A DNA stretch of 64,000 bases, taken from NCBI RefSeq assembly GCF_004364285.1, contig NZ_SOBE01000004.1:124001-188000 (forward strand), in the 5' to 3' direction. A program made the translations under genes and the position numbers. The stretch is from Frigoribacterium sp. PhB116. GTDB lineage: Bacteria; Actinomycetota; Actinomycetes; Actinomycetales; Microbacteriaceae. Shown piece after piece: positions 1 through 64,000 of the stretch. The notes beneath the pieces are model-generated. The model saw only the letters and a program-made list of their open reading frames with translations. It was not told the DNA's origin and ran no database searches. Every line of letters starts with the position of its first letter. Positions within the stretch are counted from its first letter, which is position 1.

Positions 1-15
1 GATCGAGATCGGGTG

Positions 16-56
16 TTGACAAGCCCATGGTGTCCGGTCAATTATGAAGCGCTTCA
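16..56 (+). promoter_or_regulatory. Promoter with LacI-family operator, rhamnoside importer operon
   Basis: A -35 box TTGACA (16-21) is followed after 18 bp by AATTAT (40-45) as a -10 box. The perfect 12-bp palindrome TGAAGCGCTTCA (45-56), with a central CpG typical of LacI-family operators, overlaps the -10/start region, so a repressor bound there would block transcription. Its TGAA...TTCA half-sites match the operators at 7244-7255 and 13855-13866, which suggests that the regulator encoded at 6025-7074 controls all three. Confidence 0.7.
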
Positions 57-91
57 ACTTTCATGAGGCGCCCACCATTCAAGGAGGAATG

Positions 92-1372
92 ATGTCCCGC
101 ACCGCACGTCGTGTCGCTGCCTTCACCGTCGCCGGCCTGACCATCGCTGGCCTCACCGCGTGCTCGGGTGGCGGAGCGGGCCAGGCAGCGACCGAGTTCG
201 CCGTCCTGGGCAACGTCGAGAACGAGGTCGTCCCTGCAACGCTTCAGACCCTGGCCGACGGCGCCTGCTCGACCGAGAACGACGCCATGCCCCTCAAGGT
301 CGAGACCGTCCCGCAGACGAACCTCAACCAGCAGGTGCAGCTGCTCGCCGGTCAGGGCGGCCTCCCCGTCATGTACGCCGTCGACACGAACGAGCTCGTG
401 CAGCAGCTCGACGACGCCGGCTTCGTCGCGCACTTCGACGAGCTGCTCGACGAGATCGGCGCGGCCGACTCGATCGAGCCCGCCGCGCGGTCGACCGTCG
501 AGTCGCTCTACGACGGCGAGTTCCTGGTGCTGCCGACCGAGTACAACATCGAGGGCATCTGGTACAACAAGACGCTCTTCGCCGACAACGGCGTCGACGT
601 GCCCGAGAGCTGGGACGACGTGGTCGCTGCGGCCGGCACGTTCCAGGACGCCGGCCTCACCCCGTTCGCCGCGAGCGGTGAGCAGGGCTGGCCCCTGACG
701 CGCCTCGTCGGGAACCTGATCGAGCGCGAGCTCGGCCCCGACGCCCTCCAGGCCGTCGCCGACGGCGACGCCGAGCTGACCGACCCCGAGTACGTGGCCG
801 CGGCCCAGCAGGTCGCCGACCTCGGCGCGGCCGGCTACTTCGGCGAGGGGGTCGGCTCGATCGACTACGACACGTCGATCAACCAGTTCCTCAACGGCAG
901 CTCGCCGATGCTCTACATGGGCAGCTGGGTCCTGAGCAACTTCGCGGACGACACGGCGAACCAGATCGGCGAGGACGCCATCGGCTACCTTCCCTTCCCC
1001 GCCGTCGAGGGCGGCGAGGGCGACAGCAGCCAGCTCGTGGCCAACGTCGGCCTGCCCTTCACGATCAACCCGAGCGTGCTCAACGACGACAGCAAGGCCT
1101 GGGTCAAGTGCATCGCCGAGAACTACGGCCAGGTCGCCCTGGAGGACAGCAGCCGCATCTCCGGCTTCACGGTGTCGGGCGACGCCGCCGGCACCGCGCT
1201 GACGACGGAGGTGCGCGACCGCATCGCGGCCACCGACACCACCATCCCCTGGTTCGAGGCGTACTTCAGCACGCAGGCCACGACGACCTCGCAGCAGAAC
1301 GCGGCGCAGCTCGTCACCGGCGCGATCACTGCCGAGGAGTTCATGACGCTCGTCCAGGGCGACCTGGGCTGA
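92..1372 (+). CDS. CUT1 ABC transporter sugar-binding lipoprotein
   Basis: Extracellular solute-binding protein (SBP family 1), 426 aa, that would capture an oligosaccharide, probably a rhamnoside, and deliver it to the two permeases downstream. The start at 92 is preferred because AAGGAGG (81-87) lies 4 nt upstream; an in-frame ATG at 44 lies inside the operator. The N-terminus has basic residues, a hydrophobic stretch and a lipobox ending LTAC, followed by a Gly/Ser-rich linker, so it should be a membrane-anchored lipoprotein. The body has the usual SBP features, such as the EYNIEGIWYN segment and the MYMGSWV motif. It heads an operon of SBP, two permeases and a GH78 rhamnosidase. No ATPase is encoded here, as is common for actinobacterial CUT1 systems that share MsiK. 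The family is certain; the substrate is inferred from neighbours. Confidence 0.9.
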   Translation: MSRTARRVAAFTVAGLTIAGLTACSGGGAGQAATEFAVLGNVENEVVPATLQTLADGACSTENDAMPLKVETVPQTNLNQQVQLLAGQGGLPVMYAVDTNELVQQLDDAGFVAHFDELLDEIGAADSIEPAARSTVESLYDGEFLVLPTEYNIEGIWYNKTLFADNGVDVPESWDDVVAAAGTFQDAGLTPFAASGEQGWPLTRLVGNLIERELGPDALQAVADGDAELTDPEYVAAAQQVADLGAAGYFGEGVGSIDYDTSINQFLNGSSPMLYMGSWVLSNFADDTANQIGEDAIGYLPFPAVEGGEGDSSQLVANVGLPFTINPSVLNDDSKAWVKCIAENYGQVALEDSSRISGFTVSGDAAGTALTTEVRDRIAATDTTIPWFEAYFSTQATTTSQQNAAQLVTGAITAEEFMTLVQGDLG

Positions 1373-1380
1373 CGCCTCCT

Positions 1381-1425
1381 CGTCGAGGGCGGGCACGCGC
1401 CGCCGCGCGCGTCCCGCCCTCGACG
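1381..1425 (+). other. Intercistronic stem-loop after binding-protein gene
   Basis: A 13-bp perfect stem (CGTCGAGGGCGGG with CCCGCCCTCGACG) continues past one bulged C into a further 6 bp closing a 6-nt loop (1401-1406). It lies in the 91-nt gap between the binding-protein stop and the first permease start. There is no U-tract, so it is more likely a partial terminator or 3'-end stabiliser that raises binding-protein mRNA over permease mRNA. Confidence 0.6.
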
Positions 1426-1463
1426 GACCCTGCACGACTTCCCGCTCGTACCGAAGGCACTCC

Positions 1464-2348
1464 ATGAACCCCCTGCTCGGCGACCGGCGCGCGACCCTCA
1501 TCCTCATCGGGCCCGCGTTGCTCATCTACTCCGTCGTGATGCTCGTCCCGATCGTCGTGTCCTTCGGCTACACGCTCACGAGCGGCAACGCGATCACCGG
1601 CTTCACGTTCTCGGGACTCGAGAACTACCAGCGCCTCCTCACCGACACCCGGGTCGGGGACGCGCTGCTGCTCACGGTCCGCTACGCCGTCCTCATGACG
1701 ATCCTGCAGGTCGGCTTCGGCTACCTCCTGTCGCTGATGTACGTCTTCGTGCTGCGGAAGTGGTCGAGCGCCGTCCGCACCCTGGTGTTCTTCCCCGTCG
1801 TCCTGCCGACGGTCGCGGTCGCGCTGCTGTTCCAGCAGATGTTCGCGATCGCCCCGCAGAACGGACTCGTCAACACGGCGCTGGAGGCCGTCGGGCTGTC
1901 GTCGGTCGACTGGTTCGGCGACGGCGGCACGGCGTTCCTCGTGATCATCGTGATGGACGTCTGGCGGTCCATGGGCTTCTACGGGGTGCTTCTCTACGCC
2001 GGTCTGCTCGACATCCCCGAGGAGGTGTTCGAGTCGGCCCGCATCGACGGTGCCTCCGGCTTCGGGCTCGTCCGACGCATCGTCCTGCCGCTCTCGCTGC
2101 CCGTGCTGGTCTCGTCGTTGATCTTCTCCGTCAACGGGACCCTCAAGGTCTTCGACAGCATCCTCGCGCTCACCAACGGTGGGCCGGGCACGTCCACCAG
2201 CCCCCTCACGATCTACATGTTCGACACGTCGTTCCGCTTCGGGCAGTACGGCTACGGCAGCACCGTCGCGTTCCTGCTCACGGTCGTGTCGCTGCTCGTG
2301 ACCGTCTTCATCTTCCGCGCCAACCGCCGCGACCTCACGAAGGACTGA
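1464..2348 (+). CDS. CUT1 ABC sugar permease, MalF/UgpA type
   Basis: Integral membrane permease of 294 aa with about six predicted transmembrane helices. The cytoplasmic EAA loop is visible near residues 190-212 (EVFESARIDGASGFGLVRRIVLPL), the docking site for an ABC ATPase. It follows the binding protein after a 91-nt gap that contains a stem-loop, and it is separated from the second permease by only 3 nt. It pairs with the MalG-type permease at 2352 to form the channel. The length is normal for the family. The substrate is inferred to be an L-rhamnose-containing oligosaccharide because the operon ends with a cytoplasmic alpha-L-rhamnosidase. Confidence 0.9.
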   Translation: MNPLLGDRRATLILIGPALLIYSVVMLVPIVVSFGYTLTSGNAITGFTFSGLENYQRLLTDTRVGDALLLTVRYAVLMTILQVGFGYLLSLMYVFVLRKWSSAVRTLVFFPVVLPTVAVALLFQQMFAIAPQNGLVNTALEAVGLSSVDWFGDGGTAFLVIIVMDVWRSMGFYGVLLYAGLLDIPEEVFESARIDGASGFGLVRRIVLPLSLPVLVSSLIFSVNGTLKVFDSILALTNGGPGTSTSPLTIYMFDTSFRFGQYGYGSTVAFLLTVVSLLVTVFIFRANRRDLTKD

Positions 2349-2351
2349 CCG

Positions 2352-3257
2352 ATGACCTCCGTCGACACCGCCGTCCCCGCGACGTCTGCGCCCCTCCGCC
2401 GTCCGACCGCGAGGCGCCGCACGGCTCCCCGACGGCGCCTCGGGCAGGTCGTCAGCGGCGCGCTCGTCGCGCTCCTCCTCGTGATCGTCGTGGGGCCGCT
2501 CGTCTGGATGCTCCTCGGCTCCTTCAAGACGCAGACGGAGTTCCTCGAGCAGCCCGTCTGGGCGCTGCCCGCGCAGTGGAACTTCGACAACTACGTCTTC
2601 GCGTGGACAGAGGGCAACTTCGCGCAGTACGCGTCGAACTCCGTCCTGACCGTGTTCCCGTCGCTCCTCCTCGTGCTGCTCTTCGGCTCCATGGCGGGCT
2701 TCGCCCTCGAGGTCCTGGTCTGGAAGGGCCGCGGCGCGATCCTGATCACGTTCCTGGCCGGCATCATGGTCCCGACGCAGATGATCCTGCTGCCGCTCTT
2801 CGCCGCGTACTTCCGCCTCGGGCTGACCGGCACCCTCTGGCCGCTGCTCATCACGTACACGGCGACGAGCCTGCCTCTCGCGGTGTTCCTGATGGCCACC
2901 TTCTTCCGGGCCGTCCCGCGCGAGATCTTCGAGGCGGCGATGCTCGACGGGGCCGGGATCGTCAGGTCGTTCTTCCTCGTCGGCCTGCCCATGGTCCGCA
3001 ACGCGCTCTTCACCGTCGGGCTGGTCCAGTTCTTCATGCTCTGGAACGACCTCCTCATCGCCCTGACCTTCACGAACTCCGGGTCGCTCCGCACGTTGCA
3101 GGTGGGCCTGCTGAACTTCACCGGCCAGTTCGGCTCGGTGCAGTACGGGCCGCTCTTCGCCGCGATCTGCCTGAACGTCGTGGCGATCCTCGTGATCTAC
3201 CTGTTCCTCAACAAGCAAGTGCAGAAGGGCCTGACCGCCGGTGCGGTCAAGGGGTGA
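2352..3257 (+). CDS. CUT1 ABC sugar permease, MalG/UgpE type
   Basis: Second membrane component of the importer, 301 aa. A basic, Arg/Thr/Pro-rich N-terminus of about 30 residues precedes six predicted transmembrane helices. An EAA-like loop (EIFEAAMLDGAGIVRSFFLV, about residues 193-212) and the C-terminal VQKGLTAGAVKG signature are typical of MalG/UgpE permeases. Its ATG follows the first permease after 3 nt, and the rhamnosidase start follows 2 nt after its stop, so the four genes are tightly coupled. It acts in the cytoplasmic membrane and needs an ATPase encoded elsewhere. Confidence 0.9.
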   Translation: MTSVDTAVPATSAPLRRPTARRRTAPRRRLGQVVSGALVALLLVIVVGPLVWMLLGSFKTQTEFLEQPVWALPAQWNFDNYVFAWTEGNFAQYASNSVLTVFPSLLLVLLFGSMAGFALEVLVWKGRGAILITFLAGIMVPTQMILLPLFAAYFRLGLTGTLWPLLITYTATSLPLAVFLMATFFRAVPREIFEAAMLDGAGIVRSFFLVGLPMVRNALFTVGLVQFFMLWNDLLIALTFTNSGSLRTLQVGLLNFTGQFGSVQYGPLFAAICLNVVAILVIYLFLNKQVQKGLTAGAVKG

Positions 3258-3259
3258 CC

Positions 3260-5863
3260 ATGAGCGCGACTATCACCGACCTGCGGGTCGAGCACGGCCG
3301 TGACGCCCTGGGCCTCGGCACCCCTCGTCCCCGCCTGAGCTGGCAGCTCGACGGCCCGTCCGGCTGGCGGCAGGAGTCCGTCGAGATCGCCCTCGAGGCG
3401 GACGGGCGGCAGGTGGCGACGGCGGTCGTCGGCACCGCCGAGCAGGTCCTCGTGCCCTGGCCGTTCGCCGACCTCGCCTCGCGGCAGCGGGTCGAGGTCC
3501 GCGTCCGCGTCACGGGCGCCGACGGCGAGACGTCGACGTGGAGCGCCCCGATCCCCGTCGAGGCGGGCCTCCTCGCACCGTCGGACTGGCTCGCGCGCCC
3601 GGTCGGCGGGTCCTGGCCCGAGGAGCCCGGCACGGACCGACGCCCCTCCCGTGTCCGGCGCGCCTTCCGCCTCGACGCAGCCGTCGCCTCCGCTCGCCTC
3701 TACGCGACCGCACACGGCGTCTTCGAGGCCGAGCTCAACGGCGTCCGTGTCGGCGACGAGGAGCTCTCCCCGGGCTGGACCTCGTACGACGCCCGCCTGC
3801 GCTACCGCACCTACGACGTCACCCACCTCCTCTCGGCCGGCGAGAACGTGGTCGGCGCCTGGCTCGGCGACGGCTGGTACCGCGGGCGCCTCGGCTTCAA
3901 CGGCGGCTACCACGACCTCTACGGGACGGATCTGTCGTTCCTGGCCCAGCTCGAGGTCGAGCTCGTCGACGGGACGCGCGTCGTCGTGGCCACCGACGAG
4001 ACGTGGGAGGCGGCGCCCAGCCCGATCTCGTTCAGCGGGCTCTACGACGGGGAGCGCCACGACCTGCGGCTCGACGGCGACGGCTGGTCGAGTGCCGGTG
4101 CCGACCGGGACGGATGGAGTTCCGTGGCCACGGGGGAGCGCGACCCGAGGACCCTCGTCGCACCCGAGCAGCCGCCCGTGCGCTGCACCGACGAGATCGC
4201 CCCGGTGGCGCACTGGACCACACCGGGCGGCACCGTCGTGCTCGACTTCGGACAGAACCTGGTCGGTCGCCTCCGTGTCACGGTCGACGGCGAGGCCGGG
4301 CACGAGGTGACGCTGCGCCACGCCGAGGTGCTGCAGGACGGGCTGCTCTACCGGCGCACCCTCCGCCTGGCTGCAGCGGAGGACGTCGTGACGCTCAGCG
4401 GCCGCGGGCCCGTCACCTGGGAGCCCCGCTTCACCATCCACGGCTTCCGCTACGCCGAGGTCGAGGGGTGGCCGGGGGAGTTCGACCCCGCGGCGGTCGT
4501 CGCTCGGGTCCTGCACACCGACATGGAGCGCACGGGCTGGTTCGCGTGCTCGGACCCCGGCCTCGAGCGCCTGCACGAGAACGTGCTGTGGAGCACCCGC
4601 GGCAACTTCGTCGACATCCCGACCGACTGCCCGCAGCGCGACGAGCGCCTGGGCTGGACGGGCGACATCCAGGTGTTCGCGCCCACCGCCTCCTACCTGT
4701 ACGACTGCTCGGGCATGCTCGGCTCGTGGCTGCAGGACCTCGCCGTCGACCAGCTGCCGGACGGCACGGTGCCGTGGTTCGTGCCGCGGATCCCCGGCGG
4801 CCCGTCGTGGGAGCCGATCGAGCCGGGCGCGGTCTGGGGCGACGCCGCGGTGCTCACGCCCTGGACGCTCTGGGAGCGCTTCGGCGACGCGGGCGTGCTG
4901 GCCCGCCAGTGGGACTCGGCCAAGGCCTGGGTCGACCTGATCCTCGCCCGGGCCGGGGACGACCGGATCTGGGACGAGGGCTTCCAGCTCGGCGACTGGC
5001 TCGACCCGGCCGCGCCGCCGGACGACCCGGCCGACGCGCTCACCGACCGGTACCTCGTCGCGTCGGCGTACCTGTACTGGTCGACCCGCCACCTGGCGGC
5101 CACCGCCGCCGTCCTCGGCAAGGGCGCCGAGGCCGCGCGCTACGACTCGATCGCCGAGGAGGTGCGCGAGGCCTTCGTGGGGCGCTGGACCGACGGCCGC
5201 GGGCACACGACGAGCGACGCTCAGACCGCCTACGGGCTCGCCCTCGAGTTCGGGTTGGTCGAGGGAGAGAACGCGCAGGCCGCGGGCGACCGGCTCGCCG
5301 AGCTCGTCGCCGAGGCCGGCAACCGCATCGCGACCGGCTTCGCCGGGACCCCCGTCGTCGCCCCTGCCCTCACCCGGACGGGACACGTCGACCGGGCCTA
5401 CGACCTGGTCCTCGAGCGTTCGTGCCCGTCGTGGCTGTACACCGTCGACATGGGCGGGACGACCATCTGGGAGCGCTGGGACAGCATGCTCCCGGACGGC
5501 ACGGTCAACCCCGGCGAGATGACGAGCTTCAACCACTACGCGCTCGGCGCCGTGGCGGACTGGATGCACGCCACCGTCGCGGGGCTGGCGCCCGCGGCAC
5601 CTGGCTGGCGCAGGATCCGCTTCGCCCCGCGCCCCGGCGGCGGGCTGACGCACGCGTCGGGTCGACACTTGTCGCCCTACGGCGAGGTGTCGTCAGCGTG
5701 GCGGGTCGAGGGCGAGGTGTTCGCGCTCACGGTCGTGCTGCCCGTCGGCACGACGGGCGAGGTCTCCCTGCCCGACGGCACGACCGTCGAGGTGTCACAC
5801 GGTCGCCACGAGTTCACCTGCTCAGCGGCCGCGACCGCGGGCGTCGGTGCCGCCGCGGGCTGA
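3260..5863 (+). CDS. GH78 alpha-L-rhamnosidase, cytoplasmic
   Basis: An 867-aa glycoside hydrolase family 78 enzyme that removes terminal alpha-L-rhamnose from imported glycosides. There is no signal peptide, so it acts inside the cell. Domain order as I read it: an Fn3-like N-terminal domain (about 1-110), the Bac_rhamnosid_N beta domain (about 140-290, with LNGVRVGDEELSPGW), a second beta domain (about 300-410), an (alpha/alpha)6 catalytic domain (about 430-760) and a C-terminal beta domain. The family hallmark TDCPQRDERLGWTGD lies at about residues 455-469 and carries acidic active-site residues. A later GTTIWERWDSM motif (about 734-744) carries a conserved Glu. The ATG at 3260 is chosen because it begins 2 nt after the permease stop and the homology starts there; the open frame extends far upstream but only as a shadow of the permeases. 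Confidence 0.93.
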   Translation: MSATITDLRVEHGRDALGLGTPRPRLSWQLDGPSGWRQESVEIALEADGRQVATAVVGTAEQVLVPWPFADLASRQRVEVRVRVTGADGETSTWSAPIPVEAGLLAPSDWLARPVGGSWPEEPGTDRRPSRVRRAFRLDAAVASARLYATAHGVFEAELNGVRVGDEELSPGWTSYDARLRYRTYDVTHLLSAGENVVGAWLGDGWYRGRLGFNGGYHDLYGTDLSFLAQLEVELVDGTRVVVATDETWEAAPSPISFSGLYDGERHDLRLDGDGWSSAGADRDGWSSVATGERDPRTLVAPEQPPVRCTDEIAPVAHWTTPGGTVVLDFGQNLVGRLRVTVDGEAGHEVTLRHAEVLQDGLLYRRTLRLAAAEDVVTLSGRGPVTWEPRFTIHGFRYAEVEGWPGEFDPAAVVARVLHTDMERTGWFACSDPGLERLHENVLWSTRGNFVDIPTDCPQRDERLGWTGDIQVFAPTASYLYDCSGMLGSWLQDLAVDQLPDGTVPWFVPRIPGGPSWEPIEPGAVWGDAAVLTPWTLWERFGDAGVLARQWDSAKAWVDLILARAGDDRIWDEGFQLGDWLDPAAPPDDPADALTDRYLVASAYLYWSTRHLAATAAVLGKGAEAARYDSIAEEVREAFVGRWTDGRGHTTSDAQTAYGLALEFGLVEGENAQAAGDRLAELVAEAGNRIATGFAGTPVVAPALTRTGHVDRAYDLVLERSCPSWLYTVDMGGTTIWERWDSMLPDGTVNPGEMTSFNHYALGAVADWMHATVAGLAPAAPGWRRIRFAPRPGGGLTHASGRHLSPYGEVSSAWRVEGEVFALTVVLPVGTTGEVSLPDGTTVEVSHGRHEFTCSAAATAGVGAAAG

Positions 5864-6024
5864 TCAGCATCCGCGCCGCCGTAGGCGCACCGTGCCGCAA
5901 GTGCCGACCGCGTGGCCCGTGATGACGGGATTCCCGAGTGTTGCAGCGCCCCTTCGAGGCTGCCGGTCGGCATTTGAGGAGAGCGAGCGTCGGCGCGGGC
6001 TGATCAGGCGGGAGCGCCGGTCGG

Positions 6025-7074
6025 TCAGGCGTCGGGCACGGTGCTCGCGCGCACCACGAGCTCGGGCGCGAAGACCACTCGGCGCGGCGAGCGGGCGGGG
6101 TCGTCGATCTCGTCCTGGAGGATGTCCATCGCGGTCTGCCCGATCAGGGCGCTGGGCTGACGGATCGAGCTGAGCGGCACCACGGCCGCCCGGGCGAAGT
6201 CGATGTCGTCGTAGCCGATCAGGGCCACGTCGTCGGGCACGCGCAGGTCGCCGAGCATCACGAGCGACTGCAGCACGCCCATCGCCACGAGGTCGTTCGC
6301 GGCGAAGACCGCGTCGGGTCGCTCGCCCGCCGGGCGCGACATGAGCTCGGCGGCGGCGGCGCGACCGTGCTCCACCGTCAGCGCGGGAACCTCCACGACC
6401 TCGAGCGTCGCGGCAGGACGGGAGGCGGCGCTCTCGGTCGGGGCCGCCGCGTTCGCGGCGCGCACCGCCTCCTGCGCGCCCCGGAGGCGGTCGGCCACCT
6501 GCTGCAGGTCGAGCGGCCCGCCGACGAACGCGAGACGGCGGCGACCGACCGACAGGAGGTGCTCGGCAGCGAGCTGGCCGCCGCGCACGTCGTCGACGGA
6601 GACCGACGAGAAGTCCGTGAGCTCGGCCTGCCGGTCGACGAGCACCGCGGGGGTCCCGCGTCGGCGCAGCCGCGCCAGCCGGGCGGTCACGTCGCCGACC
6701 GGGGAGATGAGGATGCCGAGCACGCGGTTCTCCTCGAAGAGGTCGAGGTAGTGCGCCTCGCGCTCGACCTGCTGGTCGCTGTTGCCGAGCAGGACGACGC
6801 GGCCCGCCTTCTCGGCGGCCGTCTCCGCGCCGCGTGCGACGTCGGAGAAGAACGGGTTGCCCCCGTCGAGGATCACGAGGCCGATGGCCCGGCTCGCCCC
6901 GGCTCGGAGCTGTCGTGCGGCGTCGTTGCGGACGAACCCCAGCTCGTCGATCGCCGCGTGCACGCGCTCGACCGTGGCGGGGCTGACCTTGTCCGGCCGG
7001 TTCAGCACGTTCGAGACCGTGCCGACCGAGACGCCCGCCGTGGTCGCGACGTCGCGGATGCTCACCGACTCCAC
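6025..7074 (-). CDS. LacI-family regulator of rhamnose genes (predicted)
   Basis: A 349-aa LacI/GalR-type repressor. The helix-turn-helix (IRDVATTAGVSVGTVSNVLN) is at about residues 5-25, followed by the hinge (RQLRAGAS) and a periplasmic-binding-protein-like sensor domain with the usual VFAANDLVAMGV and DDVALIGYDDIDFA motifs. The GTG at 7072-7074 is preferred: AGGAGG sits 5 nt upstream. A -10-like TAGACT lies at 7118-7123. The gene is divergent from the rhamnose ABC operon and convergent with the rhamnosidase operon. Three similar palindromes with TGAA/TTCA half-sites (45-56, 7244-7255, 13855-13866) precede the rhamnose-related transcripts and are its likely targets, with rhamnose or a phosphorylated intermediate as inducer. 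Binding is inferred. Confidence 0.88.
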   Translation of the reverse strand: MESVSIRDVATTAGVSVGTVSNVLNRPDKVSPATVERVHAAIDELGFVRNDAARQLRAGASRAIGLVILDGGNPFFSDVARGAETAAEKAGRVVLLGNSDQQVEREAHYLDLFEENRVLGILISPVGDVTARLARLRRRGTPAVLVDRQAELTDFSSVSVDDVRGGQLAAEHLLSVGRRRLAFVGGPLDLQQVADRLRGAQEAVRAANAAAPTESAASRPAATLEVVEVPALTVEHGRAAAAELMSRPAGERPDAVFAANDLVAMGVLQSLVMLGDLRVPDDVALIGYDDIDFARAAVVPLSSIRQPSALIGQTAMDILQDEIDDPARSPRRVVFAPELVVRASTVPDA

Positions 7075-7198
7075 CCGCGCCTCCTGCCCTGGGTCGTGCT
7101 CCCTGACGACGGGGCCGAGTCTAGGCCGGGCCTCGCCGGGGGCGACGACCGGCGGGCCGCGAGCCGCGAGCCGCGGGCGGCCGAGACGCAACTGGTGC

Positions 7199-7255
7199 TT
7201 GACGCCGTCCCGGCCCGCCCCTACTGTCGTCCCCAAGACCTTTTGAAACGATTCA
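7199..7255 (+). promoter_or_regulatory. Promoter and operator of the rha transporter operon
   Basis: TTGACG (7199-7204), a 17-bp spacer and TACTGT (7222-7227) form a good sigma-70-type promoter. TGAAACGATTCA (7244-7255) follows just downstream of the expected start site; its outer half-sites are symmetric and its centre is CpG, as LacI-family proteins prefer. The same 12-mer occurs at 13855-13866. The Shine-Dalgarno GAGGAGA precedes the ATG at 7279. Confidence 0.75.
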
Positions 7256-7278
7256 TTTCTCGATGAGGAGAACGATCG

Positions 7279-8895
7279 ATGTCGATCGACCCCACGCCCG
7301 GCGGCCTCTCGCCGACGGCCCCCGTGTTCGAGCTGAGGGGGGCCCGCAAGACGTTCGGCGCCGTGGTCGCGCTGGCCAGCGGCAGCGTGCAGCTGCGCGC
7401 CGGCGAGATCAACGCCCTCGTCGGCGAGAACGGCGCCGGCAAGTCGACGATGGTCAAGATCCTCGCCGGGGTGCACCAGCCCGACAGCGGCGAGTTCCTC
7501 TTCGACGGGCACCCGATCGTCTTCCGCACCCCGGCCGAGAGCAAGGCCGCCGGCGTGAGCGTCATCTACCAGGAGCCCACGCTGTTCCCCGACCTCACCG
7601 TCGCCGAGAACATCTTCGTCGGCCGACAGCCCACCTCGCGCCTCGGCTTCATCGACCGCGCGAAGATGCGTGCCGACGCGCGCGCCCTGTTCGCGCGGCT
7701 CGGCGTGCCCATCGACCCCGACCGCGTCGCCGAGGGCCTGTCGATCGCCGACCAGCAGATCATCGAGATCGCCAAGGCCATCTCCCTCGACGCCAAGGTC
7801 CTGATCATGGACGAGCCGACGGCAGCCCTCAGCGGCGTCGAGGTCGAGCGTCTGTTCGGCGTCGCGCGGGCGCTCCGTGACCGCGGCAGCGCGATCATGT
7901 TCATCTCGCACCGCTTCGACGAGGTCTTCGGCCTCAGCGACCGCATCACGGTGATGCGCGACGGCGCCTTCATCTCCGAGCACGCGACCGGCGACGTGAC
8001 GACGGCCGAGATCGTCCGCGCCATGGTCGGCCGCGACGTCGACCAGCTGTTCCCCAAGCAGGAGGCGCGGATCGGCGAGCCCGTCGTCACCGTCGAGGGC
8101 CTGACGCGGCAGGGCGTCTTCCACGACGTGTCGTTCGAGGTGCGGGCCGGCGAGATCGTCGGCCTGGCCGGCCTCGTCGGCGCGGGCCGCACCGAGGTCG
8201 CCAGGGCGCTCTTCGGCATCGACCGCTACGACGCCGGCAGCGTCACGGTGAACGGCAAGCCGCTCGCCCGCCGCGACCCGATGGCCGCCATCACCGCGGG
8301 CATCGGCTTCGTGCCCGAGGACAGGCGCAAGCAGGGTCTCGTGATGGACATGTCGGTCAGCCGCAACACCACGCTGACCCTCCGCAGGACGCTGAGCCGC
8401 TTCGGCCTGGTCAGCGCCCGACGCGAGCGGGAGGCGGCGGCCGACTGGTCGCAGCGACTCCAGGTCAAGACCGGCAGCCAGGAGCTCGCCGTCGCGACCC
8501 TGTCGGGCGGCAACCAGCAGAAGGTCGTGCTGGCGAAGTGGCTGGCGACCGACCCGACCTTCCTGATCGTGGACGAGCCGACCCGCGGCATCGACGTCGG
8601 CACGAAGAGCGAGGTGCACCGGCTGATCAGCGACCTCGCCGGCCGCGGCATCGCCGTGCTGATGATCTCGTCCGAGCTGCCGGAGGTGCTCGGCATGGCC
8701 GACCGCGTGCTCGTCATGCACGAGGGGCGGCTCACCGCGACCCTCGACCGCGCCGACGCCACGGCCGAGCGCGTCATGCACGCGGCGACCGGGTCGGACG
8801 CGGCGGACCTGACCGAGGCCACGCAGGCCGCACCCGCAGCCAGCCCGACCAACCCGACCACACCCCCGACAGCGACCGCAGAGGCCACCCGATGA
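7279..8895 (+). CDS. rhaT: Rhamnose ABC importer ATPase, two-domain (RhaT type)
   Basis: A 538-aa CUT2-type ATPase with two fused nucleotide-binding domains, as in RbsA and RhaT. Domain 1 has Walker [10 protein letters not shown] (about residues 49-57) and Walker [11 protein letters not shown]. Domain 2 has a degenerate Walker A (GLVGAGRTE), the signature [15 protein letters not shown] (about 408-422) and [11 protein letters not shown]. The N-terminal 15 residues and the last 30 (Ala/Thr/Pro-rich) are low complexity. The stop overlaps the next start by 4 bp (ATGA). It energises the permease pair RhaP/RhaQ for L-rhamnose uptake. Rhamnose specificity rests on the downstream rhamnose catabolic genes and the shared operator. 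Confidence 0.9.
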
Positions 8896-9923
8896 CCACC
8901 TCCCACGCCCTCGCGGCTGCCCCCACGTCGGGACGGAACCCGGTCGCCTCCCTGCTCCGGCAGCGCGAGGTGCCCGTCGCGTCCGCCCTCGTCGTGCTGG
9001 TGATCGTCACGACGATCGCCAACCCGCTCTTCGTCTCGGCCCAGGGCGTGAAGGACCTCATGCTGAACGCGACGATCACGGTGATCATGGCCGTCGGCCT
9101 CGGCACCGTCATCATCACGAACAACATCGACCTCTCGGTCGGGTCGATCCTCGGGCTCGTCGCCTTCGCGACCGGCACGGTGTTCGCCGCCGCGCCCGAC
9201 ATCCCGATCGTGTTCGTGTTCCTGATCGGGCTCGCGATCGGGGCGGTGCTCGGGGCCGTGAACGGGTTCCTGGTGACCGTGGCCAGGGTGCCGTCGCTCG
9301 TCATCACCCTCGGGATGCTCTACATCTACCGCGGGCTCAACAACGCCTGGGCCGGTGGCCAGCAGTACTTCGCGGGCGACCGCCCCGCCGCCTTCGGGCG
9401 CCTGTCGGTCGACACGGTGCTCGGCGTCCCGATCATCACGATCATCGCCGTGGTCGTCGTCGTGCTCGTCGCCGTGTTCCTGGCCCGCACGCGGCCCGGC
9501 CGCGACCTGTACGCCATCGGCTCGGACGAGGAGGCGGCACGCCTGTTCGGGATCGCGGTGAGCAGGCGGGTCGTGACGGCCTTCGTCCTCAACGGCACGC
9601 TGACCGGCCTGGCGGGCGTGCTCTACGCCAGCCGCTTCAACTCGGTCGGTGCGACGACCGGCACCGGGCTCGAGCTGGACATCGTCGCCGCGGCCGTCGT
9701 CGGCGGCATCGCGATCTTCGGCGGCTCGGGCAGCGTCGTCGGCGCGGCGATCGGCGCCGTGCTGCTGACCACCATCACGAGCAGCCTCACCGCCCTCGGC
9801 GTCGACAAGTTCTGGCAGCAGGCCATCGTCGGCGTCCTCATCCTGACCGCCATCCTCGTCGAGCGGATCGCCTCGATCCGCAAGGCCCGACGACTCCGCA
9901 CGAGCGAGGCCACCAATGCCTGA
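8892..9923 (+). CDS. rhaP: Rhamnose ABC importer permease (RhaP type)
   Basis: A 343-aa CUT2-family permease related to RbsC, with 8-10 predicted transmembrane helices. Family motifs include [13 protein letters not shown] (about residue 76) and the Gly-rich [17 protein letters not shown] segment (about 270-286). The ATG at 8892 overlaps the ATPase stop (ATGA), and its own stop overlaps the next permease start by 8 bp, so translation is probably coupled. It forms the membrane channel together with RhaQ at 9916. Confidence 0.88.
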
Positions 9924-11013
9924 CCAGACCGTCACCCGCGCCCCCGAGGCCTCCACGTCGTCCCCCCGGACGGGCGCACGCGACCCCGGAGCGCGCGCCG
10001 AGCGGGCGCTGCGCCGCCGCCGCCTCCTCAGCGGCCGCGGGGCGATCATGGTCTGGGCCCTGCTCGCGACCCTGCTCGTCTGTGCCCTGACGGTGCCCCG
10101 GTTCGCCAGTGTGCAGACCACCGGGTTCCTGCTGCTCGACGCCATCCCGATCCTCATGATCGCCATGCCGATGGCCCTGGTCGTCATCACCGGCGAGATC
10201 GACCTCTCGGTCGCCAGCACTGCGGGCCTGACGAGCGCCACGATGGGCGTGCTGTGGGCCGCCGGCTGGGGCATCCCCGAGATCTTCGTCGTGTGCGTGC
10301 TGATCGGCGTCGTCTGCGGCGCCCTGAACGGCGCGCTCGTGACGACGATCGGGCTGCCGAGCCTCGCGGTCACCATCGGCACCCTCGCGCTCTACCGCGG
10401 GCTGGCCCTCGTCGTGATCGGCGACAACGCCGTCGCGAACTTCCCGCCCGGGCTCACCTCGTTCTTCACGTCGAAGATCGGCGGAACGGGCATCCCGACG
10501 GTGATGATCGGAGTCGTCGTCGTGATCCTCTTCTTCGGGGTGCTGCTGCACTTCAGCTCGTTCGGCCGGGCACTGCCCGCGATCGGCTTCAGCAAGGAGG
10601 CCGCGAGCTTCGTCGGCGTCCACGTCGGCCGCGCCAAGTTCTGGATGTTCGTCTCGACCGGCGTCGTCTCGGCGCTGGTCGGCATCTACTGGACCCTCCG
10701 TTACTCGAGCGCCCGCAGCGACAACGCGACCGGCATCGAGCTGGCCGTGATCGCCGCGGTGCTGCTCGGCGGCGTCTCGATCTTCGGCGGCCGTGGCTCC
10801 ATCCCCGGCGTCGTCGCCGGCGTGCTGATCATCTCGAGCATCAGCTACGCGCTGCGGCTCGGCGGCATCAGCGACGTCGTGCTCAACGTCGTCACCGGTC
10901 TGCTGCTCGTCGGGAGCGTGGTGACGCCGAGCCTGATCTCGGTCGTCCGCGACAAGACCCGTGCCAGACGGGCGGCGAGGGCCGTGCTGGCCCGCTCCGC
11001 CGGGCACGCCTGA
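9916..11013 (+). CDS. rhaQ: Rhamnose ABC importer permease (RhaQ type)
   Basis: A 365-aa second CUT2 permease. The N-terminal 45 residues are Arg/Ala-rich and cytoplasmic, followed by 8-10 transmembrane helices. The motifs TGEIDLSVASTAGL (about 94-107) and LLGGVSIFGGRGSIPG (about 275-290) parallel those of the neighbouring permease, showing the two are paralogues. It begins inside the end of rhaP (8-bp overlap) and ends 86 nt before the binding-protein gene. It is predicted to act with RhaP, RhaT and RhaS in rhamnose uptake. Confidence 0.88.
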   Translation: MPDQTVTRAPEASTSSPRTGARDPGARAERALRRRRLLSGRGAIMVWALLATLLVCALTVPRFASVQTTGFLLLDAIPILMIAMPMALVVITGEIDLSVASTAGLTSATMGVLWAAGWGIPEIFVVCVLIGVVCGALNGALVTTIGLPSLAVTIGTLALYRGLALVVIGDNAVANFPPGLTSFFTSKIGGTGIPTVMIGVVVVILFFGVLLHFSSFGRALPAIGFSKEAASFVGVHVGRAKFWMFVSTGVVSALVGIYWTLRYSSARSDNATGIELAVIAAVLLGGVSIFGGRGSIPGVVAGVLIISSISYALRLGGISDVVLNVVTGLLLVGSVVTPSLISVVRDKTRARRAARAVLARSAGHA

Positions 11014-11099
11014 GCCGCGAACGCTCGCTCGGCCCCCTGAACCCACCCGCACCACCACACCTCACCCGCACCGCCCCACCCACAGCAAAGGACAGAACG

Positions 11100-12164
11100 A
11101 TGGAGTTCCCCACCTACACCCGAGGCCGTACCCTCCGGCGTGCCGCCGCTGCTGTCGCCGCCCTCGCGACCGTCACCCTCGTCGCCTCCGGCTGCGCCCT
11201 CACGGCGGCCAGCGACGACGCCAGCTCGGGCTCCGGCTCGGGCGGCACCGAGTCGATCGCCTTCGTGCCGAAGCAGCTGAACAACCCCTACACCGACGTC
11301 GTGCTCGGCGGCGGCGAGTCCGCGTCGAAGGCGATCGGCTACGACTACAGCGTCGTGGGCCCGCTCGAGGCGAGCGCCTCCTCACAGGTCACGTTCCTCA
11401 ACACCCTCACGCAGCAGGGCACGAACGTCATCGTCATCGCCGCGAACGACCCCGACGCGGTCGGGCCGGCCCTGAAGGAGGCGCGCGACGGCGGAGCGAA
11501 GATCGTCGCCTTCGACTCGGACACCAACCCCGACTACCGCGACGTGTTCGTCAGCCAGGTCGAGGCCAAGGACGTCGCGCTGATCCAGATCCGCCAGATG
11601 AGCGAGCAGATCGGCGGCCAGGGCGACATCGCGATCCTCTCCGCGACCGCGAACGCCACGAACCAGAACGAGTGGATCAAGTACATCCAGGAGGAGGTCG
11701 ACACGAACCCGGACTACGCCGGCATCACCATCGTCTCGACCGTCTACGGCGACGACGACGACGCCAAGTCGTTCCAGGAGGCGCAGGGCCTGCTGCAGGC
11801 CAACCCGGACCTCAAGGGCATCATCTCGCCGACCACGGTCGGCATCGCCGCGACGGCCCGCTACCTCTCGACCTCGGAGTACAAGGGCAAGGTCGCGCTG
11901 ACCGGGCTCGGCCTGCCGAACGAGATGCGCGAGTTCGTCAAGGACGGGACCGTCACCGCGTTCGCCCTCTGGGACCCGGCACAGCTCGGCGAGGTCGCGG
12001 CCTACGCCGGCCAGGCGCTGGTCGACGGCACGATCACCGGCGAGGAGGGCGACACCTTCACGGCCGGCGACCTCGGTGAGCGCACAGTCGGGGCCGACGG
12101 CATCGTCATCGTCGGCCCGCCGACCGAGTTCGACGCCGACAACATCGACGACTACGACTTCTAG
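11100..12164 (+). CDS. rhaS: Rhamnose-binding lipoprotein (RhaS type)
   Basis: A 354-aa periplasmic-binding-protein type 1 (RbsB-like) substrate-binding lipoprotein. Arg-rich N-region, hydrophobic segment and lipobox VASGC (Cys about residue 29) precede a Ser/Gly linker; the mature domain begins IAFVPKQLNNPY, a segment characteristic of rhamnose-binding proteins. AAAGGA lies upstream of the ATG at 11100. Placing the binding protein after ATPase and permeases is normal for rha transporters. It would be tethered outside the membrane and hand L-rhamnose to RhaP/RhaQ. A stem-loop 33 nt after its stop may set its mRNA level apart from the next gene. Confidence 0.9.
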   Translation: MEFPTYTRGRTLRRAAAAVAALATVTLVASGCALTAASDDASSGSGSGGTESIAFVPKQLNNPYTDVVLGGGESASKAIGYDYSVVGPLEASASSQVTFLNTLTQQGTNVIVIAANDPDAVGPALKEARDGGAKIVAFDSDTNPDYRDVFVSQVEAKDVALIQIRQMSEQIGGQGDIAILSATANATNQNEWIKYIQEEVDTNPDYAGITIVSTVYGDDDDAKSFQEAQGLLQANPDLKGIISPTTVGIAATARYLSTSEYKGKVALTGLGLPNEMREFVKDGTVTAFALWDPAQLGEVAAYAGQALVDGTITGEEGDTFTAGDLGERTVGADGIVIVGPPTEFDADNIDDYDF

Positions 12165-12196
12165 GCACTCCCCGTAGTCGTCGTCCGTCGCGGGGC

Positions 12197-12225
12197 GCGG
12201 CGGTGCGCACGACCGGCACCGCCGC
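12197..12225 (+). other. Intercistronic stem-loop after rhaS
   Basis: GCGGCGGTGC (12197-12206) pairs perfectly with GCACCGCCGC (12216-12225) around a 9-nt loop. No T-tract follows. It is the second case in this window of a hairpin directly after a sugar-binding-protein gene (compare 1381-1425), and may act as a partial terminator or 3'-protecting element. Confidence 0.5.
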
Positions 12226-12288
12226 CTCCCGGCACGACCTCGCCCTTCCTCCCTCTCTTCCCTCGGCCCCTGCACCGGAGCGATCTCC

Positions 12289-13788
12289 ATGAGCACCACC
12301 TCCTCGTCGGTCGGCGACCTGCTGCCCCCGTTCCGCCGTCGTCGCACCCGCGTCGGCCTCGTGGCCGGCGGGCTCGGCACCTACTGGCCCCAGTTCCCCG
12401 GACTGCTGCCCCAGCTGCAGGAGTCCACCCGCTACGTCGTCGAGCGCTTCGGCGCCCTCGACGCCGAGACGATCGACACCGGCTTCATCTCGGACGCGCA
12501 GGAGGCGCGGGTCGCGGCCGACACGCTGCGCACGGCCGACTGCGACCTGATCGTCGTCTTCCTCACCACGTACCTGACCTCGTCGATGGTCCTGCCGATC
12601 GCGCAGCGGGCCGGCGTGCCCGTGCTCGTCATCGACCTGCAGCCCACCCCGTCGATGGACCACGACCGCTTCGACACCGGCCTGTGGCTCGCCTACTGCG
12701 GACAGTGCCCGGTGCCCGAGGTCGCGAACGTCTTCGCCCGCGCGGGCATCGAGTTCCGATCGGTCACGGGCCACCTCCGCAGCGAGCGGGCCTGGAGGCG
12801 CATCGAGCGCTGGGTGCACGCCGCCGGCGTCCGCGCACGGCTGCGCGAGGCCCGCCACGGGCTGATGGGCCACCTCTACCCGGGCATGCTCGACGTCTCG
12901 ACCGACCTCACGCTGCTCTCGACCCACTTCGGGTCGCACGTCGAGGTGCTCGAGCTCGACGACCTCCGCGTGCGCGTCGACGAGGTCTCCGACGCCGCGG
13001 TCGGGGAGAGGGTCGCCCTCGCCCGCCAGGTGTTCGACGTCGACCCCTCCGTCGCCGACGACGACCTCGACTGGGCCGCGCGCGTGTCGGTCGGCCTCGA
13101 CCGCCTCGTCGACGACTTCGACCTCGACTCGCTCGCCTACTACCACCGCGGCCTCGCGGGTGAGCAGCACGAGCGGCTCGGCGCGGGCCTCATCCTCGGG
13201 GCGTCGTTGCTGAACGCCCGCGGCGTGCCGGCCGTGGGCGAGTACGAGCTGCGCACCTCCGTCGCGATGCTCGCGGCGCAGGCGCTCGGGGTCGGCGGGT
13301 CGTTCACCGAGATCCAGGCGATCAACTTCGACGACGACGTGGTCGAGATGGGCCACGACGGGCCGGCGCACCTCGCGATCTCGTCGTCGCGTCCCGTGCT
13401 GCGGGGGCTCGGCGTGTTCCACGGCAAGCGAGGGCACGGCGTCAGCGTCGAGTTCGACGTGCAGCCGGGCCCGGTCACGACCTTCGGCCTCGGCCAGGAC
13501 CGCGACGGCGCGTTGTCGTTCGTCACGAGCGAGGGCACCGTGGTGCCGGGACCGCTGCTCGCCATCGGCAACACGACCTCGCGCGTCGACTTCGGCGGCG
13601 ACCCCGGCGAGTGGGTCGACGAGTGGTCGCGCAGCGGCATCGGGCACCACTGGGGGCTCTGCGTCGGCCACGTCGCGCGCGACGTCGCCGCCGCGGCGTC
13701 GCTGCTCGGCATCGAGCACCGCCACGTCGCGGCGCCGTTCGACGACGCCGACGGCTTCGAGCGCAGCCTGGGCCGCGCGACGTCGTGA
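12289..13788 (+). CDS. L-fucose/L-arabinose isomerase family protein
   Basis: A 499-aa protein of the fucose/arabinose isomerase fold (COG2407-like), which interconvert aldose and ketose sugars with a divalent metal. The N-terminal half reads RVGLVAGGLGTYWPQFPGL and CDLIVVFLTTYLTSSM, as in arabinose-isomerase-like proteins; the C-terminal half has the family's beta-barrel domain (GNTTSRVDFGGDPGEWVDEW). It sits between the rhamnose importer and the mutarotase/RhaI pair, so the cluster encodes two isomerases. It may handle L-rhamnose in parallel, or extend the island to another 6-deoxy or pentose sugar such as L-fucose or L-arabinose. Substrate unknown; assignment to family is fairly sure. Confidence 0.8.
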   Translation: MSTTSSSVGDLLPPFRRRRTRVGLVAGGLGTYWPQFPGLLPQLQESTRYVVERFGALDAETIDTGFISDAQEARVAADTLRTADCDLIVVFLTTYLTSSMVLPIAQRAGVPVLVIDLQPTPSMDHDRFDTGLWLAYCGQCPVPEVANVFARAGIEFRSVTGHLRSERAWRRIERWVHAAGVRARLREARHGLMGHLYPGMLDVSTDLTLLSTHFGSHVEVLELDDLRVRVDEVSDAAVGERVALARQVFDVDPSVADDDLDWAARVSVGLDRLVDDFDLDSLAYYHRGLAGEQHERLGAGLILGASLLNARGVPAVGEYELRTSVAMLAAQALGVGGSFTEIQAINFDDDVVEMGHDGPAHLAISSSRPVLRGLGVFHGKRGHGVSVEFDVQPGPVTTFGLGQDRDGALSFVTSEGTVVPGPLLAIGNTTSRVDFGGDPGEWVDEWSRSGIGHHWGLCVGHVARDVAAAASLLGIEHRHVAAPFDDADGFERSLGRATS

Positions 13789-13817
13789 GCAGGCGAGCGG
13801 CCGGTCGCCGGGTCGTC

Positions 13818-13867
13818 TTGCCGAGCGCCCGGACGCACGCTACGCTCGATCTATTGAAACGATTCAA
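13818..13867 (+). promoter_or_regulatory. Promoter and operator of the rhamnose catabolic operon
   Basis: TTGCCG (13818-13823), exactly 17 bp, then TACGCT (13841-13846) make a promoter. TTGAAACGATTCAA (13854-13867) follows 7 nt later and contains the same 12-mer as the operator at 7244-7255. So the mutarotase-to-lactate-dehydrogenase operon has its own regulated promoter. Confidence 0.75.
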
Positions 13868-13888
13868 CGACGAACCGGAGACCACCTG

Positions 13889-14368
13889 ATGACCGCCCAC
13901 GACCACGAGCGATACGCGTTCCGGCTGCAGGTCGCGCCCGACCGCCTGGACGAGTACGCCGGTCGTCACGCCGAGGTCTGGCCCGAGATGCTGCAGGCGC
14001 TCCACGACAGCGGCTGGCACGGCTACTCCCTCTTCGCTGCTCCCGACGGCCTGCTCGTCGGCTACGTCGAGGCCGTGTCGCTCGAGGCCGCCCAGGCGGC
14101 GATGGCCCGGACCGAGGTCAACGCCCGCTGGCAGGCCTCGATGGCCGAGTTCTTCACCTCGCTCGACGGCACGCCGCCTGACGAGGGCTTCGAGCTGCTC
14201 ACGCAGGTCTTCAACCTGGAGGCGCAGCTCGGCCTCCCGGGCGGCGGCCGCCAGCCCGACCGCACGGGCCCCACGGCGGCGGCCCCCACGACCCCGGCTG
14301 CCGCAGCCCCCACGACCCCGGCGTCATCGACGACGACCGGCACCACGACCACGGGAGAGGCATCATGA
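13889..14368 (+). CDS. rhaM: L-rhamnose mutarotase with extended tail
   Basis: A 159-aa protein whose first about 105 residues match the dimeric alpha-beta-barrel L-rhamnose mutarotase (RhaM/RhaU), which interconverts rhamnose anomers. Typical motifs are RYAFRLQV, EYAGRHAEVWPEM, GWHGYSLF and a final FTSLDG segment. The usual length is about 105-115 aa; here about 45 extra residues, rich in Ala, Thr and Pro, are added at the C-terminus. It is first gene of the second rha operon and overlaps rhaI by 4 bp (ATGA). Confidence 0.9.
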   Translation: MTAHDHERYAFRLQVAPDRLDEYAGRHAEVWPEMLQALHDSGWHGYSLFAAPDGLLVGYVEAVSLEAAQAAMARTEVNARWQASMAEFFTSLDGTPPDEGFELLTQVFNLEAQLGLPGGGRQPDRTGPTAAAPTTPAAAAPTTPASSTTTGTTTTGEAS

Positions 14369-15528
14369 CCACCTTCGACGACATCGCGCCGACGCTCGAG
14401 CGCCAGGCGATCGAGCTGCCCAGCTGGGCGTTCGGCAACTCGGGGACCCGCTTCAAGGTCTTCGGCACGCCGGGCACTCCCCGCACGCCCGAGGAGAAGA
14501 TCGCCGACGCGGCGCGCGTCCACGAGCACACGGGCCTGGCGCCGAGCGTGGCCCTGCACATCCCGTGGGACGAGGTCGACGACTTCGGCGCCCTCCGCTC
14601 GTACGCCGAGGGGCTCGGCGTCGCCCTCGGCACCGTGAACTCGAACACGTTCCAGGACGACGCGTACAAGTTCGGCAGCCTGGCCCACAGCGACGCGGCC
14701 GTGCGGCGCAAGGCGGTCGACCACCACCTCCGCTGCCTCGAGATCATGCACGAGACCGGCTCGCGCGACCTCAAGATCTGGCTCGCGGACGGCACCAACT
14801 ACCCCGGGCAGGACTCGCTCCGCCAGCGCCAGGACCACCTGGCCGAGTCGCTCGCCGAGATCTACGCCGGCCTCGGCGCCGAGCAGCGCCTCGTGCTCGA
14901 GTACAAGTTCTTCGAGCCGGCGTTCTACCACACCGACGTCCCCGACTGGGGCACCAGCTACGCGCAGGTGAGCGCCCTCGGCGACCGCGCGCTGACCTGC
15001 CTCGACACCGGCCACCACGCCCCCGGCACCAACATCGAGTTCATCGTCATGCAGCTGCTGCGGCTCGGCAAGCTCGGCTCGTTCGACTTCAACTCGCGCT
15101 TCTACGCCGACGACGACCTGATCGTCGGAGCGGCCGACCCGTTCCAGCTGTTCCGCATCCTGTTCGAGGTCGTCGACGGCGGCGGCCTCGAGGTCGGCTC
15201 GCCCGTGCAGTTCATGCTCGACCAGTGCCACAACGTCGAGGACAAGATCCCCGGCCAGATCCGCAGCGTGCTGAACGTGCAGGAGATGACGGCGCGCGCC
15301 CTGCTCGTCGACCGTCCGGCGCTCGACGCGGCCCGCGCCTCCCACGACGTGCTCGGCGCGAACGCCGTGCTGATGGACGCCTTCTACACCGACGTCCGCC
15401 CGGCGCTGGCCGACTGGCGCGAGGGCCGCGGCCTGCCGCGCGACCCGATGGCGGCGTACCTCACGAGCGGCACGCCCGAGCGCCTGGCCGCCGAGCGCGC
15501 GGGCGGCAAGCAGCTCAGCTGGACCTGA
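14365..15528 (+). CDS. rhaI: L-rhamnose isomerase, RhaI type
   Basis: A 387-aa xylose-isomerase-like TIM-barrel enzyme that converts L-rhamnose to L-rhamnulose. Conserved metal-site segments of the RhaI type are visible: LVLEYKFFEPAFYHTD (about 176-191), LTCLDTGHHAPGTN (about 211-224) and FDFNSRFYADDDL (about 240-252). It overlaps the mutarotase by 4 bp. This is the actinobacterial/Bacillus-like RhaI rather than the E. coli RhaA family. Product goes to the kinase at 17672. Confidence 0.93.
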   Translation: MTTFDDIAPTLERQAIELPSWAFGNSGTRFKVFGTPGTPRTPEEKIADAARVHEHTGLAPSVALHIPWDEVDDFGALRSYAEGLGVALGTVNSNTFQDDAYKFGSLAHSDAAVRRKAVDHHLRCLEIMHETGSRDLKIWLADGTNYPGQDSLRQRQDHLAESLAEIYAGLGAEQRLVLEYKFFEPAFYHTDVPDWGTSYAQVSALGDRALTCLDTGHHAPGTNIEFIVMQLLRLGKLGSFDFNSRFYADDDLIVGAADPFQLFRILFEVVDGGGLEVGSPVQFMLDQCHNVEDKIPGQIRSVLNVQEMTARALLVDRPALDAARASHDVLGANAVLMDAFYTDVRPALADWREGRGLPRDPMAAYLTSGTPERLAAERAGGKQLSWT

Positions 15529-15629
15529 CCCGCGCCTCCTGGCCGGCGGCTCACCCTTCCCACCCGCACGCGGCGACCCGACCCGCGCCTCCTCGACCTG
15601 CTCCTCCTGACCTCGAACGGACCTCCCTC

Positions 15630-17675
15630 GTGACCAGCACCACGACCAGCACCGCCGCCGACCTCGTCGCGCGCAGCAACCGCCTCGGCGCCGACCCGGC
15701 GAACACGAACTACGCCGGCGGCAACACCTCGGCCAAGGGCACCGCGACCGACCCGGCGACGGGCGAGCCGGTCGAGCTGCTCTGGGTCAAGGGCAGCGGG
15801 GGAGACCTCGGCACCCTCACCGAAGACGGCCTCGCCGTGCTGCGCCTCGACCGGCTGCGGGGGCTCGCGAACGTCTACCGCGGGGTCGAGCACGAGGACG
15901 AGATGGTCGCCGCCTTCGACTACGCCCTGCACGGCAAGGGAGGCGCGGCACCGTCGATCGACACCGCCATGCACGGCCTCGTCGACGCCGCTCACGTCGA
16001 CCACCTGCACCCCGACGCGGGCATCGCGATCGCGACGGCGGCCGATGGCGAGCGGCTGACGGCCGAGATCTTCGGCGGCGCGGTCGTCTGGGTCCCGTGG
16101 CGCCGACCGGGCTGGCAGCTCGGCCTCGACATCGCCGCGATCAAGGCCGAGCACCCGGAGGCGCGCGGCACGATCCTGGGCGGGCACGGCATCACCGCGT
16201 GGGGCGACACCAGCGAGGAGGCGGAGGCGGCCTCGCGCTGGATCATCGAGACCGCGCAGGCCTGGCTCGACGAGCACTCGCGGCCCGAGCCCTTCGGCCC
16301 GGCCCTCGCCGGCTACGCGGCCCTGCCCGTCGACGAGCGCCGCGCCAAGGCCGCGGCGCTCGCACCCGTCGTCCGCGGCATCGCGTCGCACGACCGGCCG
16401 CAGGTCGGCTCGTTCACCGACAGCGACGTCGTGCTCGACTTCCTCGCCAGCACCGAGCACCCCCGGCTCGCGGCGCTCGGCACGAGCTGCCCCGACCACT
16501 TCCTCCGCACGAAGGTGCGGCCGCTGGTGCTCGACCTGCCGGCCGACGCGACCGTCGAGGAGTCGATCGCGCGCCTCCGTGAACTGCACGAGCAGTACCG
16601 CCTCGACTACCAGGCGTACTACGACCGGCACGCGACGACCGACAGCCCCGCGATCCGCGGCGCCGACCCGCTGATCGTGCTCGTGCCCGGCGTCGGCATG
16701 TTCTCGTACGGCGGCGACGCCCAGACGGCGCGCGTCGCCGGCGAGTTCTACGTCAACGCGATCGCCGTGATGCGCGGCGCCGAGGGCGTCTCGAGCTACG
16801 CGCCGATCGACGAGGCCGAGAAGTTCCGGATCGAGTACTGGGCCCTCGAGGAGGCGAAGCTGCAGCGACGGCCCGCGCCGAAGCCGCTCGCCACCCGCGT
16901 CGCGCTCGTGACCGGTGCCGCGTCGGGCATCGGCAAGGCCATCGCCACCCGGCTCGCCGCCGAGGGGGCCTGCGTCGTGATCGCCGACCTCGACCTCGCC
17001 AAGGCGCAGGCCGCGGCGTCCGAGATCGGCGGGCCGGACGTGGCCCGCGGCGTCGCCGCCGACGTCAGCGACGAGGCCGCGGTGAAGGCGTCGATCGCCG
17101 AGGTGCTGCTGGCGTTCGGCGGGCTCGACCTCGTCGTCAACAACGCCGGGCTCAGCCTGTCGAAGTCGCTCTTCGACACCACCGAGGCCGACTGGGACCT
17201 GCAGCACGACGTGATGGCCAAGGGCTCGTTCCTCGTCGCGAAGAACGCGGCCCGCGTACTCGTCGACCAGGGCCTCGGCGGCGACATCGTCTACATCTCG
17301 TCGAAGAACTCGGTCTTCGCCGGCCCGAACAACATCGCCTACAGCGCGACGAAGGCCGACCAGGCCCACCAGGTCAGGCTGCTCGCGGCGGAGCTCGGCG
17401 AGCACGGCATCCGCGTCAACGGCATCAACCCCGACGGCGTCGTGCGCGGCTCGGGCATCTTCGCCAGCGGTTGGGGCGCCAACCGCGCCGCGACCTACGG
17501 CGTCGACGAGAAGGACCTCGGCGCCTTCTACGCGCAGCGCACCATCCTCAAGCGCGAGGTCGTGCCCGAGAACGTCGCCGCCGCCGTCTACGCCATCTGC
17601 ACGAGCGACTTCTCGCACACGACCGGGCTGCACGTGCCGGTCGACGCGGGGGTCGCCGCGGCCTTCCTGCGATGA
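15630..17675 (+). CDS. Bifunctional rhamnulose-1-P aldolase / lactaldehyde dehydrogenase
   Basis: A 681-aa fusion. Residues about 1-410 form a class II aldolase domain with zinc-site histidines in HVDHLHPDAG (about 116-125) and GGHGITAWGD; it splits rhamnulose-1-phosphate into dihydroxyacetone phosphate and L-lactaldehyde. Residues about 425-681 form a short-chain dehydrogenase with TGAASGIG (about 428-435), NNAG and the catalytic YSATK (about 571-575); it is expected to oxidise L-lactaldehyde to L-lactate with NAD. The GTG at 15630 is chosen because homology starts there; the longer open frame upstream is a shadow of rhaI. Upstream lies a 101-nt gap with two near-identical ACCCGCGCCTCCT stretches. 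The stop overlaps the kinase start (ATGA). Confidence 0.92.
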   Translation: MTSTTTSTAADLVARSNRLGADPANTNYAGGNTSAKGTATDPATGEPVELLWVKGSGGDLGTLTEDGLAVLRLDRLRGLANVYRGVEHEDEMVAAFDYALHGKGGAAPSIDTAMHGLVDAAHVDHLHPDAGIAIATAADGERLTAEIFGGAVVWVPWRRPGWQLGLDIAAIKAEHPEARGTILGGHGITAWGDTSEEAEAASRWIIETAQAWLDEHSRPEPFGPALAGYAALPVDERRAKAAALAPVVRGIASHDRPQVGSFTDSDVVLDFLASTEHPRLAALGTSCPDHFLRTKVRPLVLDLPADATVEESIARLRELHEQYRLDYQAYYDRHATTDSPAIRGADPLIVLVPGVGMFSYGGDAQTARVAGEFYVNAIAVMRGAEGVSSYAPIDEAEKFRIEYWALEEAKLQRRPAPKPLATRVALVTGAASGIGKAIATRLAAEGACVVIADLDLAKAQAAASEIGGPDVARGVAADVSDEAAVKASIAEVLLAFGGLDLVVNNAGLSLSKSLFDTTEADWDLQHDVMAKGSFLVAKNAARVLVDQGLGGDIVYISSKNSVFAGPNNIAYSATKADQAHQVRLLAAELGEHGIRVNGINPDGVVRGSGIFASGWGANRAATYGVDEKDLGAFYAQRTILKREVVPENVAAAVYAICTSDFSHTTGLHVPVDAGVAAAFLR

Positions 17676-19186
17676 GCCAGGGCGGCTCGAGCCCCGCGGG
17701 AGGCGTCGTCGCCGCGGTCGACCTCGGGGCGACGAGCGGGCGCGTCGTGCTCGGGCACGTCGACCGTGACGGCGTCCGGCTGCAGCACGTCGCCCGGTTC
17801 GCGAACGACCCGGTCACGCTGCCCGAGGGGCAGGGCGCAGGAGGCGCGGGCCGGGTCGGCCTGCACTGGGACGTCCTGGGGCTCTGGCGGTCGGTCTCGG
17901 CGGGGCTGACGCTGGCCCTCCGTGACGAGCCGGGCGTGGCCTCGATCGGCGTGGACTCCTGGGCCGTCGACTACGGGCTGCTGCGCGAGGGCCGCCTCCT
18001 CGGCTCTCCGTACCACTACCGCGACGAGCGCTCGGCAGCGGGGGTCGAGACGGTGCACGCCGTCGTGCCGCCCGGTGAGCTCTTCGCGCGCACCGGCCTG
18101 CAGCACCTGCCGTTCAACACCGTCTTCCAGCTCGCCGCCGACCAGGCGTCGGGCGTCCTCGCCCCGGCCGATCGTGCCCTGCTCGTGCCCGACCTCGTCT
18201 CGTGGTGGCTCACCGGCACGGCCGCGACCGAGCGCACCAACGCCTCGACGACGGGTCTGCTGTCGCCGGCGACGGGGGAGTGGGACGTCGAGCTGATGGG
18301 CCGGCTCGGGCTGACGCCCGACTTGTTCGCGCCGCTCGTCGACCCGGGCGCTTCCCTCGGTCCGCTGCTGCCCTCGGTCGCCGCGGCGATCGGCGCCCCG
18401 GCGTCGCTCGGGGTCACGGCGGTCGGGTCGCACGACACCGCCTCGGCCGTGGTCGCCGTGCCGCTCACGGGCGAAGACGCCGCCTACGTGTCGAGCGGCA
18501 CGTGGTCGCTCGTCGGCCTCGAGCTGCCGTCACCGCTGCTCGGCGAGGACGTCCGTGCGGCCGGCTTCACGAACGAGGGCGGCGTCGACGGGCGGGTGCG
18601 GTTCCTCAAGAACGTGTCGGGCCTGTGGCTGCTGAGCGAGTCGATGCGTGCGTGGAGCCGCTCGGGCACCTCGGCCGCCGAGCGCAGCAGCGACCTCGCG
18701 GCCCTGCTCGCCGAGGCGGCGGCCGTGACCCGGCCCGTCGCCGTCTTCGACGCCACCGACGTGCGCTTCACCCCGCCGGGCGACATGCCCGCGCGCATCG
18801 AGGCGTGGTGCGTCGAGCACGACGTGGAGCCGCCGCGGGGCCGCCCCGAGACCGTGCGCAGCATCCTCGAGTCGCTCGCGGCCGCGTACGCCGAGACGCT
18901 GCGGGATGCCGAGCGGCTCTCGGGCCGCACGATTCGCACCGTGCACGTCGTCGGGGGCGGCTCGCAGAACGAGCTGCTCTGCCAGTTGACCGCCGACTGC
19001 ACGGGCTGCACCGTGCTGGCCGGGCCGGTCGAGGCGACGGCGCTCGGCAACGTGCTCGTCCAGGCGCGGGCCGCAGGGCTCGTGCACGGGAGCCTCGAGT
19101 CCTTGCGTGCCCTGGTGCGTCGCAGCTCCTCACCCGTCCGCTACGAGCCGCGGACCACCGCGGCCCCCACCTCGCAGAGAGGCTGA
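17672..19186 (+). CDS. rhaB: Rhamnulokinase
   Basis: A 504-aa FGGY-family sugar kinase that phosphorylates L-rhamnulose at O-1 using ATP. The N-terminal phosphate motif [16 protein letters not shown] (about 13-28), the sugar-binding [13 protein letters not shown] (about 91-103) and the C-terminal adenosine motif [17 protein letters not shown] (about 427-443) place it with rhamnulokinases. It starts inside the stop of the aldolase gene and ends 4 nt before the lactate dehydrogenase, so the pathway genes are translationally coupled. Confidence 0.92.
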
Positions 19187-19190
19187 GACC

Positions 19191-20429
19191 ATGGTCCAGC
19201 GTCAGTTCCCCAAGCCCGTCGAGCTGCTCGAGTACCTGAGCTTCAAGAAGCCCGAGCTCGACGGGCGCAAGCGCCGCCTCGAGGCCGCCCTGACGATCGA
19301 GGACCTGCGGACGATCGCGAAGCGCCGCACGCCGAAGGCCGCGTTCGACTACACGGACGGCAGCGCGGAGGCGGAGATCTCGATCACGCGGGCCCGGCAG
19401 GCGTTCGAGGACGTCGAGTTCCATCCGGAGGTGCTGCGGGACGTGGCCGACATCGACACGACGGCGACGGTGTTCGGGGCGCCGTCGGCGATGCCGTTCG
19501 CGATCGCGCCGACCGGGTTCACCCGTCTCATGCAGACCGAAGGAGAGACGGCCGGCGCCTCGGCTGCGGCGGCCGCAGGCATCCCGTTCACCCTGTCGAC
19601 GCTGGGGACGACGTCGATCGAGGACGTGAAGGCAGCCAACCCGCACGGGCGCAACTGGTTCCAGCTCTACGTCATGCGGCAGCGCGACATCTCGTACGGC
19701 CTCGTGGAGCGGGCGGCGGCCGCCGGGTACGAGACCCTCTTCTTCACGGTGGACACCCCGGTCGCGGGGGCGCGCCTCCGGGACAAGCGGAACGGGTTCT
19801 CGATCCCGCCGCAGCTGACGCTGGGGACGGTGCTCGACGCGTTGCCCCGACCGTGGTGGTGGTACGACTTCCTCACGACGAACAAGCTGGAGTTCGCGTC
19901 GTTGAGCGCCACCGGCGGGACGGTCGGCGATCTGCTCGACCTGGCGATGGACCCCACGATCAGCTTCGACGACCTGCGGATCATCCGCGAGATGTGGCCG
20001 GGCAAGCTGGCGGTGAAGGGCGTGCAGAGCGTCGACGACGCGAAGAAGTTCGTGGACGCGGGAGTCGACGGGATCGTGCTGTCGAACCACGGCGGGCGGC
20101 AGCTCGACCGGGCGCCGATCCCCTTCCACCTCCTTCCGGAGGTGGTGCGCGAGGTGGGCGCGGACACGGACGTCCTCGTCGACACCGGCATCATGAACGG
20201 CGCCGACATCGTCGCGTCCGTCGCGCTCGGGGCCAAGACGACCCTGATCGGGCGGGCGTACCTCTACGGGCTCATGGCCGGCGGGCGGCAGGGCGTCGAC
20301 CGCACGATCGAGATCCTCTCGGACCAGGTCGTGCGGACGATGAAGCTGCTCGGAGCGCACTCGCTCGAGGAGCTCGAGCCGAGGCACGTGACCCAGCTCG
20401 AGCGCCTGCAGCCGCGCCCGCGGGCGTGA
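19191..20429 (+). CDS. lldD: FMN-dependent L-lactate dehydrogenase family protein
   Basis: A 412-aa alpha-hydroxyacid dehydrogenase with an FMN-binding TIM barrel. The first about 40 residues ([16 protein letters not shown]) are an actinobacterial extension. Family motifs include [30 protein letters not shown] and SNHGGRQLD, whose His (about residue 300) is the catalytic base. The operon order fits directly: the aldolase/dehydrogenase fusion yields L-lactate, which this enzyme would oxidise to pyruvate, passing electrons to the respiratory chain. AGAGAGG precedes the ATG at 19191. It is the last gene of the island. Confidence 0.88.
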
Positions 20430-20466
20430 GGCGCGTAGCTGACGAGGAATCGACCCGACCTCGTAG

Positions 20467-20532
20467 TTGCTCGTCGTCGGGCTGACAGCCGTCGCGGCGA
20501 CGGCCTTCGTCACCGTGTTCAGCGTGCTCTGA
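20467..20532 (+). other. Possible remnant: one transmembrane segment between stops
   Basis: In the 255-nt gap after the lactate dehydrogenase, one frame reads LLVVGLTAVAATAFVTVFSV plus a final L and a TGA, immediately preceded by an in-frame TAG. It looks like the end of a small membrane protein. There is no Shine-Dalgarno and only a TTG could start it, so it is either a gene remnant or chance. Confidence 0.2.
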
Positions 20533-20600
20533 AGCTGACCTGCTCGGCGTGTCGGCCGCCTTCATCGACTGGCCGGATGGGCTCGACGTCGGCATCCAGC

Positions 20601-20653
20601 TTGCGAAGCGCCCTTCTCGGGTGCATGATCATGTGACGCTAATACGCATTAGC
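20601..20653 (+). promoter_or_regulatory. Promoter and operator of the FAD/hydantoinase operon
   Basis: TTGCGA (20601-20606), 17 bp, CATGAT (20624-20629) form a plausible promoter. GCTAATACGCATTAGC (20638-20653) follows; its halves match at 7 of 8 positions and the centre is CpG. A 14/16 match lies at 27713-27728 before the LacI gene at the other end of the cluster, so this is probably that regulator's operator. It is clearly different from the TGAA-N4-TTCA sites of the rhamnose genes. Confidence 0.7.
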
Positions 20654-20684
20654 GAATACGGACAGCAAGCTGAGGGAGCCTGGC

Positions 20685-22310
20685 GTGACCACGAGCGCAC
20701 GAGTCGTACTCGACACCGACGTCTTGATCGTCGGAGGAGGTCTGGGGGGCGTCGCCGCCGCCCTCGCCGTCTGCCGATCAGGTCGACGCGCCGTCCTCAC
20801 CGAGGAGACCATCTGGCTCGGCGGTCAGCTGACGTCACAGGCAGTCCCGCCCGACGAGCACCCGTGGGTCGAGCAGTTCGGCGTGACGGCGGCCTATCGT
20901 GCGCTCCGCGACGGCATCCGCGACCACTACCGCCGTGTCTACCCACTTCGCCCGGAGGCTGCCGCCTGGCGGGAGCTCAACCCGGGTGCCGGCCGTGTCA
21001 GCAAGCTCTGCCACGAGCCCCGCGTCGCGGTCGCCGTCATCGACGAGATGCTCGCGCCGTACCGCAGCGCCGGCCTGCTGACCGTGCTGACCGAGCACCG
21101 ACCGGTGGCGGCCAGCACCGAAGGAGACCGCTGCGAGACGGTCACCACAGTGGGGCGCGACGGACGCGAGGTCGAGATCCGGGCCTCCTTCGTCCTCGAC
21201 GCGACCGAGACCGGTGAGCTGCTCGAGCTCGCCGGCGTCGAGCACGTGACCGGGGCCGAGTCGTCCTCCGAGCACGGTGAGCCGCACGCCCCAGCCGAGG
21301 GAGACCCTCTGAACCAGCAGGGCATCACGTTCTGCTTCGCCGTCTCGCACCACGAGGGCGAGGTGCACACCATCGAGCGGCCCGAGATGTACGACTTCTG
21401 GCGTTCGTACCGGCCCGACTTCTGGCCGGGCCCGCTGCTCGCCTTCCTGGCGCCCGACCCGCGGTCGCTCGAGGCCCACCCACGCACCTTCGTCCCGAAC
21501 CCCGACACCGACCCCCTCGCCGTCAGCGCCGACCAGAGCGCCGACGCCGGCGACAAGGAGCTGTGGGGCTTCCGGCGCATCCTGGCCCGCAAGCTCTTCA
21601 CCGACGGTGCCTTCGACTCCGACATCTGCCTCGTCAACTGGCCGCTCAACGACTACTGGCTCCAGCCCTACGTCGGTGCCGGCCCCGAACTGGCCGAGCG
21701 GGCCCTGCACGAGGCCCGACAGCTGTCCCTCTCGCTGCTGTACTGGCTGCAGACCGAGGCGCCCAGGGAGGACGGCGGGCAGGGTTTCCCTGGCCTACGG
21801 CTGCGGGGCGACGTCACGGGGTCGGACGACGGCCTGGCCCTCGCGCCCTACGTCCGCGAGTCACGGCGCATCAAGGCCGTCACCACGGTGACCGAGCACG
21901 ACGTCTCGGCCGAGGTGCTCGGCGAGACCGGCCGCGTCCACCGTCGCGACTCCGTCGGCGTCGGCAGCTATCGGCTCGACCTGCATCCCTCCACCGGGGG
22001 CGACAACTACGTCGACGTGCCCAGCGTGCCCTTCGAGATCCCGCTCGGCGCCCTCATCCCGGTGCGCGTGACGAATCTGTTGCCCGCCGGCAAGAACCTG
22101 GGCACGACCCACGTCAGCAACGGCTGCTTCCGCCTGCACCCGGTCGAGTGGAACGTCGGCGAGGTCGCCGGCGCCCTCGTCGTCGAGGCGCTCGCCACCG
22201 GTGTCCTGCCTCGCGAGGTCCAGGCCGATCCCGACCGCTTCGCCGCCTTCGCCCGCCGACTCGACGCCGAGGGCGTCGAGCGACGGTGGCCTGCCGTCCA
22301 GGCCTACTGA
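20685..22310 (+). CDS. FAD-dependent oxidoreductase (FAD_oxidored family)
   Basis: A 541-aa flavoprotein. The dinucleotide-binding motif DVLIVGGGLGGVAAAL (about 12-27) is at the N-terminus, followed by the family segment WLGGQLTSQAVPPDEH (about 45-60). A C-terminal GALIPVRVTNLLPAGKNLG (about 461-479) matches the second FAD-contacting region of the PF12831-type family. The enzymes of this family often sit in carbohydrate-catabolic operons, but the substrate is not known. GTG start at 20685 with GAGGGAG 7 nt upstream. It is the first gene behind the operator at 20638-20653; the hydantoinase-like gene follows after 51 nt. Confidence 0.83.
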   Translation: MTTSARVVLDTDVLIVGGGLGGVAAALAVCRSGRRAVLTEETIWLGGQLTSQAVPPDEHPWVEQFGVTAAYRALRDGIRDHYRRVYPLRPEAAAWRELNPGAGRVSKLCHEPRVAVAVIDEMLAPYRSAGLLTVLTEHRPVAASTEGDRCETVTTVGRDGREVEIRASFVLDATETGELLELAGVEHVTGAESSSEHGEPHAPAEGDPLNQQGITFCFAVSHHEGEVHTIERPEMYDFWRSYRPDFWPGPLLAFLAPDPRSLEAHPRTFVPNPDTDPLAVSADQSADAGDKELWGFRRILARKLFTDGAFDSDICLVNWPLNDYWLQPYVGAGPELAERALHEARQLSLSLLYWLQTEAPREDGGQGFPGLRLRGDVTGSDDGLALAPYVRESRRIKAVTTVTEHDVSAEVLGETGRVHRRDSVGVGSYRLDLHPSTGGDNYVDVPSVPFEIPLGALIPVRVTNLLPAGKNLGTTHVSNGCFRLHPVEWNVGEVAGALVVEALATGVLPREVQADPDRFAAFARRLDAEGVERRWPAVQAY

Positions 22311-22361
22311 GCACCAGACCCAGCACCTCCCACCCTGACCGACAAGAGAGATCACGACGAC

Positions 22362-24542
22362 GTGAACGAACGACCCGAGACCCCGCGACCTGAGTCCCCG
22401 ACCTCCGCGCCCGTCCGCATCGGCATCGACGTCGGGGGCACGTTCACCGATGCCGTCGCCGTGGACGCGACGACCCTCGACCTCATCGGACAGACCAAGA
22501 CGCCGACGAGCCACGATCACCCGGACGGCGTCGCCGCGGGCATCATCGAGGGCCTGCACCGGCTCCTGGGCGACATCGGGCGATCACCTGACGACGTCGT
22601 CTTCCTGGCCCACGGCACGACGCAGGCCACCAACGCCCTGCTCGAGGGAGACGTTGCTCCGGTGGGGCTGATCGGGATCGGATCCGGCGCCTCCGCGTTC
22701 TTCGTCAAGCGGCTCGCCTCCCTCCGCAAGATCGAGCTCGCCGACGGCATCACGTTGCCGCTCGAGTTCCGCCACCTCCGCCGGGCCGACGACGACGGCG
22801 CCGTCGACCGCATCCTCGATGAGCTCGACGAGCTCGACATCCGGTCGGTCGTCGTCTCGGAGCCCTTCAGCGTCGACGACGAGTCGGGTGAGGCGCACGT
22901 CGCCGAGCGGGCGCGGGCCCGTGGCTTCTTCGTCACCGCCACCCACGACATCTCGTCGCTCTACGGGCTCAGCAAGCGCACCAGGACCGCCGTGCTCAAC
23001 GCCGTCATCCTGCCCAAGATGTTCGCGACGGCCGATCTCGTGCAGTCGAGCATCGATGCTGCCGGCATCACAGCGCCCCTGATGGTGATGCGCTGCGACG
23101 GCGGTGTGATGTCGCTCGACGAGATGCGCCGGCGCCCCCTCCTGACCGTCCTCTCCGGCCCCGCCGCCGGCGTGGCCGGGGCGCTCATGCAGGAGCACGT
23201 CAGCGACGGCGTCTTCCTCGAGACCGGCGGCACCTCGACCGATGTCTCCGTCATCCGGCGCGGCAAGGTCGCCGTGCAGCACACGCGCTTCGGAGGCAGC
23301 TCCACCTTCTTGACCGCCCTCGACGTCCGCACCGTCGGCGTCGGCGGCGGCTCGATGCTGCGGCTGAGGACGTCGGGCTCCAACGCCCGCGTCACGGCCG
23401 TGGGGCCGCGCAGCGCGCACATCGCGGGCCTGCCCTATGCGTGCTTCGCCGGGGTCGACGACCTGACGGGTGCCTACCTGGTCTCCCTCTCCCCGCTCGA
23501 GGGCGACCCCGCCGACTACGTCGCGATCGAGTCGGCTGCCGGGCGCTTCGCACTGACGATGACCTGCGCCGCCAACGCCCTCGGCCTCGTGCCCGAGAGG
23601 GAGTACGCGCACGCCCCGCGCGAGACCGCTCGCCTCGCGATGGAGCCCCTCGCCGCGGCCCTCGGCGCGAGCGTCGACGACGCTGCGCGTCAGGTGCTGC
23701 GCAAGGGCACCGAGCCCGTGCTCGCGGTCGTCGCCGAGCTCGTCGCGGACTACCGCCTCGCCGAGACGGGCATCCGTCTCGTCGGCGGCGGGGGAGGCGC
23801 GGCGTCGGTCACCCCGTTCGCCGGCGAGCAGTCAGGACACGACTGGAGCATCGCGCGGCACAGCGAGGTCATCAGCCCGATCGGCGTGGCCCTCGCGCTC
23901 GTCCGCGAGCAGGTCGAACGTGTCATCCCCGGGGCGACCGATGAGCAGATCCTCGGTGTCCGCCGAGAAGCCGAGGAGGCGGTGATCGCCCAGGGCGCTG
24001 CGCCTGCAGGGGTCACGGTCGACGTCACGGTCGACCCGCAGTCGAACACGGTCCGCGCGATCGCCACCGGCGCCACCGAGCTCCGGACCCAGGACCGAGC
24101 CCACACCCTCGAGCGCGCCGACCTCGACCGCCTCGCCGCCGAGAGCCTGCGGATCGACGTCGGGCACCTCGACGTGCTGGCCGAGACGCCGAGCCACCTG
24201 GTCTACGGGGCGCCGCCGACCCGGTCGTTCCTGCGGCGACCGCGACGCGCCGTGCGGGTCGTCGACCGTGACGGTGTCGTGCGCTTCGCCTCGCCGGACG
24301 CGCACGTCGAGCAGGGCACCGTCGCGACCGGGGGTGAGCTCGTGCCACGGATGATCTCGCAGCTCACGAGCTACGGCGACGGCGGCTCCCGTGCTCCTGC
24401 GGTGCAGCTGCTGATCGGTCCGACGCTCTCCGACCTCTCGGGTGTGCTCGACGAGAGCGCCCTGGTCTCCCTGGCCCGCACCGAGATGCAGGGCAGACCC
24501 TCGGATCAGGACCTCGTCGCCGTCCTCGAGGCCCGCTCGTGA
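22362..24542 (+). CDS. Hydantoinase/oxoprolinase family protein (HyuA-like)
   Basis: A 726-aa protein of the hydantoinase A/oxoprolinase family, ASKHA-fold enzymes that couple ATP hydrolysis to opening or carboxylating small amides or ketones. Motifs: RIGIDVGGTFTDAVAVD (about 19-35), AHGTTQATNALLE (about 84-96), LSGPAAGVAGAL (about 264-275), ETGGTSTDVSVIRRG (about 287-301) and VGVGGGSMLRL. The partner HyuB subunit that normally follows is missing; instead a small HExxH protein overlaps its end by 4 bp (GTGA). GTG start at 22362. Substrate unknown; co-regulation with an FAD enzyme and a permease points to uptake and ATP-dependent breakdown of a specific small molecule. Confidence 0.85.
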   Translation: MNERPETPRPESPTSAPVRIGIDVGGTFTDAVAVDATTLDLIGQTKTPTSHDHPDGVAAGIIEGLHRLLGDIGRSPDDVVFLAHGTTQATNALLEGDVAPVGLIGIGSGASAFFVKRLASLRKIELADGITLPLEFRHLRRADDDGAVDRILDELDELDIRSVVVSEPFSVDDESGEAHVAERARARGFFVTATHDISSLYGLSKRTRTAVLNAVILPKMFATADLVQSSIDAAGITAPLMVMRCDGGVMSLDEMRRRPLLTVLSGPAAGVAGALMQEHVSDGVFLETGGTSTDVSVIRRGKVAVQHTRFGGSSTFLTALDVRTVGVGGGSMLRLRTSGSNARVTAVGPRSAHIAGLPYACFAGVDDLTGAYLVSLSPLEGDPADYVAIESAAGRFALTMTCAANALGLVPEREYAHAPRETARLAMEPLAAALGASVDDAARQVLRKGTEPVLAVVAELVADYRLAETGIRLVGGGGGAASVTPFAGEQSGHDWSIARHSEVISPIGVALALVREQVERVIPGATDEQILGVRREAEEAVIAQGAAPAGVTVDVTVDPQSNTVRAIATGATELRTQDRAHTLERADLDRLAAESLRIDVGHLDVLAETPSHLVYGAPPTRSFLRRPRRAVRVVDRDGVVRFASPDAHVEQGTVATGGELVPRMISQLTSYGDGGSRAPAVQLLIGPTLSDLSGVLDESALVSLARTEMQGRPSDQDLVAVLEARS

Positions 24543-25210
24543 GGCGCCCGGCCGTCGGGGCGCTCGAGCTCGAGCCACTCCTGGCGCTCGCCGGCACGCC
24601 GGACGTCGACCTCGGTGTCATCCTGCTGCGCGGGACGCCGACCAACCAAGCACGGACTCCCGAGGCTCTCCGCCGCATCAGCGCCCGGGCGCAGGACTTC
24701 GGACGCGACCTCGCCGGCCGCACCCGCGCCTCCGGACCGGCCTGCGACGCCGACGGCGACCCTGCCGCTCCCTACGCCGCTCGCGGCATGACCGTCGTGG
24801 AGCACCGCGACGGACTCGTCTCGGGCGACCCCGCCGTCGCAAGGTTCTCGCACCGCACCCGCACGATCGACCTGTACGTCGACACCGTGGAGTTCTGCGA
24901 GGACCTCGTGGACCGGTTGGGCTGGCAGGACTGGTTCCCGCCGGGCTCGGTCCGTGAGGCAGCGATCGAGCACGAGCGGGCGCACGACCTCATCACCCAC
25001 GCTCACGCCCGTGAGCTGCGGACAGCTGTCGGCGAGGCTGCGCTCTCGGTCGGCCGATGGCGCCGCTGGGCACACATCGCGGGCGCGGACGAACTCGCTG
25101 CCCACGCGTTCGCCCGGACATCCCTCGGCCTCGGTCGATCCCCCCTCCTCGTCACCGCGGCGGCCGCTTCGGCCTTCGACCAGGTGCGCCGACCCGTCAA
25201 GGAGTCCTGA
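24539..25210 (+). CDS. Unknown protein with HExxH motif
   Basis: A 223-aa soluble protein I cannot assign to a named family. It begins with GTG overlapping the stop of the hydantoinase-like gene and ends 1 nt before the permease ATG, so it is clearly part of the operon. A candidate zinc-binding HExxH motif, HERAH, lies at about residues 145-149 within a predicted helix (REAAIEHERAHDLITHAHA). An acidic DELAAHAFA (about 184-192) lies about 35 residues later, roughly where gluzincins place their third ligand. Absence of a signal peptide suggests a cytoplasmic role. It could be a metallohydrolase or a structural/chaperone partner of the HyuA-like protein in place of HyuB. Confidence 0.75.
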   Translation: MRRPAVGALELEPLLALAGTPDVDLGVILLRGTPTNQARTPEALRRISARAQDFGRDLAGRTRASGPACDADGDPAAPYAARGMTVVEHRDGLVSGDPAVARFSHRTRTIDLYVDTVEFCEDLVDRLGWQDWFPPGSVREAAIEHERAHDLITHAHARELRTAVGEAALSVGRWRRWAHIAGADELAAHAFARTSLGLGRSPLLVTAAAASAFDQVRRPVKES

Positions 25211-25211
25211 C

Positions 25212-26561
25212 ATGGGCATCGCGATCATCCTCATCATGGCGGCCGGCGTCGCCCTCATCCTCAGCGGCAAGCTGCCGACGGCCTTCGCGCTCGTCCTGCT
25301 CGCCGTCGCCATAGCCCTCGTCTCGAGCGCACCGCTCATGGGCGCGCCCGGGGCTCCTGCATCCGGTGCCGAGGGCAGCGTCCTCCAGACCGTGATCCAA
25401 GAGGGGGCAGTACGGCTCGCGGCCACCATGATCGCGATCCTGCTCGGATCGTGGCTCGGTTCGCTCATGCGCGAGACCGCGATCGCCGACACCCTCGTGC
25501 GCAAGACGGTCGAGTTCGCCGGAGACCGCCCCGTCGTCGTCGCGCTCGGCGTGCTCGTCATCTCGGCCCTGGTCGGCTCGGTCACCGGGTCCGCCCCGGC
25601 GGCGCTGCTCGCCGGCGTCATCGGCATCCCCGCCATGATCGCCGTCGGCGTGCCGAAGGTCACCGCTGCCGGCACGATCCTGATGGGCATCGGGGTGGGC
25701 GTGCCGTTCGAGCTGCCCGTCTGGCAGTTCTTCTCGACGGCGCTCGGACTCACGATCCCCGAGGTGCGGTCCTTCATGATCGTGCTCTTCCCCTTCGCCC
25801 TCGTCGCTGCCGTCGCCTTCGTGCTGATCGAGACCCGTCGCCGGGGCACCGTGCACGCCTGGTCGCTGGCCTCGATGTCGCAGCGACACGAAGACGAGCC
25901 CACCAGGAAGCCGGGCCGGCTGCCCCGCCGTCCCTCGCGGCGTGCCCGGCTCGGCGACGCCCCGTGGTGGTCACTCGTGACGCCGCTGGTGCCGATCGTG
26001 CTGGCGCTCGTCCTCGAGGTGCCGATCATCCCGTCGCTGCTGGCCGGCATCCTCTACGCCCTCGTGACGACGACCCGTCCGCGCGACATGAGCACGCGCC
26101 TCCTGCGCTCGCTGTACGACGGGTTCACCGTCGCCGCGCCTCCCATCACGTTGTTCATCGCGATCGGCATGTTGCTCGCCGCGGTCTCGCTGCCCGGTGC
26201 GGTCGGGGCGCTCAGCCCCATCGTCGAGGCGCTCGCGCCGACGAACATCTGGCTCTACGTGATCGTCTTCTCGGTGCTCGTGCCGCTCTGCCTCTACCGC
26301 GGACCACTGAACATCTACGGTCTCGGCGCCGGCATCGCCGGGGCCCTGACCGCGATCGGCTTCTACTCGCCGCTCGCGGTGCTGGGACTCATGGCCTCTT
26401 ACAACCAGGTCTTCGGCATCTCGGATCCGACGAGCACGCAGACCGTCTGGGCGGCGCAGTACTCCGGGGTGAAGCCGCAGCAGGTCATGGTGCGGACGCT
26501 GCCCTACGTCTGGCCCGTCGCCATCGGCGGCATCGTCGTGTCGGCGCTGATGTACCTCTGA
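25212..26561 (+). CDS. Ion-transporter superfamily-type permease
   Basis: A 449-aa integral membrane protein with about 10-12 predicted helices. It has two similar halves separated by a charged cytoplasmic loop (about residues 215-255, RRRG...RKPGRLPRRPSRR). Layout and Gly-rich motifs (VGSVTGSAPAALLAGVIGIP in half 1; GPLNIYGLGAGIAGAL in half 2) resemble GntP/DctM/NhaC-like carriers for small organic acids. ATG at 25212 immediately follows the HExxH gene. It is the probable importer of the substrate handled by the FAD and HyuA-like enzymes. Exact family uncertain. Confidence 0.78.
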   Translation: MGIAIILIMAAGVALILSGKLPTAFALVLLAVAIALVSSAPLMGAPGAPASGAEGSVLQTVIQEGAVRLAATMIAILLGSWLGSLMRETAIADTLVRKTVEFAGDRPVVVALGVLVISALVGSVTGSAPAALLAGVIGIPAMIAVGVPKVTAAGTILMGIGVGVPFELPVWQFFSTALGLTIPEVRSFMIVLFPFALVAAVAFVLIETRRRGTVHAWSLASMSQRHEDEPTRKPGRLPRRPSRRARLGDAPWWSLVTPLVPIVLALVLEVPIIPSLLAGILYALVTTTRPRDMSTRLLRSLYDGFTVAAPPITLFIAIGMLLAAVSLPGAVGALSPIVEALAPTNIWLYVIVFSVLVPLCLYRGPLNIYGLGAGIAGALTAIGFYSPLAVLGLMASYNQVFGISDPTSTQTVWAAQYSGVKPQQVMVRTLPYVWPVAIGGIVVSALMYL

Positions 26562-26576
26562 ATCGGGCCGCGGGGC

Positions 26577-27665
26577 TCATGGCCTCTGGTCGCGTGCGGC
26601 TCGGGGGGCGTCGCGGGTGCGGCCTGAGGCCTTCGGCGGCCTGAGAGTGTCGCCAGCGACCGTCTCGCAGTCGATCAGCACGCGGCGCTCGTCCTCGGGA
26701 AGACCAGGGTCGTGCAGGAGGCGCGACAACAGCTGCAGGGACCGAGCGCCGAGCAGCGAGCGCAGGGGGCGGAGGCGGGTGAACTCCGGTGACTCGGGCC
26801 TGGGGCGCGCATGCTCGGACAGCACGACCATCGAGAGGTCGCGCGGCACCTCGAGCCCGAGATTCGTCGCCACCTGCCAGAGGGTCTCCGCGTGCTCGGC
26901 CGACTCGACGACGACAGCAGTCGTGCCACCCCGGAGGAGCTCGTCCACGAGGTCGGCGGTCAGGTCGGCCGAGGTCACGGTCCGCAGTGCGACCTCGACA
27001 TCCGCGGTGTCGGCGCCCTCGCGAACGCCGCGCTGTCGGTCGAGAACGGACTCGCCGGCCGAGTCGAGGTGCAGGTAGGTCAGGCGGTGGTGCCCCGCCT
27101 CGGCCGCCTGGCGGACGAGGGCGGCCGTGGGCGTGACGTAGTCCAGTCCGACGTAGGGCACGCCCGGCACGTCGCGTCGACCGACGGCGACGAACGGGAA
27201 CCCGTCGTCGACCAGTCGCTCGAGCTCGCCGGCCTCCATGGCGAGGCCGAGCAGCAGGCAGCCGTCCGAGAGCCGGAGGCGGTTGTTCTGGTGGAGCAGG
27301 ACGCGTCGGCCGTCGTGGACGGGCGCGCTCGTGAACATGAGCAGGTCGCATCCGAGGGCCTCGGCCTCGGCTTCGATGCCGGCCAGCAGGGGAGTGTAGA
27401 AGTCCTGTGCCTCGGTCGGGAAGGCGGGCTCGTAGGTGAAGACGCCGATGATCTCGTTGCCGGCACCCGCCAGTCGCCGGGCCGCGGGATCGACCGTGTA
27501 CTGCGTGTCCCGGATGACCTTCATGACCCGGGCGCTGGTCTCGGCCGGGATGCGGCTGGCCTCGTCGGCCTTGCCGTTCAGGACGAGCGACACGACGGCC
27601 TGGCTGACTCCCGCGAGCTCTGCGATGCGCCGCTGCGTCATGCGGCCCGCGCGCGGGTTCGTCAC
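26577..27665 (-). CDS. LacI-family regulator of the FAD/hydantoinase operon
   Basis: A 362-aa LacI-type repressor. HTH RRIAELAGVSQAVVSLVLNG is at about residues 11-30, with the hinge DPAARRLAGAG (about 52-62) and a ligand-binding domain. Its recognition segment SQAVVS differs from the usual xxTVS of the other two LacI proteins here, consistent with a different operator (GCTAAT-N4-ATTAGC). The GTG at 27665 is the longest start; an ATG 24 nt downstream is also possible and neither has a good Shine-Dalgarno. It is convergent with the permease gene, 15 nt apart. An operator copy at 27713-27728 overlaps a -10-like TATTAT on its own promoter, so it is probably autoregulated. Confidence 0.87.
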   Translation of the reverse strand: MTNPRAGRMTQRRIAELAGVSQAVVSLVLNGKADEASRIPAETSARVMKVIRDTQYTVDPAARRLAGAGNEIIGVFTYEPAFPTEAQDFYTPLLAGIEAEAEALGCDLLMFTSAPVHDGRRVLLHQNNRLRLSDGCLLLGLAMEAGELERLVDDGFPFVAVGRRDVPGVPYVGLDYVTPTAALVRQAAEAGHHRLTYLHLDSAGESVLDRQRGVREGADTADVEVALRTVTSADLTADLVDELLRGGTTAVVVESAEHAETLWQVATNLGLEVPRDLSMVVLSEHARPRPESPEFTRLRPLRSLLGARSLQLLSRLLHDPGLPEDERRVLIDCETVAGDTLRPPKASGRTRDAPRAARDQRP

Positions 27666-27712
27666 GACGGCCTCGGCGGGTGCTGGCTCATGGGTCTAGT
27701 CTGACAGGTGCT

Positions 27713-27728
27713 GATAATAGGCATTAGC
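27713..27728 (-). promoter_or_regulatory. Second operator copy, LacI autoregulation site
   Basis: GATAATAGGCATTAGC agrees with GCTAATACGCATTAGC (20638-20653) at 14 of 16 positions. On the minus strand it contains TATTAT, which could be the -10 box of the LacI gene starting at 27665. These AT-rich sites stand out in the GC-rich surroundings. Confidence 0.65.
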
Positions 27729-27828
27729 ACCAAGGCCGGCCACGTTCCCACGAGCGACGGTGCGAGGTACGCCCGCACGATCGATGCGGGTCTCACGACC
27801 ATCGGCGGGAGAGCACGCCCGACGTGAG

Positions 27829-28167
27829 CTAGTCGGCGGGGCAGGAGAAGGAGCCGAAGGCGCCCTCGTGGACGCCCGGGCCGAGGTCGGCGCAGACACC
27901 GGTCTGGCCGGCGAACACGGCCTGGAAGTAGACGACCCCGGCGATGAACGCCGCGGTCGTCGCGAGGCCGACGACGATCCCGACGACGGCGGCGGTGTCC
28001 TTCTCGCCCGCTCGACGTGCGCGGAGGAGCGCGACCACGCTGACGACGACGCCGACAGGGCCGGAGACGCAGGCGAGGATCAGTCCGAGGACGGCCAGGC
28101 TGCGAGGGTTCGGCGGCGGCGGCACGGCGACCTTGGCCTCGCGGGCGCGGCCTCGGTTCCTAGCCAC
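27829..28167 (-). CDS. Small membrane protein, DUF4190-like
   Basis: A protein of about 112 aa with a Pro-rich N-terminus (VPPPPNPRSLAVLGL) and two hydrophobic helices, separated by a short basic loop (RARRAGEK). It ends in a Cys-containing extracytoplasmic tail (CADLGPG...FSCPAD). The pattern matches the small DUF4190-type membrane proteins of actinobacteria, whose function is unknown. The start is uncertain: a GTG at 28167 is used here; a GTG at 28125 has a weak AAGG upstream and would give 98 aa, and the frame stays open to 28212. No operon partner is evident. Confidence 0.6.
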   Translation of the reverse strand: MARNRGRAREAKVAVPPPPNPRSLAVLGLILACVSGPVGVVVSVVALLRARRAGEKDTAAVVGIVVGLATTAAFIAGVVYFQAVFAGQTGVCADLGPGVHEGAFGSFSCPAD

Positions 28168-28369
28168 GGGCGGGCATGTCCGAGTTGCGGCGCGACGATG
28201 ACGAGCGTGCACACGAGGCGATCGACGTCGCGGTCATCGTGGTTCCTTCCCGGCCGGGGGTCGACGCCAGGCTATTCGTCGTTCTCGACTGCGGACTGGG
28301 TGCCCTCGGTCCGCCGTCACGCACCGTCACCGGCCTGCGGGTGTCGGCGGCGGCGGGCAGGGTGGGGGG

Positions 28370-29332
28370 ATGAGTTCCCCCGACCCGGACACCGCCGACC
28401 AGGCACCCGTCGTCCACGTGCTGCACGACAACGAGGAGTGGCTGCCGCCGCTGCTCGCCGCCCTCGACGCCGCGGGGGTGCCGCACGCCGAGCACCTGCT
28501 CGACGGGAGCTCCTTCGACCTGTCGACCGCGCCTCCTGCGGGGGTGTTCTGGTCGCGCCTGAGCGCGTCGGCTGCGACTCGCGGCAGGTCGACGGCGAAG
28601 GAGGTGGCGCGCGCGACCCTGCGCTGGGCCGAGCGGCACGGGCGCCGGGTCGTCAACGGCAGCGGCGTGGTCGAGCTCGAGGTGAGCAAGGTCGCCCAGT
28701 ACCTGGCCCTGTCGGCACACGGCTTCGACGTGCCGCGGACCGTCGCGGTGTTCGGCGCCGCCGACCTCAAGGAGCGAGCGCGCGAGCTGCCGACGCCGTT
28801 CATCACGAAGCACAACCAGGGCGGCAAGGGCATCGGGGTCCGCCGGTTCGACGACCACGAGTCGTTCGACGCGTACGTCGACGGCCCCGACTTCGAGCAG
28901 CCCGCCGACGGCGTCACGCTGCTGCAGGAGTACCTGCAGGCCGAGGAGCCGTTCGTCACCCGCGCCGAGTTCGTGGGCGGGCGCTTCGTCTACGCGGTCA
29001 GGGTCGACACGTCCGCCGGCAGCTTCGAGCTGTGCCCGGCGGACGCGTGCGTCGTCCCGGCGGGTGCCGACCCGGCGACCTGGGCGTCGTTCGCGGTGCG
29101 CCCCTCGGTGACGGCGGAGCACCCGCTCGTGGTCCGGCTCGAAGCGTTCCTCGCCGCGCAGGGCATCGAGGTCGCCGGCGTCGAGTTCATCGAGACGGTC
29201 GACGGCCGGGTCGTGCCCTACGACGTCAACACGAACACGAACTACAACCCGGACGTCGAGCGGGAGTCGTCGGTGTCGGCGACGGCGGCGCTCGCCGCGT
29301 TCCTCGGGGGCGCGCTGGCGGCCGCGGCGTAG
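28370..29332 (+). CDS. ATP-grasp family ligase-like protein
   Basis: A 320-aa protein with an ATP-grasp fold related to RimK/glutathione-synthetase-like ligases. Recognisable parts are the lysine-containing PFITKHNQGGKGIGVRRFDD (about 143-162), the LLQEYLQAEEPFVTRAEFVG region (about 184-203) and the metal-binding end GVEFIETVDGRVVPYDVNTN (about 266-285), where Glu and Asn bind Mg-ATP. The enzyme class joins a carboxylate to an amine or thiol using ATP; the substrate cannot be told. It is transcribed alone and is followed by a very strong hairpin. Confidence 0.83.
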   Translation: MSSPDPDTADQAPVVHVLHDNEEWLPPLLAALDAAGVPHAEHLLDGSSFDLSTAPPAGVFWSRLSASAATRGRSTAKEVARATLRWAERHGRRVVNGSGVVELEVSKVAQYLALSAHGFDVPRTVAVFGAADLKERARELPTPFITKHNQGGKGIGVRRFDDHESFDAYVDGPDFEQPADGVTLLQEYLQAEEPFVTRAEFVGGRFVYAVRVDTSAGSFELCPADACVVPAGADPATWASFAVRPSVTAEHPLVVRLEAFLAAQGIEVAGVEFIETVDGRVVPYDVNTNTNYNPDVERESSVSATAALAAFLGGALAAAA

Positions 29333-29368
29333 CCACGCCGCGGCAGCCACCCGGGTCGGGCCCGGGTC

Positions 29369-29428
29369 CCGACGCGAAAGGGACGAAGCGACGCGGGGCC
29401 GCGCGTCGCTTCGTCCCTTTCGCGTCGG
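29369..29428. terminator. 27-bp perfect hairpin between convergent genes
   Basis: Positions 29369-29395 and 29402-29428 are perfect reverse complements with a 6-nt loop. The arms contain GAAAGGGACGAAGCGACG and its complement. It lies between the end of the ATP-grasp gene (+) and the end of the DUF2470 gene (-), so it can act as a bidirectional terminator. The stem is unusually long for this role. Confidence 0.75.
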
Positions 29429-29458
29429 AACACCCGGCTGGCTTTGCCGCCGGCGCCG

Positions 29459-29755
29459 TCAGCGGCCGTCGAACAGCTCGACGACCTGCCGCCGCACCGA
29501 GGCGCGGTCGGTGATCGGCGCGGGCCACGGCACGGTGAGCACGCCCTCGACGCCGTCGGCGTCCGTGACGGACCAGGTCGTCTCGAGCGCGTCGAAGCCG
29601 AGCATCAGCGCGGCCGTCGCCCCCGGCGCCCCGTGCCGCCGCACGATCACGACCCCGTCGGAGGCGTGGTCGTCGCGCATGTGCGCCAGCACCGCCTCGA
29701 CGACGTCGTCGCCGAAGGGCAGCCGCCGGGCGCCGGCGTCCTCCGGGCGGCTCAC
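29459..29755 (-). CDS. DUF2470 protein, heme-utilisation associated
   Basis: A 98-aa protein that consists almost entirely of a DUF2470 domain. Characteristic segments are VVEAVLAHMRDDHASDGVV and the closing VPWPAPITDRASVRRQVVEL. DUF2470 is found as the C-terminal domain of HugZ-type heme-degrading proteins. The GTG at 29755 overlaps the stop of the heme oxygenase gene (GTGA), giving a coupled pair, so a role in heme binding or in handing over heme or its products is inferred. It is the last gene of the htaA-hmuO operon. Confidence 0.8.
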   Translation of the reverse strand: MSRPEDAGARRLPFGDDVVEAVLAHMRDDHASDGVVIVRRHGAPGATAALMLGFDALETTWSVTDADGVEGVLTVPWPAPITDRASVRRQVVELFDGR

Positions 29756-30555
29756 GAGACGGCTCCCACAGGGGCGCCCGAGGCCGGCCCGGCGTCGAGC
29801 CCGCGCTCGGCCCCGAGCCCCCGCTCGGCCCCGAGCCCCCGCTCGGCGTCGAGCTCGTCCAGGAGGCGAGCGTTCAGGTCGTAGGCGTGCAGCACCTCCG
29901 TGACCACCGCCTCCTCGTCGGCCTCGCCCCAGGGGAGGGAGTCCAGCCGGGCGCGGTACTCGTCCTTGAAGGCGGTCGGGTCGGGGACGCCGTCGAAGGT
30001 GAAGAACGACGTCGCCTCGTCGGGCAGCCCGTAGCGCTGCCGCAGGGCACGGCCGATGTGCTGCCCGCCCGACAGGTCGCCGAGGTAGCGCGTGTAGTGG
30101 TGGGCGACGAAGGCCGTCGGCGACGACGAGGCAGCGCCCCGGAGGCGGCCGACGTACTCGATCGTGGCGGGCACGGCGTCGAGGTGGTCGCGCCAGGCGG
30201 GACCGGCGAGGTGCCCCAGGTCGGCCTCGAGCGACGGCAGCCGCGTCAGCCGGTCGGTCACGAACGCGCCCGCGACCGGGTGCGCTGCCGCGCCGACAGC
30301 CGCCTGTTCGAGCGCTCCGTACACGTGCCAGTACTGGACGAGGAGGCGGACGAGGTCGTCCCGGCTGCAGGTCCCGCGCATCAGGTCGGACATGAAGCCC
30401 GCCCGGCTGCTCGTGCCGTGCCCGCTGCGTGTGCGGGTGCGCAGCAGCTCCGAGAACGGGACGGGCGACGGGGGCACGGCGAGGTCGGGCTCGAGGGCCG
30501 GTGCGGTCGTGGTGGCGTCGATCGCGGGCCCGGTGGTGACGGCGGTGCTGGTCAC
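29752..30555 (-). CDS. hmuO: Heme oxygenase, HmuO type
   Basis: A 267-aa biliverdin-producing heme oxygenase that would free iron from imported heme. A low-complexity N-terminus (about 30 residues) precedes the fold. The proximal heme ligand is His46 in RSGHGTSSRAGFMSDL, aligned with His20 of Corynebacterium HmuO (AHEKAE). The Glu that normally follows four residues later is replaced by Ser. The distal-helix Gly motif YLGDLSGGQ is intact. The C-terminus carries the repeat AERGLGAERGLGAERGLDA. GTG start with AAGGAG 6 nt upstream; its first 4 bp overlap the upstream HtaA gene's stop. Confidence 0.9.
   Translation of the reverse strand: MTSTAVTTGPAIDATTTAPALEPDLAVPPSPVPFSELLRTRTRSGHGTSSRAGFMSDLMRGTCSRDDLVRLLVQYWHVYGALEQAAVGAAAHPVAGAFVTDRLTRLPSLEADLGHLAGPAWRDHLDAVPATIEYVGRLRGAASSSPTAFVAHHYTRYLGDLSGGQHIGRALRQRYGLPDEATSFFTFDGVPDPTAFKDEYRARLDSLPWGEADEEAVVTEVLHAYDLNARLLDELDAERGLGAERGLGAERGLDAGPASGAPVGAVS
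29801..29854 (-). repeat. Three tandem 18-bp units in hmuO tail
   Basis: Three units (29801-29818, 29819-29836, 29837-29854) differ at only a few bases and encode repeats of Gly/Asp-Ala-Glu-Arg-Gly-Leu at the heme oxygenase C-terminus. Such a stretch can change copy number by slippage. Confidence 0.8.
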
Positions 30556-31544
30556 GGTGTCTCCTTCTCGTCGTGCGCGGTGGTGGAGCTGGCCGGGCTG
30601 GAGCCGCCGGTGCCGTCGTCCGAGGCCGCGGAGCTGCTGGCGGCCAGCCGGCGACGACGCACGAGGAGCCACGCGAGCGCCCCGAGGAGCGCCGCCGCGG
30701 CGACAGCGGACCAGGCGAGGGCGGCGGGCGTCGGGCCCGCATCGGTGCTGGCGTCCCCCGACGCGGACGCCGCCGCCGCGGGGGCGGACGTGGCCGTCTG
30801 CGTGGCGTCGGCCTCGTCGGCCGAGGTGACCGCCGCCTCCTCGGCGTCGACCGGCGCGGTGCAGGCCACTGGCACGTCCGCGGTCAGCGGGTCGAGCGCG
30901 GTGCCCGGCTCGTAGCTGCCGAACGCGGCGGCTCCCTCGGCGGTCAGCGTCGTCGGCGCCCCCGCGAACGAGAGCGCTCCCGTGGCGGGGTCGACGGGGG
31001 AGGCGGTGAGGTCGACGTCGGCGAACGGGACGTCCGGCGAGCTGACGGCCACCCCCTCCTGCGTCGTTCCGGCCACGTCGAGCAGCAGCTGGGCCGAGGT
31101 GGGCGACGTGAAGCGCAGCACCGGGTCGGCGATCGTCGTGTCGAGCACGCCCTGGTGGCCGGTGAAGCGGACGCTGCCGACGAAGGCGACGTCACCGGTC
31201 GTGACGTCGCCCGCCGGGCCGTCGCCGAGCTGGCCGGCCCCGGAGGCCCAGCCGAACGACGGTGTCGCGTAGGTCGCGCCTCCTTCGGGCGTCCAGGCGC
31301 CCTTGGCGATCGAGCCGCTGATGTACGAGCGGAACGACTCCTTCACGCCCCAGCTCAGGGTCGCCCCCGAGACGGTGCACGAGGAGGCGCCGGTCGCGGC
31401 GGCGGCACCGGCCACGGCCCCCGAGGGGGCCGGCAGCACCGCCGCGGCGGCCGCCAGGGCGAGAGCCCCGACGACCACCGCGGCGGTGCGGCGCCGAGCG
31501 GCGCCCGCTGCCCGAGCGGCGCCTGTGGCACGAGCCTCAGGCAC
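30552..31544 (-). CDS. Single-domain HtaA heme-binding membrane protein
   Basis: A 330-aa protein with a signal peptide (basic Arg-rich N-region, then VVVGALALAAAAAVL), one HtaA domain (about 60-225), a Ser/Ala/Thr linker, one transmembrane helix (about 272-293) and a basic tail (VRRRRL). The HtaA domain has TLSWGVKESFRSYISG and VRFTGHQGVLDTTI, which hold the Tyr and His residues known to bind heme in corynebacterial HtaA/HtaB. There is no LAXTG motif, so it is membrane-anchored. The GTG at 31544 is chosen because it overlaps the preceding stop by 8 bp; the frame could start slightly earlier. Role: pass heme from the wall protein to HmuT (inferred). Confidence 0.87.
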   Translation of the reverse strand: MPEARATGAARAAGAARRRTAAVVVGALALAAAAAVLPAPSGAVAGAAAATGASSCTVSGATLSWGVKESFRSYISGSIAKGAWTPEGGATYATPSFGWASGAGQLGDGPAGDVTTGDVAFVGSVRFTGHQGVLDTTIADPVLRFTSPTSAQLLLDVAGTTQEGVAVSSPDVPFADVDLTASPVDPATGALSFAGAPTTLTAEGAAAFGSYEPGTALDPLTADVPVACTAPVDAEEAAVTSADEADATQTATSAPAAAASASGDASTDAGPTPAALAWSAVAAAALLGALAWLLVRRRRLAASSSAASDDGTGGSSPASSTTAHDEKETP

Positions 31545-34500
31545 GGGCGACCTCGAGCGCACCGAGCGCACCGGTGCGACGACGGCGCACGGCCACCGCC
31601 CCGAGCCCGGTGAGCAGCAGCAGCGAGCCGAGCAGCAGGCCGCCGAGGCCCTGGTCCCCGCCCGTGAACGCGAGGGCGGACCCGGCCGGGGCGGTGCTGC
31701 CGTCGCACGCGACGGTCGCGCCGAGCGGCAGCGAGAACGACACCGGGTCGAGCGCCTCGCCCGCCTGGTAGAAGTCGCCGAACGCGACCGCGCCAGCCGC
31801 GGTGAGGGTGGCGGGCACGCCCGACCAGCCGAGGGCGCTGACCGTGGCCGTGCGCGAGCCCTGGCCGAGGGCGAGGGTCGCCAGGGCGAGGCCCCTCGTC
31901 GTGACGGCGGCCCCGCCGGCGAGCGGCTTGCTCGTCATGTCGACGACGAGGGTCGCCTGGCTGCCCGAGACGAGCTGCACGCGCGGTGCGGAGATCGTCA
32001 TGTCGAGCGAGCCTCCGTGGCCGGTGAAGTGGACTCCGCCGTCCCAGCTCACCGAGCCGCGGCCGGCCTCGGTGTTGACCGAGCCCGAGCCGCCCGACCA
32101 GGCATAGGCCCCGCCGGAGGCGGTGGTCACGCCGTCGAGGGACACCGCGCCCTTCGCGATCGGTCCCGTGATGTACGAGCGGTAGCTCTCCTTGACGCCC
32201 CAGCTGAGGGTCGCGCCGCTGACCGCGCGGGCGACGCAGCGGTCCTGCTCGGCGGCCGCGCCGGTCGGCGTGCCGGTGCCGGTCGGGACGACGCCGTTCC
32301 CGGAGCCCGTGCCCGCGCCTCCTCCGGGCAGCGGGGCGACGATCGGCGTGTCGCCGCCGGGCTCGGCGACCGCGGTGCGGAAGCCGAACGAGACGGGGTC
32401 GGCGGCCTGGCCGCGGTATTGCGCCCAGCCCGCGGGCGACAGGGTGTCGCTGAAGGTGCCGGCGACCGAGTCCCAGCGGGCGGTCGGCGCCGCGGCGGCG
32501 TCGAGCGCGGCGAGCAGGCTCACGGCGGGAGCGCCGGTCGCGGTGCTCTGGTTCGCCGCGCTCGGGACCGCCGTGCTCTGTGCCAGGCGGACGAGCTCGA
32601 TCCGCTCGGTCGAGCCGAGGCCGGCCGTGTCGCTCGTCGAGGTGCGGGCGGTGAGCACCGAGCCGCCGTCGGCGGTCGTCGTCACCCAGGGGTCGGCGAA
32701 GCCGATGCTGAAGCCGTGCGAGGCGCTCGTGAAGAGCACGGCGCCCGTGTAGCGGATCGTGCCGAGCCCCGTGGCGGGGTCGAAGTCGCCGCCGTCGACC
32801 TGGTCGAAGACGAAGCGTCCGTCGGGGGCGACGGTGGCGCCTCCGGAGACCGCCGTCGTGCCGGCCGCGATGTTCGCGAGGTAGCCGCGCCAGGAGTCCT
32901 TGAAGCCCCAGGCGAGGTTGCCCTGCCCGGCCTCGGGCTCGGTGCCGGGGCCGAGGACCTCGGGGTCGGGCGTCCCGGGCTCGGGCGTCGTCACGGGTGC
33001 GGCGCCCCAGGCGAGCGAGACGGGCGACGGCGGCTTGGTCGCGTTCGCGGCCGTGGTGCCGGACGTGTAGTAGAAGGCGCGCACGGCGCTCGGGACCTGC
33101 AGCACGAAGGCGTTCGACCAGGCGTCGTCGAAGTCGCGGCTCCAGGTGCCCTGCGCGGTCGTACCCTCATAGGCCAGGGGAGCGGTGAGCTCTCCGTCGG
33201 CGGCGAGGTCGGGGAACGAGGCCCCTGCCACGGCCGCGACGACGGTCTCGGTCGGTGCGGAGGCGCTCTCCGTGCCGACGCCGGTGCGGACGCCGGCGCT
33301 CCAGGTGCCGGTGCCGTCGGACGCGATCGCGAGCGACGGGTCGACGAGCTCGACCCACTGGCCGGCGGGCGGGAAGAAGCTCGCGTAGGCCGCGACCCTC
33401 ATCGTGCCGGTGAACTCGACGACGACGCAGTCCGCGTCGCCCGTGGCGGTGCCGCCGGTGAGCGCGAAGGTCTGGCCGTCCTCGGCGAGCGAGATGCCGC
33501 CTCCTGCGGTTTTGGTCCAGCCGGAGCTGTAGGCCGACCAGCCCCAGCGGGCGGTGACATCGTCGGAGGTGGCGACGGCCGTGCTGCCCGGCGTGCAGGC
33601 CGTGGGCTGCGCCGCGTCGACGACGGACCAGTTGGCCGCAGCGGTCGCGCCCTGGCCGGTGCCCATCAGCGGAGCCGAGGAGGCGCGGAACGCGGTGCTG
33701 CCGGAGGTGCCGCCCGCGTAGGCGGCCGAGATCGCGTGGCCGCCGGGGGCGAGGGGCGTCGTCAGGGTGGCGACGCCGTCGACGAGGGGCGCGGTGCCGA
33801 GGTCGACCGGTGTCGTGGAACCGGCCGGGGTCGCGCTGAAGGCGACGGCGCCGGTGGGCGTCGACGTGCCGTCGGAGGCGACCGTCGCGGTGAAGGTCGA
33901 GGGGGCAGGCGCGACGACCGGGGCCGGGGTCGTCGCCGCGACCTTCGTGGTCGTGTCGAGCGTCGTGACGGGGTCGGGGTCCGCGGTCGGGTCAGGCGTC
34001 GGCTCGGGGTCGGGGGTCGGCTCGGGCTCGGGGGTGGGCTCGGGCTCCGGCTCGGCGGCGAGCGTGCGGTCGACCGTGATCGTGACGGGGTCGAGCGACG
34101 AGCCGGTCGCACGCACCTGCGGCGTCTGCGAGGCGTCGGAGCCCTCGAGCAGCGCGAGCACCTGGGCGCCCTGGGCGGTGATCGCGGCGGGGGCGGCGGT
34201 CCAGGTAACCGAGGTCGGCGTGCTGACGGCCTGGACGGCCGAGAGATCGACCGTCGCGAACGTGCGCGTCGCCTTCGCCGCCGTCGGCAGGGCCGGGTTC
34301 AGGTCGTGCGACGAGCCGGCGGTGGTGCCGGAGATCGTGGCGACGCCCCCGGAGATCGAGACCGTGGGGGAGCCGAGGTGCACGTAGTTGCCCTGGGCCG
34401 TGCCGACCTGGGCGTCGCTGCCGAGCACGTAGCCGATGCGCGCGGTGCCCGAGAAGGCGAGCTCGCCCTGCTGGGACGCGTCGTCCCACGTGCCGCCCGA

Positions 34501-34746
34501 GAGCGGGAAGGTCGCGAGGTCGTCGACGAACGAGGCGGGGGCCGTGGCCGTGCGGTAGTTCGCGAAGGCCATCCGGTAGTCGGCGTCGATCCCCCAGCTG
34601 AGGGAGCCGGCGGTCGCGTCGACCGGTGCTGCGGCCGCGGGCTCGACCGGGGCCGCGAGGCCGGCGAGGCCGGCGCCGGCCACGAGCGACGCGGCGACGA
34701 GGAGGGACAGGTGGCGGCGCGCCGAGGCGCGCGGGAGTGGTGTCAC
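31537..34746 (-). CDS. htaA: Multi-domain HtaA-like wall-anchored heme receptor
   Basis: A 1069-aa surface protein. Signal peptide (SARRHLSLLVAASLVAGAG), then HtaA-like domains at about 45-235, 390-580, 605-815 and 840-1010, with a Pro/Glu/Asp-Thr linker (near 235-260) and an Ig-like module (about 285-375) between the first two. Only the last domain keeps the full pattern TLSWGVKESYRSYITG plus VHFTGHGGSLDMTI; the others have diverged at the Tyr/His positions. It ends with LAFTG (about 1024-1028), a hydrophobic helix and a basic tail, a sortase E-type anchor. GTG at 34746 is chosen for GGAG 7 nt upstream; the open frame reaches 34806. DtxR boxes lie just upstream. Confidence 0.88.
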   Translation of the reverse strand: MTPLPRASARRHLSLLVAASLVAGAGLAGLAAPVEPAAAAPVDATAGSLSWGIDADYRMAFANYRTATAPASFVDDLATFPLSGGTWDDASQQGELAFSGTARIGYVLGSDAQVGTAQGNYVHLGSPTVSISGGVATISGTTAGSSHDLNPALPTAAKATRTFATVDLSAVQAVSTPTSVTWTAAPAAITAQGAQVLALLEGSDASQTPQVRATGSSLDPVTITVDRTLAAEPEPEPTPEPEPTPDPEPTPDPTADPDPVTTLDTTTKVAATTPAPVVAPAPSTFTATVASDGTSTPTGAVAFSATPAGSTTPVDLGTAPLVDGVATLTTPLAPGGHAISAAYAGGTSGSTAFRASSAPLMGTGQGATAAANWSVVDAAQPTACTPGSTAVATSDDVTARWGWSAYSSGWTKTAGGGISLAEDGQTFALTGGTATGDADCVVVEFTGTMRVAAYASFFPPAGQWVELVDPSLAIASDGTGTWSAGVRTGVGTESASAPTETVVAAVAGASFPDLAADGELTAPLAYEGTTAQGTWSRDFDDAWSNAFVLQVPSAVRAFYYTSGTTAANATKPPSPVSLAWGAAPVTTPEPGTPDPEVLGPGTEPEAGQGNLAWGFKDSWRGYLANIAAGTTAVSGGATVAPDGRFVFDQVDGGDFDPATGLGTIRYTGAVLFTSASHGFSIGFADPWVTTTADGGSVLTARTSTSDTAGLGSTERIELVRLAQSTAVPSAANQSTATGAPAVSLLAALDAAAAPTARWDSVAGTFSDTLSPAGWAQYRGQAADPVSFGFRTAVAEPGGDTPIVAPLPGGGAGTGSGNGVVPTGTGTPTGAAAEQDRCVARAVSGATLSWGVKESYRSYITGPIAKGAVSLDGVTTASGGAYAWSGGSGSVNTEAGRGSVSWDGGVHFTGHGGSLDMTISAPRVQLVSGSQATLVVDMTSKPLAGGAAVTTRGLALATLALGQGSRTATVSALGWSGVPATLTAAGAVAFGDFYQAGEALDPVSFSLPLGATVACDGSTAPAGSALAFTGGDQGLGGLLLGSLLLLTGLGAVAVRRRRTGALGALEVARA

Positions 34747-34811
34747 AGAGGGGCTCCAGAGATGTCGGAGGGGCAGGTCGGACTCGACCGCCGGGGACTC
34801 CTGCACCGTAT

Positions 34812-34845
34812 TTAGGTGAGCCTCATTAAGGCAAGGCTTACCTAA
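34812..34845 (-). promoter_or_regulatory. DtxR iron box(es) upstream of the htaA operon
   Basis: TAAGGCAAGGCTTACCTAA (34827-34845) agrees with the DtxR/IdeR consensus TTAGGTTAGGCTAACCTAA at about 15 of 19 positions. A weaker, partly overlapping copy begins TTAGGTGAGCC at 34812. The site would repress the htaA-htaA-hmuO-DUF2470 operon when iron is plentiful. Confidence 0.82.
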
Positions 34846-34907
34846 CTATTGCCCTCCGTCGTTACCGGACCGTGACGTTCGGTCCCGTCCGACTGCCCGG
34901 GCGCGGC

Positions 34908-36110
34908 TCACTGGCCGGGCGCGTAGACCGCGCGGGCCAGCGCCGCGAGCACCTCCGGCGTGCGGGGGCCGAAGCTGAGCACCTGCCCGTCGGCCATGTC
35001 GACGAACCGCCGGTGCTCGCCGGCCGCCGTCAGCGCGACGGCGGGCTTCGCCGCGAGCAGCCCGTCGACGCCGCCGGCGCTCTCGAGTCCGCCCGTCATC
35101 ACGAGGAACACGTCGGGGTCGGCCGCGACGAGCGCCTCGTCGGTCATCGGCCTGGCGCCGACCCACCCGATCTCGGCCGCGACGTCGACCCCGCCGAGCC
35201 CGTCGACCAGCGCGTCGGCGCCCGTCCCCTCGCCGAGCAGGTAGTAGATGCCCGCACTGCCGCGCAGGTAGAGGAACGCGATGCGCAGCCGGTCCGCCTC
35301 GGCGGCGGGGGCGAGCCCGGCGATCTGGGCCTGCACCTCCTTCGTGCGGGCGTCCACTTCGTCGGCCAGCGCCTCGCCGGCCGCGGGCACCCCGAGGGCG
35401 GCCCCGACCGAGCGTGCCAGGTCGCCCGCCCCGGCCGGCGACGGCTCGTTCTCGACGTAGACGACGGTCACCCCCGACTGGCGGAGCTGCTGCACGACGT
35501 CCGTCGGCCCGATGCTGCCGTCGGTGATCACCAGTGTCGGCTCGAGCGCCAGCACGGCCTCGGCGTTGATCGAGTGGCCCTCCTTCGTGACGACGGGCAG
35601 GTCGGCGGCGCTGTCGAAGGTCGTCGAGACGTCGCGTCCGACGAGCAGGTCGCCGAGCCCCAGTCCCGTGACCGTGGCCGCGAGCGCGCCCGAGATGTCG
35701 AGGGCGAGCAGTCGCGACGTGTCGGTGACGACCTGGGGCGTGTCGCCGGTCAGGTCGCGAGACGTCACCTGGGCGGGGAGGCTCGCGGTGCCGGGGTCGA
35801 CGAGCGGCACGACCTCGTCCGAGGCGAGCACCGCGGTCGACGGGCCCTCGAGCGTGCGCAGGTCGGCGGGCACGTCGAGCTCGTCGAGCGGGGTGGCTGC
35901 TGTGCCGGTGCCGGTGCCGACGCCGGTGATCCCGTCACCGCTCGCTGCGTCGCCCGACGTGCAGCCGGTCGTGACGAGGGCGATGCCGAGGGCGAGTGCG
36001 GTCGCGACGCCCGCCCGCCTCCGCCCAGCGTGCCTCGAGCTGCGGGGCGCCGTGGGCGCCGAGGTGGGGGCCGGCGACAGCGGCGAGCACGGGAAGTCGA
36101 GGGGCAGCAT
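34908..36110 (-). CDS. hmuT: Heme-binding lipoprotein HmuT
   Basis: A 400-aa periplasmic-binding-protein-type lipoprotein that receives heme for the HmuUV importer. An unusually long N-region (about 30 residues) precedes the hydrophobic stretch and the lipobox VTTGC (about residues 46-50). The mature part has the HmuT-like layout: VVTDTSRLLALDISGALAAT, DLLVGRDVSTTFDSAADLPVV, the central LEPTLVITDGSIGPTDV, and YLRGSAGIYYLLGEGTGAD, whose Tyr residues may contact heme. It is divergent from hmuU with only 23 bp between start codons, all taken up by a DtxR box; the -10-like TAGCCT is 7 nt from the ATG, so the mRNA is probably leaderless. Confidence 0.9.
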   Translation of the reverse strand: MLPLDFPCSPLSPAPTSAPTAPRSSRHAGRRRAGVATALALGIALVTTGCTSGDAASGDGITGVGTGTGTAATPLDELDVPADLRTLEGPSTAVLASDEVVPLVDPGTASLPAQVTSRDLTGDTPQVVTDTSRLLALDISGALAATVTGLGLGDLLVGRDVSTTFDSAADLPVVTKEGHSINAEAVLALEPTLVITDGSIGPTDVVQQLRQSGVTVVYVENEPSPAGAGDLARSVGAALGVPAAGEALADEVDARTKEVQAQIAGLAPAAEADRLRIAFLYLRGSAGIYYLLGEGTGADALVDGLGGVDVAAEIGWVGARPMTDEALVAADPDVFLVMTGGLESAGGVDGLLAAKPAVALTAAGEHRRFVDMADGQVLSFGPRTPEVLAALARAVYAPGQ

Positions 36111-36133
36111 GTAGGTAAGGCTATCCTTACCGC
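36111..36133. promoter_or_regulatory. DtxR box with overlapping divergent leaderless promoters
   Basis: GTAGGTAAGGCTATCCTTA (36111-36129) matches the DtxR consensus at about 15 of 19 positions. Inside it TATCCT (36122-36127, + strand) is 6 nt from the hmuU GTG, and TAGCCT (36118-36123, - strand) is 7 nt from the hmuT ATG. So two -10 boxes overlap by 2 bp within one operator. The -35 regions are weak on both sides. Confidence 0.75.
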
Positions 36134-37261
36134 GTGTCCCTCCGCATCGACCACCACGCAGACCCGCGCGCAGACCCCCGCGCCGACCCGCGCACGGCCC
36201 ACCGCACCGGCCACCGCACCCGGCACCGCCGCCTGGTCGCCCTCACCCTCGTCGTGCTGCTCGCGCTCGTGCTCGTCGTGGCCGTGCTCTCGGCGGGCAT
36301 CGGCCAGTACCCGGTCGCGCCGCGCGACGTCGTCGGCGCGGTGCTGAGGGCCTGGGGCGCAGGAGGCGCCCCCAGCGACCCCGACGCCCGCTTCGTCGAC
36401 CAGGTGGTCACCGGCATCCGGCTGCCGCGGGTGGCCCTCGCTCTCGTGGTGGGCGCCGCGCTCGCCGCCGCCGGCACGCTGATGCAGGCCGTCTTCGCCA
36501 ACCCGCTGGCCGAGCCCGCGGTGATCGGGGTCAGCTCCGGGGCCGCGCTCGGCGCCTCCTCGACGGTCGTGCTCGGCTGGGTGTCGGCCGGTCTCTGGGT
36601 GACGCCGACGGCGGCCTTCGCCTGCGGTCTCGTGACGACGCTGCTCGTCTACGGCCTCTCGCGCTCGGGAGGGAAGACCGAGGTCGTCACGCTCGTGCTC
36701 ACCGGCATCGCCGTCAACGCGGTCGCGGGGGCGGGCATCGCGCTGCTGACGTTCCTCGCCGACACGCAGGCGCGGGAGCAGATCGTCTTCTGGCAGATGG
36801 GCAGCATCAACGGGGCGCTCTGGACCGACGTCGCGGTCGCCCTCCCGATCGTCGTGGTGGGTGTCGGCGGTGCCGCCCTGCTCGTTCGCGAGCTCGACCT
36901 GCTGGCCCTCGGCGAGCGGAGCGCGTCGCACCTGGGCGTCGACGTCGAGCGTCTCCGGATCGTCGCCATCGTGCTCGTCGCCCTGCTCGTCGGGGCCGGC
37001 GTGGCGTTCACGGGCATCATCGCGTTCGTCGGGCTCGTGGTGCCGCACCTGCTGCGGATGGTCGTCGGCCCGTCGCACGGCGGGCTGCTCGCCACGAGCA
37101 CGGTCGCCGGAGCGCTGCTCGTGCTCGTCGCCGACACCGCCGCGCGCGTCGTCGTGCCGAACGCCGACCTGCCGCTCGGGCTGCTCACCTCGCTGGTCGG
37201 CGGGCCGTTCTTCTTCTGGCTGCTGCGGCGCACGCGGCGTCGGGCTGGGGGCTGGGCATGA
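36134..37261 (+). CDS. hmuU: Heme ABC importer permease HmuU
   Basis: A 375-aa FecCD/BtuC-family permease with about nine or ten transmembrane helices. The motifs RLPRVALALVVGAALAAAGT (about 98-117), NPLAEPAVIGVSSGAALGAS (about 124-143) and FVGLVVPHLLRMVVGPSH (about 297-314) are diagnostic. The first 33 residues are an unusual His/Arg/Asp-rich cytoplasmic tail built from repeats of ADPR and HRTGHRT. GTG start 4 nt after the DtxR box; its stop overlaps the ATPase start (ATGA). It forms the heme channel with HmuV. Confidence 0.9.
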   Translation: MSLRIDHHADPRADPRADPRTAHRTGHRTRHRRLVALTLVVLLALVLVVAVLSAGIGQYPVAPRDVVGAVLRAWGAGGAPSDPDARFVDQVVTGIRLPRVALALVVGAALAAAGTLMQAVFANPLAEPAVIGVSSGAALGASSTVVLGWVSAGLWVTPTAAFACGLVTTLLVYGLSRSGGKTEVVTLVLTGIAVNAVAGAGIALLTFLADTQAREQIVFWQMGSINGALWTDVAVALPIVVVGVGGAALLVRELDLLALGERSASHLGVDVERLRIVAIVLVALLVGAGVAFTGIIAFVGLVVPHLLRMVVGPSHGGLLATSTVAGALLVLVADTAARVVVPNADLPLGLLTSLVGGPFFFWLLRRTRRRAGGWA

Positions 37262-38268
37262 GCCGCGGAGGTGCGACCGGCGGAGGCGCGACGGATGGAG
37301 GCGCGATCGGCGGAGGCGCGACCGGCGGAGGCACGACCGGCCGTACCGCGACCGGCCGTGGTGCGACCGGCCGTCGAGGCGCGACCGGCCGTGGTGCGAC
37401 CGTCCGTGGTGCGGAGGGCGAGCGCGAGATCCCCGCCGCCGCCCTCCGCGTCCGCGGCCTCGGGGTCGAGCTCGAGGGCACGACGATCCTCGACGGCGTC
37501 GACCTCGACGTCCGTCCCGGCGAGGTCGTGGCCCTGCTCGGCCCGAACGGCGCGGGCAAGTCGACCCTGCTCGGCTGTGTGGCCGGCGACGTCGCGGCCG
37601 CTCGCGGCACCGTGGAGCTGGACGAGCGCCTCCTCGGCTCCTTCAACTCCGGTGAGCGGGCACGTCGTCGCGGGGTCATGACGCAGGAGGCGCACGTCGC
37701 GTTCCCGTTCACGGTCGCGGAGGTCGTCGCGCTCGGCCGTGCCCCGTGGTCGCGCAGCCCGGAGGCGGACCGCGACGACGCCGTCGTCGACGAGGCGCTC
37801 GCCGCGACGGACACGACGGCGCTGAGCGACCGCCGGTTCCCGTCGCTCTCGGGCGGCGAGCGCGCCCGGGCCTCGTTCGCCCGGCTGCTGGCGCAGCGGA
37901 CGCCGGTGCTGCTGCTCGACGAGCCCACCGCCGCCCTCGACCTCGGCCACCAGGAGCAGCTGCTCGGCACCCTCCGCGACCTCGCCTCGGCGGGCGCCTC
38001 CGTCGTCGTGGTGCTGCACGACCTCAGCCTCGCGGCGGCCTGGGCCGACCGTCTCGTGCTGCTCGAGCGGGGCCGCGTCGTCGCGGCGGGCACCCCGACC
38101 GAGGTGCTCACGGCCGAGCGGGTGTCGCAGGTGTACGGGCACCCGGTCACGATCGTGCCCGACCCGTCGACCGGGGCGCCGCTCGTCGTGCCGGTGCGGG
38201 TGCGCGGGGGGTCGCCTCGCGAGCTACACCCCCGGACCAGCGCTGCACCCTCTGTTCCAGGGGTGTAG
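37258..38268 (+). CDS. hmuV: Heme ABC importer ATPase HmuV
   Basis: A 336-aa ATPase of the FecE/HmuV family. The first about 55 residues are a Gly/Ala/Thr/Arg low-complexity repeat (GATGG, later GATGR) that the family lacks. The ATPase domain then has Walker A LLGPNGAGKSTLL (about 94-106), the Q-loop MTQEAHVAF, signature LSGGERARASFARLLAQ (about 199-215), Walker B VLLLDEPTAALD and the switch His in VVVLHDLS. The last 15 codons and the stop lie inside the structured repeat element at 38221-38290, so the C-terminal tail is supplied by that element. The start overlaps hmuU. Confidence 0.9.
   Translation: MSRGGATGGGATDGGAIGGGATGGGTTGRTATGRGATGRRGATGRGATVRGAEGEREIPAAALRVRGLGVELEGTTILDGVDLDVRPGEVVALLGPNGAGKSTLLGCVAGDVAAARGTVELDERLLGSFNSGERARRRGVMTQEAHVAFPFTVAEVVALGRAPWSRSPEADRDDAVVDEALAATDTTALSDRRFPSLSGGERARASFARLLAQRTPVLLLDEPTAALDLGHQEQLLGTLRDLASAGASVVVVLHDLSLAAAWADRLVLLERGRVVAAGTPTEVLTAERVSQVYGHPVTIVPDPSTGAPLVVPVRVRGGSPRELHPRTSAAPSVPGV
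37267..37405 (+). repeat. 15-bp tandem repeat at start of hmuV
   Basis: About nine units with period 15 bp (one of 18 bp) based on GGAGGCGCGACCGGC, changing to CGTGGTGCGACCGGC in the second half. They encode GGATG and RGATG pentapeptides. Confidence 0.8.
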
Positions 38269-38290
38269 CGCTGGATCAGGGGTGTAGCTC
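38221..38290 (+). repeat. 70-nt structured element, copy 1
   Basis: A nested hairpin: outer arms 38221-38232 (GAGCTACACCCC) and 38279-38290 (GGGGTGTAGCTC) pair perfectly, and inner arms from 38237 and up to 38274 pair over 14 bp with one G-T wobble. The 70 nt can be aligned without gaps to 62076-62145 with 58 identities. Its 5' 48 nt form the end of hmuV. Confidence 0.8.
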
Positions 38291-38355
38291 GGCCGGAGCG
38301 CGGGCCGCGGGCCTGGAGCGCGTCGCTACGCTGGGGGTCGGCAGGGGAGGTCGCC

Positions 38356-40056
38356 GTGGGGAGCACGAAGCCGGTCGCCATGGCGGCGGTCCACGCGCTG
38401 GTCGTCGGCGCCGCCGTCGCGGTCGCGACTCCGTGGGCGCTCGTCGTGCCGGTGCTCGTCTCCCTCCTGACGGGTCCGCTCGGTGGTGCGGCGGTGGCCG
38501 GGGTGCCCGCGTTCGGCATCCTGTGGCTGCTCGACGCGGCGTTCCGGAACGGCCTGCCCGGGTCGGGCCTGAGGGCGGCGCTGCCCGCCGGCGTCCTGGC
38601 CTTCAGCGCGTTCGTCGTCTGCTCGGCACAGCTGCAGCTCTTCCGGGACCCGGAGGCGGCGGTCCCGTCGGACCTGTCGGTCGCCCTCTGGACGGGCGGG
38701 CTCAGCGCGGCAGCCGTGATCGTGACGCACGTCCTGTTCGACCGCGACCCGGTCGCCGCACGTGCCGAGCCCGGCATCGTCGATCTCGCCCATCCGACCA
38801 CGAGGAGCCCCGTGACCACGACTGACGGCACTGAGCCCGCCGCCGCAGCCTCCGAAGCCGACTCCGCCGAGCATGCCGAGGCTGCCAGACTCGCCGAGCC
38901 GGCCGCACCTGCCCCCGAGCGCTTCGACCACGTCGTCGTCGGCGGGGGCGTGATGGGGGCGGCGACCGCGCGGGCGCTGGCACGGGCAGGCGACGGCGGC
39001 GGCGCGAGCGTCCTGCTCGTCGAGCAGTTCGGCCGGGGCCACGACCACGGGTCGTCGCACGGCGCGAGCCGGATCTTCCGTCGCGGCTACACCGCCGACG
39101 ACTGGGTCGCGCTGACGGGCGACGCGATCACCGCCTGGCAGGCGCTCGAGGCCGAGACGGGTCGCACCCTGCTCGACTTCACGGGGGCGCTCGACCACGG
39201 CGACCCGGTCGCGCTCGACGAGATCCAGGCGGCGCTCGAGCGCGGCGGCGTCGTCCACGAGCGGCTCACGCCCGACGAGGCCGGCGCACGCTGGCCGGGG
39301 CTCCGCTTCGACACGAGCGTGTTGTTCCACCCGCAGGCGGGCCGGGTCCGCTCGGCCGACGCCGTCGAGGCGCTGCTCGACAGCGCCTCAGCCGCGGGCG
39401 CCGAGCTCCGCTTCGACACCGCCGTGGCCGCGATCGAGACGATGGGGGACGACGTCGTGCTCCGACTCGAGGGCGCAGGAGGCGCCTCCTCGACGGTCGT
39501 CTCGACCAGCGTCGTGCTCGCGGTCGGCTCCTGGGCGCGCTACCTGGCCGCGGACCTCGTGAGGCGCGCGGGAGCATCGCTGCCCGAGGTCAGGGTCACG
39601 CAGGAGGAGCCCGCCCACTTCGCGACGGAGCTGCCCGACGACGCCTGGCCGAGCTTCGTCCACCACCCGACCGACCCGGCGCTGCGGGCCCGGGTCAGCA
39701 CGATCTACGGGCTGCTCACCCCGGGCGAAGGCGTCAAGGTAGGGACCCACGGCACCGGCCGCGAGGTGCACCCTGACGCCCGTCTGACCTCGCCCGGCGC
39801 GGAGGGGCAGGCCGTGCTGCGCGACTACGTCGCCGCGTGGGTGCCCGGCGTCGACGTCGACACGCTCGCGCCGATCAGCTGCCTCTACGACACGACGCCG
39901 ACGGAGGACCCGGTGCTCGACCGCATCGGCTCCGTCACCGTCGCGACGGGCTTCTCGGGGCACGGCTTCAAGTTCGGCGCCGTCTTCGGCGCGCTGCTCG
40001 CGGGCGTCGCGACGGGGACTCCCGCGCCCGAGCGGTTCCGGTTGCGGCAGGGCTGA
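38356..40056 (+). CDS. Membrane domain fused to sarcosine-oxidase-like FAD enzyme
   Basis: A 566-aa open frame with no stop inside. Residues 1-135 have four hydrophobic segments (for example VHALVVGAAVAVATPWALVV and LSAAAVIVTHVLF), then a Glu/Ala-rich linker. Residues about 195-566 are a DAO-family flavoenzyme like monomeric sarcosine oxidase, with DHVVVGGGVMGAATARAL (about 195-212) and the C-terminal TGFSGHGFKFGAVFG (about 531-545). TACGCT (38327-38332) and GGGGAGG before the GTG at 38356 support the long form. GAGGAG before an in-frame GTG at 38812 would give the flavoenzyme alone (414 aa). The enzyme would oxidise an N-methylated or other secondary amine; substrate unknown. Confidence 0.7.
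   Translation: MGSTKPVAMAAVHALVVGAAVAVATPWALVVPVLVSLLTGPLGGAAVAGVPAFGILWLLDAAFRNGLPGSGLRAALPAGVLAFSAFVVCSAQLQLFRDPEAAVPSDLSVALWTGGLSAAAVIVTHVLFDRDPVAARAEPGIVDLAHPTTRSPVTTTDGTEPAAAASEADSAEHAEAARLAEPAAPAPERFDHVVVGGGVMGAATARALARAGDGGGASVLLVEQFGRGHDHGSSHGASRIFRRGYTADDWVALTGDAITAWQALEAETGRTLLDFTGALDHGDPVALDEIQAALERGGVVHERLTPDEAGARWPGLRFDTSVLFHPQAGRVRSADAVEALLDSASAAGAELRFDTAVAAIETMGDDVVLRLEGAGGASSTVVSTSVVLAVGSWARYLAADLVRRAGASLPEVRVTQEEPAHFATELPDDAWPSFVHHPTDPALRARVSTIYGLLTPGEGVKVGTHGTGREVHPDARLTSPGAEGQAVLRDYVAAWVPGVDVDTLAPISCLYDTTPTEDPVLDRIGSVTVATGFSGHGFKFGAVFGALLAGVATGTPAPERFRLRQG
38802..38814 (+). promoter_or_regulatory. Internal ribosome-binding site and alternative GTG start
   Basis: GAGGAG (38802-38807) lies 4 nt before an in-frame GTG (38812-38814) at the junction between the membrane part and the flavoenzyme part. 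It would allow separate translation of a soluble 414-aa oxidase. Confidence 0.5.
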
Positions 40057-40082
40057 CCCCCGTCGCGGCCCGGGGTCCTGGC

Positions 40083-40142
40083 CTCGCGTCGCTCAGGCCC
40101 CGCGTCGCTCAGGTCTCGCGTCTCAGGCCTCGAGTCGCTCGT
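40083..40142. repeat. Four imperfect tandem copies of a 16-bp unit
   Basis: The unit TCGCGTCGCTCAGGCC recurs with small changes between the stop of the oxidase (40056) and the end of the small membrane protein gene (40149). No gene is seen in it. Confidence 0.65.
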
Positions 40143-40148
40143 GCTTCG

Positions 40149-40370
40149 TCAGTCGTTCGTGGGGCGTCGCCTGCCGCCCCTGAGTCCCTGAGCGACGAAC
40201 ACGATGCCGACGACGAGCATCGGCAGTCCCGCCCACGGCGTGTCGAGCGCGAGGAACAGCGTGAGGCCGAGCAGGCCGAACACCACCCCGATCCCGATGT
40301 TGTCGCTGCGCTTCTTCTCCTCCGCCGCGGCCTTCGCGCCGGCCTCTGTCTCGGGTCGCTCCTCGTCCAT
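40149..40370 (-). CDS. Small two-helix membrane protein
   Basis: A 73-aa protein with an acidic/basic soluble N-terminus (ERPETEAGAKAAAEEKKRSD), two short hydrophobic helices (IGIGVVFGLLGLTLFLAL and GLPMLVVGIVFVAQGL) and a basic end. No family recognised. The -10-like TAGCCT (40377-40382) is exactly 6 nt from the ATG, so translation is probably leaderless. It stands alone, tail-to-tail with the oxidase. Confidence 0.65.
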   Translation of the reverse strand: MDEERPETEAGAKAAAEEKKRSDNIGIGVVFGLLGLTLFLALDTPWAGLPMLVVGIVFVAQGLRGGRRRPTND

Positions 40371-40452
40371 CGCTCCAGGCTAGGCAGGTGCTCGCGTCGA
40401 GTCCTCCCTCTCCCGACGGACCTCAGGAGGAGGTCGTCCCGACCGCCTTCGC

Positions 40453-40498
40453 GCGCGGCGGGCGCGGCGGGCGCGGCGGGCGGCGGGCGGCGGGCGGC
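40453..40498. repeat. GC-only simple repeat
   Basis: A run of GCGCGGCGG units that decays to GCGGCGG units, immediately downstream of the flavoprotein gene that ends at 40500. No coding signal. Confidence 0.7.
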
Positions 40499-40499
40499 G

Positions 40500-41678
40500 T
40501 CAGCCGTCGCGGCCGAGCAGGTCGCGCGCGAGCTCGCGGACCGCGGCGCGGCCGGCGCGGTTCGCGCCCACGGTCGACTGCGAGGGCCCGAAGCCGATCA
40601 GGTGCACCCGCCGGTCGCGGGCGGCCCGGGTGCCGACGAGCGGGACGCCGCCGAGCGGCCCGCGCAGGTCGAGCCCGTCGAGGTGCCCGACGCTCGGCCG
40701 GAACCCCGTCGCCCACAGCACGGCGTCGACGCTCGTCGTCGAGCCGTCGGCCTCGACCACGTGCCGCGGCCCCATCGCGGTGAACATCGGACGCCTCTCG
40801 AGCACGCCGCGCCGCGCGGCCTCGCGGGCGTAGCCGGTCCAGATCAGCCCGGTGTACGACACGATGCTGCCCGGGAGGCGGCCGGCCGCAGCGTCCTCGG
40901 CGACCCGGCGCTCGACGTCGACGCCGTCCGACCCCGAGGTGAAGTCGTGGTCGAGGAACACCGGCTCACGCCGCGTGTACCAGAGCGTCGTCGCGACCCG
41001 GCTGATCTCGTCGAGCAGCTGCACCGCCGAGATGCCGCCGCCGACGACGGCGACGCGCCTCCCCGCGAACTCGGCCGCCGAGACGTACTCGCGTGTGTGC
41101 AGCTGACGACCTGTGAACGAGGAGGCGCCGGGCACGTCCGGCAGCACCGGCTCGTCCCAGGTGCCCGTCGCGTTCACCAGCGCGGACGTCGTCCACGTCC
41201 CGGCGTCGCTCTCGACCCGCAGCAGGCCCGCGGGGTCGTCGTCGACGGCGTCGACCCTCGTCACCTGCACGGGACGGTGCACCCGCAGCTGCTCCGCCTC
41301 CTCGTAGGCGGTGAAGTAGCGCGGCACGGCGACCCGGCTCGGCTCGGACTCGTCGACGGGCGGCAGCGCCATGCCCGGCAGGTCGAAGATGCCGTTGACG
41401 GTGGCCATCCGCAGCGACTCCCAGCGGTGCTGCCACGCGCCTCCCGGTGCCTCGCCGGCGTCGACGACGACGAACGTCGGCGCAGTGTCCGCAGAGCCAG
41501 GGCCAGGGCCAGGGCCAGAGCCAGAGCCAGAGCGGGAGCCGGAGCCGGAGCCGGAGACTGCACTGCCCTCGGCCGCGACGAACCCCCGGAGGCGCAGGTG
41601 GTGCGCCGCGGACAGCCCGGCCTGGCCTGCCCCCACGACGGTGACCGTCGCGTGCCGCAGGTCGTCGAGGGGGTGCAC
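40500..41678 (-). CDS. Flavin monooxygenase-like protein with Ser/Gly/Pro insertion
   Basis: A 392-aa FAD/NAD(P)H-dependent oxidoreductase of the flavin-containing monooxygenase-like group. FAD motif VTVVGAGQAGLSAAHHL (about 12-28), PGGAWQHRWESLRM (about 78-91), a second dinucleotide motif VAVVGGGISAVQLLDE (about 190-205), and the ATGFRPS motif near 330. Between the first beta-alpha unit and the second strand (FVVVDAGEAPGG) sits a 21-residue Ser-Gly/Gly-Pro repeat (about 42-62) coded by a hexanucleotide array; family members have only a tight turn there. GTG start; TAGCGT (41685-41690) is 6 nt upstream, so the mRNA is probably leaderless. Substrate unknown. Confidence 0.85.
   Translation of the reverse strand: MHPLDDLRHATVTVVGAGQAGLSAAHHLRLRGFVAAEGSAVSGSGSGSRSGSGSGPGPGPGSADTAPTFVVVDAGEAPGGAWQHRWESLRMATVNGIFDLPGMALPPVDESEPSRVAVPRYFTAYEEAEQLRVHRPVQVTRVDAVDDDPAGLLRVESDAGTWTTSALVNATGTWDEPVLPDVPGASSFTGRQLHTREYVSAAEFAGRRVAVVGGGISAVQLLDEISRVATTLWYTRREPVFLDHDFTSGSDGVDVERRVAEDAAAGRLPGSIVSYTGLIWTGYAREAARRGVLERRPMFTAMGPRHVVEADGSTTSVDAVLWATGFRPSVGHLDGLDLRGPLGGVPLVGTRAARDRRVHLIGFGPSQSTVGANRAGRAAVRELARDLLGRDG
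41493..41558 (-). repeat. Hexanucleotide array, 11 units, inside flavoprotein gene
   Basis: Eleven units of the form AGRGCC/GGAGCC run without interruption from 41493 to 41558, in three homogeneous blocks (AGGGCC x3, AGAGCC, GGAGCC x3). They encode Gly-Pro and Gly-Ser dipeptides. Unit number can change without a frameshift. Confidence 0.88.
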
Positions 41679-41763
41679 GGGACCACGCTACGGCGGTGAC
41701 CGGGGAGGCCCGTCGCGCAGCGCCCACGGCCGGTCACCCGAGCCGCCCGCGCGCCCTTTCGCG

Positions 41764-41782
41764 GACCCCCATTCCGGGGGTC
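41764..41782. other. Short hairpin upstream of the giant surface-protein gene
   Basis: GACCCCC (41764-41770) and GGGGGTC (41776-41782) pair around a 5-nt loop. The gap 41691-41936 holds no gene that I can support; TATCGT at 41842-41847 is a possible -10 box for the gene at 41937. Confidence 0.4.
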
Positions 41783-41936
41783 GCCAGGTCGGATCGGGGG
41801 ACATGCGGCGAAATAGGTCGAGCGATCCTCGCCGACGTGCCCTATCGTCGGGCGGGTAGCGAGTCTGCTGCCTCGGTCTCACCAACCGACGGCGCAGGCG
41901 CCAACCACCGCTGCCATGAGGATCAGGAGCGAGTCC

Positions 41937-44900
41937 ATGAGGACTGAAGCACTCGCGCGCGCCGAAAAAGGGCGACCGACCGCGCACCGTCACCACTCCA
42001 GGGCGAAGCAGGGCGTGGCCGTGCTCACGGCCGCCCTGCTCGGCATCGGCGGCAGCGTGCTCGCCGCGGCCCCGGCCACGGCCGCACCGGCGGCCTCGAT
42101 CGCGGAGGGCAGGTTCCTCGACGGCACCGCCCTCGGGCTCGACCTCGCGAACGTTCTGCTGCTGCAGCCCGCCGCGGCGACGAACACGGGCCAGCCGGCC
42201 CCGGTGACGCAGTCGACGCCCCTCGACGTGACGGTGCTGAACGCGGCCCGCGCCGACCTCGGCAGCGGCATCCAGCTGCTCGGCCCGAACGGCCTCCTCA
42301 CCGTCGGCGCCGTCAACCAGTACGCGCAGGCGAACGCGAACGGCAGCTCGACCGCCGCCTCCGGTGCCGTGACCAACGGAGGCGCGATCGGCGTCGGCGG
42401 CCAGGCCGGGGTGCCGCAGGCGAACGCCAGCTTCAACCTCAGCCGTCTGGTGAACACGCAGGCCCTCGCCAACCTCCGCGTCACGACGGGCGCGCTCTCG
42501 GCCACCGCGGCTCAGACCGCCGGGCCGAACGGGGCCCAGACCGGCGCGTACCAGATCGCCGACCTCGACCTCAGCCTCACCAGCCCGGTCCTCGCGACGA
42601 CGATCAACGGCCTCCGCTCGACCCTCACGGGCCTGCAGCCCACCGTCGACGCGATCCCCGGCACCCTGACCGGCCTCCTCGGGCCGACCGTCCAGGTCAC
42701 GGGCCTGCCGAACCTGACCACCCTCGGCAACTCGCTCACGACCGTGACGAGCGCCGACGGGTCGATCACCGCGAACCTGCAGACGGGCGCGATCACGATC
42801 GACGTCCCGACCGTCCTCGCGACGCAGGGCGTGAACATCAACACGCTGCCGGCCGGCACCGAACTGACGCCCTACATCACGACCGCGCTCACGACGCAGC
42901 TGCTCCCGGCCGTCACGGTCGCGCTGCAGTCCCTGGTGACGCAGATCACCAGCGGCCTCAACGGCGTCACGGCGACCGTCAACGTGCTCGGCGCGCGGGT
43001 GCCCGTCTCGCTCGCCGTGCTCTCGCCGGTCCTCAACACGGTGATCGGCACCGTCGTGGCGCCGGTGAACACCGTCATCTCGGGCCTCGGCGGCACCGTG
43101 GTCACCCCGCTCGCGAGCGCCCTCACCGGCGTCGTGTCGCTGCGGGCGAACAACAAGACGACCGCCGGCGGCACCTTCACGCAGAGCGCCCTCCGCGTCG
43201 GCCTGCTCGGCGTCCTCCAGGCAGGCACCGCAGTGGAGCTCGCCTCCGCCTCGGTCGGCCCGAACGCCGGCCCGCTCGCGGCCCCGACGCTCACCGGCAT
43301 CACGCCCGTCGAGGGCCCGGTCGCGGGCGGCACCGCCGTCACGCTCACCGGCTCGGCCTTCACCGCGGACTCGCGCGTGAGCGTCGACGGCGGCGCGCCG
43401 ATCACGCCCACGGCGGTCTCGGACGACGGCACCTCGCTCACCTTCGCCACGCCCGCCCACGCGGCAGGACCGGTGCCCGTCACCGTCACCACCGCGGTCG
43501 GCACCTCCGGCCCGCAGACCTTCACCTACATCCCGGTGCCCGCGATCACGGGCCTCACCCCCGCGCAGGGCCCCGTCGGAGGCGGCACCACGGTGACCGT
43601 CGCCGGTTCCGGGTTCCTCGCCGACTCGACCGTCTCGGTCGACGGCTCCGCGCCGATCACGCCCGACAGCATCGCCGCGGACGGCACCTCGCTGACGTTC
43701 ACGACGCCGGCGCACGCCCTCGGCGACGTGCCCGTCACGGTGACGACGCGCGGGGGCACCAGCGCCCCGCAGACGTTCACCTACCTGCCCGCGCCCGCGG
43801 GCGCGCCCGTCCTGGCCGGCATCACGCCGGACGAGGGCCTGGCAGGAGGCGGCACCCCCGTCACGATCACCGGCACCGGCTTCTCCGCCGGCTCGACGGT
43901 CTCCGTCGACGGGTCCGAGCCGATCACGCCCGACACGATCGCGACGGACGGCACCTCGCTGACGTTCACGACGCCCGCGCACGCCCCCGGCCCGGTGCCG
44001 GTGACGGTCACGAACGGCACGGGCACCTCGGCGCCCCAGACGTTCACGTACCTCGCGCCTCCGCTCGCCGCTCCCGTCCTGGACACGATCACGCCTGACG
44101 AGGGCCCGGTGGGAGGCGGCACCTCCGTCACCATCACCGGCACCGGCTTCACCGCCGGCTCCACGGTCTCGGTCGACGGCTCGGCCCCGATCACGCCCGA
44201 CGCGCTCGCCGACGACGGCACGTCGTTGACGTTCACGACGCCCGCGCACGTCGAGGGCACCATCGCCGTCACGGTGACGAACGCCGGCGGCACGTCCTCG
44301 CCCCTGGACTTCACCTACACGCCCGCCCCGGCCACCGCGCCGGTGCTGATCGACATCGAGCCCGAGGTCGGTCCGGCAGGAGGCGGCACCCCCGTCACGA
44401 TCACCGGCACCGGCTTCACCGCCGGCTCGACGGTCTCGGTCGACGGCTCCGCCCCGATCACGCCCGACACGATCGCGACCGACGGCACGTCGCTGACGTA
44501 CACCTCGCCGGCGCACGTCGCCGGCACGGTGCCCGTCACGGTGACGAACGACGGCGGCACCTCCGCCCCGCTCGACTTCACCTACGAGCCCGCCCCCCTC
44601 GCCGCTCCCGTGCTCGCCACGATCGACCCCGACGAGGGGCCGGCAGGAGGCGGCACCGCCGTCACGATCACCGGCACCGGCTTCGAGGTCGGCTCGACGG
44701 TCTCGGTCGACGGCTCGGCACCGATCACGCCCACGGTGATCGCTGCCGACGGCACCTCGCTCACGTACACGGCCCCGGCGCACGTCGCCGGCACCGTGCC
44801 CGTCACGGTGACGAACGCGGGCGGCACCTCCGCCCCGCTCGAGTTCACCTACCTGCCCGCACCTCCGACGGCGCCCGTGCTCGCGACGATCGACCCTGCC

Positions 44901-47900
44901 CAGGGACCGGCCGGGGGCGGCACGCCCGTCACCGTGACCGGCACCGGCTTCACCCCCGGCTCGACCGTGACCATCGGCGACACGACGGGCCTCGTGCCCG
45001 ACGCCGTCTCCGACGACGGCACGGAGCTGACCTTCACGACCCCGGCCAACGCCGCGGGCGAGGTCACCGTCACGGTGACGACCGAGGGGGGCACGTCCGC
45101 ACCGCTGCCGTTCACGTACACCGCGCCTCCTGCGGGTGCTCCGGTGCTCGCGACGATCGACCCTGTCGAGGGGCCGGTCGCCGGCCGCACCGTCGTGACG
45201 CTCACCGGCTCGGGCTTCCTGCCCGGTTCGACGGTCAGCATCGGCGACACGACGGGCCTCGTGCCCGACTCGATCGACCTGACCGGCACGACCCTGACCT
45301 TCACGACCCCGGCGAACGCCGCGGGGCCCGTGACCGTCACGGTGACGAACCTGGCGGGGACGAGCGCGCCGCTCGGCTTCACCTACCTGCCTGCCCCGGC
45401 CGACGCGCCGGTGCTCATCTCGGCCACCCCGGCCGAGGGACCGGTCGGAGGCGGCACGGTCGTCACCGTCGCCGGCTCGGCCTTCACGCCCGGCTCGACG
45501 GTCTCGATCGGCGACACGGTCGGCCTCGTGCCCGACTCGATCTCGACGGACGGCACCGAGCTGGTCTTCACGACCCCGGCGAACGCCGCGGGCCCCGTGA
45601 GCATCACCGTCACGAACGCCGCCGGCACGAGCGCCGCGCTGCCGTTCACGTACCTGCCGGCCCCGGCCGACGCCCCCGTGCTCACGACGATCGACCCTGA
45701 CCAGGGCCCGGTCGGCGGCGGCACGCCGGTGACGATCACCGGCACCGGCTTCACGGCCGGCTCCACCGTCACGATCGGCGACACGACGGGCCTCGTGCCC
45801 GACGACATCGCCGCCGACGGCACCTCGTTGACCTTCACGACCCCGGCCAACGCCGAGGGGCCGGTGACGGTCACGGTGACGAACGACGCGGGCACCAGCG
45901 CGCCGCTCGGCTTCACCTACGTGGCGGCCCCCGCCGGCGCCCCCGTGCTCGCGACGATCGACCCCGTGGAGGGACCGGTCGGAGGCGGCACCCCGGTGAC
46001 GATCACCGGCACCGGCTTCGCGGCCGGGTCGACCGTGTCGATCGGTGCGTCCGCGGGCATCGTGCCCGACGACATCGCCGACGACGGCACGTCGCTGACC
46101 TTCACGACCCCGGCGAACGTCGCCGGTCCCGTGACGGTCACGGTGACGAACGACGCGGGCACCAGCGCGCCGCTCGGCTTCACCTACGTCGCCGCGCCCG
46201 TCACCGCACCCGTGCTGACGACGCTGACGCCGGACTCGGGCCCGGTCGGCGGCGGCACCCCGGTGACGATCACCGGCACCGGCTTCACGCCCGGCGCCAC
46301 CGTCTCGATCGGCGGCACGGCCGGCATCGTGCCGGACGACGTCTCCGACGACGGCACCGAGCTGACCTTCACGACCCCGCCCGGCGCTGCCGGCGACGTG
46401 CCGGTCACGGTGACGACCGACGGCGGCACCTCCGCGCCGCTGACGTTCACCTACGAGGCGGCCCCGGCGGGAGCACCTGTCCTGACGTCGCTGACGCCCG
46501 AGACCGGCCCGGCCGGCGGCGGCACCCCGGTCACGATCACCGGCTCGGGCTTCCTGCCCGGATCGACGGTCTCGGTCGGCGGCACCACCGGCATCGTCCC
46601 CGACGCGATCGGGGTCGGCGGCACGACGCTCACCTTCACGACGCCTCCGGGCGCCGCGGGCGACGCTCCGGTGACCGTGACCAACCTGGCGGGCACGAGC
46701 GCGCCGCTCACGTTCACGTACCTGGCGCCTCCTGTCGGCTCGCCCGTGCTGACGGCCATCGCGCCCGACGCCGGACCGGCCGCGGGCGGCACCTCGGTGA
46801 CGCTCACGGGCACCGGCTTCACCCCCGGGTCGACGATCACGATCGGCGACGCGACGGGCATCGTGGGCACCCTCTCGCCCGACGGCACGCAGCTCACGTT
46901 CACGACCCCCGGCGGCACCGCCGGAGACGTGCCCGTGACGGTCACGAACGCGACGGGCACCAGCGCGCCCCTGACGTTCACGTACCAGGCGGCGCCCGTC
47001 GTCGCACCGACGCTGACGAGCCTGACGCCCGCCGAGGGCCCTGCGGGAGGCGGCACCGACGTCACGATCGTCGGCACCGGCTTCACGGGCGACTCGACGG
47101 TCACGGTCGGCACCACGACGGGCATCGTGCCCCTCTCGGTCTCGACCGACGGCACCTCGCTGGTCTTCACGACGCCGGCCGGCGCCGTGGGACAGGCCGA
47201 CGTCTCGGTGACGACCCCGGCAGGCACGAGCGGCACCCTGCCGTTCACCTACCAGGCGGCCCCGGTCGGCGCGCCCGTGCTCGCGACGCTGTCGCCGACC
47301 AGCGGTCCTGCAGGAGGCGGCACCACGGTGACCGTCACCGGCACCGGCTTCACCCCCGGGTCGACGGTCTCCGTGGACGGCTCCGCGCCGATCACCCCCG
47401 TGATCAACGGTGCCGGCACGTCGCTGACCTTCACGACCCCGGCGCACGCCGCGGGCCCCGTGCAGGTCACGGTGACGAACGAGGCGGGCACCTCCGCCCC
47501 GCTGCCCTTCACCTACCTGGCCCCGGCGTCCACCGCGCCCCTGCTGCTGAGCCTGGCGCCCGCGTCGGGCCCGGTCGGCGGAGGCACCGTCGTGACGATC
47601 ACCGGCTCGGGCTTCGTGGTCGGCGCGACGACGGTCTCGATCGACGGAGGCGCCGCCCTGACGCCCTCGTTCGTCTCGCTCGACGGCACGCAGCTGACCT
47701 TCACCACCCCGGCCGACACGGCCGGACCGGTGCCGGTCACGGTGACCACCGCCGGCGGCACCAGCGCGCCGCTGACCTTCACCTACGTCGCGGCTCCCGC
47801 CGGGGCGCCGGTGCTGGCCTCGCTCACGCCGAGCTCCGGTCCGGTCGGCGGCGGCCAGACGGTGACGATCACGGGCACCGGCTTCGCGGCCGGGTCCACG

Positions 47901-48836
47901 GTCTCGGTCGACGGCGGGGCAGCGATCACGCCCGCCACGATCAGCGCCGACGGCACGTCGCTGACGTTCACCACTCCGGCGCACGTCGCCGGGCTGGTGC
48001 AGGTGACCGTCACGAACGCCACGGGCACGAGCGCCCCGCTGACGTACTCGTACCAGGCCGCGGCCGCGCTGGCTCCCCAGCTGACGTCGCTGACGCCTCC
48101 CACGGGTCCCCTCGGCGGCGGCACCGTCGTCACCGTGACGGGCACCGGGTTCACGCCGGGCTCGACCGTCTCGGTCGGCGGCTCCGCCCCGATCACGCCG
48201 GACAGCATCTCGGCCGACGGCACGACGCTGACGTTCACGACCCCGGCCGGCACGGCGGGCAGCACGACCGTCACCGTGACGAACGCCGCAGGCACGAGCG
48301 CCCCGCTGCCCTTCGTCTACGCCGAGGCGGGCGCGCCGCCCGTCGTCACCTCGCCCGTGCAGGGCCAGGTCGTCACGACGCCGAACCCGGTCGTCACGGG
48401 CACGGGGACGCCGGGCTACACGGTCACCGTGCGGATCCTCGCCCGGGTGCTCTGCACCACGGTCGTCGCGGCCGACGGCACCTGGGCCTGCTCGCCGCTG
48501 GGCGGGCTGCCCGAGGGCGAGTACACGCTGACGGCCACGCAGACCGGGCCCGACGGGGTCGCCTCGGCAGCCTCGGCTCCGGTCCAGTTCGCCGTCGACC
48601 TGCCGGCTGCCGGCGGACCCGGTGCCGGGACGCCCGGCACGGGCACGCCCGGCGCGGGCACGCCCGGCGCCGGCGGCAACGGCGGCTCGGGCTCGGGCGG
48701 CTACTACAGCGGCACCGCGGGCAGTGGCCCGCTGGCCTTCACGGGCAGCGACACCGCGCCGGTCCTGCTGGCCGCGCTGCTGCTGATGGTCGCCGGCGGG
48801 TTCCTCACCCTGCGGAGGAGGTCGCGCCGCAGCTGA
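41937..48836 (+). CDS. Giant wall-anchored protein with 19 IPT/TIG repeats
   Basis: A 2299-aa secreted protein. The ATG at 41937 is chosen because CAGGAG lies 7 nt upstream. A long N-region and hydrophobic segment (GVAVLTAALLGIGGSVL) form the signal. Residues about 55-445 resemble the choice-of-anchor G N-terminal regions of Microbacteriaceae proteins (from memory). Residues about 449-2130 are 19 IPT/TIG immunoglobulin-like repeats of about 88 aa, each with GPxGGGTxVTITGTGF and ending APLxFTY. A bacterial Ig-like domain (about 2132-2222) and a Gly/Pro/Thr linker follow. The C-terminus has LAFTG (about 2266-2270), one helix and RRRSRRS, a sortase E-type anchor. Likely an adhesin or extended surface fibre; no catalytic domain seen. 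Confidence 0.9.
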   Translation: MRTEALARAEKGRPTAHRHHSRAKQGVAVLTAALLGIGGSVLAAAPATAAPAASIAEGRFLDGTALGLDLANVLLLQPAAATNTGQPAPVTQSTPLDVTVLNAARADLGSGIQLLGPNGLLTVGAVNQYAQANANGSSTAASGAVTNGGAIGVGGQAGVPQANASFNLSRLVNTQALANLRVTTGALSATAAQTAGPNGAQTGAYQIADLDLSLTSPVLATTINGLRSTLTGLQPTVDAIPGTLTGLLGPTVQVTGLPNLTTLGNSLTTVTSADGSITANLQTGAITIDVPTVLATQGVNINTLPAGTELTPYITTALTTQLLPAVTVALQSLVTQITSGLNGVTATVNVLGARVPVSLAVLSPVLNTVIGTVVAPVNTVISGLGGTVVTPLASALTGVVSLRANNKTTAGGTFTQSALRVGLLGVLQAGTAVELASASVGPNAGPLAAPTLTGITPVEGPVAGGTAVTLTGSAFTADSRVSVDGGAPITPTAVSDDGTSLTFATPAHAAGPVPVTVTTAVGTSGPQTFTYIPVPAITGLTPAQGPVGGGTTVTVAGSGFLADSTVSVDGSAPITPDSIAADGTSLTFTTPAHALGDVPVTVTTRGGTSAPQTFTYLPAPAGAPVLAGITPDEGLAGGGTPVTITGTGFSAGSTVSVDGSEPITPDTIATDGTSLTFTTPAHAPGPVPVTVTNGTGTSAPQTFTYLAPPLAAPVLDTITPDEGPVGGGTSVTITGTGFTAGSTVSVDGSAPITPDALADDGTSLTFTTPAHVEGTIAVTVTNAGGTSSPLDFTYTPAPATAPVLIDIEPEVGPAGGGTPVTITGTGFTAGSTVSVDGSAPITPDTIATDGTSLTYTSPAHVAGTVPVTVTNDGGTSAPLDFTYEPAPLAAPVLATIDPDEGPAGGGTAVTITGTGFEVGSTVSVDGSAPITPTVIAADGTSLTYTAPAHVAGTVPVTVTNAGGTSAPLEFTYLPAPPTAPVLATIDPAQGPAGGGTPVTVTGTGFTPGSTVTIGDTTGLVPDAVSDDGTELTFTTPANAAGEVTVTVTTEGGTSAPLPFTYTAPPAGAPVLATIDPVEGPVAGRTVVTLTGSGFLPGSTVSIGDTTGLVPDSIDLTGTTLTFTTPANAAGPVTVTVTNLAGTSAPLGFTYLPAPADAPVLISATPAEGPVGGGTVVTVAGSAFTPGSTVSIGDTVGLVPDSISTDGTELVFTTPANAAGPVSITVTNAAGTSAALPFTYLPAPADAPVLTTIDPDQGPVGGGTPVTITGTGFTAGSTVTIGDTTGLVPDDIAADGTSLTFTTPANAEGPVTVTVTNDAGTSAPLGFTYVAAPAGAPVLATIDPVEGPVGGGTPVTITGTGFAAGSTVSIGASAGIVPDDIADDGTSLTFTTPANVAGPVTVTVTNDAGTSAPLGFTYVAAPVTAPVLTTLTPDSGPVGGGTPVTITGTGFTPGATVSIGGTAGIVPDDVSDDGTELTFTTPPGAAGDVPVTVTTDGGTSAPLTFTYEAAPAGAPVLTSLTPETGPAGGGTPVTITGSGFLPGSTVSVGGTTGIVPDAIGVGGTTLTFTTPPGAAGDAPVTVTNLAGTSAPLTFTYLAPPVGSPVLTAIAPDAGPAAGGTSVTLTGTGFTPGSTITIGDATGIVGTLSPDGTQLTFTTPGGTAGDVPVTVTNATGTSAPLTFTYQAAPVVAPTLTSLTPAEGPAGGGTDVTIVGTGFTGDSTVTVGTTTGIVPLSVSTDGTSLVFTTPAGAVGQADVSVTTPAGTSGTLPFTYQAAPVGAPVLATLSPTSGPAGGGTTVTVTGTGFTPGSTVSVDGSAPITPVINGAGTSLTFTTPAHAAGPVQVTVTNEAGTSAPLPFTYLAPASTAPLLLSLAPASGPVGGGTVVTITGSGFVVGATTVSIDGGAALTPSFVSLDGTQLTFTTPADTAGPVPVTVTTAGGTSAPLTFTYVAAPAGAPVLASLTPSSGPVGGGQTVTITGTGFAAGSTVSVDGGAAITPATISADGTSLTFTTPAHVAGLVQVTVTNATGTSAPLTYSYQAAAALAPQLTSLTPPTGPLGGGTVVTVTGTGFTPGSTVSVGGSAPITPDSISADGTTLTFTTPAGTAGSTTVTVTNAAGTSAPLPFVYAEAGAPPVVTSPVQGQVVTTPNPVVTGTGTPGYTVTVRILARVLCTTVVAADGTWACSPLGGLPEGEYTLTATQTGPDGVASAASAPVQFAVDLPAAGGPGAGTPGTGTPGAGTPGAGGNGGSGSGGYYSGTAGSGPLAFTGSDTAPVLLAALLLMVAGGFLTLRRRSRRS
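43281..48325 (+). repeat. 19 tandem IPT/TIG-coding units of about 265 bp
   Basis: Units are mostly 264-270 bp. They fall in blocks by the loop after the TGTGF motif: units 1-6 have SVDGSAPITP-type loops, 7-11 IGDTTGLVPD-type, 12-15 IGGTAGIVPD-type or related, and 16, 18 and 19 return to the SVDG type. The block order suggests segmental duplication. Confidence 0.88.
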
Positions 48837-48878
48837 GTCCGCTCAGCAGCTGAGCCGCTGAGCCCGCTCAGCGACCGC

Positions 48879-48917
48879 AGGAGGTGCCCGTCCGGCCAGA
48901 CCGGACGGGCACCTCCT
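48879..48917. terminator. 17-bp perfect hairpin after the surface-protein gene
   Basis: AGGAGGTGCCCGTCCGG (48879-48895) pairs perfectly with 48901-48917 around the loop CCAGA. It lies 43 nt after the stop of the giant gene and before the next promoter. Confidence 0.75.
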
Positions 48918-48962
48918 CGTCGGGGTCGCGCAGTAGCCGTGCCGCACGGGACGGTCTGTCGG

Positions 48963-48968
48963 TAGCGT
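48963..48968 (+). promoter_or_regulatory. -10 box, leaderless geometry
   Basis: TAGCGT is followed by 6 nt (CGGGGC) and the ATG at 48975, so transcription would begin at or next to the start codon. The -35 (GTGCCG, 48939-48944) is weak. Confidence 0.55.
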
Positions 48969-48974
48969 CGGGGC

Positions 48975-49628
48975 ATGAGCGATCCCGTGACTCCTCCCTC
49001 GGCCCACGTCCACCCTCCGGCCGCAGCCTCGGCGTCCACGGGCATAGACCGGAGGGCGCTCGTCGTCGCGGGCGCACTCGTCGGGCTGGGCGCCCTGGTC
49101 ACGGCCGCGCGCTTCCTGATGGGCCTTGCCGCTCTCTCGACGACCTCGCTGTACGCGGTCCTGCCGGTCTTCGCCCTGATCGCGACCCTCGCCACGTCCG
49201 CGGGGCTCTGGCTGGTCAGCGGCCGAGGGGGCATCTGCGCGACCTCGCCCGCCGGACGCGTCGCGCTGCGCATCGCTGCCGTCACCCAGGTGCTCGTCGC
49301 CGTCCTCGCGCTCATCCCGGCCGTCCTCGCTGCGGGTCCGGGGCCGCTCGTCGTCCTCCTCCTCACGGTCGTGTCCGTCGTCGCGGCCCTCGTGGGAGCC
49401 GTGCTGGCAGCGCGCTCCGGCAGCGTCCGGGGCGTCGCGGGCTGGGTCCTCCTGCCGTGGACGGTGGTGGCCCTCGTCCGCACCGTCGTGTTCTCCACCC
49501 CGGTCGGGTTCGCGCTCGGCGCCTCCTCCATCACGGCGTTCGCGTATGGCGGGCAGGTGCTCACGATCGTCACCCTGCTCCTCGTGGCGGTCGCGTGGCT
49601 CGTCGCCGGGCTGCGCACAGCTCGCTGA
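48975..49628 (+). CDS. Integral membrane protein of unknown function
   Basis: A 217-aa protein with a Pro/Ala-rich N-terminus and about five to six predicted transmembrane helices (starting ALVVAGALVGLGALVTAARF and ending VLTIVTLLLVAVAWLVAGL). No family or motif recognised. It is a single gene between two strong hairpins (48879-48917 and 49650-49709), with a leaderless-type promoter. Confidence 0.7.
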   Translation: MSDPVTPPSAHVHPPAAASASTGIDRRALVVAGALVGLGALVTAARFLMGLAALSTTSLYAVLPVFALIATLATSAGLWLVSGRGGICATSPAGRVALRIAAVTQVLVAVLALIPAVLAAGPGPLVVLLLTVVSVVAALVGAVLAARSGSVRGVAGWVLLPWTVVALVRTVVFSTPVGFALGASSITAFAYGGQVLTIVTLLLVAVAWLVAGLRTAR

Positions 49629-49649
49629 TCTCCCCTCGGCGCACGCGAA

Positions 49650-49709
49650 GAACCGCGATCCGAACCATGAACCGCGACAAAGCGCGGTTCATGGTTCGGA
49701 ATCCGGTTC
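49650..49709. terminator. Long interrupted hairpin after membrane-protein gene
   Basis: A perfect 18-bp core (49659-49676 with 49683-49700, arm TCCGAACCATGAACCGCG, loop ACAAAG) extends outward past a one-base bulge on each side to GAACCG (49650-49655) pairing with CGGTTC (49704-49709). The arms are richer in A+T than the surroundings. Placed 22 nt after the stop at 49628. Confidence 0.65.
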
Positions 49710-49751
49710 ATGGGCACGGGCGGCAGCCCGGGCGGTAGTGACACAGGCTCG

Positions 49752-49780
49752 TTGACACGCCCGGGCCGCGGGACTACGTT
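49752..49780 (+). promoter_or_regulatory. Consensus promoter giving a leaderless mRNA
   Basis: TTGACA (49752-49757), exactly 17 bp, TACGTT (49775-49780), then 6 nt and the ATG at 49787. It is the best-formed promoter of the leaderless set in this window. Confidence 0.78.
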
Positions 49781-49786
49781 CTGGCC

Positions 49787-51433
49787 ATGAGCGGTCCCGA
49801 CGCTTCTCCCGGCCGCGTGCCGACCTCCTCCTCGCGCCCGGCAGCCCCCGGTGCACCGGCCCCCGACACCCCGGCCCCCGACACCCCGGCCCCCGCCACC
49901 TCTGCCCCAGGCACCCCGTCCGCCGGCAAGGGCCTCGCGGCCGGCACCCTCGGCCTCTGGGGCTCGACCGTCATCGGCCTCGCGAGCACGGCGCCCGTCT
50001 ACTCCCTGGTCGCGACGCTCGGCTTCGTGGTCGCCGCCGTCGGGGCGCAGGCGCCGATCGCGTTCATCGTGGCGTTCATCCCGATGCTGTTCATCGCCTT
50101 CGCCTACCGCGAGCTGAACCGGGCCGTGCCCGACTGCGGCACGACCTTCACGTGGGTGACGAAGGCCTTCGGCCCCCGCGTCGGCTGGATGGGCGGCTGG
50201 GGCGTCGCCATCGCCGGCATCGTCGTGCTGGCGAACCTCTCGCAGATCGCCGGGCAGTACACCTGGCTGATGGTCGGCGACGGCTCGCTCGCCGAGAACG
50301 TGCCGCTGGTCACCGCGACCGGCGTCGTGTTCATCGCCCTGATGACCTGGATCAGCTACCGCGGCCTCGAGCTCGGCGAGCGCGTGCAGAACGTGCTGCT
50401 GGGCGTCCAGTACATCGCCCTCGCCCTGTTCGTCGCGGTCGCCCTGTACAAGATCGCCTCGGGCGACGCCCCGAACGCGACCCCGGTCGAGTGGAGATGG
50501 TTCGACCCGACCGCGTTCACCGACTGGTCGGGCTTCGTCGAGGCCGTGCTGCTCGCCCTCTTCATCTACTGGGGCTGGGACGCCTGCCTCGCCCTCACCG
50601 AGGAGACCAAGGACCCGCAGCGCACCCCCGGCCGCGCCGCCGTGCTGTCGACGGCGATCCTGCTCGTCACCTACGTCGGCGTCACCGTCGTCGCGATGTC
50701 GTTCGCGGGCCTCGGCAGCACGGGCATCGGCCTCGCGAACGAGGCGAACGCCGACGACGTCTTCTTCGCGCTCAAGGACCCGGTGCTCGGTCCGCTCTCG
50801 GTCGTGCTCGTCATCTCGGTGCTCGTCTCGGCCGTCTCGTCGACGCAGACGACCATCCTGCCGACGGCCCGCGGCACCCTCGCGATGGCCGTCTACGGCG
50901 CCCTGCCCGCCCGGTTCGGCCGGGTGCACCCGAGGTTCCGCACCCCGTCGTTCTCGACCTTCGTGATGGGCGTCGTCGCGATCGTCTTCTACGTCGTCAT
51001 GACGCTCGTGAGCGCGAACGTGCTGCAGGACTCGATCCTCTCGCTGGGCCTCGCCATCGCCTTCTACTACGGGCTGACCGGCTACGCGTGCGTCTGGTAC
51101 TTCCGGCGCGAGCTGACGTCGTCGTGGCAGGCGTTCCTGTTCAAGGGGCTGCTGCCGCTGCTCGGCGCGCTGATGCTCACGTACGCCTTCGTGCAGTCGG
51201 TGGTCGACATGCTCGCGCCCGACTACGGCTACACGGTGCTGCTCGGCATCGGCGGCACCTTCGTGATCGGCATCGGCTCGCTGCTGCTCGGCGCCGTGCT
51301 GATGGTCGTCTGGTCCGCGTTCGCCGAGTCCCGCCCGTTCTTCCGCGGCGAGAGCCTGAACCGCGACACGGAGGTGCTCGTGCCCGACGAGCCCGAGATC
51401 TACACGCGATCCATCGACGGAGGACTGGCATGA
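49787..51433 (+). CDS. APC-superfamily amino-acid permease
   Basis: A 548-aa transporter with about 12 transmembrane helices. A cytoplasmic N-terminus of about 45 residues is made of Ala/Pro/Asp/Thr repeats (APDTPAPDTPAPATSAPGTP). The core begins GLAAGTLGLWGSTVIGLAST, typical of APC helix 1, and has DCGTTFTWVTKAFGPRVGWM and the ALTEETKDPQRTPGRAA loop seen in amino-acid/polyamine carriers. Its stop overlaps the start of a saccharopine-dehydrogenase-like gene (ATGA), so the pair may take up and process an amino acid or polyamine. Substrate unknown. Confidence 0.88.
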   Translation: MSGPDASPGRVPTSSSRPAAPGAPAPDTPAPDTPAPATSAPGTPSAGKGLAAGTLGLWGSTVIGLASTAPVYSLVATLGFVVAAVGAQAPIAFIVAFIPMLFIAFAYRELNRAVPDCGTTFTWVTKAFGPRVGWMGGWGVAIAGIVVLANLSQIAGQYTWLMVGDGSLAENVPLVTATGVVFIALMTWISYRGLELGERVQNVLLGVQYIALALFVAVALYKIASGDAPNATPVEWRWFDPTAFTDWSGFVEAVLLALFIYWGWDACLALTEETKDPQRTPGRAAVLSTAILLVTYVGVTVVAMSFAGLGSTGIGLANEANADDVFFALKDPVLGPLSVVLVISVLVSAVSSTQTTILPTARGTLAMAVYGALPARFGRVHPRFRTPSFSTFVMGVVAIVFYVVMTLVSANVLQDSILSLGLAIAFYYGLTGYACVWYFRRELTSSWQAFLFKGLLPLLGALMLTYAFVQSVVDMLAPDYGYTVLLGIGGTFVIGIGSLLLGAVLMVVWSAFAESRPFFRGESLNRDTEVLVPDEPEIYTRSIDGGLA

Positions 51434-52701
51434 CGACGGCACCCACCACCCCCGCACCCGGCGACGTCGCCGCGGCATCGGCCCGCATCCTGATCGTCGG
51501 CGCCGGAGGCGTCGGCTCGGCCGCCGTCCGCATCGCCGTGCGGCGCGCCTTCTTCGAGCTGCTGGTCGTCGCGGACCACGACCCGGCCCGCCCGCAGGCG
51601 CTGGTGGACTCGCTGGCCGACCCGCGCCTCCTCGGCGCCTCGGTCGACGCGTCGAGCGCCGACTCGGTCACGGCCCTGATCCGCGAGCACGCGATCACGC
51701 ACGTGCTGAACGCCGTCGACCCGCGCTTCGTGATGCCGATCTTCGAGGGCGCCTTCGCGGGCGGCGCGGTCTACCTCGACATGGCGATGAGCCTGTCGAG
51801 GCCGCACCCCGACGAGCCGCACGCGCTGACCGGCGTCAAGCTCGGCGACGAGCAGTTCGCGCAGGAGGCGCGGTGGCGGGACGCAGGACGACTCGCCCTG
51901 GTCGGCATGGGCGTCGAGCCCGGCATGTCAGACGTGTTCGCGCGATGGGCGGAGGACGAGCTGTTCAGCGAGATCGACGAGCTCGGCGTGCGCGACGGCG
52001 CCGACCTGGTGGTCAGGGGCTACGACTTCGCTCCCTCCTTCTCGATCTGGACCACCATCGAGGAGTGCCTGAACCCCCCGGTCGTCTGGGAGGAGGGGCG
52101 AGGCTGGTACACCACGGCCCCGTTCAGCGAGCCCGAGGTCTTCGACTTCCCCGAGGGGATCGGCCCGGTCGAGTGCGTCAACGTCGAGCACGAGGAGGTG
52201 CTGCTGATGCCCCGCTGGACGAGCGCGAAGCGCGTCACCTTCAAGTACGGGCTCGGGCAGGAGTTCATCGACGTGCTGAGGACGCTGAACAAGCTCGGGC
52301 TCGACAGGACGGCCCCGGTCGACGTCAAGGGGGTTCAGGTCTCGCCGCGCGACGTGGTCGCGGCCGTGCTGCCCGACCCGGCGACGCTCGGCGACGTGAT
52401 GTCGGGCAAGACGTGTGCGGGCGTCTGGGTGCGGGGCACGGGCAAGGACGGCAGGCCGCGGTCGACGTACCTCTACCACGTGGCCGACAACGAGACCTCG
52501 ATGCGCGAGTACGGCTCGCAGGCCGTCGTGTGGCAGACGGCGCTCGGTCCGGTCATCGCCCTCGAGCTGCTCGCCACGGGCGTCTGGTCGGGCGTCGGGA
52601 TCCTCGGGCCGGAGGCCTTCCCGGCCGGGCCGTTCCTCGACTTGCTCGCGTCGCCCGAGGGGCACGACTCGCCGTGGGGGATGGTCGAGAAGCCGATCTG
52701 A
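51430..52701 (+). CDS. Saccharopine dehydrogenase family protein
   Basis: A 423-aa NAD(P)-dependent oxidoreductase with an N-terminal Rossmann motif RILIVGAGGVGSAAV (about 19-33), the family's AVDPRFVMPIFEGAFAGGAVYLDM segment and GVEPGMSDVFARWA (about 161-174). It belongs to the broad group of saccharopine/carboxynorspermidine/L-lysine dehydrogenases. Translation is coupled to the upstream APC permease by a 4-bp overlap, which suggests that the permease supplies its substrate, perhaps lysine or a related amine; this is inference. Confidence 0.85.
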   Translation: MTTAPTTPAPGDVAAASARILIVGAGGVGSAAVRIAVRRAFFELLVVADHDPARPQALVDSLADPRLLGASVDASSADSVTALIREHAITHVLNAVDPRFVMPIFEGAFAGGAVYLDMAMSLSRPHPDEPHALTGVKLGDEQFAQEARWRDAGRLALVGMGVEPGMSDVFARWAEDELFSEIDELGVRDGADLVVRGYDFAPSFSIWTTIEECLNPPVVWEEGRGWYTTAPFSEPEVFDFPEGIGPVECVNVEHEEVLLMPRWTSAKRVTFKYGLGQEFIDVLRTLNKLGLDRTAPVDVKGVQVSPRDVVAAVLPDPATLGDVMSGKTCAGVWVRGTGKDGRPRSTYLYHVADNETSMREYGSQAVVWQTALGPVIALELLATGVWSGVGILGPEAFPAGPFLDLLASPEGHDSPWGMVEKPI

Positions 52702-52793
52702 GCGGCGACGCGGCGCGACCTCGGCGCAGCCGCGTCGGCCCTCCTGCGGCCTTCCGTCGGCCCTCCGGCGGCGGCGACCGCCAGGATGGTCGG

Positions 52794-53963
52794 ATGGCCC
52801 TCTCGCACCGTGCCCGCTCCGTTCGCCGCTCGACGGCGCCGTCCGGTGCGTCCGGCCCGTCCTACGCCTCGTCGTCCGCGCGATCGACCGCCTCGCGTGA
52901 CGAGCCGACCAGCCCGCTGCGGCGCCCCGGCGCGTTCCGCTTCGGCCTGATCGCGACCCTCGGCGGCGGGCTCGGCGTCGGCATCATCGTCGCCCTGATG
53001 GCGCTCTCGACGATCCTCGTCTACATCGGCCTCGCGTTCTTCCTCGCCCTCGCCTTCGAGCCCGTCGTGCGGCGCCTCTCCCGGGCCGGCGCCCCGCGCT
53101 GGGTCGGCGTCGTCGTCTCGATCGTGCTCGTGCTCGGCGCGGTCGTCGGCATCCTCGCCGCGGTCGTGCCCGCGCTCGTCGAGCAGGTCGGCCACGTGAT
53201 CCGCACGGCGCCCGCCGCCCTGCAGGACATCTCGCGCCAGCCGTGGGTGCAGCAGGCCGTCGAGACCCTCGGCCTCGAGGTCGACGTCGACGACGCGGTC
53301 GCCGCCGTCAGCTCGTACCTGCTCGACCCCGACCGCCTGCTCGCCCTCGGGGGCGGCGTGCTCGCCGTCGGACAGGGCATCACCAACGGCATCACCGCGG
53401 TGATCATCGTCGCGATCCTCACGATCTACTTCGCCGTGACGCTGCCGCAGATGCTCCGCTCACTGAGCCGGGCCGTGCCGCGCAGCCACCGCGAGCGCGT
53501 GATGGACATCTCGGACGAGATCTTCCTGTCCGTCGGCCGCTACGTCGCGGGGCAGGTGGCGCTCGCCGCGATCAACGCCGTCTTCGTCTTCGTGGTGCTG
53601 ACGATCGCCGGTGGTCCGGTGCCCGTGCTCTTCGCCGCCCTGGCGTTCCTCGGAGCGCTCATCCCCGTCGTCGGCACCGTGGTCGCTTACGCGATCATCA
53701 TCGCGGCGACCCTCAGCGTCTCGCCGGTGACCGCGATCGTCGTGGGCGTCGTGCTGCTCGTCTACGCGCAGATCGAGGCGTACGTGCTCACGCCGCGGGT
53801 CATGTCGAAGGCCGTGGCCGTACCGGGGGCGCTGGTGATCGTCGCGGCGTTCGGCGGGGGAGCGCTCGGCGGCGTGCTCGGCGCGCTCGTCGCGATCCCG
53901 ATCGCCACGGCGGGGGTCGTCGTGTTCGAGCGCGTCGTCGTGCCGCGACAGCAGAAGTCCTAG
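52794..53963 (+). CDS. AI-2E family transporter (PerM/TqsA-like)
   Basis: A 389-aa membrane protein with a Ser/Arg-rich cytoplasmic N-terminus (about 45 residues) and about eight predicted transmembrane helices. Family features are the first helix pair around ILVYIGLAFFLALAFEPVV, the central soluble segment (about 130-185) and the C-terminal FLGALIPVVGTVVAY and EAYVLTPRVM motifs. The family name is historical; members export various small molecules or ions. A -10-like CAGGAT (52782-52787) sits 6 nt before the ATG (leaderless geometry). Its TAG overlaps the stop of the opposing gene. Confidence 0.85.
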   Translation: MALSHRARSVRRSTAPSGASGPSYASSSARSTASRDEPTSPLRRPGAFRFGLIATLGGGLGVGIIVALMALSTILVYIGLAFFLALAFEPVVRRLSRAGAPRWVGVVVSIVLVLGAVVGILAAVVPALVEQVGHVIRTAPAALQDISRQPWVQQAVETLGLEVDVDDAVAAVSSYLLDPDRLLALGGGVLAVGQGITNGITAVIIVAILTIYFAVTLPQMLRSLSRAVPRSHRERVMDISDEIFLSVGRYVAGQVALAAINAVFVFVVLTIAGGPVPVLFAALAFLGALIPVVGTVVAYAIIIAATLSVSPVTAIVVGVVLLVYAQIEAYVLTPRVMSKAVAVPGALVIVAAFGGGALGGVLGALVAIPIATAGVVVFERVVVPRQQKS

Positions 53964-54346
53964 GGAGCGTCCGGCTCGGGCGGGCGGGTGCGGAGCGGCG
54001 CGTCGTCGCCGGTCTGCGCGGCGTGCTCCTCCTCGTCGACCGAGCTGCCGGAGGCGGCGTCGACGAAGCGCGCCCCGCCCACCGCGGCGGCACGGCGCAC
54101 GAGCTCGGCGACGAGCGCCTCGTCCTCGGGCTCGAGCTCGTCGTCGGGGGCAGTCTCGATCATCAGCTGGCTGGCGGGGCCGAGCAGCAGCTCGGCGGTC
54201 GCCGCCGACCCGTGCTCGTCGCTCGTGGGCACGTCGACGATGTCGGTCGTGCCGTTCTGACCGAGGGCCGCGGCGTAGGCGATGACGGCCTCGGCGATCG
54301 CGTCGCCCGTCATCACGCGGTTCTCGCCGTAGACGATGTACTTCAT
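53960..54346 (-). CDS. Small acidic protein of unknown function
   Basis: A 128-aa soluble protein starting MKYIVYGENRVMTGDAIAEA. The N-terminal 90 residues look folded (MTGDAIAEAVIAYAAALGQN, LLLGPASQLMIET); the C-terminal 35 are acidic and disordered (VDEEEHAAQTGDDAPLR). No family recognised; TGDAIAEAVIAYA suggests a nucleotide- or ligand-binding alpha/beta fold but that is a guess. GGGGGA precedes the ATG. Its stop shares bases with the stop of the convergent AI-2E gene. Confidence 0.68.
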   Translation of the reverse strand: MKYIVYGENRVMTGDAIAEAVIAYAAALGQNGTTDIVDVPTSDEHGSAATAELLLGPASQLMIETAPDDELEPEDEALVAELVRRAAAVGGARFVDAASGSSVDEEEHAAQTGDDAPLRTRPPEPDAP

Positions 54347-54394
54347 GGTCCCCCTCGGTAGGCCTCCAGCATGCTCTGGCGAGCGTGTGCGCGC

Positions 54395-54416
54395 TCGCAG
54401 GAGGCGCCTCCTGCGA
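54395..54416. other. 22-bp perfect palindrome containing GGAGGCGCCTCC
   Basis: The centre GGAGGCGCCTCC is flanked by TCGCA on the left and TGCGA on the right, a fully symmetric sequence in the 432-nt gene-free stretch 54347-54778. It joins two copies of the octamer GGAGGCGC that is over-represented in the whole window. Confidence 0.75.
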
Positions 54417-54441
54417 CGAGCGGGAGAGTCACCCCATCGGG

Positions 54442-54558
54442 GGGTGCCTCGGCTCCGAAGACATGCCCGGGTGTTCCCTAGGCACCCTGCGCGGCTCGCG
54501 GCCGCGCGCCTCCGGGAGCCCGAACTCCCGGCGGACGCCGAGAGCCCCGACTCTCGGC
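54442..54558 (+). other. Cluster of stem-loops, possible leader RNA
   Basis: Three inverted repeats follow each other: GGGTGCCT (54442-54449) with AGGCACCC (54480-54487); CCGGGAG (54512-54518) with CTCCCGG (54525-54531), loop CCCGAA; and GCCGAGAG (54537-54544) with CTCTCGGC (54551-54558), loop CCCCGA. They lie 220-340 nt upstream of the GlsB-like gene on the same strand. No riboswitch class is recognised. The rest of 54347-54778 holds no gene I can support. Confidence 0.45.
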
Positions 54559-54778
54559 ACGGGCTCCTGCGTCAAGGGCGACGCACGGGCCTGCCAGGGG
54601 GCTCGCCCGGGGCGCCGGCGCAGGACACCTGCCGTTCACCTACTCTTCGTCCGATCAGTGCACAAGGGGGTGTTCCTGACCAATTCCGGACAAAGCGCCT
54701 GGCTGGGAGCAAGCTGGTGGTCGACCTCGGGTCGCCTGCCCCGAAGCGGCCCCTCACCTTCTTACGAAAGGGCTCATC

Positions 54779-55048
54779 ATGGGCTTCCTCGCCTTCATCC
54801 TCCTCGGCCTCATCGCCGGCGCCATCGCCAAGCTCATCCTCCCCGGCCGTCAGGGCGGCGGATGGCTCGCCACCCTCGTCCTCGGCGTGATCGGCGCCCT
54901 CATCGGCGGCTGGATCGGCGGCGCCGTGTTCGGCGTCGGCTACGACGGCTTCTTCTCCATCCAGAGCTGGCTCATCGCCATCGTCGGCGCCATCGTCGTC
55001 CTGCTCATCTGGGGCCTCATCACCGGTCGTCGCGGCGCCAAGCGCTGA
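54779..55048 (+). CDS. GlsB/YeaQ/YmgE family stress membrane protein
   Basis: An 89-aa membrane protein of the transglycosylase-associated/GlsB family: FLAFILLGLIAGAIAKLILP, then the Gly-rich WLATLVLGVIGALIGGWIGG and a final helix IVGAIVVLLIWGLI with a basic end. Length and motifs are typical. In other bacteria members are induced by envelope or general stress. AAAGGG lies 8 nt before the ATG. A 432-nt gene-free region with stem-loops precedes it and a clear terminator follows. Confidence 0.88.
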   Translation: MGFLAFILLGLIAGAIAKLILPGRQGGGWLATLVLGVIGALIGGWIGGAVFGVGYDGFFSIQSWLIAIVGAIVVLLIWGLITGRRGAKR

Positions 55049-55064
55049 CTCGACCCGCAGCAAC

Positions 55065-55099
55065 CGAAGGCCCCCGTCGCTCTGCGGCGGGGGCCTTCG
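55065..55099 (+). terminator. GC-rich terminator after the GlsB-like gene
   Basis: CGAAGGCCCCCG (55065-55076) pairs perfectly with CGGGGGCCTTCG (55088-55099), and the stem continues inward to a 3-nt loop. It also closes the convergent LacI gene that ends at 55109. Confidence 0.85.
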
Positions 55100-55108
55100 C
55101 CGTCCCCG

Positions 55109-56134
55109 CTAGCGGCTCGCCGGCACCGGCACCGGCCCCGTCGTGCCGCGGACGACGAGCTTCGTCGGCAGCTGCACCTCGGGCCGGTCGATGACCCCGC
55201 CCTCGAGCAGCGTGAACAGCATGGTCGTGGCCACCGTCCCGAGGCGGTGCATCGGCTGCCGCACGGTCGTCAGCGCCGGCTGCTCCCGCGAGGCCTCGGG
55301 GATGTCGTCGAACCCGACGAGGCTGAGGTCGTCGGGCACGCGCAGGCCGAGCTCGTGGGCCGTGCGCAGCACGGCGATCGCCGACAGGTCGTTGGCCGCG
55401 AACACGGCGGTCGGGCGGTCGGCCGCCCTGACGTCGAGCAGCTCGCGGGCGGCACGGCGTGCGGCGCCCATCTCGAAGTCGCCGTCACGGGTCAGCGCGG
55501 GGTCGCGCACGATGCCCGCCGAGCGGAGCGCGTCGGCGTAGCCGGCCTCGCGCAGCGACGCGGAGCGCAGGTCGGGCCGCCCGGCGAGGAACCCGATGCG
55601 CCGGTGCCCCAGGGAGACGAGGTGCTCGACCGCCTGCACCGCGCCTCCTCGGCTGTCGGCCTCGACGCTCGGCAGGTCGGCACGCCCCTTGTGCGGGTCG
55701 ACCGCGACGACCGGCACGCTCGTGGTCGTCGTCAGGACCGACGGGGTGACGAGGATCGCGCCGTCGATGAGCGTGCCGCTGAGGCGGCTGAGCGAGCGAC
55801 GCTCCCAGCCGTCGGCGCCGCCCTGGTGCGCGCCGCTGTAGGCCAGCAGGTCGTACTCGGCGCCGAGCTGGCGCACGGCGGTGCCGACGCCCTTGAGCAC
55901 CTCCGAGCTGAACGGCTCGAAGTCGGCCACGAGCACGCCGATCACCCCGGTGCGGCGGGCCCGCATGCTGCTGGCGACCAGGCTCGACTCGTAGCCGAGC
56001 GCGTCGACGACGGCCATCACCTTCGCCGTCGTCTCGGGGGAGACCCCGTACCGGCCGTTGACCGCCTTCGAGACGGTCGCGAGCGAGACGCCCGCCGCCG
56101 CGGCGACGTCGTGGATGGTCGGACGGGCGTTCAC
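55109..56134 (-). CDS. LacI-family regulator of the GH3/ABC operon (BxlR-like)
   Basis: A 341-aa LacI-type repressor. HTH TIHDVAAAAGVSLATVSKAVNG is at about residues 5-26, then hinge VASSMRARRTGVIGVL and the sensor domain (VFAANDLSAIAVLR, DDLSLVGFDDIPEASREQPA). The GTG at 56134 gives the normal N-terminus; the open frame extends to 56221 only through the promoter region. A -10-like TAGGCT (56142-56147) is 7 nt from this GTG. It is divergent from the importer operon with a shared operator (56162-56173) between them, so it probably controls both, with xylobiose or a related sugar as inducer. Confidence 0.88.
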   Translation of the reverse strand: MNARPTIHDVAAAAGVSLATVSKAVNGRYGVSPETTAKVMAVVDALGYESSLVASSMRARRTGVIGVLVADFEPFSSEVLKGVGTAVRQLGAEYDLLAYSGAHQGGADGWERRSLSRLSGTLIDGAILVTPSVLTTTTSVPVVAVDPHKGRADLPSVEADSRGGAVQAVEHLVSLGHRRIGFLAGRPDLRSASLREAGYADALRSAGIVRDPALTRDGDFEMGAARRAARELLDVRAADRPTAVFAANDLSAIAVLRTAHELGLRVPDDLSLVGFDDIPEASREQPALTTVRQPMHRLGTVATTMLFTLLEGGVIDRPEVQLPTKLVVRGTTGPVPVPASR

Positions 56135-56141
56135 GAGCGCG

Positions 56142-56204
56142 AGCCTAGCCCCGTCGAAATGGTTTTCGAAAACGTTTGACACCCCCTCTGCCATTTCTGA
56201 CACT
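56142..56204. promoter_or_regulatory. Divergent promoters sharing one LacI operator
   Basis: GTTTTCGAAAAC (56162-56173) is a perfect palindrome with central CpG. To the right TTGACA (56176-56181) and GACACT (56199-56204, 17-bp spacing) can drive the importer operon. To the left TAGGCT (56142-56147, minus strand) serves the regulator, with the operator over its -35 position. Confidence 0.7.
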
Positions 56205-56280
56205 GGTCCGACGCAGCACATCGGAGCGCTGCGTCACGGGCCGACCACGGCCGCTCAACGACGAGGAACAGGTGGCAACG

Positions 56281-57582
56281 ATGGCGAGCAAGACGATGAC
56301 GACCCGACGACTCCTGGCAGGGTCCGCAGCCCTGCTGGTGGGAGCCGGGCTGCTGACCGGCTGCAGCGCAGGCGGCAGCGGAGGAGGTGCCGACGACGGC
56401 ACCCTCACCCTCTGGCAGAACTCCACCACCGGTCCCGGCCAGGACTTCTGGACGAAGGCGGCGGCCGACTTCACGAAGGCGAACCCGGACGTCGCGATCG
56501 ACGTCCAGACGGTGCAGAACGAGGACTTCGACAGCAAGCTGCAGACCGCCCTCAACTCGGGCGACGCCCCCGACGTGTTCCTGCAGCGCGGCGGCGGCAA
56601 GCTCCAGGCGATGGTCCAGGCCGGCCAGGTGAAGGACATCACCGACGGCATCTCCGACGACGCCCGCGCCGACATCAGCGAGGGCACGTTCGGCGCCGGC
56701 TCGATCGACGGCAAGGTCTACTCGATGCCGATCGCGGTGCTGCCCGGCGGCTTCTGGTACAGCCAGGACGTCTTCTCCGCGGCCGGCATCAGCACGCCCC
56801 CCACGACGATGGACGAGCTCGACGAGGCCGTCACGGCGCTGAAGGACTCGGGCACGCAGCCCGTCGCCCTCGGCGGCAAGGACGCCTGGCCCGCCGCGCA
56901 CTGGTACTTCTTCTTCGCCCTGCGCGCCTGCAGCAGCGACACGCTGGAGCAGGCCGCGACCGACCGCGACTTCAGCGACCCGTGCTGGGTCGACGCGGCG
57001 CAGGACCTCGCCGACTTCCGCGACACCGAGCCCTTCAACGAGGGCTTCCTCACCACGGCCGCCCAGCAGGGCGCCGGCAGCTCGGCCGGCCTCATCGCCA
57101 ACAAGCAGGCCGGCATGGAGCTGATGGGCGCGTGGGACCCGGGCGTCATCGCCTCGCTCACGCCCGACGCGAAGCCGCTGCCCGACCTCGGCTGGTTCCC
57201 GTTCCCCGCGATCGACGGCGGCGACGGCGAGCCCGGCGCGATCATGGGCGGCGTCGACGGCTACTCGTGCTCGGCCGGCGCACCCGACTCGTGCGTCGAC
57301 TTCCTGAACTACCTGGCCACCCCCGACGTGCAGGAGGCCTACTACAAGGCCTTCAACGCACCTCCGGTGAACACGGTCGCCCAGGAGGCCGTCACGGAGC
57401 CGTACCTGCAGGAGGTGCTGGCCGCCTACAACGACGCCCCGTTCGTCTCGCAGTGGCTCGACACCGTCTACGGCCTCAACGTCGGCAACGCGATGAACGT
57501 CGCCGTGGTCGACCTGCTCTCGGGCGACGGCACGCCGCAGGAGTTCGTCGACGCCGTCGACGCGGCCGCCAAGAAGGCGTAG
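56281..57582 (+). CDS. CUT1 sugar-binding lipoprotein (BxlE-like)
   Basis: A 433-aa SBP family 1 lipoprotein: signal with TTRRLLAGSAALLVGAGLLTGC (lipobox LLTGC, Cys about 27), Gly/Ser linker, then a typical binding domain (LTLWQNSTTGPGQDFW; YSMPIAVLPGGFWYSQDVF; FPAIDGGDGEPGAIMGG). ATG at 56281 is used with AGGTGG 5 nt upstream; a GTG 9 nt earlier is possible. It is first in an SBP-permease-permease-GH3 operon, the same gene order as the Streptomyces bxlEFGA xylobiose system. Substrate inferred to be a beta-linked disaccharide. Confidence 0.88.
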   Translation: MASKTMTTRRLLAGSAALLVGAGLLTGCSAGGSGGGADDGTLTLWQNSTTGPGQDFWTKAAADFTKANPDVAIDVQTVQNEDFDSKLQTALNSGDAPDVFLQRGGGKLQAMVQAGQVKDITDGISDDARADISEGTFGAGSIDGKVYSMPIAVLPGGFWYSQDVFSAAGISTPPTTMDELDEAVTALKDSGTQPVALGGKDAWPAAHWYFFFALRACSSDTLEQAATDRDFSDPCWVDAAQDLADFRDTEPFNEGFLTTAAQQGAGSSAGLIANKQAGMELMGAWDPGVIASLTPDAKPLPDLGWFPFPAIDGGDGEPGAIMGGVDGYSCSAGAPDSCVDFLNYLATPDVQEAYYKAFNAPPVNTVAQEAVTEPYLQEVLAAYNDAPFVSQWLDTVYGLNVGNAMNVAVVDLLSGDGTPQEFVDAVDAAAKKA

Positions 57583-57589
57583 GCCCCTC

Positions 57590-58612
57590 GTGAGCCTCCG
57601 CGAACCCCCCGTGCGGCCCGCCGCACCAGCCGGGGCTCACGCCACCGCCGGGGGCGAGGCAGTCGCCTCGCCCCCGGCGGCCTCCCGGGCCGTGTCCCGG
57701 CAGGGGCGTGGTGCCCGCGGCCTCGAGATCGCGCTGCTGGTCGGACCGGCCCTCGTGGTCTTCCTGGCCTTCGTGGTCTTCCCGATCGTGATGGCCGCCT
57801 ACTACGGCTTCTTCAGCTGGCAGGGCTTCGGCCCGCCGACCGACTTCGTCGGGTTCCGCAACTACCTGACGATCTTCCAGGACACGACGTTCCTCGACGC
57901 CCTGCGCCACAACGCCACGATCGTGGTGCTCTCGCTGGTGCTGCAGGGGCCCGTCGCGATCGGCCTGGCCCTGCTGCTCAACCGCAAGCTGCGCGGGCAG
58001 TCGCTGATCCGGGTGCTGATCTTCGTGCCCTACGTGATCAGCGAGGTCGTCGTCGGCACCGGCTGGAGCCTCATGCTCCAGGGCAGCGGCGCCGTCAACG
58101 ACGTGCTGACGAAGGTCGGCCTCGGCGCCTTCACGCAGGACTGGCTCGCCGACCCGAGCATCGCCATCTGGACCCTGCTCGTCATCATCACCTGGAAGTA
58201 CGTCGGCTTCGCCGTGATCCTGTTCCTCGCCGGCCTGCAGGGCGTGCCCGAGGAGCTCAGCGAGGCGGCGGCGATCGACGGCGCGAGCTGGTGGCAGATC
58301 CAGCGCCGCATCACGCTGCCGCTGCTCGGCCCGACCCTGCGCATCTGGGCGTTCCTGTCGATCATCGGCTCGCTGCAGCTGTTCGACCTCGTCTACATCA
58401 TCTGGGGCCAGTACATCGCGGCCACCGCCGGCACGTCGACGATGGCGACGTACATGGTCGCCAACGGCCGCACCTCGGGCAGCTACGGCTACGGCAACGC
58501 CGTCGCCGTCGTGCTGTTCCTCATCTCGCTCGTCGTCGCCCTCTTCTACCAGCGCTTCGTGCTGCGGCGCGACACGGCCGGCGCCCTCACCACGTCAGGA
58601 GACGAGTCATGA
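57590..58612 (+). CDS. CUT1 ABC sugar permease (MalF type, BxlF-like)
   Basis: A 340-aa permease with a Pro/Ala/Gly-rich cytoplasmic N-terminus (about 40 residues) and six predicted transmembrane helices. The EAA loop ELSEAAAIDGASWWQIQRRI lies at about residues 222-241. GTG start 7 nt after the binding-protein stop; the end overlaps the next permease by 4 bp. Unlike the rhamnoside operon, no stem-loop separates it from the binding protein. Confidence 0.9.
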   Translation: MSLREPPVRPAAPAGAHATAGGEAVASPPAASRAVSRQGRGARGLEIALLVGPALVVFLAFVVFPIVMAAYYGFFSWQGFGPPTDFVGFRNYLTIFQDTTFLDALRHNATIVVLSLVLQGPVAIGLALLLNRKLRGQSLIRVLIFVPYVISEVVVGTGWSLMLQGSGAVNDVLTKVGLGAFTQDWLADPSIAIWTLLVIITWKYVGFAVILFLAGLQGVPEELSEAAAIDGASWWQIQRRITLPLLGPTLRIWAFLSIIGSLQLFDLVYIIWGQYIAATAGTSTMATYMVANGRTSGSYGYGNAVAVVLFLISLVVALFYQRFVLRRDTAGALTTSGDES

Positions 58613-59550
58613 CCGCGAGCACCCTGCCCGCCCGCCCCCGCGGCGCGGCGGGCCCGGACGGCGGAGGCGCGGGCGCACCGGCGCGCACGCCCCGGTCCAC
58701 GGCCGACCGGCCGACCCGCAGGAGGCGCGGCATCGCCGACCCCGGACGCGGCGTCGCGTACGTGGTCGCGGCGGTCGTCATCGTGGCGATGCTCGCCCCC
58801 GTGGCGTTCATCGTGATCGGCGGCTTCCGCACCAACGCGCAGATCACGACCGACCCCTCCGGGTTCCCGAGCCCCTGGCAGGTCGGCAACTACCTCGACG
58901 TGCTGACGGGCGGCACCTTCTGGCGGCAGGTCGGCAACTCGCTGATCTCGGCCGGCGCCACCACGATCGGCACGGTCGCCCTCGGCCTCGCCGCGAGCTA
59001 CGTGCTGGCGCGCTACCGGTTCGCCGGGCGGGGAGTGCTCTACGCGCTCTTCGCCGCCGGGCTGATGTTCCCGATGACCGTGGCCATCACGCCGCTCTAC
59101 CTCGTGATCCGCGACCTGGGGCTGACGAACTCGCTGGCCGGGGTGATCCTGCCGCAGATCGCCTTCGCGCTGCCGACGACGATCATCATCCTCGTGCCGT
59201 TCCTCCGCGCGATCCCCGACGAGATCGAGGAGGCCGCGTTCATCGACGGCTGCAGCCGACTCGGCTTCTTCTTCCGCATGGTGGTGCGCCTGTCGCTGCC
59301 GGGGGTGATCACGGTCGGCATCCTCGCCTTCATCGGCGCGTGGAACTCGTACCTGCTGCCGCTGTTCATCCTCAACGACCCGTCGACGTTCACCCTGCCG
59401 CTCGGCGTGCAGGCGTTCTCGTCGCAGTACTCGGTCGACACGGCACGGGTGCTCGCCTTCACGGCGCTGTCGATGCTGCCCGCGCTGATCTTCTTCAGCC
59501 TGTTCGAGCGCCGCATCGTCGGCGGCCTGACGGGGGCGGTGAAGGGATGA
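58609..59550 (+). CDS. CUT1 ABC sugar permease (MalG type, BxlG-like)
   Basis: A 313-aa permease with a 45-residue low-complexity N-terminus followed by six predicted helices. The EAA loop EIEEAAFIDGCSRLGFFFRM is at about residues 205-224, and the C-terminal RRIVGGLTGAVKG is the usual MalG-type ending. The ATG lies in the stop of the previous gene, and its own stop overlaps the GH3 start (ATGA), so all four genes are translationally linked. Confidence 0.9.
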   Translation: MTASTLPARPRGAAGPDGGGAGAPARTPRSTADRPTRRRRGIADPGRGVAYVVAAVVIVAMLAPVAFIVIGGFRTNAQITTDPSGFPSPWQVGNYLDVLTGGTFWRQVGNSLISAGATTIGTVALGLAASYVLARYRFAGRGVLYALFAAGLMFPMTVAITPLYLVIRDLGLTNSLAGVILPQIAFALPTTIIILVPFLRAIPDEIEEAAFIDGCSRLGFFFRMVVRLSLPGVITVGILAFIGAWNSYLLPLFILNDPSTFTLPLGVQAFSSQYSVDTARVLAFTALSMLPALIFFSLFERRIVGGLTGAVKG

Positions 59551-62030
59551 CCATCGAGATCCAGCACGAGACGGATCGCCACGGGGACGACGGCCGGCCC
59601 GACGGGCGTGCCGGGGGCCGCGTCGGGGGTCGAGCCGAGGAGGCGCGGGCCGCGACGAGCGCGACCGGTCTCGTCCTCAGCGACCGCGTCCGCCGCCTCC
59701 TCGACGACATGTCGCTCGACGAGAAGCTGGCCCAGCTGGTCGGCTGGTGGGTCGACCAGGGCGGCGGCGCCGTGGCGCCGATGCAGGGTGCGATGACCCC
59801 CAGCGACGACTACGGAGCGGCGACCGAGCACGGCCTCGGGCACCTGACCCGGGTCTACGGGACGCGACCGGTCGACCCGGTGCAGCGCGCCTCCTGGCTG
59901 TGGGAGGAGCAGCGCCGGCTGCGCACCGAGACGCGTCTCGGCATCCCGGCGATCGTGCACGAGGAGTGCCTGACGGGCCTCGCCGCCTGGCAGGCCGCGA
60001 CGTTCCCGACGCCGCTCGCGTGGGGCGCCTCCTTCGACCCCGACCTCGTGGAGCGGATGGCGGCGCTGATCGGCGGCTCCATGCGCGAGCTCGGCGTGCA
60101 CCAGGGCCTCGCGCCGGTGCTCGACGTGGTCCGCGACCCGCGGTGGGGGCGCGTCGACGAGTGCATCGCCGAGGACCCGTACGTCGTGGGCACCGTCGGC
60201 ACCGCGTACGTGCGCGGCCTCCAGTCGGCCGGGGTGCACGCCACGCTCAAGCACTTCGTCGGCTACTCGCTCTCGGACGCGGGCCGCAACCACGCCCCCG
60301 CGAACGTCGGGCCGCGCTACCTCGCCGACGTGCTGCTGCCGCCGTTCGAGATGGCCGTGCGCGACGGCGGGGTGCGCTCGGTGATGAACTCGTACGCCGA
60401 GGTCGACGGCGTGCCCGTCGGGTCGACGCCCGAGTACCTGACCGACCTGCTGCGCGGCGAGTGGGGCTTCGACGGCGTCGTCGTGTCCGACTACTTCGCG
60501 GTGGCGTTCCTCGAGGTCATGCACGCCGTCGCCGCCGACCGCGGCGAGGCCGCCGCGCTCGCCCTCGAGGCGGGCATCGACGTCGAGCTGCCCACCGGCG
60601 ACGCCTACCTCGCCCCGCTCGCCGAGCGCGTGCGGGCCGGGCTGGTCGACGAGACGCTGGTCGACCTCGCGGTCGCCCGCGTGCTCGCGGAGAAGGAGGA
60701 GCTCGGCCTGCTCGATGAGGCCGCGCTCGACGCCGCGGAGGCAGCCGGGCCGCCGACCGAGATCGACCTCGACAGCCCGGCGCACCGCGCGGTCGCGCGC
60801 CGCCTGGCCGACGAGTCGGTCGTGCTGCTCACGAACGACGGGGTGCTGCCGCTCGGCGGTGGCGGTGGCGGTGGCGCCGGGGGCGGCGTCGACCCGAGCG
60901 CCGGCCCGGCCCGTGTCGCCTTGATCGGCCCGAACGCCGACAGCGCCGAGGCGCTGATGGGCTGCTACTCCTTCGTCAACCACGTGCTGGCGCACCACCC
61001 CGGGGTGCCCACGGGCATCGCGGTGCCGACCGTGGCGGAGGCCCTCCGCGAGGAGCTGCCCTCCGCCGAGCTCGTCGTCGTGCCCGGCTGCGAGGTCGAG
61101 GGCGCTCTCGACGCGGACGCCCGCTCGGGCATCGACGAGGCCGTCCGCGAGGCAGCGGCCTCCGACGTCGCCGTCGTCGTGGTCGGCGACCGCGCCGGGC
61201 TCTTCGGCCGCGGCACCGTCGGCGAGGGCAACGACGTCGAGAGCCTCGAGCTGCCGGGACCGCAGCGCGACCTCGTGGAGGCGGTCGTCGCCTCCGGCAC
61301 CCCGGTCGTGCTGGTCGTGCTGTCGGGTCGTCCCTACGCGATCGGCTGGGCGGTCTCCGGGCCGTCCGCCCCGGCGGCGGTCGTGCAGGCGTTCTTCCCG
61401 GGGGAGGAGGGCGGCCCCGCGATCGCCGGCGTGCTCTCGGGCAGCGTCGTGCCCTCGGGCCGGCTGCCCGTCTCGCTGCCGCGGTCGGCCGGCGCGCAGC
61501 CGTTCTCGTACCTGCACCCGCCGCTCGGCGGCCCGAGCGAGGTGACGAGCGCCGACAGCACCCCCGTGCTGCCGTTCGGCCACGGTCTCTCGTACACGAC
61601 GTTCGAGCGGTCGGGGCTCGCCGTCGAGGGTGCAGGCTCGGGCGCGGGCGAGGTGCCCGCAGGAGGCGCGTTCACCGCGACCGTGACGGTGCGGAACACG
61701 GGCGGCCGGGCCGGCGCCGACGTGGTGCAGCTCTACGCGCACGACGTCGTCGCCTCGGTGACCCGGCCGGTCGCGCAGCTGCTCGGCTACGCCCGGGTCG
61801 AGCTCGAGCCGGGGCAGGAGGCGCGGGTGACGTTCCACGTGCCCACGCAGCGTCTCGCGTTCAGCGACCGCCGGATGCGGCGCGTGGTCGAGCCCGGCGC
61901 CGTGGAGCTCTGGGTCGGTGCCTCGTGCGCCGAGCGCGAGACGCAGGCGGCGCTCGCGATCACCGGGCCGGTGCACCTCGTCGGTCTCGACGACGCCCGC
62001 GTGGTCGCGGTCGAGGTCGAGCTGCGCTGA
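59547..62030 (+). CDS. GH3 beta-glycosidase, probable beta-xylosidase
   Basis: An 827-aa cytoplasmic family 3 glycoside hydrolase. A charged N-terminus (about 40 residues) precedes the TIM-barrel domain, with HATLKHFVGYSLSDAGRNHA (about 232-251) and the nucleophile Asp in GVVVSDYFAV (about residue 315). The second alpha/beta domain (about 410-640) begins after LADESVVLLTNDGVLPL, interrupted by a Gly-rich run. A C-terminal Fn3-like domain follows (about 700-800). The KHF...AGRN region and operon context resemble Streptomyces BxlA beta-xylosidase. No signal peptide, so it acts on imported oligosaccharides. ATG at 59547 overlaps the permease stop. Confidence 0.92.
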   Translation: MTIEIQHETDRHGDDGRPDGRAGGRVGGRAEEARAATSATGLVLSDRVRRLLDDMSLDEKLAQLVGWWVDQGGGAVAPMQGAMTPSDDYGAATEHGLGHLTRVYGTRPVDPVQRASWLWEEQRRLRTETRLGIPAIVHEECLTGLAAWQAATFPTPLAWGASFDPDLVERMAALIGGSMRELGVHQGLAPVLDVVRDPRWGRVDECIAEDPYVVGTVGTAYVRGLQSAGVHATLKHFVGYSLSDAGRNHAPANVGPRYLADVLLPPFEMAVRDGGVRSVMNSYAEVDGVPVGSTPEYLTDLLRGEWGFDGVVVSDYFAVAFLEVMHAVAADRGEAAALALEAGIDVELPTGDAYLAPLAERVRAGLVDETLVDLAVARVLAEKEELGLLDEAALDAAEAAGPPTEIDLDSPAHRAVARRLADESVVLLTNDGVLPLGGGGGGGAGGGVDPSAGPARVALIGPNADSAEALMGCYSFVNHVLAHHPGVPTGIAVPTVAEALREELPSAELVVVPGCEVEGALDADARSGIDEAVREAAASDVAVVVVGDRAGLFGRGTVGEGNDVESLELPGPQRDLVEAVVASGTPVVLVVLSGRPYAIGWAVSGPSAPAAVVQAFFPGEEGGPAIAGVLSGSVVPSGRLPVSLPRSAGAQPFSYLHPPLGGPSEVTSADSTPVLPFGHGLSYTTFERSGLAVEGAGSGAGEVPAGGAFTATVTVRNTGGRAGADVVQLYAHDVVASVTRPVAQLLGYARVELEPGQEARVTFHVPTQRLAFSDRRMRRVVEPGAVELWVGASCAERETQAALAITGPVHLVGLDDARVVAVEVELR

Positions 62031-62075
62031 GCCCGCTCGTGCGGGCGTTCGCTCGTGCGCTCGTGCGTGCGTGCC

Positions 62076-62145
62076 GAGCTGCACCCCTCGACCGGCGCTG
62101 CACCCCGTGATCCGGGGGTGTAGCGCCGGATCGGTGGCGTAGCTC
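62076..62145 (+). repeat. 70-nt structured element, copy 2
   Basis: Same length and nested fold as 38221-38290, ungapped with 58 of 70 identities. It begins GAGCTGCACCCC and ends GGCGTAGCTC, with inner arms CCGGCGCTGCACCCC and GGGGTGTAGCGCCGG. One difference pair (62094 A to G and 62127 T to C relative to copy 1) keeps the base pair. It lies 45 nt after the GH3 stop. Confidence 0.8.
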
Positions 62146-62156
62146 GCGTCGGACGC

Positions 62157-63626
62157 TCAGCCCGCCCGCGGCTGGTGCCGGACGCCGGGGAAGCGCGCGT
62201 CGAGCTGCGCGTCGATCGCCTCCGCGAGGACGTCGCCGACATCGATGAACACCGTCTCGGCGGAGTCCGACATCGCCGACCCCAGAGGCTCGCCCCGGTC
62301 GAGTGGCTCGTCGCCCCCTGCGCCGACGAGCCCGCGCTGCACCAGCACCTCGACCGCGTCCACCAGCAGCCCGACGGTGTGGCCGTCCCGGCCGAGGGCG
62401 TCGAGCACGTCGCCCAGCACGAGGGGCGCCACGGCGTCGAGGGTGTGCGGCCACAGATCCTCCTGCTCCGGGTCGTCGAGCAGCTCCCACCACCCCGTCG
62501 TGAGCTGGTGGAGCAGGGCCGGCTCCACGGACGAGAAGAGGGTCCTCCAGGGCGGAGTCCCGGCCAGGTCCTGCAGCGACGTGGGCAAGCCGGGCGAGCT
62601 CCGGGCGACGGCGGCGCCGACCCGCGTCCGGGCGAAGGGCGTCGCGGTCCGGAGCTCGGCCCGTCGCTGCTCCGACTCGACGATCGCGGCGTACCAGGCG
62701 GGCAGGTGCTCCGGCGAGCGGGGGTGCGTCTCGAGGTCGGCGACCCACTCCGCGTCGCCGGGCCGCGCGTCCGCGGCACGCTCGGGCGCGCGCCAGCGGT
62801 CGGTCGCCTGCAGGTGAGTGTGCGGCCGCGTGTCGGGGTTGAGCCGCAGGTCGAAGGAGGCGTCCGGGAAGACGGTGAGGAACGCGCTCAGCCAGGCGCC
62901 CCGGGCCGGGTCGGTCGTGGTCTCCCGCAGCTCGCGGAGCAGGTCGTGGACCCTCGCCCCCACGAGCGGGTCGCCGCGGTGCACGGTGCCGTCACGCAGC
63001 AGCGTCGTGCCGGTGCTCCAGGAACTCCGGTCGAGCACGACGAACTCGTGGTCGGTCCGCGACCAGGGCAGGCCCCGGTGCGCGTCGACGACGTCCATGG
63101 CGAGCTGGCGGACGAGGAGGCGCGCCTCGCCGCGCGTCCCGGGCTCGAGCAGCTCGTCGTCCGAGCTCACGGGCCGCCGGACGGCCTTCGTCAGCCACGC
63201 CGGCGTGTGCCTGCGGGACCGGGGGAAGTCGGCGAGGTCCAGCACGAAGTCGCTGTCGTAGGGGAGCGGCGGCACCGGCCACGCGCCCGCGCGGGCGGTG
63301 TCGCGGAGGAACTCCGGCCGGCCGTCGTGGTCGTAGGAGAACGTCTCGTGCACCGTCTCGCCGGAGAGCCTCCGGCTCACGTGCAGCGACGCGACGAACC
63401 AGGCGCCCCGGTCGGCGTCGGCGGTCTCGCGGCGGAGGTCGACGAAGGTCGACCGCAGTTCGTCCGGCACCGGGACGAGCCGGCGCCCGTGCTGCGGGTG
63501 CGACGCGAAGATCCGGCAGGTCGTGATGCCGGCGACCTCGCCGAAGACGACGTCGAGGCCGTCCCACGGGACGCGGCCGGCCGCGCGTCGGGCCAGCTCG
63601 ACGACGTCCTGTTCGAGGGGGTGCAC
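62157..63626 (-). CDS. Protein of unknown function with internal duplication
   Basis: A 489-aa soluble protein with two related segments. In the first (about 40-170) TFVDLRRETADADRGAWFVA is followed by FSYDHDGRPEFL and DLADFPRSRRHTPAWL. In the second (about 195-345) DLLRELRETTTDPARGAWLSA is followed by HLQATDRW and DLETHPRSPEHLPAWY. The 'PR-x5-PAW' ending recalls DUF600/YezG-type immunity proteins, but I cannot confirm this. The last 130 residues are acidic and helical. The GTG at 63626 has TACCGT 6 nt upstream (63633-63638), so the mRNA is probably leaderless. No toxin gene is adjacent. Confidence 0.68.
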   Translation of the reverse strand: MHPLEQDVVELARRAAGRVPWDGLDVVFGEVAGITTCRIFASHPQHGRRLVPVPDELRSTFVDLRRETADADRGAWFVASLHVSRRLSGETVHETFSYDHDGRPEFLRDTARAGAWPVPPLPYDSDFVLDLADFPRSRRHTPAWLTKAVRRPVSSDDELLEPGTRGEARLLVRQLAMDVVDAHRGLPWSRTDHEFVVLDRSSWSTGTTLLRDGTVHRGDPLVGARVHDLLRELRETTTDPARGAWLSAFLTVFPDASFDLRLNPDTRPHTHLQATDRWRAPERAADARPGDAEWVADLETHPRSPEHLPAWYAAIVESEQRRAELRTATPFARTRVGAAVARSSPGLPTSLQDLAGTPPWRTLFSSVEPALLHQLTTGWWELLDDPEQEDLWPHTLDAVAPLVLGDVLDALGRDGHTVGLLVDAVEVLVQRGLVGAGGDEPLDRGEPLGSAMSDSAETVFIDVGDVLAEAIDAQLDARFPGVRHQPRAG

Positions 63627-63632
63627 GGACCC

Positions 63633-63638
63633 ACGGTA
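63633..63638 (-). promoter_or_regulatory. -10 box, leaderless geometry
   Basis: TACCGT on the minus strand, 6 nt before the GTG at 63626, with a GGGACA 18 bp upstream. Promoter plus first codons agree with those of the flavoprotein gene at 41678 at 23 of 26 positions. Confidence 0.6.
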
Positions 63639-63669
63639 CCGACTGACCCGCCGGCGTGTCCCGGCACCG

Positions 63670-64000
63670 CTACGCGCGGGTCCGGGCCGCCGTCGCGAGA
63701 GCGTCGACCACGACGAAGACCACGAGCCCGAGGCCGACCATCGGCAGGAACAGCCCCACCACGAGGCCGACGGCGACGACCGCGACGAGGCCCTGCCACG
63801 GCGCGCGGACGAGGGCACCTGCGAAGGCCGGGCGTCCGGCACGGAGGCGGCCCGCGCCTCCTGCGGGGCCTCGCCGCCACCACATCAGGTAGCCGAGCAC
63901 GACCATCGCGGCGACCCCGAAGGCCGTGACCACCAGGAGGAGCTGGTTCGGCAGGCCGAACATGGTGCCCATGTGAGTGTCGACGCCCCAGCGTGCCAGC
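63670..64000 (-). CDS. PepSY-TM family protein, 5' part outside window
   Basis: The visible 109 codons are the C-terminal part of a PepSY-associated membrane protein. LARWGVDTHMGTMFGLPNQL matches the conserved segment before the last helices of this family, followed by hydrophobic stretches LLLVVTAFGVAAMVVLGYL, GLVAVVAVGLVVGLFLPMV and LVVFVVVDAL. Family members are linked to membrane-bound flavin or iron/copper redox functions. The reading frame continues past base 64000, so the start is not seen; the ATG at 63970-63972 is internal. Confidence 0.82.
   Translation of the reverse strand, partial: LARWGVDTHMGTMFGLPNQLLLVVTAFGVAAMVVLGYLMWWRRGPAGGAGRLRAGRPAFAGALVRAPWQGLVAVVAVGLVVGLFLPMVGLGLVVFVVVDALATAARTRA

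What the first reader, a model, noticed from the sequence alone, without database searches (positions are those of the whole stretch)
38221..62145. Two copies of a 70-nt nested-hairpin element with a compensatory base change
38221-38290 and 62076-62145 align over exactly 70 nt without gaps, 58 identities. Both fold into a two-tier hairpin (12-bp outer stem, about 14-bp inner stem). At stem positions 19 and 52 copy 1 has A-T and copy 2 has G-C; position 31 changes a T-G wobble to C-G. Such paired changes argue for selection on RNA (or cruciform) structure. Both copies lie on the + strand directly after the last gene of a + strand importer operon, and one supplies the last 15 codons and stop of hmuV. 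It is not a U-tract terminator. It may be a REP-like element or a 3'-end RNA module that I do not know from the literature.
Basis: partly seen in the sequence, partly recalled or inferred. Interest (0 to 1): 0.72.

Follow-up and report, generated by a model that had tools for sequence, protein, structure and literature searches.

The report
Dispersed nested hairpins at gene ends
The two look-alike 70-base hairpins belong to a family of small palindromic DNA repeats scattered mostly at the ends of genes in this bacterial genus, and their matching base changes seem to arise when copies are made rather than from selection on a folded RNA.

Summary
In detail: 58 of 70 identities, deep hairpins (z -10.3, -7.9), and the A-T to G-C pair exists; but of seven differing pairs three are broken in copy 2. 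They are not a pair. A covariance model finds 49 places in this genome (a lower bound), matches in 15 of 15 other genus members and 2 of 2 Curtobacterium genomes tried, and few in most other genera of the family. The plan: one 6-10-nt box twice per arm, 19 nt apart, around a short loop. Other hairpins, two in the window, have this plan with different boxes. By midpoint 26 copies are convergent, 21 between co-directional genes, 0 divergent, 2 inside genes; no U-tracts. Copies covary strongly, yet at orthologous sites 1 of 81 changed pairs is compensated (3 of 116 with all pairs), against 76 of 460 between paralogues of similar divergence (p = 4e-5), and G-U is not preferred over A-C. So symmetry is renewed when copies are made, or only symmetric copies spread; selection on RNA at each site is not supported. 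I read them as REP/MITE-like non-autonomous repeats, perhaps used as 3'-end hairpins. They lack the REP tag, and 16 of 16 genus genomes lack the RAYT family. The mover is unknown.

The parts
38220..38291 (+). Copy 1: nested palindrome, subfamily A (boxes CTACACCC / CTGCACCC), overlapping the end of hmuV and its TAG stop
   Evidence: (R1 E 4.4e-20)
62075..62146 (+). Copy 2: nested palindrome, subfamily A, in the convergent gap between the + gene ending 62030 and the - gene ending 62157
   Evidence: (R1 E 2.8e-17)
29366..29431 (.). Hairpin with the same plan and a different box (CGACGCG twice per arm, 19 nt apart), convergent gap
49650..49709 (.). Hairpin with the same plan and a different box (GAACCGCG twice per arm, 19 nt apart), 21 nt after a + gene
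37258..38268 (+). hmuV-like ATPase gene whose last 15 codons and stop lie inside copy 1

Best explanation
The two copies belong to a family of small (58-72 bp) dispersed palindromic repeats, REP/MITE-like in behaviour and without a gene of their own. Each is one long hairpin in which both arms carry the same box twice, 19 nt apart. Shown: dispersal, genus-wide presence, a recurrent architecture with exchangeable boxes, 3'-end placement, differences between species at orthologous sites, and covariation between copies but not within orthologous sites. Inferred: the folded single strand (or cruciform) is what is copied or recognised, so every new copy starts as a near-perfect palindrome and its arms then decay. 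Copies survive mainly downstream of genes, where long U-less hairpins are tolerated and may act as bidirectional 3'-end or terminator structures. The enzyme that moves them is not identified; it is not a Y1 (RAYT/TnpA-REP) transposase recognisable by PF01797.
For: Copies: 96 matches on both strands = 49 places in the own genome; 15 of 15 other genus members; 51 and 34 matches in Curtobacterium sp. ZW137 and PhB115. Near-identical subfamily B copies suggest recent dispersal. Architecture: in 464 kb taken without regard to the family, 5 of 15 long hairpins repeat a run of 6 nt or more at lag 19 or 20, all five with boxes other than CACCCC; shuffled mean 0.138, 0 of 5000 shuffles reach 5. Curtobacterium copies keep lag 19 with other boxes. 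Place: 0 of 47 intergenic copies divergent, p = 3e-6; 26 convergent, p = 6e-9. Turnover: of 24 G008 copies with both anchors in the own genome, 18 have a related sequence there, 4 (3 junctions) a hairpin of another subfamily, 1 only a simple hairpin, 1 nothing. Compensation: orthologues 1 of 81 changed pairs, paralogues 76 of 460.
Against: No insertion was caught cleanly: no convincing target-site duplication (a 4-bp repeat at offset 1 in 5.5% of 128 v 1.0% shuffled), and the one empty site could equally be a deletion. No transposase was linked to the copies. Orthologous copies are more conserved (85.9% identity, 0 gapped of 811 columns) than intergenic flanks (78.8%, 484 gapped), so some constraint may act at the site, though I chose the 14 pairs as recognisable ones. 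The orthologue test rests on 15 to 18 pairs from two genomes. Divergent copies do occur elsewhere in the genus (2 of 6 in G007).
Confidence: 0.6

Rival explanations
1. Host 3'-end RNA module: the hairpins are U-less, bidirectional transcription terminators or mRNA 3'-end stabilisers, kept by selection on the folded RNA. This can coexist with mobility.
For: 0 of 47 intergenic copies in divergent gaps and 26 convergent; 18 of 21 co-directional copies lie nearer the upstream 3' end. Long hairpins in general, simple and nested together, share the placement (34 in 464 kb: 21 convergent, 10 co-directional, 0 divergent, 3 inside genes). At 4 of 24 places another nested subfamily, and at 1 a simple hairpin, stands in the other species. 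Orthologous copies are better conserved than their flanks.
Against: No U-tract (12% T downstream). G-U 60 v A-C 48 on the transcribed strand. One compensated of 81 changed pairs at orthologous sites. A convergent, 3'-end bias of stem-loops is general in bacteria (passage of PMC1590033) and may only reflect avoidance of genes and promoters.
Confidence: 0.25
2. In-place palindrome correction: template switching at each site copies one arm onto the other, giving covariation without selection or movement.
For: The mechanism is described for RNA stems (PMC8794818, abstract and start of the introduction); one orthologous pair (465774) has its loop apparently inverted, as template switching can cause (PMC8604942, listing only).
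Against: It should produce compensated differences at orthologous sites; 1 of 81 (3 of 116 with all pairs) was seen. It does not explain shared boxes at scattered loci.
Confidence: 0.08
3. Protein-binding DNA site: two box duplexes about two helical turns apart (19-20 bp) bind a nucleoid or recombination protein, and the palindrome matters as dsDNA or cruciform.
For: Box pair and lag are more constant than the bases between; G-U and A-C about equal, as for a double-stranded object.
Against: Box sequences differ widely between subfamilies; no binding protein was looked for; a dsDNA site does not need the variable 13-nt spacers to be complementary.
Confidence: 0.1

Closest known systems
REP sequences / REPINs with RAYT (TnpA-REP)
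   Same: Small extragenic palindromes, many copies, several families per genome, mostly downstream of genes in convergent or co-directional gaps, sometimes reaching into genes (PMC3733652 and PMC3116915, abstracts).
   Different: No flanking GTAG or CGTC tag; no PF01797 gene in 16 of 16 genus genomes; one 58-72-nt hairpin with a repeated box per arm rather than a 20-40-bp palindrome or a doublet of palindromes.
MITEs (miniature inverted-repeat transposable elements; definition recalled)
   Same: Short, non-coding, inverted-repeat, dispersed, present or absent at orthologous sites.
   Different: No convincing target-site duplication; an autonomous parent with matching ends was not searched for.
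Intrinsic (Rho-independent) terminators
   Same: Stable GC-rich hairpins soon after stop codons and between convergent genes.
   Different: No U-tract, far longer stems, dispersed sequence families with a fixed internal period.
Integron attC sites (recalled, not searched)
   Same: Nested pairs of boxes in a folded strand, at gene 3' ends.
   Different: The 49 places are scattered over six of eight contigs, not in cassette arrays; no attC model or integrase was searched.

Membership tests
REP (GTAG/CGTC-tagged palindromes) | Unpaired GTAG or CGTC tag at one end | tested here: not met
   GTAG within 10 nt of the core in 4 of 127 copies (controls 4 and 3); CGTC 38 of 127 (controls 27 and 30)
REP (GTAG/CGTC-tagged palindromes) | 20-40-bp palindrome, high copy number, extragenic | tested here: inconclusive
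   47 of 49 own copies extragenic by midpoint, at least 49 copies, but core 58 nt and hairpin up to 72 nt
REPIN / RAYT system | Y1 tyrosine transposase (PF01797) in the genome | tested here: not met
   0 of 16 genus genomes, own included; 6 of 14 control genomes ring. CGTC REPs too are reported without a dedicated transposase (PMC3733652 abstract)
REPIN / RAYT system | Doublet of inverted REPs, each itself a palindrome | tested here: not met
   By inspection of the alignments, arms are not palindromic; they hold a direct repeat of one box
MITE | Target-site duplication | tested here: not met
   No convincing flanking direct repeat in 128 copies; 4 bp at offset 1 in 5.5% v 1.0% shuffled
MITE | Terminal repeats shared with an autonomous transposon | not tested
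   No search for a parent element was run; only PF01797 was searched
Intrinsic terminator | U-tract after the stem | tested here: not met
   12% T in the next 12 nt; 1 of 140 flanks of nested hairpins with 5 or more T in the first 9
Intrinsic terminator | Stops transcription | not testable with these tools
   needs RNA 3'-end data
Structured RNA family (Rfam) | Match above a gathering score | tested here: not met
   0 matches in the window; around copy 1, 35 sub-threshold matches to miRNA and one snoRNA models

The most novel reading that the evidence does not exclude
A class of mobile DNA hairpins defined by architecture and not by sequence (two identical boxes 19 nt apart in each arm), copied through a folded single strand by a non-Y1 enzyme that rebuilds both arms from one, so that every new copy is born symmetric. 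This would give strong covariation without any selection on RNA.
Probability: 0.3. Interest if true: 0.78.

Novelty: new variant of a known kind. Interest (0 to 1): 0.55.

Why it matters
Compensatory base changes are the usual evidence for a conserved RNA fold. Here paralogous copies show them strongly and orthologous sites do not: alignments of dispersed copies can imitate RNA covariation. It also adds a repeat class with a 19-nt period to an actinobacterial group in which my searches of the held open-access papers found none described, and raises the question of what moves hairpins where no RAYT gene is found.

Tried and rejected
A first own-genome gapped pattern had a one-base spacing error and fewer hits than its control; the covariance models replaced it.

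RAYT-driven REP: rejected. Target-site duplication: not convincing. Two G008 copies flank about 4.3 kb that the own genome lacks; the segment holds a glycosidase-like gene and no transposase by eye; recombination between copies fits as well as an insertion.

Covariation on the first six copies was not above shuffles (3 both-sided cells, shuffled mean 2.6). With 25 copies (of 28 places at E <= 10; three weak ones left out) 117 cells against 49, 0 of 500 shuffles; but the number of pairs with a both-sided change, 19 against 16.8, is reached by 62 of 500 shuffles.

Plasmids (copy 1) and phages (a subfamily B copy): no match. Literature searches gave nothing on these repeats in Microbacteriaceae.

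Weak points. G-U/A-C counts: one search used nested hairpins only, all hairpins with arms of 24 or more. The orthologue pairs were picked by me; 3 of 18 with divergence 0.25 or more were dropped there, one with 2 compensated pairs; with all 18 it is 3 of 116 v 76 of 460, p = 2e-5. Twelve typed pairs gave 3 of 68, 2.0 expected. For 5 of the 18 related own sequences the hairpin threshold was not passed. Only 150 of 4307 candidates were scored. Most copies outside the 464 kb were found with a model that has the 19-nt spacing built in. HmuV tails vary anyway: of six other HmuV proteins printed one has a longer unrelated tail. G008: 42 places, the weak 38-nt one at 14346 not examined; G007: 6 of 9 examined.
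Full report
OBSERVATION. The two stretches match over 70 nt without gaps, 58 identities, and fold into deep hairpins. No other place in the window reaches 40 identities with copy 1. The A-T to G-C pair at 19/52 and the T-G to C-G change at 31/40 are real. Of seven pairs that differ, three Watson-Crick pairs are broken in copy 2, so the two copies alone do not argue for maintained pairing.

A FAMILY, NOT A PAIR. Short-motif hits in the own genome led to four more copies. A covariance model from six (R1) found 28 places at E <= 10, 26 at E < 0.05. One from 25 (R2) found 96 matches on both strands, that is 49 places, with only 150 of 4307 candidates scored. Each of the 15 other genus genomes has matches (15 to 82 on both strands, scored candidates capped at 82). 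In a sample of 150 family genomes, own included, 10 had a match at E <= 1e-4, in 7 of 85 genera; the highest outside the genus are g53 (31 and 6) and g5 (8). Curtobacterium sp. ZW137 and PhB115 have 51 and 34 matches; the eleven other genomes of that search 0 to 2. By contig the 49 places are uneven: 7 on C1 (41% of the genome), 19 on C2, 8 on C3, 9 on C4, 4 on C6, 2 on C7.

ANATOMY. The plan is box - 13 nt - box - 8-nt loop - box' - 13 nt' - box'; a few copies depart from it by small indels. The boxes are nearly fixed within a subfamily and the spacers vary with their partners: 84.1% of cells paired, 117 cells changed on both sides against a shuffled mean of 49 (0 of 500 shuffles); 19 of 32 pairs have such a change (mean 16.8, reached by 62 of 500). 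Other hairpins have the same plan with other boxes: CGACGCG, GAACCGCG, CACCGCC, CTGCACCG and, at lag 20, GAGGGCGGGT. In 464 kb chosen without regard to the family (the window plus 20 stretches), 5 of 15 long hairpins repeat a run of at least 6 nt at lag 19 (three) or 20 (two); none of these five is of the CACCCC type; shuffled mean 0.138, 0 of 5000 shuffles reach 5. In Curtobacterium the boxes differ again and lag 19 stays, with the caution that those copies were found with a model that holds that spacing.

PLACE. With a gene caller trained here, the 49 own copies are, by midpoint, 26 convergent, 12 ++, 9 --, 0 divergent and 2 inside a gene call, one of them hmuV. Gaps of 72 nt or more in the 464 kb are 34 convergent, 112 co-directional, 48 divergent, giving p = 3e-6 for none divergent and p = 6e-9 for the convergent excess. 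18 of 21 co-directional copies are nearer the upstream gene's 3' end. G008: 20 convergent, 18 co-directional, 3 inside, 0 divergent of 41 examined; G007: 2 of 6 divergent. Counting all hairpins with a repeated box, divergent ones are 4 of 109 (one of them in the own genome) and 4 of 74 in further genus and Curtobacterium loci. No U-tract follows nested or simple hairpins (12% and 14% T). A preference of stem-loops for convergent gaps is general in bacteria (passage of PMC1590033).

WHAT HAPPENS OVER TIME. The hmuV copy is present at the same place in G008 (alignment 94% identical, element included), with the TAG stop inside the element. HmuV of Curtobacterium PhB115 ends near the point where the element-derived tail begins; it is one of six other HmuV proteins printed, of which five end within about a dozen residues of there and one runs longer. 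So the element probably replaced an older stop (inference). At copy 2's junction G012 has the same two genes and no element. Of 26 G008 places given to (of 41 examined), 24 had both anchors: 18 with a related sequence in the own genome (5 below the hairpin threshold), 4 (three junctions) with a nested hairpin of another subfamily, 1 with a simple hairpin only, 1 with nothing.

WHERE THE COVARIATION COMES FROM. If the folded RNA were selected at each site, orthologous copies should show compensated changes and favour G-U intermediates. In 15 orthologous pairs (mean divergence 12.9%) 1 of 81 changed pairs is compensated (2.2 expected if independent), with 21 G-U and 22 A-C singles. In 92 within-genome paralogous pairs at 13.7% divergence 76 of 460 are compensated (14.9 expected); Fisher p = 4e-5. 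With the 3 more diverged orthologous pairs put back it is 3 of 116, p = 2e-5. A hand-typed set of 12 pairs gave 3 of 68, 2.0 expected. On the transcribed strand of co-directional copies G-U is 60 and A-C 48, p = 0.29. So copies seem to be born symmetric and then to decay. Two mechanisms fit: arms are rebuilt from one template during copying, or only symmetric copies are competent to spread. In-place template switching (PMC8794818, abstract) predicts compensated orthologues and is disfavoured. Against a purely neutral decay: orthologous elements are 85.9% identical with no gap in 811 columns, flanking intergenic sequence 78.8% with 484 gapped, coding 89.9% (14 pairs that I chose as recognisable).

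KNOWN KINDS. It works like a REP or MITE, but is not filed as either. REP tags are not enriched, no PF01797 gene is found in 16 of 16 genus genomes, and no convincing target-site duplication was found. For REPs and REPINs I saw the abstracts of PMC3733652, PMC3116915 and PMC8266576, passages of PMC3733652, and the abstract and passages of PMC12306157. Rfam has no match at gathering scores.

VERDICT. The RNA-selection reading is not supported; a mobile, hairpin-dependent repeat with a 19-nt period is the best reading, its mover unknown.

Noticed in passing
window 29366-29431 and 49650-49709; L198 1149-1210; L196 302-369; L194 5563-5626: Hairpins with the same two-boxes-per-arm plan at lag 19 or 20 but other box sequences.
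   Followed up: partly
L186 4481-4525, L195 15760-15797, L191 343-380, L192 2406-2451: A second kind of repeated 3'-end hairpin, short and near-perfect with a GGAGGCGCG-type stem and no repeated box; it may be an ordinary U-less terminator of this genus.
   Followed up: no
L201 12451-12574: Long stretch of C and G homopolymer runs between convergent genes; possibly an assembly or sequencing oddity.
   Followed up: no
L234 2033-6484 (G008:C1:2450332-2454783): Two subfamily B copies flank about 4.3 kb with a glycosidase-like gene; the own genome has a single copy and lacks the segment.
   Followed up: partly
L219 and L162 (G008 465774 v own C3:21888): The loop of an orthologous copy seems inverted between the two species.
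   Followed up: no
own contig C1 against the others; G007: Copies are sparse on C1 (7 of 49 places on 41% of the genome), and G007 has far fewer matches (16) than G008 (82), 2 of 6 examined in divergent gaps.
   Followed up: no
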